DNA from: a virus
Reading direction: 5' to 3' (one strand)
Virus record (IMG/VR): IMGVR_UViG_3300021071_000003
Span: 1 to 24,976 of that record
Length of the DNA stretch: 24,976 nt
A program made the translations under genes and the position numbers. The stretch's first letter is position 1. Every line of letters begins with the position of its first letter. The notes beneath the pieces are model-generated. The model saw nothing but the letters and a program-made list of their open reading frames with translations. It was not told the DNA's origin and ran no database searches. Below are positions 1 through 24,976 of this stretch, in pieces.

Positions 1-1
1 G

Positions 2-412
2 TCATTCTCCTTTCAGGTGTTTGATGCACTCAGGTCCAAAGCCCGAATCCACGGACTCGGGCACCGTCAACGTCTTGCCGCACCGCCCGCATTTCCCGCA
101 GTGGCAGACCCTCACTTGGTCGGGAAGGTCGTTGCGTAACGACAATCTCCGCAGCAGCCACTCGAACGCCCTGGCGCTCGGGGCCGTGGGCGCGATCCTC
201 GATTTTCGCCCGTGGCGGAACCGGCTCCCGTCGAACACCGTGCCGAGGAACGAATAGTCGTGTTCGTTGTCGGCCCCGGTGAGAACGGAGACAAAGTGCG
301 GCTTGTCGTCGTCGGGCTTGCGGACCTTGAACGTGAACCGGTTTCCCGTTTCCGCGTTCTCCACGGTGAAGAGCGCGTTCCCGGCCAGTATGAATTGAAG
401 CATGTCTTTCAT
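2..412 (-). CDS. DUF6011-like small zinc-binding phage protein
   Basis: Reverse-strand protein of 136 aa if it starts at the ATG whose first base is 412; the frame stays open upstream, but that stretch is low-complexity and overlaps the neighbouring gene. The C-terminal 35 residues carry a cysteine cluster (CHCGKCGRCGK), then a TVPESV stretch and a GFGPEC ending. This is the layout of the DUF6011 family, small zinc-ribbon-like proteins common in phages and of unknown function. The N-terminal 90 residues are beta-rich and unrecognised. No clear Shine-Dalgarno precedes the start. The gene contains one copy of the 16-bp palindrome (128-143). It is the last visible gene of the leftward cluster, 19 nt after the next gene's stop. 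Metal binding is an inference from the cysteines; the family match is from memory. Confidence 0.72.
   Translation of the reverse strand: MKDMLQFILAGNALFTVENAETGNRFTFKVRKPDDDKPHFVSVLTGADNEHDYSFLGTVFDGSRFRHGRKSRIAPTAPSARAFEWLLRRLSLRNDLPDQVRVCHCGKCGRCGKTLTVPESVDSGFGPECIKHLKGE
128..143. repeat. 16-bp palindrome, site 1
   Basis: GTCGTTGCGTAACGAC: arms GTCGTT and AACGAC are perfectly complementary around GCGT. It lies in the DUF6011-like gene, where it encodes LRND. Member of a four-copy family. Confidence 0.7.
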
Positions 413-431
413 GGTGCGTGACTCGCGTAGT

Positions 432-659
432 TCAGTGGCAAAAAGAAAGGCCGGTGGCGGGGGCAACCGCCGCGATCCTTCCAATGAGCGTGCTGAGGTT
501 GAATTTGCGCAGTCCGCGGTTTTCCACGTCATAGACGGTGATAAGACCGCGTTTCTGCAGGTTGGTCTCGGAAGTGGTAAAGCGCATCGTGCGGGCCTCG
601 CCCGTGGCTTTGGTGAACGTTCCGACGTATTCTGTGCGTTGGTGGATAGTTGCTTTCAT
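432..659 (-). CDS. Small phage protein of unknown function (75 aa)
   Basis: Short reverse-strand gene. The start was chosen at an ATG directly preceded by AAGGAGG on the reverse strand, which is unusually close for a ribosome binding site (no spacer); an in-frame ATG at 713 would add 18 residues. The protein is basic, with beta-strand-like stretches rich in Thr and Val, and no family was recognised. It lies between the DUF6011-like gene and a divergent forward membrane gene. Its upstream leader (692-715) shares a 24-bp near-identical repeat with the leader of the RarA-like gene, suggesting common regulation. Being coding is supported by the plausible composition and tight packing; function is unknown. 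Confidence 0.55.
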   Translation of the reverse strand: MKATIHQRTEYVGTFTKATGEARTMRFTTSETNLQKRGLITVYDVENRGLRKFNLSTLIGRIAAVAPATGLSFCH

Positions 660-691
660 CCTCCTTGGCCTCTCGCAAAACCTTCGCGAGT

Positions 692-715
692 GTCCATCGC
701 TGAATATCACCATTT
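692..715 (-). repeat. Leader direct repeat, copy 1
   Basis: A 24-bp stretch with core CATCGCTGAATATCACC is repeated at 1726-1749 with one difference (23 of 24 identical). On the reverse strand it lies upstream of the start at 659, and a short GCGAGAGG sequence follows both copies before the ribosome binding site. The shared leader suggests a common operator, promoter part or leader peptide. Confidence 0.7.
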
Positions 716-793
716 TTATCGGCCATTTTTCGCGTCAGGAGGAAGTTGGCGCGAAAGTTGAATTGTTGATGCAAAAGGTAGAGAATACCCGCG

Positions 794-1126
794 ATGCCTC
801 GCTGGTTCTTGATCTCGCTGGTCCACCCTGCGGCCACGTTCGTCCTAGCCATGATCACAACAATCCTGCCGTCCACAGGATTATCTGGTGTCGGTGGGAC
901 AATAATTGGCGCGACGGGTTACGCCGCCGCGCTCGGAACATTCGTGATCAACCTGCCGGGAGTCTTCATTATCCAGAGTAGCGGGTATGTCTCCTCAGCA
1001 CATCAACCTGAATGGATGACGTATGCTGGAATCGCTATTATGACCATGCTGACTTGGCTGCTGTGCGTTTTGCCGGTCTGCTGGCTTGTGGCCCGACTGA
1101 TGCGGCCTCAACCGTCCACCAAATGA
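794..1126 (+). CDS. Small integral membrane protein (110 aa)
   Basis: Forward gene in an otherwise leftward region. The translation has three hydrophobic spans, at about residues 5-28, 36-62 and 76-102, ending in a short basic tail (RLMRPQPSTK). This fits a small three-pass inner-membrane protein. The start ATG at 794 has only a weak purine-rich stretch upstream (AGGTAGAG). The 3' end overlaps the end of the convergent RarA-like gene by 19 nt. No family was recognised. A small membrane gene facing the opposite way to its neighbours is typical of phage accessory genes such as superinfection exclusion proteins, but that role is a guess. Confidence 0.55.
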   Translation: MPRWFLISLVHPAATFVLAMITTILPSTGLSGVGGTIIGATGYAAALGTFVINLPGVFIIQSSGYVSSAHQPEWMTYAGIAIMTMLTWLLCVLPVCWLVARLMRPQPSTK

Positions 1127-1695
1127 TCAAAGAGCCCCGGCTGAAACGGCTGGAGGGCCGCGTGCTCGGCAGAGAAGAACTGCGCTTTGGTCGCCCCTGA
1201 CGCCTTGCCCTTGCGGGTGTGGCAGTCGAATGCGTAGTCGGGGATGGGGATGTATTCGGGCGCTTTGCGGAGATCGTCGGCGAGAGTGTCCGCATCGACT
1301 CCCTTCAACTGGTCATAGACGAGATTTTGCAGATGGTCGGGATCACGGCTCTTCTTGGCCGCACAGAGGATGATCACTGCCTTGGAAATAAAGATCCGGC
1401 CCTTGGCCTTCCGTGCCGGCACGTTGTCATTGATGATCAGGTAGGAATCGTGGAGTGCCTTGACCTCCGCTGTGATCAGGCCCCAGCAATCTTCCGCGCT
1501 CACGGTGAGGAGGCGCTTCCACACGTAATTGCCGAACCCGCTGGCCCAGAGTTCCAGCGCCCAGTATCCGGCAAGCTGGGTGTCGGCGCGGCGGATTGAT
1601 TTCTGCATCGCCGAGGACACTTCGCTGAATTTGTAGTTCCTGATCGTGCGTAGTTCCATATCAGGCGGCCCAAGGCGGAATAGTGGTGTTCCCAT
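1108..1695 (-). CDS. RarA/MgsA C-terminal-domain-like protein (orphan clamp-loader-related domain)
   Basis: Reverse-strand protein of 195 aa. The start at 1695 was chosen because AGGAGG lies 5 nt before it; a longer frame from 1731 has no such site. Residues about 29-150 follow the pattern of the C-terminal helical region of RarA/MgsA AAA+ proteins: an AMQKSIRR stretch, then AEDCWGL, then AVIILCAAKKS. Near the C-terminus an HTRKGKASG stretch recalls the end of the same proteins. No Walker A or B motif is present, so it lacks the ATPase part. RarA acts at stalled replication forks with SSB and clamp-loader-like proteins; a phage orphan could modulate host fork proteins, but this is inference. 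Its leader carries repeat copy 2 and an 8-bp inverted repeat. Confidence 0.6.
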   Translation of the reverse strand: MGTPLFRLGPPDMELRTIRNYKFSEVSSAMQKSIRRADTQLAGYWALELWASGFGNYVWKRLLTVSAEDCWGLITAEVKALHDSYLIINDNVPARKAKGRIFISKAVIILCAAKKSRDPDHLQNLVYDQLKGVDADTLADDLRKAPEYIPIPDYAFDCHTRKGKASGATKAQFFSAEHAALQPFQPGLFDHLVDG

Positions 1696-1725
1696 GCCTT
1701 CCTCCTCTCGCGGAGAAAACGTGGA

Positions 1726-1749
1726 GTCCATCGCTGAATGTCACCATTT
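1726..1749 (-). repeat. Leader direct repeat, copy 2
   Basis: Second copy of the 24-bp repeat (core CATCGCTGAATGTCACC), placed upstream of the RarA-like start at 1695. It overlaps the first arm of an inverted repeat at 1743-1768. Confidence 0.7.
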
Positions 1750-1768
1750 CCTTCATCACTGAAATGGT
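1743..1768. promoter_or_regulatory. Inverted repeat in the RarA-like gene leader
   Basis: ACCATTTC at 1743-1750 and GAAATGGT at 1761-1768 form a perfect 8-bp inverted repeat with a 10-nt spacer, in the 132-nt gap between the glycosyltransferase-like and RarA-like genes. It could be an operator or a leader hairpin. It has no run of T on either side, so it is not a typical terminator. Confidence 0.45.
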
Positions 1769-1827
1769 AGCGCGGGGCAGGCGCGGGGCCGTAGCAGTTC
1801 CGGGGGTGCTTTGAGGGTGCCTCATTT

Positions 1828-2598
1828 TCAGGCGTCCAGGTGAACCGACTGCCGCCGGTGAACGTCCACGACCACCCGGTCCTGGCTTTTGTATTTCTCG
1901 AACCGCATGTGGGCCTTCCACTTTGATTTCAGGTATCGCTTCTCCGCAGCGATGCGTTCCTCCGACCGGAACAGGGAATTGCCCCCGAGGTTTTTGTCGC
2001 GTTCCTGGGCGAAACAGAACCGGGCTTCGTTCCAGACGAGGCGGTTGATCATCAGTTCGGTCAGAGTGGCGTCGATGTCGCACTTGCACTTGAGGAGTTC
2101 GTCCCACTTCACGTCTTTGCCGATCATCCCAACTGCTCCACCCATCCAGTGATGCACTCCGAACGGATCGTTGCGCTGGAGCAGCCGGGGATCGCTGCGC
2201 TGGTGCCATCCGAATAGCCGTGCCCCGGCCCCGAACGCACAACGGGCCGTGTTTTCCACCATGGCGGCGGTTTCCTCGACCGAGAGCTTCCGAACCTTCA
2301 GAGCGACCATGCACATGGCGGCCGAAATATCGTCGTCCATCATGACCAGGCATTCCTCGGGAAATTGGGCGACAATCCAATTCCGCACCGCACTCACCCC
2401 GCTGATCGTGTCGGGGATCCCGACTTTCTCAAGCGGGACGTGGGCGTAGCTGGCGATTTCGGATTCCGGCACTACCAGAGTGGCCGCCGGGAAAAGCCGG
2501 TGCGTCGTGATCGACCGCTGGCGGCTCCGGCTCATGATCACGACACGAATCGCAATCGGACGGAGTTCGGGAAAGCTGGTTGCAGGGCCGGGGGGCAT
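1828..2598 (-). CDS. Glycosyltransferase-like protein (GT-A fold type, DDD motif), candidate DNA base glycosyltransferase
   Basis: Reverse-strand protein of about 256 aa from the ATG at 2598. The frame extends to 2736, but the extra 46 residues are low-complexity and would overlap ParB. The core starts at about residue 17 with a beta-strand (IAIRVVIMSRSR), then LVVPESE, then AVRNWIVAQF, then VMMDDDI at about 86-91. A hydrophobic strand leading into acidic DDD is the metal and nucleotide-sugar binding site of GT-A enzymes. The pattern resembles the phage family I recall as TET-associated glycosyltransferases, thought to sugar-coat modified bases. No TET/JBP oxygenase or hydroxymethylase is in the window; it could lie beyond the left edge. 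Adjacent to ParB in the same direction with a 61-nt gap. Enzyme class moderately sure, substrate unsure. Confidence 0.68.
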   Translation of the reverse strand: MPPGPATSFPELRPIAIRVVIMSRSRQRSITTHRLFPAATLVVPESEIASYAHVPLEKVGIPDTISGVSAVRNWIVAQFPEECLVMMDDDISAAMCMVALKVRKLSVEETAAMVENTARCAFGAGARLFGWHQRSDPRLLQRNDPFGVHHWMGGAVGMIGKDVKWDELLKCKCDIDATLTELMINRLVWNEARFCFAQERDKNLGGNSLFRSEERIAAEKRYLKSKWKAHMRFEKYKSQDRVVVDVHRRQSVHLDA

Positions 2599-2659
2599 CT
2601 GCCCGTCCGGCTCGGACCCCGGATTTGTGGGGTATGAATCCGCCGTGACACCACTTTCA

Positions 2660-3337
2660 CTACCCTGCGGTTGGAGATGGAGCGGCGCTGGCCGCTTTTT
2701 GCGCGAGTTCGATGAGTCTTTTTCCATGGAGGACACGGCCGATGCCGATTTTCTTGGTTTTGCGGGTGATTGAATAATCGACTTCCTTCACGCCGATGAG
2801 CTGGAGCGCGAGCATCCAGTCTCTCAAGTCGTGAAACATAAATACCAGGTAGTCGTGGTGCTCGAATGCCTGACATTCCATGCGGGGAATCGTTTCGAGG
2901 TCTTCGGCGGGATCGGCCTCGGCAAAAAGTTTGTCGATCTCGTCTTGCATGAAGCCGGTGAGTTCGATGTCGAACGTGGGATCGCTCTCGCGCAGCTTAT
3001 CCACGACCCGCTTGAGGTCGTCTTCATCGAGCTCGGCGAGTTCAGAAAGCCGGTTGTCGGCGAGCAGGTCGGCCAACTCCGCCGCCTCGGACTCGTAATC
3101 CTGGATGTCCACCGGCACGGTCTCGCAGCCGATGAGCAGGGCGGCTTCGAGTCTGCCGTGGCCGCGGACGATCAGCCCGCTGCGTTTGCTCACCGTGATC
3201 GGCGACCTCCACCCCTGTTCTTGGATGATCGCGGCCAGAAGCTGGATCTGGTGGGCGCTGTGCCGGTTCGGGTTGACCGGGTTCGGTTTGAGTTTCCGGG
3301 GATCAACGAGCTGGTTATGGGCGCAGTGGACGGTCAC
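2660..3337 (-). CDS. ParB-like protein (ParB/Srx fold nuclease-domain family)
   Basis: Protein of 225 aa starting at GTG 3337, the only plausible start because the domain begins at once. Residues about 10-90 show the ParB N-terminal pattern: LVDPRKLKPNPVNPNRH, then GWRSPITVSK, then the IVRGHGRLEAA signature, then VPVDIQDY. Residues 91-140 are acidic and helical. The C-terminal part (about 150-215) contains a strand-rich section (DYLVFMFHDLRDW) and a KTKKIGIGR stretch, unlike chromosomal ParB. Such phage proteins occur beside methylases and base-modification enzymes, and some act as nucleases or CTPases rather than in partitioning. The start is preceded 20 nt upstream by TTGACA, the same start-associated element as in the late genes. 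A role with the 16-bp palindromes is possible. Confidence 0.8.
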   Translation of the reverse strand: MTVHCAHNQLVDPRKLKPNPVNPNRHSAHQIQLLAAIIQEQGWRSPITVSKRSGLIVRGHGRLEAALLIGCETVPVDIQDYESEAAELADLLADNRLSELAELDEDDLKRVVDKLRESDPTFDIELTGFMQDEIDKLFAEADPAEDLETIPRMECQAFEHHDYLVFMFHDLRDWMLALQLIGVKEVDYSITRKTKKIGIGRVLHGKRLIELAQKAASAAPSPTAG

Positions 3338-3357
3338 AGCCTCGCCCGTGCTGTCAA
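3338..3357 (-). promoter_or_regulatory. Start-associated element of the ParB-like gene (reverse-strand copy)
   Basis: On the reverse strand TTGACA is followed 20 nt later by the GTG start at 3337. The arms ACAGC and GCTGT are complementary, and the second overlaps the start codon. This is the only reverse-strand copy found. Confidence 0.6.
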
Positions 3358-3369
3358 CCGCTTGACAGC
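3350..3369. promoter_or_regulatory. Palindromic operator candidate in the divergent switch region
   Basis: GCTGTCAACCGCTTGACAGC is a perfect inverted repeat of two 8-nt arms around CCGC. It sits between the divergent ParB-like and HTH genes and overlaps the -35 box of the HTH gene promoter. It is the natural operator for the small HTH protein encoded next to it, though binding is inferred. Confidence 0.6.
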
Positions 3370-3392
3370 CGTGTGCGTGTCTCGCGTAGGAT
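3362..3392 (+). promoter_or_regulatory. Sigma70-type promoter, possibly giving a leaderless mRNA
   Basis: TTGACA at 3362-3367 and TAGGAT at 3387-3392 are separated by 19 nt. Transcription would begin about 3399-3400, which is the A of the HTH gene ATG, and there is no Shine-Dalgarno. Leaderless repressor mRNA is known for lambda cI from PRM. The spacer is longer than ideal. Confidence 0.5.
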
Positions 3393-3399
3393 TGCGCCC

Positions 3400-3606
3400 A
3401 TGACTCGGAAGGAATTTCAAAAGACTATCCAACGCTGGCGGGCCAAGAACGGGTTCACCCAGCAGGATGCAGCCGATCACCTCGGGATTTCCATCCGCAC
3501 GCTCCAGAACTGGGAAATCGCCCGCAACATGCCAACCGGGTATGGGCTCAAGGCGTTGCTGGCAGAATTGAAGCGATCAAAGGTCAATCGGGCTTCAGCC
3601 GTTTAA
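3400..3606 (+). CDS. Small Cro/C1-type helix-turn-helix regulator (68 aa)
   Basis: Start chosen at ATG 3400; an upstream GTG (3373) would lie inside the promoter. The protein is almost entirely one HTH domain: FQKTIQRWRAKNGFTQQDAADHL, then GISIRTLQNWE as the recognition helix, then RNMPTGYGLKALLAEL. This is the Cro/C1/Xre fold with no extra dimerisation or protease-sensitive domain, so it resembles Cro or a plasmid-type regulator more than full-length CI. It probably binds the palindrome at 3350-3369, controlling itself and the divergent ParB cluster. Its 3' end overlaps the convergent reverse gene by 23 nt. Confidence 0.85.
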   Translation: MTRKEFQKTIQRWRAKNGFTQQDAADHLGISIRTLQNWEIARNMPTGYGLKALLAELKRSKVNRASAV

Positions 3607-3796
3607 AATAGTGGATTCCAAACGTGATTTCCCCATCACGACTCAGCGGGAATACGCCTGTCATTTCCCAGCCTTGATCTCCGAGATCGTTGATGGCCTT
3701 CTCTACTTCCAGAAGATGCTCATCTGTGCGCGTCATGGTCATGCTAATCTTTTCTGGTGATTCCACGAGCAAGGTTTTGTATTCGAATCGCGGCAT
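3584..3796 (-). CDS. DUF4177-like small protein, cargo gene
   Basis: A 70-aa reverse-strand protein with the layout of the DUF4177 family: an FEYKTLLV strand at the N-terminus, a central helix (EVEKAINDLGDQGWEM) and a C-terminal strand ending HYFKRLKPD. The family is of unknown function and widespread in bacteria and phages. The gene lies between the HTH regulator and the small terminase, opposite to the late operon. Its base composition is visibly richer in A and T than the flanking late genes. The start at 3796 is 60 nt from the divergent small terminase start. It fits an independently acquired moron. Family match moderately sure. Confidence 0.7.
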   Translation of the reverse strand: MPRFEYKTLLVESPEKISMTMTRTDEHLLEVEKAINDLGDQGWEMTGVFPLSRDGEITFGIHYFKRLKPD

Positions 3797-3837
3797 ATTC
3801 AAAGAATACTCAGAGAGCGTGCCTTGTATAGCCAAGG

Positions 3838-3856
3838 TTGACTCCATCCCGCGTGG
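3838..3856 (+). promoter_or_regulatory. Start-associated element, small terminase
   Basis: TTGAC begins 19 nt before ATG 3857. CCATCC (3844-3849) and GGATGG (3855-3860) form a perfect 6-bp inverted repeat with a 5-nt loop, and the start codon lies inside the second arm. The arms differ from those of all other copies but stay complementary. Confidence 0.65.
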
Positions 3857-4462
3857 ATGGAACCGATTCCGCCCGAGGTAGCGCGCAAACTTCTCAACCG
3901 TGATTTCTCCAACCTGATCCAGCGGGTTCAGGGAGGCGGAAAGCTCACGCGCTCCGAGCGCAACATGCTCCAGGCGATGGCCGCCGGGTCGGTGGCGAGC
4001 GGTATCACGCTTGCGGCGAACTACAACGAACTGGCCGAAGCGCTCGGGGTGACGCGGCAGGCGATTCATTCCTGGCGGAAACTCGAAGGCGCACCGGAGG
4101 CGAACGCGAACGGCACGCACGAAGTGGCGGTCTGGCGGGAATTCGTGAAGCAACGCGGGCTCAAAAACGAAGAGGACGTTTCGGATGTGGAGTCGTCGCT
4201 CAAAGCCCGGAAGTTGCTCGCCGAGGTGATGGAACGCGAGTTCCGCCTCCAAGTGAAGCAGGGCGAATACGTGTTGCTTGATGACGTGAAAACCCGGTGG
4301 GCCTACCACGTCGGGCAGGCAGTGGCGCTCCTGCGCAAGCGGCTTGAACAGGAAATCCCGCCGATCCTCTCCGGCCTCGATGCGATCGCGATCCGCAAAG
4401 AGCTTTCCATCGCCGTGGATGAATTCGCGGCAATCCTCCATGACGGCGAACAAGCTGGATAA
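3857..4462 (+). CDS. terS: Terminase small subunit (Nu1-like DNA-binding packaging protein)
   Basis: Protein of 201 aa. A helix-turn-helix at about residues 55-75 (YNELAEALGVTRQAIHSWRK) is the expected pac/cos recognition domain of lambda Nu1-type small subunits. It is followed by a long charged helical part (SLKARKLLAEVMEREFRLQ) and a C-terminal helical region for contact with the large subunit. It lies immediately upstream of the large subunit and overlaps it by 23 nt, the usual coupling. The start at ATG 3857 is preceded by the start-associated hairpin rather than a Shine-Dalgarno. Role: binds phage DNA and loads the large subunit for head filling. Confidence 0.85.
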   Translation: MEPIPPEVARKLLNRDFSNLIQRVQGGGKLTRSERNMLQAMAAGSVASGITLAANYNELAEALGVTRQAIHSWRKLEGAPEANANGTHEVAVWREFVKQRGLKNEEDVSDVESSLKARKLLAEVMEREFRLQVKQGEYVLLDDVKTRWAYHVGQAVALLRKRLEQEIPPILSGLDAIAIRKELSIAVDEFAAILHDGEQAG

Positions 4463-6251
4463 AATCTGGAGGGATGTCTGGCGTCCGCCGGACCGCCGTC
4501 CCCCGTGGGCATGGGCAGAGGAGCACATCGCCTCGATCCCCTATTCGCCAGTGCCGGGTCGGTTCCGATCTGACCACTCGCCATGGCTGCGCGAGCCGCT
4601 GGAGGCATTGGTGGATCCAAGCGTCCGCATCGTTTCGATCATCGCCGCGATCCAGTGCGGAAAGACGAGCGTGGGCGAGGTCGGCATTTCCTACATCATC
4701 GCCAACCTTCCCGGTCCCGCGCTCTGGCTCGATCAGACCGACGACGACGCCCGCGACCAAAGCGAATCCCGTCTCCAGAAGCTGTTCGATGAATGCGCCC
4801 CTGTGCGTGCGCTTTACCCCCGCGATCGGCACAAAAAGAAAACCGCCGCGATCCAGTTTTCAAACGGCATGACGCTTTGGATCCTCGGGGCGCACAACAA
4901 GACAAACCTTCAGCGGCGGTCGATCCGCTATCTCATCGCTGATGAATGCTGGAGGTACCCGCCCGGCCACATGGCGGAAGCCGAAGCCCGAGTCACCGCG
5001 TTCGGCTGGCTCGGCAAATGCCTGTTCATGAGCCAGGCCGGGGAGGAAGGCGACGATACATCCCGGAAATTCGAGACGACCGACCAGCGGGAATGGACGT
5101 TCGCCTGCCCGAAGTGCGGCACCCGCCAGCCATTCAAATGGGAAAACGTCGAGTGGAGCAAATCCGCCCGCCGGGACGACTACGAATGGGACTACGGCGA
5201 AGTGCGCCAGACCGCCTCGCTGCGCTGCGATGGATGCAACCACTACTTCGAAGATACGGACAGGGTCCGGCGGGAGCTGAATGCAACCGGAAAATTTGTC
5301 CCGCAGAACCCGCATGCCTCTCCCGAGAACGCCGGGTTCCACTGGAATTCTCTCTGCGCGATGAGCTGGGGACGGCTGGCTGAACTTTACCTCCGGGCGA
5401 AGGCGGTTTCCAGGCAAGGTGACTTTTCCCTCCTCCAGCAGTTTTACCAGAAGCGTCTCGCGATCCCGTGGCGTGAAACCAGCGAGGACTACAAACTGGA
5501 AATCGAACGCACCGGATACCGGAAGGGCGAGCTGTGGGACGAAGAGGCGGCATTCGACAAAACCGGCCACATCATCCCCGGCCCGTATGACCCCGCCGTG
5601 ATTTCCGCCCCGCTTCGCGTTCTCACCGTGGACGTGCAGATGGATCACCTGTTCGCCGTGGTTCGGGCCTGGAGCGCCAATGGTTCCTCCCGGCTCATTT
5701 GGAACGAGAGAATCCTTACCTTCGAGGACATCCGCACATTGCAGGAACGGTTTACGGTCCACCCGAACCTCGTGTTCCTGGATGCCGGCCACGCGGCCTA
5801 CGAGGTGTATCGCCAGTGCTCGGAATACGGTTGGACAGCACTTATCGGCGACCGCCGCCCGACATTCGTCCACCGGGGCCGCGACGGAAAATCAGTCCAT
5901 CGGTTTTATTCGCCCCGCCGGAAGGTGGTCCTCGGCCACAACAAAAGCTGCTCGGTGTTCTACTGGTCGAACCTCAACTGCAAAGACATCCTCGCCCGGC
6001 TCCGGCGCAACCAACGCCCGGAGAAAGGCGCGACATGGGAAGTGCCCGACGACATCGACGACGATTACCTCGCTCAGATGGAAAGCGAGCACCGGGTCAA
6101 GGACGGAGGGAAGTGGATCTGGCGGCAAATCGGATCACGCCCGAACCACCTCTGGGACTGCGAGGCCATGCAGGTCGTGGCCGTCGTCATGCTCAAGCTG
6201 GTCGGGCGGGAGTTTTCGGCATCAGAGCCCGTCAGCGAGGAGGAATCATAG
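4440..6251 (+). CDS. terL: Terminase large subunit (lambda gpA family)
   Basis: Protein of 603 aa from ATG 4440, inside the end of terS; upstream in-frame codons are shadow sequence of terS. The ATPase half shows AAIQCGKTS (about 69-77) in the Walker A position and RYLIADECW (about 163-171) as Walker B with its acidic pair. Two cysteine pairs, CPKC (223-226) and CDGC (263-266), suggest an inserted zinc ribbon as in gpA relatives. The nuclease half includes LTVDVQMD (395-402), FLDAG (446-450) and a late HLWDCEA, giving acidic metal ligands of the RNase H-like fold. It cuts concatemers and pumps DNA into proheads. Length is close to lambda gpA (641 aa). The stop overlaps the end of the convergent cargo gene by 6 nt. 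Confidence 0.93.
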   Translation: MTANKLDKIWRDVWRPPDRRPPWAWAEEHIASIPYSPVPGRFRSDHSPWLREPLEALVDPSVRIVSIIAAIQCGKTSVGEVGISYIIANLPGPALWLDQTDDDARDQSESRLQKLFDECAPVRALYPRDRHKKKTAAIQFSNGMTLWILGAHNKTNLQRRSIRYLIADECWRYPPGHMAEAEARVTAFGWLGKCLFMSQAGEEGDDTSRKFETTDQREWTFACPKCGTRQPFKWENVEWSKSARRDDYEWDYGEVRQTASLRCDGCNHYFEDTDRVRRELNATGKFVPQNPHASPENAGFHWNSLCAMSWGRLAELYLRAKAVSRQGDFSLLQQFYQKRLAIPWRETSEDYKLEIERTGYRKGELWDEEAAFDKTGHIIPGPYDPAVISAPLRVLTVDVQMDHLFAVVRAWSANGSSRLIWNERILTFEDIRTLQERFTVHPNLVFLDAGHAAYEVYRQCSEYGWTALIGDRRPTFVHRGRDGKSVHRFYSPRRKVVLGHNKSCSVFYWSNLNCKDILARLRRNQRPEKGATWEVPDDIDDDYLAQMESEHRVKDGGKWIWRQIGSRPNHLWDCEAMQVVAVVMLKLVGREFSASEPVSEEES

Positions 6252-6689
6252 CACCCCGTGCAATTTTGCGGAAATCAAGGGTGCGAGGAACAGGACTAAA
6301 AATCCGATCGAAAGCAATCCCCCTCTCCGGAAGTCGAAATCCGCAAAAATCCGCTTCCACGGAACGCGAAATACAAATCGTCCGAAATAGATCTCCAACC
6401 CGAACATAAGGACAATCCAGAGCAACCCTGTGGCTAGGCATTCCTGCACAGTCGTTGCGGCGATCCAAGGCAAGGTAATGAAGGCAATGAGAATAATCAG
6501 TCCGGAGCCTGTAAAAACAGCAATTTGCCGGGCACGCTTGTCGCCGACACGACGATTCAGCATTTTCACCCGGAGAGCCCCATGCACGACCTCGGTGACA
6601 GCAATCAACAACCACACCACCCCAGCTCTGATAAGGTAATCCACCCAAAGAGAAGTAGGCAGGCTGTCCTGACCGTGCAAGGGATTCAT
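6246..6689 (-). CDS. Membrane protein of unknown function, cargo gene (147 aa)
   Basis: Reverse-strand protein beginning at ATG 6689, preceded by GAGG at suitable spacing. Four hydrophobic spans are visible at about residues 18-37, 63-82, 87-104 and 124-141. Between the first two lies a conserved-looking loop RRVGDKRARQIAVFTGS, and between the last two a GRFVF and DFRRGG pair. This pattern recalls a family of hypothetical bacterial membrane proteins, not a standard phage gene. It is inserted between large terminase and endolysin, facing the wrong way, with lower GC than its neighbours. It could change the lysogen's envelope or block superinfection; no evidence decides this. Confidence 0.72.
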   Translation of the reverse strand: MNPLHGQDSLPTSLWVDYLIRAGVVWLLIAVTEVVHGALRVKMLNRRVGDKRARQIAVFTGSGLIILIAFITLPWIAATTVQECLATGLLWIVLMFGLEIYFGRFVFRVPWKRIFADFDFRRGGLLSIGFLVLFLAPLISAKLHGVL

Positions 6690-6701
6690 TGCAACCTCAG
6701 G

Positions 6702-6720
6702 TTGACGCCGCGTCGGGTTC
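6702..6720 (+). promoter_or_regulatory. Start-associated element, endolysin gene
   Basis: TTGAC begins 19 nt before ATG 6721. GACG (6704-6707) and CGTC (6711-6714) pair around CCG. It lies in the 31-nt gap between divergent genes. Confidence 0.55.
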
Positions 6721-7236
6721 ATGGACCTGATCAAACGACTCCTGGAAATCGCCACCCACGAGGTGGGCACACACGAAGTAGGCGGTAACAACCGCGGCCC
6801 CCGCATCGTCGCATACCAATCTGCCACATGGCTCAAACCCGCCCCATGGCCGTGGTGCGCTGCCTTCATCTGCTGGATCTTGCGCGAATGGCTCAAGTCG
6901 CCGGAGGTTTTGGCGAAATTGTCGTTACGTAACAACAAAGAGGCCGAAAACTGGCGGCCGAAAACAGCGGGCGCGTTCGACTTCGAGCGGTGGGCGAAGG
7001 AAAAGGGGCTTGCCGTCCTGAACAAGAAATCACTCGCGAAGGCCGGGGATCTCGTCGTTTTCGAGTTCTCTCACATCGGCATCGTCGTGAAGGACCAGAT
7101 TTCACCGGAGTCGATCGAATGCATCGAGGGGAACACGAACGGCAGCGGCCAGCGTGACAGCAATGCGGGCGACGGCGTGTGGCGCAAGCGCCGCGCTGCC
7201 TCTCTGGTTCGCTCGTTCATCCGGATCATCCGTTGA
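6721..7236 (+). CDS. CHAP-domain peptidoglycan hydrolase (endolysin candidate)
   Basis: Protein of 171 aa. Residues about 42-52 (PWPWCAAFICW) hold the cysteine nucleophile in the usual CHAP/NlpC-like context. Residues about 107-123 (AGDLVVFEFSHIGIVV) carry the catalytic histidine with the preceding GD turn, and IEGNTNGS follows as the third conserved block. No signal peptide is visible, so a holin would be needed. It sits between the terminase and the gpW-like connector, far from the holin/spanin genes at the right end, so it could also be virion-associated. It contains a copy of the 16-bp palindrome (6921-6936). Domain call confident; cell-lysis role likely but not proven. Confidence 0.85.
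   Translation: MDLIKRLLEIATHEVGTHEVGGNNRGPRIVAYQSATWLKPAPWPWCAAFICWILREWLKSPEVLAKLSLRNNKEAENWRPKTAGAFDFERWAKEKGLAVLNKKSLAKAGDLVVFEFSHIGIVVKDQISPESIECIEGNTNGSGQRDSNAGDGVWRKRRAASLVRSFIRIIR
6921..6936. repeat. 16-bp palindrome, site 2
   Basis: GTCGTTACGTAACAAC: one arm mismatch around a perfect ACGT centre. It lies in the endolysin gene and encodes LRNN. Confidence 0.7.
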
Positions 7237-7251
7237 CACCCGCCGTCCGGC
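7233..7251 (+). promoter_or_regulatory. Start-associated element, gpW-like gene
   Basis: TTGACA begins 19 nt before ATG 7252, and its TGA is the stop codon of the endolysin gene. Pairing is weak here (GCC/GGC around GTCC). Confidence 0.55.
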
Positions 7252-7503
7252 ATGGCTGTGATCGACTACTACACCGGGTTCACCAAAGAACAGGTCAGCA
7301 AAATCCTAGCTATCCAGCAGGAGGAGCTCCCAAAGACGATAGCTGCCTGGACGGATTCCGGATCAAGCGTCCAAAAGCGTAAGTTGGATGAGATTCATGC
7401 CATTATCGCAGGCTGCCAAGCCGCCCTTCGCAAATTCGACCCTGAAACCTACGGGCGCGGGCGGCGTGTCGTCCAATCCACCGTTGACTATATTCCTCGA
7501 TGA
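7252..7503 (+). CDS. gpW-like head-tail connector candidate (83 aa)
   Basis: Small, mostly helical protein placed between endolysin and portal; in lambda the position between large terminase and portal belongs to gpW. A central helix-turn-helix-like stretch (SVQKRKLDEIHAIIAGCQAAL) is followed by KFDPETYGRGRRVVQS, a short basic strand region that fits gpW-family proteins only loosely. gpW plugs the portal after packaging and is needed to attach the tail. The 3' end overlaps the portal start (ATGA), implying translational coupling and a matching stoichiometry. Assignment rests mainly on position and size. Confidence 0.6.
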   Translation: MAVIDYYTGFTKEQVSKILAIQQEELPKTIAAWTDSGSSVQKRKLDEIHAIIAGCQAALRKFDPETYGRGRRVVQSTVDYIPR

Positions 7504-8957
7504 ACCTGATCCCAAAACTCGCCCGGTTCGTTGTCCCGGCCGCATTCCTGCCGAAAGCCTGGGCGTCGCCCTACGATGCGGCAAATTGGTCCCCGAATCG
7601 TGGCCGTGTGCCCGGCTCCGCTCCCCGCGACGCCAAACTCGATCTCTCCCCCGGTGTCAGGACTGAACTCGTCCGCCGATCCCGCTACCTCCACCGCAAT
7701 TCCGGGTTCGTGCGCGAGATGGTCTCCAACATGGCGATCTACTCCACGGGCGACGGCATCCGTCCCCAGGCACAGTCGGCCGATCCGGACTGGAACCGCC
7801 GCGCCGAGGAAATCTTCCGTCGCTGGTCTGCCCAGTGCGAGGTGACAAATCGGTTTTCCTTCGAGGAATGCCAGTCGCTCGTCTGCCGGGGGATGGATGT
7901 GGACGGCGAGTTCTTCGTCTTAAAAACCCGCGACCGCGGCGGCCTGCCGCGCATCCAGCTCATCGAAACCCACCGGATCGGCGATGATTCAGAGGAAACC
8001 TGCGACGGAGTCGGGCTCTCAGCGGACGGTTCGCCGTCGTTCTACCGACTCATTGAAGATTCCGGCCCCCGCGACATCCCGGCGGCTTCGATGCTCCATG
8101 TTTTTGAACCCGAGTCCGTGAGTGCGGTGCGCAATGCGCCGACGATCCAGCATTCGATTAATCACTTGCTCGACGAGATGGAACTTCTCGCGCTTGAAAA
8201 ACATGCCGTGAAGGACAATGCGGACGTGGCTCGAATCCTCAAAACGGCCCGTGGGGAAATTGAGGATACCGGAGACTTTTCCATCGGAGCACAGGCCAAT
8301 CAGCCGCAGGCAAGCGACGCCGCCCAGCTCCAGAAAATCATCGGTGGAAAATTGGTCGCGCTCAAACCCGACGAATCCTTGGACAGCTTCCAGTCGAATC
8401 GGCCATCGCCCACATTTACTGGTTTTCTCGAACACCTGCACCGCAGTGCCGCGCTTGGAGTGCTGCCATTCGAGTTCGCTGCGGATTCATCAAAAATTGG
8501 AGGAGCAGGGGTCAGGTTGGTGGTTGCGAAAGCGGACAGGCGGTTCTCGTATCGTCAGTTGATCCTCATCAACCGGCTGATCGAGCCGGTGTGGGCGTAT
8601 GTGATCGGTGATGCCATCGCCCGCGGCGAACTTGCAGCCCAACCGCAGTGGTGGAGGATATCTTCGACCACACCAAAGCGGGTCTCGGTAGATGCTGGGC
8701 GCGAATCACAGCAGAACCGGGCGGATGTGGAAATGGGCCTCAAAACGATTTCTCAAAGCTACGGTGAACTGGGCCTCGATTTTGAAGAGGAGATGCGAGT
8801 CCGCGCCCGCAACGCGAGGTTCCTAGTGGATCTGGCGGCCGAATTTCAAATTCCGCTGGAGATGCTATGGAAAACAAGCGGGGGCATTGCCACCACACCC
8901 GCAGTTGGAGAAACCCAAGACCAGCAGCCGCTCCCAGGGGTTCGGCAGTCTGGGTAA
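7500..8957 (+). CDS. Portal protein (lambda gpB family)
   Basis: Protein of 485 aa, slightly shorter than lambda gpB (533 aa). Matches in order include a RTELVRRSRYLHRNSGFVRE helix near residue 57-76, GDGIRPQ (84-90), FSFEECQSLVCRGMDVDGEFFV (about 118-139), LIETHRI (151-157) and a C-terminal DFEEEMRVRARNARFL helix. A dodecameric portal forms the DNA entry vertex and the docking site for terminase and tail. Its ATG overlaps the stop of the gpW-like gene. A TTGAC occurs 16 nt before the start, off the 19-20 nt rule. The stop codon directly abuts the stop of the convergent cargo gene (TAATCA). Confidence 0.92.
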   Translation: MNLIPKLARFVVPAAFLPKAWASPYDAANWSPNRGRVPGSAPRDAKLDLSPGVRTELVRRSRYLHRNSGFVREMVSNMAIYSTGDGIRPQAQSADPDWNRRAEEIFRRWSAQCEVTNRFSFEECQSLVCRGMDVDGEFFVLKTRDRGGLPRIQLIETHRIGDDSEETCDGVGLSADGSPSFYRLIEDSGPRDIPAASMLHVFEPESVSAVRNAPTIQHSINHLLDEMELLALEKHAVKDNADVARILKTARGEIEDTGDFSIGAQANQPQASDAAQLQKIIGGKLVALKPDESLDSFQSNRPSPTFTGFLEHLHRSAALGVLPFEFAADSSKIGGAGVRLVVAKADRRFSYRQLILINRLIEPVWAYVIGDAIARGELAAQPQWWRISSTTPKRVSVDAGRESQQNRADVEMGLKTISQSYGELGLDFEEEMRVRARNARFLVDLAAEFQIPLEMLWKTSGGIATTPAVGETQDQQPLPGVRQSG

Positions 8958-9260
8958 TCAGAATCCCGGCTTGCCACGTTCTGCCAGCGGCACGGCAAGA
9001 GTCATCTCGATATGCTTTCGCAGTTCGCGAACCTTTGGAATAAAATCCAACTCCTCGTCCTCCGTGACATCCCACTCATCAATGTAGCTTTTGGGGGATT
9101 TTTGGATTGACCTCACATGGGCAAGAATCCCCAGGAGATACTCGTCCTCATTCTGGTATCGCGAGCACGCCGCCCCGAGTTCGGCCCGCAGACAATCGCT
9201 CGCTTCGCCAGCAAGCCCGATGCTCTCGTAGGCCATTTCTGTGAGTTCGTCGGTATCCAT
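8958..9260 (-). CDS. Small acidic helical protein of unknown function, cargo gene (100 aa)
   Basis: Reverse-strand gene whose stop abuts the portal stop. The translation is acidic and helical, with a central DEYLLGILAHVRSIQK helix and a DEWDVTEDEELDFIPK acidic stretch; no membrane span or signal peptide. No family was recognised. It sits between portal and protease, where lambda has no gene, and faces against the late operon. Its composition is less GC-rich than the flanks. It is probably transcribed separately, for example in the prophage state. A TTTGTTT-type terminator was not seen. Confidence 0.65.
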   Translation of the reverse strand: MDTDELTEMAYESIGLAGEASDCLRAELGAACSRYQNEDEYLLGILAHVRSIQKSPKSYIDEWDVTEDEELDFIPKVRELRKHIEMTLAVPLAERGKPGF

Positions 9261-9307
9261 AGCTCAGAAAATATGACCGGCTGATCCTCTCGGCGCAACC
9301 CGGCTGA

Positions 9308-9327
9308 TTGACACGGGGTTTCACGGC
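9308..9327 (+). promoter_or_regulatory. Start-associated element, head protease gene
   Basis: TTGACACGG begins 20 nt before GTG 9328. GGTTTCAC (9317-9324) pairs with GTGAACC (9328-9334) with one bulged T and a 3-nt loop, so the start codon is in the stem. Confidence 0.6.
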
Positions 9328-10728
9328 GTGAACCTCACACTCCTTCAAAAACAGCCATGGCTGATCGCGCCCGAAGCTCTCGGGGCGATGGTCGCCGCCA
9401 CGAAATCGTTCTTCGACAACGCGCCGGATCTTCCTGAGCGCCCGAACTCGCCATGCCTTTCTGTGGAAGACGGCGTGGGCGTGATTTCGATCACCGGCCC
9501 GATGCTCCGCAACCCGGACATTTTCGACCGGATCATCTTTGGAGCCTGCGACACCGGAGAACTCATCAATGCCGTGGCCGAGGCTGCTGCCCGTCCCGAC
9601 ATCGAGGCCATCTTCCTCGACATCGATTCCCCTGGCGGATCGGTCAATGGCACTCCCGAACTCGCCCAGGCAGTCGCCGACGCCTCCAAGACAAAATACG
9701 TCTATGCGTTCAGTGCCGGCCAGATGTGCTCTGCCGCCTACTGGGTCGCGAGCCAGGCGGATGCGATCTACGCCACCCCGAGCGCACGGATCGGATCCAT
9801 CGGCGTGATCCTGCCCGTCGTGGATTCTTCGGCGGCCTTCGAGCAGGCGGGGCTGAAGGTGGAAGTCTTTGCGGCGGGCAAATTCAAAAGCGCTGGCACT
9901 CCCGGCACGAGCCTCACCGACGACCAGCGGGCCTGGCTTCAGTCGGAGGTCGAGGAAACCGCCGCTGACTTTCACGCCGCCGTGCTCGCCCGCGGGCGCA
10001 AGATCCCTGACGAGGCGATGGAGGGACAGACATTTTCGGCCCGGAAGGCGATGCGGTTCAACTTGGCCGGAATGGTGGCGAGTCGTGCGGAAGCGCTGTC
10101 CCGTCTGCGGAAACTCCATGTTCGTTCGGTTGACACGGGTTCCGGTGCAATGAGCGCACCAACAATCGAAAACGAACTCGCCCAGGCCCGTGAGCAAATC
10201 ACCCGCTTGGAAGCCGACGCTGCGGCCCGGGATTCACTCCTGACCGAAGCCAACACCAAATTCACCGAGGCAACCTCCACAGCTTCCGGCCTGCAATCCC
10301 GCCTGGAGGTTCTCGAATCCGAGCGCCAGATCGAGGCGGAATCCCTCGCCCAGCTCCGCGTCGATCTCGATGCCGCACGCGCCACGAACGCTTCGCTCGC
10401 CAGCGACAAGGACGCGATCGCCTCTCAGCTCAAGGAAATCGAGACGAGCAACGCCTCCCTCAATCTCAGCCTAAAAGAAATCCAGACCCGCAACGCCGCC
10501 CTGGAAGCCGCCGAGCAGGATTTGGAAAAGAGGGCCTCGCTTCGCGCCGCCCAGATCGTCGCAGAAACCGGCACTTCGGCTCCGGCCAATGTGACCCCGA
10601 AAGGCGAGCCGCAGACGGCCAGCCTCCTGGAGCGGTTCCGCGCGATCACCGATCCCGCCGAGCAAACCGCCTTCTGGCAGAGCCTCTCCGCCGACCAGAA
10701 GAACCAAATCCTGTCCTCAACCAAGTAA
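9328..10728 (+). CDS. S49-family head maturation protease with C-terminal scaffold domain (lambda gpC-like)
   Basis: Protein of 466 aa from GTG 9328. Residues 1-270 are the S49 (SppA-like) serine protease: IFLDIDSPGGSVNG at 95-108, the nucleophile in QMCSAAYWVAS (Ser135), RIGSIGV (154-160) and a lysine in FAAGKFKSAGTP (Lys185/187). The rest (from about 275) is a coiled-coil, Ala/Glu/Gln-rich scaffold, ending with FWQSLSADQKNQIL. In lambda, C and Nu3 share a frame in just this way, and the protease removes scaffold and itself during maturation. Located between portal (after a cargo gene) and capsid. The GTG lies in a start-associated hairpin; no Shine-Dalgarno. Confidence 0.92.
   Translation: MNLTLLQKQPWLIAPEALGAMVAATKSFFDNAPDLPERPNSPCLSVEDGVGVISITGPMLRNPDIFDRIIFGACDTGELINAVAEAAARPDIEAIFLDIDSPGGSVNGTPELAQAVADASKTKYVYAFSAGQMCSAAYWVASQADAIYATPSARIGSIGVILPVVDSSAAFEQAGLKVEVFAAGKFKSAGTPGTSLTDDQRAWLQSEVEETAADFHAAVLARGRKIPDEAMEGQTFSARKAMRFNLAGMVASRAEALSRLRKLHVRSVDTGSGAMSAPTIENELAQAREQITRLEADAAARDSLLTEANTKFTEATSTASGLQSRLEVLESERQIEAESLAQLRVDLDAARATNASLASDKDAIASQLKEIETSNASLNLSLKEIQTRNAALEAAEQDLEKRASLRAAQIVAETGTSAPANVTPKGEPQTASLLERFRAITDPAEQTAFWQSLSADQKNQILSSTK
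10130..10149 (+). promoter_or_regulatory. Start-associated element at an internal start (scaffold)
   Basis: TTGACACGGG begins 20 nt before an in-frame ATG at 10150 inside the protease gene. GGTGC (10144-10148) pairs with GCACC (10156-10160), enclosing the ATG in the loop. Confidence 0.6.
10150..10728 (+). CDS. Nested scaffold protein (lambda Nu3-like), in-frame with the protease
   Basis: An internal in-frame ATG (codon 275 of the protease) would make a 192-aa protein beginning MSAPTIENELAQ. It contains only the coiled-coil part (about residues 4-120) and a C-terminal helical tail, the make-up of a capsid scaffold. Lambda produces Nu3 from an internal start in gene C. Here the start is supported by a full copy of the start-associated element at the same spacing as in the other late genes. 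It would supply scaffold in excess of protease. Direct proof would need N-terminal mapping. Confidence 0.68.
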   Translation: MSAPTIENELAQAREQITRLEADAAARDSLLTEANTKFTEATSTASGLQSRLEVLESERQIEAESLAQLRVDLDAARATNASLASDKDAIASQLKEIETSNASLNLSLKEIQTRNAALEAAEQDLEKRASLRAAQIVAETGTSAPANVTPKGEPQTASLLERFRAITDPAEQTAFWQSLSADQKNQILSSTK

Positions 10729-10734
10729 CATCCC

Positions 10735-11628
10735 ATGCCTAACATCCTCACCAACGCAAAAGACGTCAAAGTCGCGCAGTCGGCCCTCAAGCCGTTCATG
10801 GCGACGCTCCTGCCCATGCGGGCATTCTCCAGCAACTTCTCGCCCGAGCCCGCTGACAAGCTCGACACGATCCGCGTGCCGATCGTGGGTGCTCCCAGCC
10901 CGGCCAGCGATTTCGGCGGAAGCTACACGGCGAATGCGGATTCCTCGATCGACGTCGCACCGGTGCAGCTCAACCGGCACAAATACAAGACCGTCCACGT
11001 CACCGCACGCGAGGCGGCCGAGACCGCTCTCAACGTGCTGGAAACTCTCGTCGGCAGCGCGGTCAAGCAGCTCGCCCAGGATGTGCTTCAGGACATCTTC
11101 ACGGAGATCACCGCCGCCAACTACGGCGCACCCGGAATCGCGGCCCTGGCCTCGACCGCCTTCGACTACAAGAAGGTGCTCGGCGTGCGGGAATCCTGCG
11201 GTGCCGCGAGAATGCCGAGCACAGACCGTGCGCTCGTCCTCGATGCCGCCTACTTCAGCAATCTGCTTGGCGACGACATCGTGGCCAAGAGCTTCATGAC
11301 GCCGGTTGCGCTTCCAGGCGTGGTCGATGGTCACATCCGCCGCCTGGCCGGGTTCGACGTGTATGAAACCACGATCCTGTCCAACACCGACGAGAAGCTG
11401 GTCGGTTTTGCCGGGCATCCGAGCTGCCTGGCGGTGGCCATGCGCTACCTCCAGCCGGTCGCCCAATACGATGAGGCGGGCGCTGTCACCGATCCCGAAA
11501 CCGGGCTCACCTTCGGCTACCTGCGCTATACGGAGACCAGCTCCAACCGGATCTTCGTCACCGTCGAATGCCTCTACGGCTTCAAAGTGGCGATCGCGAG
11601 CGGCCTCAAGCGCATCGTCAAACCCTGA
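10735..11628 (+). CDS. Major capsid protein (HK97 fold)
   Basis: Protein of 297 aa, 6 nt after the protease/scaffold stop. The order of features fits HK97-fold capsid proteins: an N-terminal helix (KDVKVAQSALKPFMATLL), an E-loop region (KLDTIRVPIVGAPS), a spine helix (AAETALNVLETLVGSAVKQLAQDVLQ), a P-domain/A-domain with RALVLDAAYFSNLLGDD, VDGHIRRLAGFDVYET, and a C-terminal GYLRYTE...VECLYGFKVA strand pair. No separate decoration protein (gpD-like) lies between protease and capsid. No Shine-Dalgarno or start-associated element is present, so initiation is probably by coupling. It is followed by a strong terminator. Confidence 0.92.
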   Translation: MPNILTNAKDVKVAQSALKPFMATLLPMRAFSSNFSPEPADKLDTIRVPIVGAPSPASDFGGSYTANADSSIDVAPVQLNRHKYKTVHVTAREAAETALNVLETLVGSAVKQLAQDVLQDIFTEITAANYGAPGIAALASTAFDYKKVLGVRESCGAARMPSTDRALVLDAAYFSNLLGDDIVAKSFMTPVALPGVVDGHIRRLAGFDVYETTILSNTDEKLVGFAGHPSCLAVAMRYLQPVAQYDEAGAVTDPETGLTFGYLRYTETSSNRIFVTVECLYGFKVAIASGLKRIVKP

Positions 11629-11647
11629 TCTGTGGTTCGGTTGCAAG

Positions 11648-11677
11648 CCCCCGCATCAGCAATGGTGCGGGGGTTTT
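11648..11677 (+). terminator. Rho-independent terminator after the capsid gene
   Basis: CCCCCGCA (11648-11655) and TGCGGGGG (11666-11673) form a perfect 8-bp GC stem with a 10-nt loop, followed by TTTT (11674-11677) and more T-rich sequence. Reading on the reverse strand there is no T run, so it acts mainly on forward transcripts. It would give high capsid mRNA and lower tail gene mRNA. Confidence 0.85.
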
Positions 11678-11682
11678 GTGTT

Positions 11683-12003
11683 TCAGACGACATTGCTCAC
11701 GCCAAGACGTGCTGCCAAGGCGCGGAGGCTGTCTTCCTCCGGCTTAAATCCGTGATAAGCCAACTGCTCGCCAACTGCTCGAAAGAACTCCATGTAATCC
11801 GCGTTGGAGCATTCCAAGGAAAAGAGCCCTTCTTCTTCAACCGCTCGCTCAACCAACGTCAGCCCGACCTCGGTCAAAGCCAGATCACTGTTGAGAATGT
11901 ATTCCCGTTCTTCTGAGGAAAACGTGAGCGATTTTGTTGAGGGAGTTTCCACAAAACATATTGTGCGCCATCCAGAGGCAATTTCAAGCAAGGCCGTTGA
12001 CAC
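11683..12003 (-). CDS. Small protein of unknown function, cargo gene (about 106 aa)
   Basis: Reverse-strand gene between the capsid terminator and the head-tail joining gene. Two GTG starts are possible, 12027 and 12003. The 12003 start was preferred because the longer form would overlap the forward gene start at 12016 and because its GTG is the reverse-strand end of the palindrome CACGCCCGGCGTG. The protein has a SLTFSSEEREYI stretch and mixed helices (LTEVGLTLVERAVEEEGLF; LRALAARLG); no membrane span. No family recognised. Its composition is less GC-rich than the flanking genes. Start uncertain; coding status fairly likely. Confidence 0.62.
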   Translation of the reverse strand: MSTALLEIASGWRTICFVETPSTKSLTFSSEEREYILNSDLALTEVGLTLVERAVEEEGLFSLECSNADYMEFFRAVGEQLAYHGFKPEEDSLRALAARLGVSNVV

Positions 12004-12015
12004 GCCCGGCGTGGC
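11997..12015 (+). promoter_or_regulatory. Start-associated element, head-tail joining gene
   Basis: TTGACA begins 19 nt before ATG 12016. CACGCC (12001-12006) and GGCGTG (12008-12013) are perfectly complementary. On the reverse strand the same palindrome supplies the likely GTG start of the cargo gene. Confidence 0.65.
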
Positions 12016-12321
12016 ATGTCCATCCACGATGAAATGGCCGCAGATGTGGCCGGTATATTTTCCGAGTTCGGTAAGGAAGTGGTGCTTGGCGGTCGCACGC
12101 TCCCGGCCCTGATCTCCGAGCCGCAGGAAACCTTGGAACTTGGTGCGGGCGGATTTACCGCCTCCGGAAATTTCACGGTAAAGTTGTTACGCAACAACCT
12201 TTCTGCGATTCCGCAGATCGGGGAGACGCTCACCTACGCCGGGGAAACATTCCGGATCGTGCGCGTGTCGAACCGCCCGCCACACCCTCTCGTCACCCTC
12301 ACCGTGGAGCCAGTCGAATGA
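12016..12321 (+). CDS. Head-tail joining protein (lambda gpFII-like)
   Basis: Protein of 101 aa at the position of lambda FII, after the capsid. A short N-terminal helical section (IHDEMAADVAGIFSEFGKEV) is followed by beta strands (FTVKLLRNNL, GETLTYAGETFRIVRVSNRP, LVTLTVEPVE), the layout of gpFII-type attachment proteins, small beta-sandwiches that join head completion proteins to the tail. The 3' end overlaps the next start (ATGA). A 16-bp palindrome copy lies inside at 12183-12198 and encodes LLRNNL. Assignment by length, strand pattern and position. Confidence 0.7.
   Translation: MSIHDEMAADVAGIFSEFGKEVVLGGRTLPALISEPQETLELGAGGFTASGNFTVKLLRNNLSAIPQIGETLTYAGETFRIVRVSNRPPHPLVTLTVEPVE
12183..12198. 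repeat. 16-bp palindrome, site 3
   Basis: GTTGTTACGCAACAAC: arms perfect around ACGC. It lies in the head-tail joining gene and encodes LLRNN. Confidence 0.7.
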
Positions 12322-12719
12322 ACACGGACATCGAACGGGGCTTCGTGGCGGTGATCCAGGCGGCAATGCCGGGAGTGCATGTGCGGGAGGCGACCAGTTC
12401 AAAGCCGCATCCATCGGACGCTCAGATGGTCATCGTCGAGTGCCCGGAGTGCGAACATGTGGCGGGACCGCTTTACCGGGCAACCGTGAAAGTGCATCTC
12501 GGCACGCCTGCTTTCGATATGGGCGAGTCCCGGCACCGGGAGGCGGCCGGCATGATGGCGCTCTCGCTTCTCGATCCAGCCGAGGCGAAGATCCTGTTCG
12601 ATGCCGCTGCCGGCAGTATCTCACTCCACGGGTTCCACGTCCGCTCGCAGGGGGAGGATATTGTCGAGAACACCTGGCGTTCGACCATCGAACTCGTTGC
12701 CGGGATCCGCCTCGGTTGA
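12318..12719 (+). CDS. Tail terminator / tail completion protein candidate
   Basis: Protein of 133 aa, coupled by ATGA overlap to the joining protein. It starts with a helix (DIERGFVAVIQAAMPGVHVRE), then strands and a second long helix around HREAAGMMALSLLD, ending with a strand pair (GFHVRSQGEDIVENTWRSTIELVAGIR). Helix-strands-helix-strands and length fit tail terminators such as gpU and other siphophage head-completion/tail-completion proteins, which cap the tail tube next to the head. Position between joining protein and tail tube genes agrees. Exact homology not certain. Confidence 0.6.
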   Translation: MNTDIERGFVAVIQAAMPGVHVREATSSKPHPSDAQMVIVECPECEHVAGPLYRATVKVHLGTPAFDMGESRHREAAGMMALSLLDPAEAKILFDAAAGSISLHGFHVRSQGEDIVENTWRSTIELVAGIRLG

Positions 12720-12734
12720 CATGGCCGTCGGTGC
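12716..12734 (+). promoter_or_regulatory. Start-associated element, 70-aa tail gene
   Basis: TTGACA begins 19 nt before ATG 12735 and its TGA is the stop of the upstream gene. Pairing is weak: GGCC at 12723-12726 with GGCC at 12737-12740. Confidence 0.5.
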
Positions 12735-12947
12735 ATGGCCGATACATCACCAGAGCCGAAACCCGAGATTCGCCGTTCCGCTTACGATTTCTGCGAGAAG
12801 GCGCTCGCCCAGTTTGAGGCGATCCCCGCCCAGGCACGCGCGAAAGGATTCTCGATCACCCGTTCCCAGACGATCTCCGGGGACACCGTCCAACGCTCCT
12901 ACATCATCCAGTTCGATCTGAAATTGACCGGCTGCGAACTCCCCTGA
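12735..12947 (+). CDS. Small tail-region protein of unknown function (70 aa)
   Basis: A 70-aa protein with an N-terminal Pro/Glu-rich stretch (TSPEPKPE), a helix (AYDFCEKALAQFEAI) and a C-terminal strand pair (RSQTISGDTVQRSYIIQFDLKL). It has no membrane span or signal peptide. It lies between the tail terminator candidate and the two paralogous small proteins, and its stop (TGA) is one nt before the next ATG, so translation is coupled. Nothing recognised; probably a small head-tail or tail structural or assembly protein. Confidence 0.6.
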   Translation: MADTSPEPKPEIRRSAYDFCEKALAQFEAIPAQARAKGFSITRSQTISGDTVQRSYIIQFDLKLTGCELP

Positions 12948-12948
12948 C

Positions 12949-13257
12949 ATGGCCTTCGCGACAATCAATCTTTTTGGCGTAACCGACCCCGCGGCCGGAT
13001 ATTTGCAGGAATCCTCGCAGGAAAAGAGCGTCGAGGTCGCCACATGCAAGGACGCCACGGGAGTCACCAAGCTGGCCGTGCCTAAGGGCGTTGTCACCAC
13101 CACGGTCACGCTCAAAGGCAAAGGCACGTATTCGCCATCGGTTTCCCGTAACACAGGCGTCGGGGCCACGGCTGTCATTACCTCCGCGAAGGCGTCCGAG
13201 AGCAACGACGACTTCCCCGACTACGAGATCACTTACCAGAAGTTTGCATCCACCTGA
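12949..13257 (+). CDS. Small tail tube-like protein, paralogue A (102 aa)
   Basis: Beta-rich 102-aa protein. Its second half has VTTTVTLKGKGTY followed by AVITSAKASESNDDFPDYEITYQ. The neighbour encoded immediately downstream has the same two blocks in the same order (FEFSVRGKGAAC; VIVTTVKESTKNDDWEEWEY), so the two arose by tandem duplication. Small beta-sandwich proteins in this position of the late operon are usually tail tube subunits. No Shine-Dalgarno; coupled to the upstream gene. Tail tube is the best guess, not proven. Confidence 0.6.
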   Translation: MAFATINLFGVTDPAAGYLQESSQEKSVEVATCKDATGVTKLAVPKGVVTTTVTLKGKGTYSPSVSRNTGVGATAVITSAKASESNDDFPDYEITYQKFAST

Positions 13258-13262
13258 TTTTT

Positions 13263-13577
13263 ATGGCCGCACCCACTGACATCGGCATCACACTCGTCAC
13301 CGAGGCCACCGCTCAATCGGCGGAGGTTTCGAGCAAAGGCGACGTTAAAATCCTCACCGACAGGAGCGGCAACTATTCGAACGCTGCCGTCCAAGATCCC
13401 ACGTTTGAATTCAGCGTGCGCGGCAAAGGCGCTGCGTGCCCGGTCGCGCTCAAGGCGGCCACGGCCCCAACCGGAGTGAGCGGCAAGGTCATCGTGACCA
13501 CCGTGAAGGAATCCACCAAGAACGACGACTGGGAGGAATGGGAATATTCCGGCCAGGGTTACCCGTCGGCCACCTGA
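13263..13577 (+). CDS. Small tail tube-like protein, paralogue B (104 aa)
   Basis: Starts 5 nt after the stop of its paralogue and shares its size, the GKG turn and the NDD motif before an acidic-aromatic strand (KNDDWEEWEYSG). Earlier strands include EVSSKGDVKIL, matching EVATCKDATG of paralogue A. One member could be the tail tube subunit and the other a tube-associated or decoration protein, or both could co-assemble. Relation by descent is visible in the translations; function is inferred from position. Confidence 0.6.
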   Translation: MAAPTDIGITLVTEATAQSAEVSSKGDVKILTDRSGNYSNAAVQDPTFEFSVRGKGAACPVALKAATAPTGVSGKVIVTTVKESTKNDDWEEWEYSGQGYPSAT

Positions 13578-13603
13578 TCAATTTCACACCAACCGATCCC
13601 ATA

Positions 13604-14098
13604 ATGACAAACGGCCAATCATTCCACTGGATTGCAGAGGAGGCAAAAGCCCAGCAGACGCCCGAGGGCAAACTGCGATTCACCAACAACCCGCTCACGA
13701 GTCCCAACACCCAACTCATCGCCGCCGCGCTGACGAGCGGGTTCAAGCTGGTCGAACCTGGCGGGTTCCGCGACACGGTCGAGCAAACCGAGAACGGCCC
13801 GCTGCGCCGGGTCGAGTGGTTCATCGACGGGGCCACACGCGGCATCTTCAAATCCCCGGACGAGGATATTGAATTTCCCGAATTCCGTCGGCGGTTCGAG
13901 AGCGAAGATTGGTGCCTGGCGAATCCCGACCATCCGATTTCGTTTCTTCGCTGGGCCTTCCGCGCTCACGGCGATCTCCGCGACCGGATCCGCACGCTCA
14001 AACCTGCCGCCCTCGTGCGCCGGGGTAACCGGCAAGTCACGCTCCCGGCAGATCTTCCCGAAGACAAACGCCAGAAACTTCTCTCCTACCTCAAATGA
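13604..14098 (+). CDS. Tail-region protein of unknown function (164 aa)
   Basis: Start set at ATG 13604; the open frame upstream overlaps the tube-like gene and is shadow sequence. The protein is mostly soluble and basic to the end, with FHWIAEEAKAQQ near the N-terminus, a central WFIDGATRGIFKSPDEDIEF strand-turn region, and a helical basic tail (RDRIRTLKPAALVRRGNRQ; PEDKRQKLLSYLK). Its 3' end overlaps the chaperone start (ATGA). It lies where siphophages place the major tail protein or a tail assembly factor. No family recognised. Confidence 0.62.
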   Translation: MTNGQSFHWIAEEAKAQQTPEGKLRFTNNPLTSPNTQLIAAALTSGFKLVEPGGFRDTVEQTENGPLRRVEWFIDGATRGIFKSPDEDIEFPEFRRRFESEDWCLANPDHPISFLRWAFRAHGDLRDRIRTLKPAALVRRGNRQVTLPADLPEDKRQKLLSYLK

Positions 14099-14484
14099 AC
14101 GACGCCACCGATTTCCTCCGTCCAGCCGCCGAACCCGCCGGACTCAAGCTCCGTCCGCTTTCCAGTGGTTCATATGCGATCCTCCACCGCACCGGAAACG
14201 CGTTTGTCGTGCCGCCGGGTAATACTGCGCCCGACCATCTCACGGCAGCCCTCGAATACGCCTACATCCACGGCGCACCGTTGGAAGCGGTCCTGCGGGC
14301 CGCATATTCCGCGCCGGATGTTTTTCATGCCGAGGTGTTCCGGTTCTCACAGGCGATCCCGGTTGCCGACATCCCGGCAATCATCCGCGAGGTCGAGAAC
14401 GGTCTCACCGCTGCCGCCTCGCAGTCCGTGGACGTGATCCCGCGCCCTGGCACGGAAGACAAGGACGCGCCCCCAAACTCCTAG
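14095..14484 (+). CDS. Tail assembly chaperone, unshifted product (lambda gpG-like)
   Basis: Protein of 129 aa, small and mostly helical, upstream of the tape measure. It carries a beta-hairpin at the start (LKLRPLSSGSYAILHRTGN) and a helical C-terminal half (AAYIHGAPLEAVLRAAY-type and DIPAIIREVENGLTAAA). The final codons run through a -1 slippery site and stop at TAG 14482-14484. In lambda the unshifted product G and the shifted fusion GT hold the tape measure protein and recruit tail tube subunits. The call rests on position, size and the frameshift signal rather than sequence similarity. Confidence 0.75.
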   Translation: MNDATDFLRPAAEPAGLKLRPLSSGSYAILHRTGNAFVVPPGNTAPDHLTAALEYAYIHGAPLEAVLRAAYSAPDVFHAEVFRFSQAIPVADIPAIIREVENGLTAAASQSVDVIPRPGTEDKDAPPNS

Positions 14485-14699
14485 CGCCAGCCTGGATCGC
14501 CTCGCGCGTATTCACGCTGGCCGAAAAGACCGGCTGGCCGGAAGCGTTCATTTTGTGGGAACTCCCGCTCTGGCGGGCACTCGCTTACCAGCATTGTGCG
14601 CTCTGGCAATCGGGCGCATGGACGGTCGCTCCATCAGCTCCGGTCGAGGAGCAGATCACGCAGTTGACCGCGCTCCAGATCGAAGACGATGAGCCTTGA
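14095..14699 (+). CDS. Tail assembly chaperone frameshift fusion (lambda gpGT-like)
   Basis: A -1 ribosomal shift on C CCA AAC (14472-14478) would move translation from the CCA-AAC codons into a frame that continues for 73 codons to TGA 14697-14699, giving a 201-aa fusion. The extension starts LLAPAWIASRVFTLAEKTGW and includes aromatic-rich FILWELPLWRALAYQH, unlike random shadow sequence. That frame has no ATG or other good start of its own near its beginning. A GCCAGC/GCTGGC stem (14486-14491 with 14516-14521) starts 7 nt after the slip site. The next gene starts inside the fusion's end at 14689. Confidence 0.75.
14472..14478 (+). promoter_or_regulatory. -1 ribosomal frameshift slippery site
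   Basis: CCCAAAC fits X XXY YYZ in the correct frame (C CCA AAC), 3 nt before the zero-frame stop. A 6-bp hairpin starts 7 nt downstream, the usual spacing for a stimulatory structure. Confidence 0.75.
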
Positions 14700-15384
14700 A
14701 CTCGATAAGACAAAGTTTGATGCCGCCCTGAAGGAGTTCCGGCGCAACGGCAAACGTGCGGCCGAGGTGGTTCTACGGGAGCAGGCGCGGGGCGTGCTGA
14801 GAAAAATCATCGACTGGACACCGCCCGGCGGCAAAAACGCAACGGGGCAAGGAGCCAAGAAGCGGGGCGAGGCGAAGGTGGAGCGAGACATCCTCAAACT
14901 CATGCAGCCCTACGTCCCGCCCAAGGCTCCCGTAAACATTCTTCGGGCGGCAGGCATGTTCGCTGAGGAGGCATCCAACGCATCACCCGCCGCCATCCAC
15001 AAAGCCAACCGATCGCCAACTGGACGGGTGAACCGGAAACTCAACCCGCGAATCAAAATCAAGGCGGCGGATCTCAAACGCTACATCGCCTCCAAAAAGA
15101 AGATGGTTGGATTCCTCGCATCGGGCTGGAAAGCGGCTGCCACGAAACTCGGCGTGCCGGTCCCGGCATGGGTCTCGAGGCATTCCGCTCCCGGTGAGGG
15201 CAAGATCAAATCAAATGCCGTGGCGATTGAGGTTGTCGCCACCAACAAGGTCAAAGGCTCGCCTGCGCTCGACATCGAGCGGAGGGTTCAAAGCGCCATC
15301 GATTCCCAGGCGGCGGCCATGGTGAGGAGACTGGAGAACTTTGCCGTGCGCGAGGCGGCGAGGAAGGCGGGATTCCGCGCCTGA
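14689..15384 (+). CDS. Minor tail or virion protein of unknown function (231 aa, basic)
   Basis: Very basic 231-aa protein starting within the last codons of the chaperone fusion. The N-terminal helix (LDKTKFDAALKEFRRNGKRAAEVVLREQARGVLR) resembles the start of HK97 gp10-type proteins, while the long middle is Lys/Arg-rich (RKLNPRIKIKAADLKRY; ASKKKMVGF). The C-terminal helix ends REAARKAGFRA. It sits between the chaperones and the tape measure, which are normally adjacent, so it may be a tail-assembly partner. Nucleic acid binding is conceivable from the charge but unsupported otherwise. Confidence 0.62.
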   Translation: MSLELDKTKFDAALKEFRRNGKRAAEVVLREQARGVLRKIIDWTPPGGKNATGQGAKKRGEAKVERDILKLMQPYVPPKAPVNILRAAGMFAEEASNASPAAIHKANRSPTGRVNRKLNPRIKIKAADLKRYIASKKKMVGFLASGWKAAATKLGVPVPAWVSRHSAPGEGKIKSNAVAIEVVATNKVKGSPALDIERRVQSAIDSQAAAMVRRLENFAVREAARKAGFRA

Positions 15385-15403
15385 TTGACACGCCCCATCC
15401 GGC
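15385..15403 (+). promoter_or_regulatory. Start-associated element, tape measure gene
   Basis: TTGACA begins 19 nt before GTG 15404 and directly follows the upstream stop. CACGCC (15389-15394) and GGCGTG (15401-15406) pair perfectly over a 6-nt loop, with the start codon as the last three bases of the stem. Confidence 0.65.
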
Positions 15404-17806
15404 GTGGCCGACATCACAGCCAGATTCCGTCTCGATATTTCCGGCATTGATGCCGCGCTCGCCCGTGTAGCTGCTGCAACGATCGCTGTCCAAGGCGCAT
15501 TCGCCGCCGCCAATACTGCGCTTGCCCCATTCGCGAGTGCTTTCTCCGCAATCAAAGAATCCCTCGACCTGGGTGGGCAGCTGACGGATATGAGCGCCCA
15601 GACCGGAATCGCCGTGGGCGATCTTGTCGTGTTGCGACAAGCATTCGCCAACGCGGGCATGGACGCCGAGCAGGTAGGACCGGCAATCAACCGGCTTCAA
15701 AAGGCGCTCGGTGGGATCAACGAGGACGGGGAGCCGACAAACAAGGCGCTTGCCGCACTCGGGATCTCAATGGGTGAACTCCAATCGCTCAACCCCGCCG
15801 AACAATTCTCGCGGGTATCGGCTGCGCTTGCGGCGATTCCCGACACGACCGAGCGGGCGGCAACTGCCATGGGGATCTTCGGACGCAAAGGAGCCGCGTT
15901 GCAGGCGATTTTCCTGGATGGATCGGCAATGGACGTCGCCCGGCAGCAAGTCGGCGGGCTTGCGGACACGATGCAGGCGAACGCATCGAAGTTTGATTCC
16001 ATATCGGACGCACTCGGGGCCGCAAATCTGAAAGGCCAGCAGCTTGCAGCCGGGTTCACTGCGGCCATCGCCCCCGCGCTGGAGGAAATCGGCAACGCTC
16101 TCAACGCGACCGATCTGACCGGCCTTGGCGAATCACTGGGAGAAATCGCAGCGACAGCCATCCGTTTCGGCCAGGCGCTTTCGGGCATGATCCCGCAGAT
16201 CGTCGGGGTGGTGGCGGCAATGGCCCTCTACCGCGCTGGGTTCGACACGAAGGTGGTGAGCGCCATGAGCAACATCGGGCCGGCGGCATCCCGGGCGTTC
16301 GCCCAAGTCCGCGTCGCACTCGCCGCGATGAACTTTTCGAGCGTGGGCGCGGCCGCCCGCACCGCTTTTGCCGGGATAGGCATGGCGGCACGCGGGGCAG
16401 CGTTGGCGATCAAAGGCGCTCTCATTTCCACCGGCATCGGCATCCTGATCGCGGGAATCGCGGCAGCCATCGAGGTGGTCATCGGGAAAATCCAGCAGGC
16501 CAAGGAAGCGACCCGTGCTGCGGGGGCGGCGAGCAGCGACACGCTCAAGGCGGTGACCTCCATCGCGGCAGAAATGAAAACCGTGTCGAGCGAGGCCGAC
16601 AAAGTCGATGTAGGCAAGCGCATCGACCAGGATATCGAATCTGCCAAGGAATCGCTCGCCGGGCTCGCAGACCAGTTCGAAAACCTTTCGCCTGAGCAGC
16701 GAAACGACATCTCCAAAGAATACAACCTGCGCATCCGGCTTCTGGAGCAGATGAAGGCGAGCATGGCCGGGATCACGCCCGAGGTCATGGCGCAACGACA
16801 AGCAGAGAAGGATCGCGCCGCAGCACTGGCGGAAAGCCAGCGGAGGGCGGCGGCACTCAGCGGCGAACTGGGCAAAAACAAAGAGGCGCTCGACAAGAAG
16901 ATCGCCGACGCAGCGTTCAGCGAGCTATCCGCTACCGACCAGAAAGATGCGACTCTTGCGGGGGTGGGGGCGTCCTCCACTGCAAACGTGGACGCCGAGA
17001 TCGCGCTCCTGGCCGCCAAGCGGGAATCCTCCTCGCTCACAAACGATGAGGTCATCCGAATGCAATCGCTCATCGATGCGCGGGAAAAGCTCATCGGGGT
17101 CGAGCGCGACCTCGCCCGCGAACGCGAGCAGGCGGCCAAGAAAGCCGAGGAGGACGCGAAAAAGGAAGCCGAGGCGGCAGCGAAGAGGACCGAGTTCACC
17201 CGCGACGTGAACCGGGAGATTGCGCGGGCGAAGGCGCAATCATCCGGCGACAAGGAAACCGTGAAGCGGCTCGACCACGAGGCGCAGCTCGCCCAGGAAA
17301 CCAAACAGGGGATCTCGGCGGGCTTGGATCCAAAAGAGGCCGCACGGTTGGCAAACGAGAAGGTCGGCGCACTCGACACGGCCGCAGCCGCCCAAAAAGA
17401 CGAGGAAAACCGAAAGACGCTCACCGCCCTCGATCTCGAAACCAGGCTCGCCGAAGCAAAGGCGGCCGGAAACAAAGAGGAGGCCGCACGGATCGAATGG
17501 CTGCAAAAATACAACTCCGAGCTCGCCCGGCTGCGGGACGTGATGCCGGAAGCAGACGCGCAGGCGGCAGCCGCCAGGTTGGCCAACGCACAGTCTGCCG
17601 GTGATCCCCAAGCCGCCCAGGAACGGTCCGGCGCCCTTTATTCCTCCTCGATGGCCAAGATCGGCGCGGGTGGAAATTTCGTTTCAGGAAGCTCGGATCC
17701 GATCCTGACCGAAAACCGTCGGCAGACATCCATCCTCGAGCGGATTGCGCGGTCTGTCTCGCGCCAGGGCAGCCAGAGCACAGAGCTCAACTACACGCTC
17801 GCTTGA
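15404..17806 (+). CDS. Tape measure protein
   Basis: At 800 aa it is the second longest protein here, Ala-rich and helical, in the place of lambda gpH. The N-terminus (ITARFRLDISGIDAALARVAAATIAVQG) and the FSAIKESLDLGGQLTDMSAQTG stretch are typical of tape measure proteins, as is MGIFGRKGAALQAIF at about 151-166. Hydrophobic spans lie near residues 257-279 and 329-361, expected for DNA ejection through the membrane. A long charged coiled coil covers about 440-720. Length sets tail length; at about 0.15 nm per residue the tail would be near 120 nm. GTG start in a start-associated hairpin. Confidence 0.9.
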   Translation: MADITARFRLDISGIDAALARVAAATIAVQGAFAAANTALAPFASAFSAIKESLDLGGQLTDMSAQTGIAVGDLVVLRQAFANAGMDAEQVGPAINRLQKALGGINEDGEPTNKALAALGISMGELQSLNPAEQFSRVSAALAAIPDTTERAATAMGIFGRKGAALQAIFLDGSAMDVARQQVGGLADTMQANASKFDSISDALGAANLKGQQLAAGFTAAIAPALEEIGNALNATDLTGLGESLGEIAATAIRFGQALSGMIPQIVGVVAAMALYRAGFDTKVVSAMSNIGPAASRAFAQVRVALAAMNFSSVGAAARTAFAGIGMAARGAALAIKGALISTGIGILIAGIAAAIEVVIGKIQQAKEATRAAGAASSDTLKAVTSIAAEMKTVSSEADKVDVGKRIDQDIESAKESLAGLADQFENLSPEQRNDISKEYNLRIRLLEQMKASMAGITPEVMAQRQAEKDRAAALAESQRRAAALSGELGKNKEALDKKIADAAFSELSATDQKDATLAGVGASSTANVDAEIALLAAKRESSSLTNDEVIRMQSLIDAREKLIGVERDLAREREQAAKKAEEDAKKEAEAAAKRTEFTRDVNREIARAKAQSSGDKETVKRLDHEAQLAQETKQGISAGLDPKEAARLANEKVGALDTAAAAQKDEENRKTLTALDLETRLAEAKAAGNKEEAARIEWLQKYNSELARLRDVMPEADAQAAAARLANAQSAGDPQAAQERSGALYSSSMAKIGAGGNFVSGSSDPILTENRRQTSILERIARSVSRQGSQSTELNYTLA

Positions 17807-17825
17807 CACGCCCCCTTCATTACCG
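17803..17825 (+). promoter_or_regulatory. Start-associated element, loose copy
   Basis: TTGACACGCC begins 23 nt before ATG 17826, and its TGA is the tape measure stop. The spacing is 3-4 nt longer than in the other copies and no clear stem is visible, so this may be a degenerate copy. Confidence 0.4.
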
Positions 17826-18440
17826 ATGGCCGCCGTTCTCACAAAATCTGAAACCTCCACCGATTCCAAGGGACGCGCCATCACCACGGAAACGTGGGAG
17901 GCGTTCGACGGCGCTCCTTCAGCGCCCTCTGGCGCATCCAACATCAAGCGCACGCATACCGACGGGAAGCACACACTCACGTTCGACAACACCCCGACCG
18001 ACAGCACCGGTGAAGAATACAGCGTCGAGGGCAGCATGTCGCAGGAACCGATCGAGACGCACGAGAAGTTCAAAAACATCAGCGCGGCGGATTGGAAGAA
18101 GTGGAACCTCTGGAAAAACAACACGAAGGACGAGGCCCTTGAGGGGTGGAAACCTGATACCGGAGCGATGGCCGACCTTGCCGCCCTCTATGAGAAAGGG
18201 GTGACCGATTATCTGGTTCCCCGTGCGGTCGTGCGCATCACCCGGATCGAGGGATTTTCTCCCAGACTCTCCAAGCTCGGCAAAATTGACGCTCCTTCCG
18301 GCGCTCCCACGCTCCCGAGCGGGGCGAACTGGATGCTCACCGGCGCGAGCGGGGCGAGGCAGGAAGGCGGGAAGTGGAGCAACACCTACGAATACATGTC
18401 CAGCGGGCCGGCTGGATGGAATTCGGCCATTTACTCATGA
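17826..18440 (+). CDS. Tail protein of unknown function (204 aa)
   Basis: Start at ATG 17826 behind a loose start-associated element. Sequence is hydrophilic, with Ser/Thr-rich N-terminal strands (TKSETSTDSKGRAITTETWEAF), a central acidic-aromatic section (AADWKKWNLWKNNTKDEALEGW), then LVPRAVVRITRIEGF and a Gly/Ala-rich C-terminus (SGANWMLTGASGARQEGG). It lies directly after the tape measure, where distal tail or tail-tip proteins are encoded. The stop overlaps the next start (ATGA). No family recognised. Confidence 0.68.
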   Translation: MAAVLTKSETSTDSKGRAITTETWEAFDGAPSAPSGASNIKRTHTDGKHTLTFDNTPTDSTGEEYSVEGSMSQEPIETHEKFKNISAADWKKWNLWKNNTKDEALEGWKPDTGAMADLAALYEKGVTDYLVPRAVVRITRIEGFSPRLSKLGKIDAPSGAPTLPSGANWMLTGASGARQEGGKWSNTYEYMSSGPAGWNSAIYS

Positions 18441-20110
18441 CGATCCCGACTTTTAAAAAAGGCGACAAGCTCTGGGCCGCAGACCTGCAATCCCTCGCGG
18501 ATGCCGTGCGGGCAAATCGCGTGCTCCCCGGCGCAGGCATCAGGATCACCGGCAGCCCGAACGGAACGACGGTGGCAGCCAACATCCCGCGTGCATCAAA
18601 ATCAGGAACGATGACGCTGCACCAAGTCGATTTCGAGGATCTCATTCCCGACCCGTTCAAGATCATGCAGGAGGTGATGGACGAAATCCTCAACGCGTTC
18701 TACGAGGCGCTGCCAACGGCGGAAGCAATCGCCGGGGTGATCGAGAACCAGCTCCTGAACATGGACGACTACATGCCCACTGCCGAGGCGGTTGCGGCCA
18801 TCATCCAATCACGGATCGAATCGTATCTCATCGGTGGCGGCGGCGCGGAACTCTCGTTTGAGACTCTGTTCGACAGCTTCGCCAACTCGGCTCCGGGCGC
18901 TGAGGAAATCGCCTCAATGCTGATGCCGTATTTCCAGGCTGCGCTCGATGTCATGGAGGGGATCGACGCGCTGGTGCAGGAAAAATATGAAGCCTACGCG
19001 AACGTGGGGACGCTAATCACCGCTCACTTCGCCGGGGCAAACGCCGGAGAGGGAGAGGCCAAACCGAGCCCTCCGAGTCCCGGCGACTACCTGTATTGCG
19101 AAGAGTTTGGGATCCTTTACACGGTGTTCCCGGTTGGCTACGAGTCCGGCATTCCGACGGCGAACCTGGTTTGGAGGGTTCATTTCCAAGTGGGATCAGC
19201 CCCGCAAGGAGGCTCGGCGGACACCCGCGTCTGGTGGTGCGCCCTGACGACATTCCCCGCGCCAGACATCGGGGCAATCTGCCGGATGCTGGGCAGGATC
19301 GGCGAAGACCTCATCAAGAAGTCGGTCGATCTCATTGCCGGCCCGGTGGCGGGACTCACCAAAACATTCGCCCGGTTCATCAAAAACGCTCTCTCGAAGC
19401 TCGATGAAATCCCGGATGCTGTCGGACGGGCGGTGAAGGCTGCGCTTGATCTGATATGGGACGCGATCAACGCCCTCGCTGCCAGCATCCCCGGCCTCAT
19501 CGCCAATGCTCTTCAAACCGTGTGGGACGAGATCAACAGAATGTGGAATAGCCTCACCTACGCGCTGGATAATGTTTCCCTCCTCTGGGCGGAAATTACC
19601 AAGGTTTACGAGGCGATCACATCGCTCCAGGAAAAGATCACGGAGATTCTGGCGGACATCGCGCTGCTAAAAAACCCGACCAACTCGATCACGTATGTCG
19701 GGCATGACGGGCAGATGTATACGGCCCCGTCCGTGGCACTGGGCACCTGCATTGGCGTCACCAAGCAAATGGACATCGACTGGATCGGGATCGATGGCAA
19801 CGGCCATGCGATGAAAGTTCTGATGTGGGACGGCACGTATATGCCGGAGGCCGTGAACTCAGAAACCCTGGAGCTGGTCAACTCGGATGGCGACATCTAC
19901 GAGGTCAACACGGTTGGCACTCCGATCAAGGGAAGCTCGATAAAGATCGACGTGAACTACCTCGATAATAACGGCGAACCCCAAAAGATTGAGGCATTCG
20001 CCATCCAGAGCACAGGCGAAACCGGGCTCATCAAAAAGGAGGACATCGAAATCTGCGTGGACGGATCGGCGCAAACGAAGACGTTCCTCGTCCAGGACGC
20101 ACCGGGGTAA
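18437..20110 (+). CDS. Large tail-tip protein of unknown function (557 aa)
   Basis: Start at ATG 18437, overlapping the previous stop. The N-terminus (MTIPTFKKGDKLWAADLQSL, then VLPGAGIRITGSPNGTTVAAN) resembles proteins found after the tape measure in phages of poorly studied phyla. The middle (about 280-420) is a series of amphipathic helices, for example RMLGRIGEDLIKKSVDLIAG and LIANALQTVWDEINRMWNSL, followed by a coiled coil. The C-terminal 120 residues are beta-rich (GHDGQMYTAP; GNGHAMKVLMWDGTYMPE). Probably a distal tail or tail-tip component that connects tape measure to fibre. Exact homologue unknown. Confidence 0.65.
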   Translation: MTIPTFKKGDKLWAADLQSLADAVRANRVLPGAGIRITGSPNGTTVAANIPRASKSGTMTLHQVDFEDLIPDPFKIMQEVMDEILNAFYEALPTAEAIAGVIENQLLNMDDYMPTAEAVAAIIQSRIESYLIGGGGAELSFETLFDSFANSAPGAEEIASMLMPYFQAALDVMEGIDALVQEKYEAYANVGTLITAHFAGANAGEGEAKPSPPSPGDYLYCEEFGILYTVFPVGYESGIPTANLVWRVHFQVGSAPQGGSADTRVWWCALTTFPAPDIGAICRMLGRIGEDLIKKSVDLIAGPVAGLTKTFARFIKNALSKLDEIPDAVGRAVKAALDLIWDAINALAASIPGLIANALQTVWDEINRMWNSLTYALDNVSLLWAEITKVYEAITSLQEKITEILADIALLKNPTNSITYVGHDGQMYTAPSVALGTCIGVTKQMDIDWIGIDGNGHAMKVLMWDGTYMPEAVNSETLELVNSDGDIYEVNTVGTPIKGSSIKIDVNYLDNNGEPQKIEAFAIQSTGETGLIKKEDIEICVDGSAQTKTFLVQDAPG

Positions 20111-20112
20111 GC

Positions 20113-20571
20113 ATGGCAAAAAAGCTTCTCCAGCCATCAGATGGGGGCAACTGCGGCGGCTGCGTCGCCTGCCTGGACGCCCCATGCGACCTCACGCTTG
20201 TGCATGTGGACATGAACCGGTGCGAGGACGACATCTTTGGCATCTACATCGTGCGTTCCAATGGCTCCGAGCGCTTCATCCGGCAAATCGATCTCGTATC
20301 CACACCAGCCGGTTGCTGCGGATCTGATTATGAAACCGGTGAGGAATGCCCGGAAACCCGCATCGAGGTGCCGATCACCATCGAGGAGGCGGATCTCGAC
20401 GCCTGCTGCAAGTTTACCATCGCGCTCCGGCTCGAAGGCACGAACTGCTGCAACACCTACACGCAATTTTCCATCAACGGCCCCGGCGGCGAGGTTTTCA
20501 GCCAAAGCTTCGGCCAGGAGGGGCTCACCCAGAGTTTCGACATTCGCGACCTCTGCAACCCGGCCCCATGA
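20113..20571 (+). CDS. Cysteine-rich tail-tip candidate (152 aa)
   Basis: A 152-aa protein with 13 cysteines. Near the N-terminus they form CGGCVACLDAPC, and later there are CC pairs at about 68, 98 and 111. Between them are beta strands (LTLVHVDMN; FGIYIVRSNGSERFIRQIDLV; FSINGPGGEVFSQSF). Lambda's tail-tip protein gpL carries an iron-sulfur cluster, so metal or cluster binding at the tail tip is conceivable, but disulfides cannot be excluded. It starts 2 nt after the upstream stop and overlaps the next gene (ATGA), so it is made with its neighbours. No family recognised. Confidence 0.65.
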   Translation: MAKKLLQPSDGGNCGGCVACLDAPCDLTLVHVDMNRCEDDIFGIYIVRSNGSERFIRQIDLVSTPAGCCGSDYETGEECPETRIEVPITIEEADLDACCKFTIALRLEGTNCCNTYTQFSINGPGGEVFSQSFGQEGLTQSFDIRDLCNPAP

Positions 20572-20990
20572 TCCGCTTCACGCTCGACCAACTGCGGGAA
20601 AAGGCGGCAATCCGTCCGCCTGGATACTTCGAGGACGTGCTCGCGGCAGCCTCGGTGGAAGGCGACTCCGTCACGCTCGACCAGGCGGCTTACCAGATCC
20701 TCGCCGGCAAGTATCGTGGAACAAGCGCCGCGCCTCGCCCCCAGGAACCAACCGCCGCCGAACTGGCCGCCAATTTCAGTTCCGCGCTCGCCCGGTGGTC
20801 GTCGGCGGGTTTTCCGGTGGTATCCCGCGAAATCTACGAAGCCCGCGCCACCGTATGCGCCCCGTGCGAGTTCTGGGATGGAGCAGCCCGCCTTGGCCTC
20901 GGAAAATGCCGCCACAAAAAATGCGGGTGCACAAAGATGAAGCGCTGGCTCGCCACGGAAAAATGCCCGCTTGGCAAGTGGGGCGATTGA
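20568..20990 (+). CDS. Tail-region protein with C-terminal cysteine motif (140 aa)
   Basis: Start at ATG 20568, overlapping the stop of the cysteine-rich neighbour. The N-terminal 75 residues are helical (MIRFTLDQLREKAAIRPPG; TLDQAAYQILAGKYRG). The last 45 carry CAPCEFW, then CRHKKCGC, then TEKCPLGKW: a six-cysteine motif common in small phage proteins encoded beside tail-fibre genes. It most likely binds zinc or an iron-sulfur cluster. Two adjacent cysteine-rich genes at the tail tip are unusual. The gene's TGA is part of the start-associated element of the fibre gene. Confidence 0.68.
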   Translation: MIRFTLDQLREKAAIRPPGYFEDVLAAASVEGDSVTLDQAAYQILAGKYRGTSAAPRPQEPTAAELAANFSSALARWSSAGFPVVSREIYEARATVCAPCEFWDGAARLGLGKCRHKKCGCTKMKRWLATEKCPLGKWGD

Positions 20991-21006
20991 CACGGGCTCC
21001 CCGTGC
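20987..21006 (+). promoter_or_regulatory. Start-associated element, fibre gene
   Basis: TTGACA begins 20 nt before ATG 21007. CACGGG (20991-20996) and CCCGTG (21000-21005) form a perfect 6-bp stem with a CTC loop. Best-formed copy in the window. Confidence 0.7.
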
Positions 21007-23475
21007 ATGAGGCTTTTCCTCGACCTCGATACCAGATCCTTCATCGAATCCGCACAGTTCCAGCGGACAGTTTCCTCGCTCGTGCTCAAGCGTCGCGACC
21101 ACCTGCCCGTGGACGTGCAGTTTCTTCGCAGCGGGGTGGTAGTTGGGCTCTCAGAGGGAGCCACAGGGAAACTCGGGCTCAAAGCCGACAAGGATTTCAA
21201 CGGATCGTTTGCCGCCTCCGACCTCGAATGGACAAAATCCGGCACGGGAGACGCCACGACCTACCGGTTCGACCTCAACCTGAACACAGTTCAGATCAAC
21301 GCCCTTTTCGCAGGCGTTCCCACTCCGGCCTCCGTCACCCTCATGCTCGAAATCGAATGGGCCGAGTCGGACCTGCGCACCAGTTCCAATACGCTCGCGG
21401 TTACGCTGGAAAACGACATCGTCCGCGGCGATGAGGGCGTAGCCGAGGAGGGCGGGCCGGTTTATCCGCTCCCCGGCGCAATCGAACTCATCGTCCGGAA
21501 AGGCCAAAACAGCGGCTACGCAGGCTTGGATGATTCTGGAAAAGTGCCGGTCGCACAGTTGCCGCAGACAGGGCCGGTGCTGCGTGAAACACAAAATCGA
21601 TTTGCTGCGAACCACTCGGGATGGAAGGTCGGTGACATCATCCGTCAACTGGGAGATTCCTCGCCGGCGTCGGTGACCATCGAGGTGACGAGCCCGGTGC
21701 CCGGCGGAGCACAGGAGGTTGTGGAAATCACCGCGAGCGACGTGCCGGAAGGCGCGACAGCAGGTTTTCAACTGTATTCGAATTTCGGAAGCAGCTCTTG
21801 GATGGACCAGAGCGGAGCGCTCTCGGCGGCGGATTACGCCACTGCGATCAAAAATTTCCTTGATGGCGATTGTTCCTGGCTCGGCAGCGCCACCATTAGC
21901 GGGGCGGTTGTTACCTTCACTTTCAATTCCTTTGGAAGCGCATCCCCATCGGTGGCTGGCGACTATGCGGGGCTCAGCGTCGTCACGCTCGGCGTATATC
22001 AAATGCCTTTTACCTTCGCCGGGAACTTCTACGACCAGGGCGGCAACTACTATTCCGCGTATGCGGAGGTTTACGGTCCGATGCCTACCGAGGGGTTCGC
22101 CCAGGAAATTGCCAATGCCCTCACGAACAACATCCCGTTCCTGAATGTCGCGGTGAATGGCACGGCTGTTTCTGCCACCTACAGTTTTTCGGGCCAACTC
22201 CCATCCCAGCCATATTTCTACGATCCAAGCGGGAACGGTCAGCTCTGGCAGGCATCATTCGCCGATGGAATTTCAGGCGTGCCGCCGGGCACCTTCCTTG
22301 TCAGCGACATCTCTGCTCTGGGCAACGCCGGTGGATACAAGGGGATCGGCGACACCGTGGATTTCCTCTCGGGATACGGTGCGCCATCCAACAGTGTCGG
22401 CTCCCTTGGCAACGGCTACGTCAATCTGAACAACGGCGACTTCTACCACCGCTCCGACAGCGGCTGGTTCTTTGTCCTCAATATCAAGGGACCGCAGGGC
22501 TCGCAGGGTGCCACGGGTGCCACCGGCCCTGCGGGAGCTGCGGGAGCCGCTGGTGCTTCAAGCGCCAAGCTTCCTCGCCTGGGGATGCACAGGGCTTTTC
22601 ATCTGCCCCCTCAAAGTCTCGCACTCTCATTCACTCCGATCAGAGGCTGTTTCGATGGTTCCTACCTCTGGGTGACATCCGGCACGAGCCTGGCGAAGAT
22701 CGACGTTCGCTCGTCAGTTCCATCTGTGGTTGGGACGTATGCCGTAGCGGCGGGAACCAGTTGCCAAGATGTCTGCTTCGACGGGACCAATATCTGGATG
22801 ACGAATGGGAGCACCACCATTTTCAAGATCAACGGCAGCACGGGGGCGAGTATCGGTTCCTACACCGTTGGTGGGGCGACGGGCGGACTGTGCTTCGATG
22901 GGGCGAATCTCTGGGTTAGCCATTATGGCGCGTCGCCGCTGAGCCTGTCTAAAATCAACATCGCCACGGGTGCTGTTTTGGCGACATACAACGTGGCTGA
23001 CGCCAAGTATATTTCCAGGTTTGCGACGGATGGCACCGACTTGTTTGTTCCCTGCGACTGGACATCAGCAGCTCCAGGCATTTGCAGGGTGAGAATCAGC
23101 GACGGAGTGCGGGTGGCGACGTATTCGATGCCAAACAACTACAATCTCAGCGCGAACTTATTTGATGGCTCCTATTTGTGGCAGGCTGGTGGTGGTGGTT
23201 CAACAAACACGGTTTACAAGGTCAATCCAACCACCGGAGCATTCCTGGGAGAATTGCCCCAAAACTCGCTCACCTGGCCAAACGTCGTGGCTCTTACAGA
23301 TAACAGCCTGTTCCTCGCCAATAACAATACGGTCAAGAGATTCGACAAGATCACCCTGGCATTGCAGAACACCTATACGCTGGCTGGAAGCGTCTCCTGG
23401 CTGCTCTCCGATGGATTCTACATTTGGGCGGGGCAGCCCTCAGCCCTCGCAAAGATCGACACTGTCTTCCCGTAA
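21007..23475 (+). CDS. Tail fibre / receptor-binding protein with collagen-like stretch and beta-propeller repeats
   Basis: Protein of 822 aa from ATG 21007; an in-frame TTG upstream lies in the previous gene and was rejected. The N-terminal 165 residues are beta-rich (tail attachment), followed by GYAGLDDSGKVPVAQLP (about 172-188), a linker often found before fibre shafts. Beta-rich domains with FNSFG and YSFSG motifs fill about 220-470. A collagen-like run of eight Gly-X-Y triplets (GPQGSQGATGATGPA...) lies at 495-518. From about 547 to the end there are six to seven repeats with the pattern FDG..LW....KI...TG....Y, which fits a beta-propeller. The propeller probably binds the host receptor, and the collagen-like part trimerises the shaft. 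Confidence 0.85.
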   Translation: MRLFLDLDTRSFIESAQFQRTVSSLVLKRRDHLPVDVQFLRSGVVVGLSEGATGKLGLKADKDFNGSFAASDLEWTKSGTGDATTYRFDLNLNTVQINALFAGVPTPASVTLMLEIEWAESDLRTSSNTLAVTLENDIVRGDEGVAEEGGPVYPLPGAIELIVRKGQNSGYAGLDDSGKVPVAQLPQTGPVLRETQNRFAANHSGWKVGDIIRQLGDSSPASVTIEVTSPVPGGAQEVVEITASDVPEGATAGFQLYSNFGSSSWMDQSGALSAADYATAIKNFLDGDCSWLGSATISGAVVTFTFNSFGSASPSVAGDYAGLSVVTLGVYQMPFTFAGNFYDQGGNYYSAYAEVYGPMPTEGFAQEIANALTNNIPFLNVAVNGTAVSATYSFSGQLPSQPYFYDPSGNGQLWQASFADGISGVPPGTFLVSDISALGNAGGYKGIGDTVDFLSGYGAPSNSVGSLGNGYVNLNNGDFYHRSDSGWFFVLNIKGPQGSQGATGATGPAGAAGAAGASSAKLPRLGMHRAFHLPPQSLALSFTPIRGCFDGSYLWVTSGTSLAKIDVRSSVPSVVGTYAVAAGTSCQDVCFDGTNIWMTNGSTTIFKINGSTGASIGSYTVGGATGGLCFDGANLWVSHYGASPLSLSKINIATGAVLATYNVADAKYISRFATDGTDLFVPCDWTSAAPGICRVRISDGVRVATYSMPNNYNLSANLFDGSYLWQAGGGGSTNTVYKVNPTTGAFLGELPQNSLTWPNVVALTDNSLFLANNNTVKRFDKITLALQNTYTLAGSVSWLLSDGFYIWAGQPSALAKIDTVFP

Positions 23476-23480
23476 TCGCC

Positions 23481-24002
23481 ATGAAATTCTCCATCATCCC
23501 ATCACCAACCGGCACTCACGTCGCTAAGAACGGACGACGTGTGGACATTGTCACCGCCGAAAACGGCAAAGACTACGAATCCCAAGCGGCGTTTCTCACG
23601 GCCATGGGGATCCAGCCGCTCGCGCTTTTCGTTGCCAAGCAAACAGCCATCGCTGAACTCCAACAGGCGCACGAGAAATCTCTCCGCGACGGGATCACTC
23701 CAGACGGGGCCGCATTTGTCCTGCCGGCTGAAATCGAGTGGCAGAACAAATTCACGGGAATGGTGACGCTCCTGCAGACAGCGCTCCTGGCTGCCTCAAA
23801 CAAGGCGGCCCGGGACGCCATTCTTGCGGCACCGTCCGTCATTCCCGACAAAACGGGCGCGATCCACCCGATCACGAATCAGGAACTTCTGGCCCTGCTC
23901 AGCAGCTACGGCCAGAAAATCCAGACGAAGGAAGTCGTCCTCGCAACCAAACAAGCTGGGATCGCTGCGGCAACATCCGTGAGCGAACTGGCACCAAAAT
24001 AA
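23481..24002 (+). CDS. Fibre-associated protein of unknown function (173 aa)
   Basis: Start at ATG 23481, 5 nt after the fibre stop; the upstream open frame is shadow sequence. The N-terminus (SIIPSPTGTHVAKNGRRVDIVTAENG) is beta-like and the rest helical (LALFVAKQTAIAELQQAHEKSL; FTGMVTLLQTALLAASNKAARDAIL). Small helical proteins directly after a fibre gene are often fibre assembly chaperones or fibre-linked components, and this is the best guess. The stop overlaps the next ATG (TAATG). No family recognised. Confidence 0.65.
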   Translation: MKFSIIPSPTGTHVAKNGRRVDIVTAENGKDYESQAAFLTAMGIQPLALFVAKQTAIAELQQAHEKSLRDGITPDGAAFVLPAEIEWQNKFTGMVTLLQTALLAASNKAARDAILAAPSVIPDKTGAIHPITNQELLALLSSYGQKIQTKEVVLATKQAGIAAATSVSELAPK

Positions 24003-24280
24003 TGGACAACGACCCGCTCCACGACCTTTCTGATCGCTGCGAACTGTGCCGCGAATCCGTCCGCGACCGCCTTGCTGCCTTCGACCGCCGACTCCTCGCG
24101 CTCGAAATCGTTGTCCGCGGCGAGGACGGCCGCAACGGCATGAAGGCCCAGCTCACAGGGCTATGCGAACGCTTCGATGCCTTTGAGAAGAAAGCCATCC
24201 GATGGATCGCGGTCGGCACGAGTCTGCCTGGTGTCGTGGTCGGCGTGGTTGCCGTGCTGAAGTTCCTGGGGCGGTTGTAA
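24002..24280 (+). CDS. Small membrane protein with N-terminal helical domain, holin-accessory candidate (92 aa)
   Basis: 92-aa protein with a charged helical N-terminus containing CELC, a predicted coiled-coil (DRRLLALEIVVRGED; LTGLCERFDAFEKKAIRW) and one C-terminal hydrophobic span (about 69-90, VGTSLPGVVVGVVAVLKFL). Helix plus one membrane anchor resembles XhlA-type hemolysin or holin-accessory proteins. It lies next to other small membrane and spanin-like genes. Coupled to the preceding gene by TAATG. Lysis role by analogy only. Confidence 0.65.
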   Translation: MDNDPLHDLSDRCELCRESVRDRLAAFDRRLLALEIVVRGEDGRNGMKAQLTGLCERFDAFEKKAIRWIAVGTSLPGVVVGVVAVLKFLGRL

Positions 24281-24347
24281 GCCGCGCTGGGATTGCGTTT
24301 ATCAGCCGGTTTCCCCGCGTTTCCGGCGACGGATGTAGGGGAAGTGG

Positions 24348-24367
24348 TTGACACCCGCGCCGGTGGT
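24348..24367 (+). promoter_or_regulatory. Start-associated element, holin-like gene
   Basis: TTGACA begins 20 nt before ATG 24368. CACC (24352-24355) pairs with GGTG (24362-24365) over a 6-nt loop. The gap 24281-24347 upstream holds no gene. Confidence 0.6.
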
Positions 24368-24559
24368 ATGAACGCCATTAAAATCCTCACGCTCGTCGGC
24401 AAGGTTGCCGGGGTCATCGCCGGTCTCAACGTCATCCCGTTTGTCCCGCCGCAATACGGCATCTTCATCTTCGCCGGAGCCTCGATCCTCAAGGACGTGG
24501 TGAACCGGGTCGGAGATCTCGTGGACGACGGCAAGCAGAACGATTCGTTCAAGGCCTGA
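24368..24559 (+). CDS. Small hydrophobic protein, holin candidate (63 aa)
   Basis: Start at ATG 24368; an upstream in-frame start at 24293 lies in the non-coding gap and lacks the element. The 63-aa product has two hydrophobic spans (ILTLVGKVAGVIAGLNVIPFV and QYGIFIFAGASIL) separated by PPQ and ends in a charged tail (VDDGKQNDSFKA), the layout of a small two-span holin. Holins open the membrane to release endolysin or trigger lysis. It lies just before the spanin-like pair. Call by size, hydrophobicity and location. Confidence 0.65.
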   Translation: MNAIKILTLVGKVAGVIAGLNVIPFVPPQYGIFIFAGASILKDVVNRVGDLVDDGKQNDSFKA

Positions 24560-24564
24560 TCCCC

Positions 24565-24738
24565 ATGTGGACGGCCATCCTCGCCCTCCTGCAATCCGTC
24601 CCGGTCGTGGCCCGGATTGTGGAAAAGCTCACGCCAACCCGGCGCGAACGGCAGACCGACAAAATCCGCAACGACAAACAGCATGAACGCGAAAAGATCG
24701 ACGGTTGGATTGATCGGGGCGGCACTCCTCCTGTGTAG
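24565..24738 (+). CDS. Inner-membrane spanin-like small protein (57 aa)
   Basis: An ORF of 57 aa starting 5 nt after the holin-candidate stop. It has an N-terminal hydrophobic segment (MWTAILALLQSVPVVARIV) and a charged, likely helical remainder (RRERQTDKIRNDKQHEREKI). This matches an i-spanin in layout but is shorter than lambda Rz (153 aa). The next gene starts inside it in another frame, exactly as Rz1 starts inside Rz. Together they would join inner and outer membranes at lysis, implying a Gram-negative-type host. Being a real gene is suggested by this overlap and codon use. Confidence 0.58.
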   Translation: MWTAILALLQSVPVVARIVEKLTPTRRERQTDKIRNDKQHEREKIDGWIDRGGTPPV

Positions 24739-24931
24739 CCAAGGTTGTTGCGTAACAACTTCGAGCGTTCCTCCGCTCCCGGACGGTAATGTGCGTCGTC
24801 TCCTTCAATCCTACCCGCAGGAAGCCGAGAAAGCCCGTGTCGCCGCACCCGCTTTCACCCGCGACGCATTGAAGACGATCTCCGGGCTGGAGGAGCAGGT
24901 CTTGGTTCTCGGCGTGCTGCCGGAGCCGTGA
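24683..24931 (+). CDS. Outer-membrane lipoprotein spanin-like protein (82 aa)
   Basis: Start at ATG 24683, inside the i-spanin-like gene in another frame. A basic start (MNAKRST), a hydrophobic stretch (VGLIGAALLLC) and a cysteine region SQGCC form a probable lipoprotein signal, though the lipobox is not canonical. The mature part is Pro-rich at first (SSVPPLPDG) then helical. Short lipoprotein with proline region plus nested start is the o-spanin (Rz1) pattern. The last 16-bp palindrome (24744-24759) lies inside its signal region and encodes CCVTTS. Longer in-frame extension to 24617 is shadow sequence. Confidence 0.62.
   Translation: MNAKRSTVGLIGAALLLCSQGCCVTTSSVPPLPDGNVRRLLQSYPQEAEKARVAAPAFTRDALKTISGLEEQVLVLGVLPEP
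24744..24759. repeat. 16-bp palindrome, site 4
   Basis: GTTGTTGCGTAACAAC: arms perfect around GCGT. It lies in the spanin-like lipoprotein gene in a different reading phase (CVTT), so the DNA rather than the peptide is conserved. Confidence 0.7.
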
Positions 24932-24934
24932 CGC

Positions 24935-24976
24935 TCACTTCTTGATAAACAACATCGTCTCCTGCTTTACGGCGGC
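24935..24976 (-). CDS. End of a possible reverse-strand gene cut by the window edge
   Basis: From the right edge a reverse frame reads 13 residues ending ETMLFIKK before TGA (complement of 24935-24937). It begins only 4 nt after the end of the last forward gene. Too short to identify; it may be another reverse-strand cargo gene, or chance. Confidence 0.3.
   Translation of the reverse strand, partial: AAVKQETMLFIKK

Follow-up and report, generated by a model that had tools for sequence, protein, structure and literature searches.

Enhancers of the T7 epsilon type are words in the mRNA that lie upstream of the Shine-Dalgarno (SD) region and raise initiation, and in lambda C/Nu3 the scaffold begins at a second, in-frame start within the ORF of the head protease, by the ordinary initiation of Escherichia coli. 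Cluster K mycobacteriophages have a start-associated sequence (SAS), GGGATAGGAGCCC, which contains AGGAG, is typically located 3-7 bp from the start and is found in the non-structural half, according to the portion of the report that was available (PMC3203893). Our literature search found no recognised description of the TTGACA element treated here, which recurs beside start codons in a stretch of viral DNA of 24,976 nucleotides (IMG/VR record IMGVR_UViG_3300021071_000003, hereafter the window). The SAS consensus is matched 8 times in the window, each time with three mismatches, and shuffled sequences give 8.0 +/- 2.7; since the spacing is 19-20 nt and not 3-7, the element is indeed unlike the SAS, as a first-pass annotation of this DNA had stated. 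It meets one SAS-like trait, being repeated beside starts and scarce in the host, as far as 600 kb of host genome G010 and 400 kb of G006 tell. Comparison of sequences alone, without any RNA, protein or ribosome data, leads us to regard the element as probably an undescribed, SD-independent signal of translation initiation on the late mRNA of one phage clade.

All twelve sites that the first-pass annotation had listed were found at their places and with the spacings given there (Table 1), and its remark that most copies read TTGACAC applies to 8 of the 12, the others being TTGACAT (12735), TTGACAG (3337), TTGACTC (3857) and TTGACGC (6721). TTGAC begins 19-20 nt upstream of 11 among 33 tentative starts in the window (Poisson P ~7e-20), while the other 56 pairs of offsets, taken as control, have a mean of 0.09 and a maximum of 2. 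Viewed from the side of the word, 10 of 19 plus-strand copies have ATG or GTG at 19 or 20 nt (binomial P ~1e-8), and TTGAC itself is no commoner than expected (35 copies, both strands counted, vs 45 +/- 6 in shuffles). These P values are only illustrative, because the list of starts was our own choice among the ORFs. One further TTGAC, at 7484 and 16 nt before the portal start 7500, was left out of the count; it codes for VDY in the overlapping gene and, among the portal relatives listed, is present in the two closest. No Rfam family matched the window above its gathering score. For contrast, the table includes an ordinary sigma-70-like promoter in front of gene 3400, by eye an HTH protein, where TTGAC stands 36-39 nt before the start in 7 of 11 relatives listed.

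Table 1. TTGACA elements of the window and one promoter for contrast, with the start codons that follow
Feature	Coordinates	Strand	Spacing (nt)	Start codon and gene
Element	3338..3357	-	20	3337, minus-strand gene; ParB-like protein by eye
Sigma-70-like promoter, TTGACA-19-TAGGAT	3362..3399	+	38 (TTGACA to ATG)	ATG 3400
Element	3838..3856	+	19	3857, terminase small subunit
Element	6702..6720	+	19	6721, endolysin
Element	7233..7251	+	19	7252; TGA of element is stop codon of preceding gene
Element	9308..9327	+	20	GTG 9328, head maturation protease-scaffold
Element	10130..10149	+	20	ATG 10150, internal and in frame within ORF 9328-10728
Element	11997..12015	+	19	12016, head closure
Element	12716..12734	+	19	12735; TGA of element is stop codon of preceding gene
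Element	15385..15403	+	19	GTG 15404, tape measure
Lengthened copy (apparent)	17803..17825	+	23	17826
Element	20987..21006	+	20	21007, fibre-like (weak match)
Element	24348..24367	+	20	24368; single relative found, has element

Does the same arrangement hold beyond this one virus? Among the 550 distinct TTGACA copies of 158 related viral loci, 316 are followed by ATG or GTG at 19 or 20 nt, with about 12 per position elsewhere, and in an unbiased k-mer search of phage starts TTGAC beginning at -21 to -19 was the top 5-mer (189 observed vs 10 expected). The consensus is TTGACA, 10-11 G+C-rich bases, GGY and ATG or GTG, with a pyrimidine at -1 and a purine at +1. The lock to the start codon is kept where the proteins of the relatives listed share only ~28-40% identity. 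The element is found throughout one phage clade of Verrucomicrobiota, and prophages of Akkermansia and of other Verrucomicrobiota carry it. It was seen at 57 of 72 mapped starts of the ParB-like family (identical contexts removed, near-identical ones kept), 44 of 91 of the terminase small subunit and 98 of 104 of the protease, and in distinct relatives before 16 of 16 endolysin, 36 of 40 head closure and 9 of 10 tape measure genes. Its users are mainly late, mostly structural genes, and early genes in three longer relatives are mostly without it. The major capsid gene has no element in any of 46 cases (22 of them with a gap of at least 15 nt or no stop found), nor has the family of gene 13604 in any of 8, all uncoupled. 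Two outcomes had been named beforehand as refuting the proposal: that the spacing of 19-20 nt would be no commoner than expected, or that relatives would keep the genes without the element. Neither came about; the excess is absent at other spacings, and the relatives conserve the element together with the genes.

The spacing of 23 nt reported earlier for 17826 is correct, and we amend it to an apparently lengthened copy. In relative G015, TTGACACGCCCCGATACCGATG with a spacing of 19 nt lies 2,418 bases after the tape-measure element, the same distance as from 15385 to 17803 in the window, and from this equal distance we infer that the two sites are orthologous; relative L085 retains 23 nt at a site of the 17826 type. 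Viral contigs were also scanned with the exact pattern at real and at shifted spacing; the totals were not compared and only the matches listed were examined. Among these, homologues of clade proteins occurred in 47 of 117 real-spacing loci vs 8 of 120 shifted-spacing loci. Real-spacing loci with homologues had a mean of 2.83 elements vs 0.30 at other spacings, and those without had 0.67 vs 0.31, a weak excess which indicates that much of the pattern scan is background.

The start at 10150 had been taken for that of a separate gene. It is an internal in-frame start within the protease ORF, likely that of the scaffold. Of 81 distinct relatives, 64 have the in-frame internal element, at residues 269-280 and without exception at a spacing of 20, and the 64 copies encode 32 different four-residue peptides in the spacer. 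Its first codon is GTT in 62 of the 64; GTT accounts for 582 of 3903 valine codons in the aligned parts of the protease ORFs (duplicates included).

The element was said to mark genes not coupled to an upstream gene, and this is borne out overall and within several families, not in every one. Where the upstream stop codon is 15-20 nt away, the element precedes 95 of 120 starts, and where the stop lies at 0-14 nt, 5 of 163; with near-duplicates removed, the numbers pooled over families are 243 of 386 uncoupled vs 43 of 221 coupled starts, and with stratification by family the association holds (CMH p 2e-12). In the TerL family 11 of 18 uncoupled vs 2 of 35 coupled starts have it, and in the family of gene 7252, 41 of 47 vs 1 of 25. 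There are exceptions on both sides: starts classed as coupled of the protease (21 of 23) and the ParB-like gene (7 of 9) have the element, and 32 of 67 uncoupled starts of the terminase small subunit and 16 of 17 of the portal do not. It is to be noted that any open frame of 50 codons was accepted as upstream gene, a noisy rule by which some of these exceptions must have been misclassed, and that the contrast is partly geometric because no element fits into a short gap without entering the gene before it.

That the marked genes lack an SD agrees with the counts: SD words occur in 7 of 156 and 6 of 94 elements vs 11.4 and 7.7 after spacer shuffling. Over all phage starts SD-like words are slightly raised (0.133 vs 0.088, with GAGG near -6), so that some phage genes may use SD; at host starts the values are 0.089 vs 0.107 and 0.110 vs 0.089. 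Akkermansia muciniphila is classed as SD-scarce in the accessible part of one report (PMC10783764), and about 10% of its transcription start sites are leaderless according to what was available of another (PMC4782308). Pairing of the element with 16S rRNA was rejected, since neither TGTCAA nor GTGTCAA occurs in the 16S rRNA of three hosts, whose 3' end has CCTCC intact; these were taken from G003, G007 and G008, as G006, G010, G004 and G012 yielded no 16S match. The start region is G+C-rich, which is atypical for initiation without SD.

Do the hosts themselves use the signal? This was rejected for want of enrichment by spacing: at 19-20 nt, 600 kb of G010 has 24 cases vs ~20 expected (two positions, ATG or GTG), 400 kb of G006 has 4 vs 3.6, and host starts with the element at 18-21 nt number 3 of 224 and 0 of 191. 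Speaking for host use, whole-genome counts of the pattern exceed those of the backward pattern in 12 of 13 genomes, by a wide margin in some (G010 95 vs 27, G011 118 vs 37, G007 40 vs 11) and barely in others (G013 58 vs 57); only G005 is below it, with 23 vs 26. The hits partly cluster in prophages, 9 of the 44 ATG hits of G010 being on one contig, C15, which we read as the prophage contig of locus L197. Judged by the spacing control, available for the G010 and G006 stretches only, the backward pattern seems ill suited as a control.

TTGACA is also the hexamer of a -35 box, and the first-pass annotation had excluded a promoter for the same gene. The absence of a -10 box supports it: of 156 and 94 elements, 2 and 0 have TANNNT at 15-18 nt after TTGACA, vs 4.8 and 1.1 when the tails are shuffled, and a promoter consensus scan of window positions 3000-18000 called no element there. 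Outright exclusion is nevertheless too strong, since from sequence a leaderless promoter of an unknown kind remains possible, with an RNA polymerase of altered or phage-supplied specificity reading TTGACA at -20 and starting transcription at the first base, A or G, of the start codon. Unlikely as we hold it, this is the main rival. The rigid spacing, the bias to the late region and the pyrimidine and purine at -1 and +1, as in transcription starts, would suit it, and the terminator-like hairpin at 11645-11676 behind the capsid gene would need a restart before 12016. Moreover, starts with TTGAC at about -36, resembling leaderless promoters, are shown by phage P8625 and weakly by Akkermansia genome G010. 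We had considered P8625 as a member of this system whose hairpin was longer and dropped this, as leaderless promoters account better for its TTGACA at exactly 36 nt; P8625, too, is without clear TANNNT boxes where they would be expected. Against such a promoter, the element has no second box and is G+C-rich where DNA must melt (spacer 0.73 and 0.68 for 156 and 94 elements, vs 0.59 upstream), and it avoids C before TTGACA (4% and 1%), unlike the host -35, CTTGA being the top host 5-mer near -40 in G010 (10 observed vs 1.8 expected). No RNA polymerase or sigma factor was noticed by eye among proteins common to three phages, and the internal in-frame start and the genes that begin 15 nt past an upstream stop would demand many promoters per gene block. 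Could promoters also have been mistaken for starts? In other contigs, L277 among them, sites that resemble extended -10 promoters (TTGACA-N14-RTG-N-TANNNT) do produce TTGACA and RTG at 19-20 nt, so that chance or faulty gene calling deserved attention; the rarity of TANNNT, the confinement of the excess to one spacing and the position of the marked starts at N-termini of conserved proteins already refute it as a general account, and we give it practically no credence.

Stems such as CACGCC..GGCGTG are seen by eye at several sites of the window, and the spacer might be thought to act as a hairpin. An obligate hairpin was rejected, and folding is regarded as no more than a tendency: in sets of 156 and 94 non-redundant elements the covariation of column pairs gave no fixed stem register, the difference from column-shuffled controls is modest (z -2.9 and -2.3 only), and elements of AT-richer Opitutales prophages have little or no predicted structure. 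Folding is stabler than in within-sequence shuffles (mean quantiles 0.37-0.42 in six settings where 0.5 is expected, and 0.47 and 0.49 for the upstream control). The better folding of the spacer, together with a perfect palindrome that forms the spacer in one other phage group and the existence of leaderless mRNAs in A. muciniphila (PMC4782308, as far as accessible), might point to mRNA processing, in which a nuclease would cut near UUGACA and leave leaderless-like messages with the start codon near the new 5' end. We find this quite improbable, given the unstructured Opitutales elements, the lack of a candidate nuclease and the lack of any reason for a spacing precise to one base. The alternative offered in the first-pass annotation, a binding site for a phage regulator, fared worse; a plain operator is unlikely because nothing obliges it to stay 19-20 nt away from a start codon. 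A DNA site without any role in initiation, whether it served a regulator or modular recombination at the borders of genes, would be repeated, asymmetric and phage-specific, as the element is; the copies at 6721, 9328, 12016 and 3857 follow minus-strand inserted genes, and that at 3337 forms one arm of the inverted repeat GCTGTCAAGCGGTTGACAGC. The start-codon lock in a single orientation, the copy within the protease ORF before an in-frame ATG and the trade-off with coupling leave such a site very little room.

Initiation, the reading that had been put forward at the outset, is well supported by the lock to starts in distant relatives, the lack of SD and -10 box and the preference for uncoupled starts. 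How may it work? Hosts with hardly any SD pairing and partial use of leaderless mRNAs are the setting that we infer; a late cistron in the middle of a message would have neither a 5' end nor an SD, and UUGACA would mark its start. The upstream edge of the 30S footprint lies near the position of this mark. What grips UUGACA, with the start codon in the P site, might be a ribosomal protein or else an RNA-binding factor, and the rigid spacing suggests that a single rigid body reads both; the frequent short hairpin in the spacer would reduce the distance, folding not being required. As for the reader, three longer phage records (G014, 40,000 of 40,723 bases, G016 and G018) share proteins that are structural, terminase or ParB-like, and no candidate for a phage-borne reader was seen among them by eye; this comparison used mechanical ORF lists without a profile search of early proteins. 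As these records have little in common beyond their structural cassette and the ParB-like gene, the reader probably either comes from the host or is encoded in the late cassette. Ordinary host ribosomes are not a sufficient explanation alone, since early genes mostly lack the element.

The question behind all this is how start codons in mid-operon are chosen in bacteria with little SD usage. It is conceivable, though we would not yet bet on it, that UUGACA locked at -20, independent of SD and recognised by a factor of the host or of the phage, is a third way to mark internal cistrons in bacteria. If so, it would allow phages of SD-poor, partly leaderless hosts to express long late operons and to begin proteins at in-frame starts inside genes. 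Short, strongly conserved, carried by Verrucomicrobiota prophages and traded against coupling, the element lends itself directly to experiment. It also makes for better gene calling in phages of the clade, for example by exposing the internal scaffold start, and serves as a sequence mark by which the clade can be recognised in metagenomes.

Among known systems, leaderless promoters at about -36, as inferred for G010 and P8625, share the hexamer, and in P8625 a similarly rigid distance; theirs is 36 nt instead of 19-20, and the element has no -10 box and a G+C-rich spacer. The T7 epsilon enhancer is likewise an upstream word in mRNA, whereas the element lacks a full complement in 16S rRNA, keeps a far stricter spacing and has no SD beside it. 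Lambda C/Nu3 has the same internal in-frame scaffold start within the head protease ORF, and TTGACA stands at that start only on the side of the present phages. The SAS of cluster K, as far as the available text of its report goes, is alike in being a short, asymmetric, start-tied repeat that is phage-specific, rare in the host and conserved across different genes, that sometimes contains the upstream stop codon, and for which a role in translation initiation was proposed with its reader unknown; the present element differs in being TTGACA at 19-20 nt without SD, mostly before late structural genes, and in other phages and hosts.

The window comprises an entire IMG/VR virus record of 24,976 bases. 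It encodes the late block of a tailed phage, as listed in the table, and relatives of its terminase lie nearly all in genomes of Verrucomicrobiota (Prosthecobacter, Akkermansia, Chthoniobacterales, Opitutales and others), the exceptions among the best 80 of 106 loci being three whose titles name Bacteroidales, Planctomycetota and Gemmatimonadetes. For the capsid protein, the sole phage record matched was isolate P8625 of Puniceicoccales, with 22% identity and under two accessions. A terminator-like hairpin of 14 pairs (11645-11676) lies directly 3′ of the capsid gene, ahead of an inserted gene on the minus strand. The window also carries a dispersed palindrome, GTTRCGYAAC, at 131, 6924, 12186 and 24747, within predicted genes, where LRN-like stretches are coded three times. 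Its viral relatives have 78 distinct copies vs 0-12 for seven control palindromes and the genome loci 28 vs 0-8, and there are two copies in 600 kb of an Akkermansia genome (G010) and none in 400 kb of a second host genome (G006).

Late genes of the window, and copies of TTGA with a palindromic spacer in another phage group
Feature	Position	Remark
Terminase small subunit	start 3857	
Large terminase	about 4450-6251	assigned via its relatives
Endolysin	start 6721	
Portal	start 7500	
Head maturation protease with scaffold	start 9328	
Major capsid	start 10735	
Head closure	start 12016	
Tape measure	start 15404	
Fibre-like protein	start 21007	weak match
TTGA-CCGTTACGTAACGG copies	locus L328: 5492, 6181, 9573, 10304	also in loci L554-L557

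As the first-pass annotation had claimed, TTGAC begins exactly 19 or 20 nt before 11 starts of the window, counted from its first T, and 23 nt before a twelfth. The 11 are found among 33 tentative starts; across 56 other offset pairs, the mean is 0.09 and the maximum 2. As a word TTGAC is not frequent (35 copies vs 45 in shuffles); therefore, only its placing is unusual. The HTH gene at 3400 is different: its promoter is an ordinary one, TTGACA-19-TAGGAT, whose end lies 7 nt ahead of the ATG, and 7 of its 11 listed relatives have TTGAC at 36-39 nt. On the minus strand at 3350-3369, the element of start 3337 and the -35 box of this divergent gene together make up an inverted repeat, GCTGTCAAGCGGTTGACAGC, whose arms are 8 bases long.

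How widely is this placing kept? In 158 viral loci gathered through their similarity to the terminase or the capsid protein (the best 80 from each search), 550 distinct copies of TTGACA are followed by ATG/GTG at 19 nt in 191 cases and at 20 nt in 125, vs about 12 per position elsewhere, and TTGACAC is so followed at 19-20 nt in 205 of 306. Further surpluses at 15 (59), 22 (55) and 23 nt (34) are unresolved and may partly reflect neighbouring start codons and the G-rich end that the element has. In 80 genome loci, 204/452 copies of TTGACA have a start codon at 19-20 nt against a background of about 10 per position. Mapped orthologous starts retain the word while their flanks diverge, with the element in 16/16 distinct relatives at start 6721, 36/40 at 12016 and 9/10 at 15404. 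An unbiased search over 1543 starts, for which ORFs had to span 120 codons or more and have no further ATG/GTG within the next 45 nt, ranked TTGAC starting at -21 to -19 at the top (189 seen vs 10 expected).

The non-redundant elements, which were required to begin with TTGACA (156 spaced at 19 nt, 94 at 20 nt), follow the pattern D-TTGACA-(10-11 bases)-GGY-RTG, and a preceding C is rare (4% and 1%, respectively). The spacer is C-rich in its left half and G-rich in its right, has a G+C content of 0.73 and 0.68 vs 0.59 upstream, and shows a weak tendency to fold. A sigma-70 -10 box, sought as TANNNT at sigma-70 distance, occurs in just 2/156 and 0/94 elements, Shine-Dalgarno (SD) words in 7/156 and 6/94, not more than in spacer-shuffled controls, and the 16S rRNAs of three hosts contain no 6-base complement of TTGACA.

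The presence of the element is tied to the distance from the upstream gene. Among 910 mapped starts (391 with the element; identical contexts dropped, near-identical ones retained), it precedes 95/120 with the upstream stop 15-20 nt away and only 5/163 with the stop 0-14 nt away. With gaps of 15 or 16 nt the upstream stop is the TGA inside TTGAC itself, as at 7233 and 12716. The element is found in 61/131 starts at 21-40 nt, 134/217 at 41-150 nt and 34/48 without a stop found; overlapping starts (48/183 with 1-8 nt, 14/48 deeper) are classes made noisy by the upstream-ORF rule. After removal of near-duplicates, 243/386 uncoupled vs 43/221 coupled starts have it (family-stratified CMH p 2e-12). 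The switch is visible even inside families, such as the terminase large subunit (11/18 uncoupled vs 2/35 coupled) and gene 7252 (41/47 vs 1/25). The trade-off is no simple rule, and several families depart from expectation: the element precedes 21/23 starts classed coupled of the protease (9328) and 7/9 of a ParB-like gene, and only 35/67 uncoupled starts of the terminase small subunit and 1/17 of the portal. It is absent from all 46 major capsid starts and all eight starts of gene 13604. Upstream of the latter, a different word shared among relatives, ACCGATC, precedes the start in 6/7 distinct relatives, and TTGAC in none.

One site, 10130, falls within ORF 9328-10728 and shares its frame with ATG 10150, probably the start of the scaffold. 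Of 81 distinct protease-scaffold ORFs, 64 contain such an in-frame element ahead of an internal ATG/GTG, always with spacing 20 and at residues 269-280, and 17 do not; without deduplication, 79 lie at spacing 19/20, and six other spacing pairs yield 0 to 9 each. The four residues ahead of the internal start codon take 32 different forms, and the element opens with the codon GTT in 62 ORFs and with ATT in 2. Over the aligned portions of the ORFs, counted with duplicates, GTT accounts for 582/3903 Val codons. Thus, with spacing fixed, spacer residues varied and GTT nearly constant, the word is kept at the nucleotide level within coding sequence. The arrangement is similar to lambda C/Nu3, a head protease ORF with an in-frame internal scaffold start.

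Distribution was compared over 66 of 238 loci, hand-picked for length, a few being copies of each other. Where terminase identity is at least 54%, loci have 2 to 12 sites (expected, 0.4-3.0), and L212, at 53%, has 2 (expected, 3.4). Loci at 35-41% are variable (1-8), and at 30-34% (Pedosphaerales and others) they have 0-3 sites, for the most part no more than background. In another phage group, the spacer between TTGA and most of the start codons after it is the palindrome CCGTTACGTAACGG or a close variant of it. Counting start codons that open a frame of >70 codons, the tape measure among them, 8/9 copies on contig 3300042863_002375 (L328, L556, L557) and 4/5 on contig 3300042446_002409 (L554, L555) have one at 19 or 20 nt; locus L558 has one such copy, and L553 and L559 have copies without. 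None of the 52 annotated starts of P8625 has TTGACA at 19-20 nt; four have it at exactly 36 nt (in locus L498, at 5412, 10736, 15558 and 22406), with an inverted repeat of the GTATCCA..TGGATAC type, perfect or imperfect, in three of the four spacers. No excess at 19-20 nt is seen in the stretches of two host genomes that were counted (600 kb of G010, 400 kb of G006). In G010, TTGAC stands at 34-37 nt in 10/224 starts vs 1-3 in three other four-position windows, and counting from TTGACA gives a modest excess at 35-36 nt (11 at each, against a background with mean 6.0 and maximum 11; ATG only). This fits leaderless genes, and about 10% of A. muciniphila TSS are leaderless by Cappable-seq (PMC4782308). 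Locus L277, which belongs to a contig of 452,799 bases, contains a decoy for pattern scans: several of its TTGACA-like sites that are followed by RTG at 19-20 nt resemble extended -10 promoters, e.g., ATGCTATGTT.

What, then, does the element do? A leaderless promoter of unknown type is the main rival, and neither the rigid spacing nor the late bias speaks against it, but the G+C-rich spacer does. The reading that fits best is a translation-initiation element of the late mRNA, because the signal is locked to the start codon, tied to absent coupling, used internally and without promoter or SD; among the hosts, A. muciniphila is classed as SD-scarce (PMC10783764). The first-pass annotation had proposed an initiation signal for uncoupled genes or a binding site for a phage regulator. 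The former is supported by where the element lies, by its conservation, by the absence of both SD and -10 box and by the coupling trade-off, although the function itself is inferred. The element would have to act on RNA, a ribosome would be recruited, and some reader of the element is supposed to exist.

As far as the accessible text of open-licence PMC papers goes, no recognisable description of this element was found. It is real, clade-wide, start-associated and apparently undescribed, with a function still inferred rather than shown. The nearest described kind is the start-associated sequence of cluster K mycobacteriophages, (PMC3203893); the two differ in sequence, as the first-pass annotation had stated, and also in distance, SD content and gene class.
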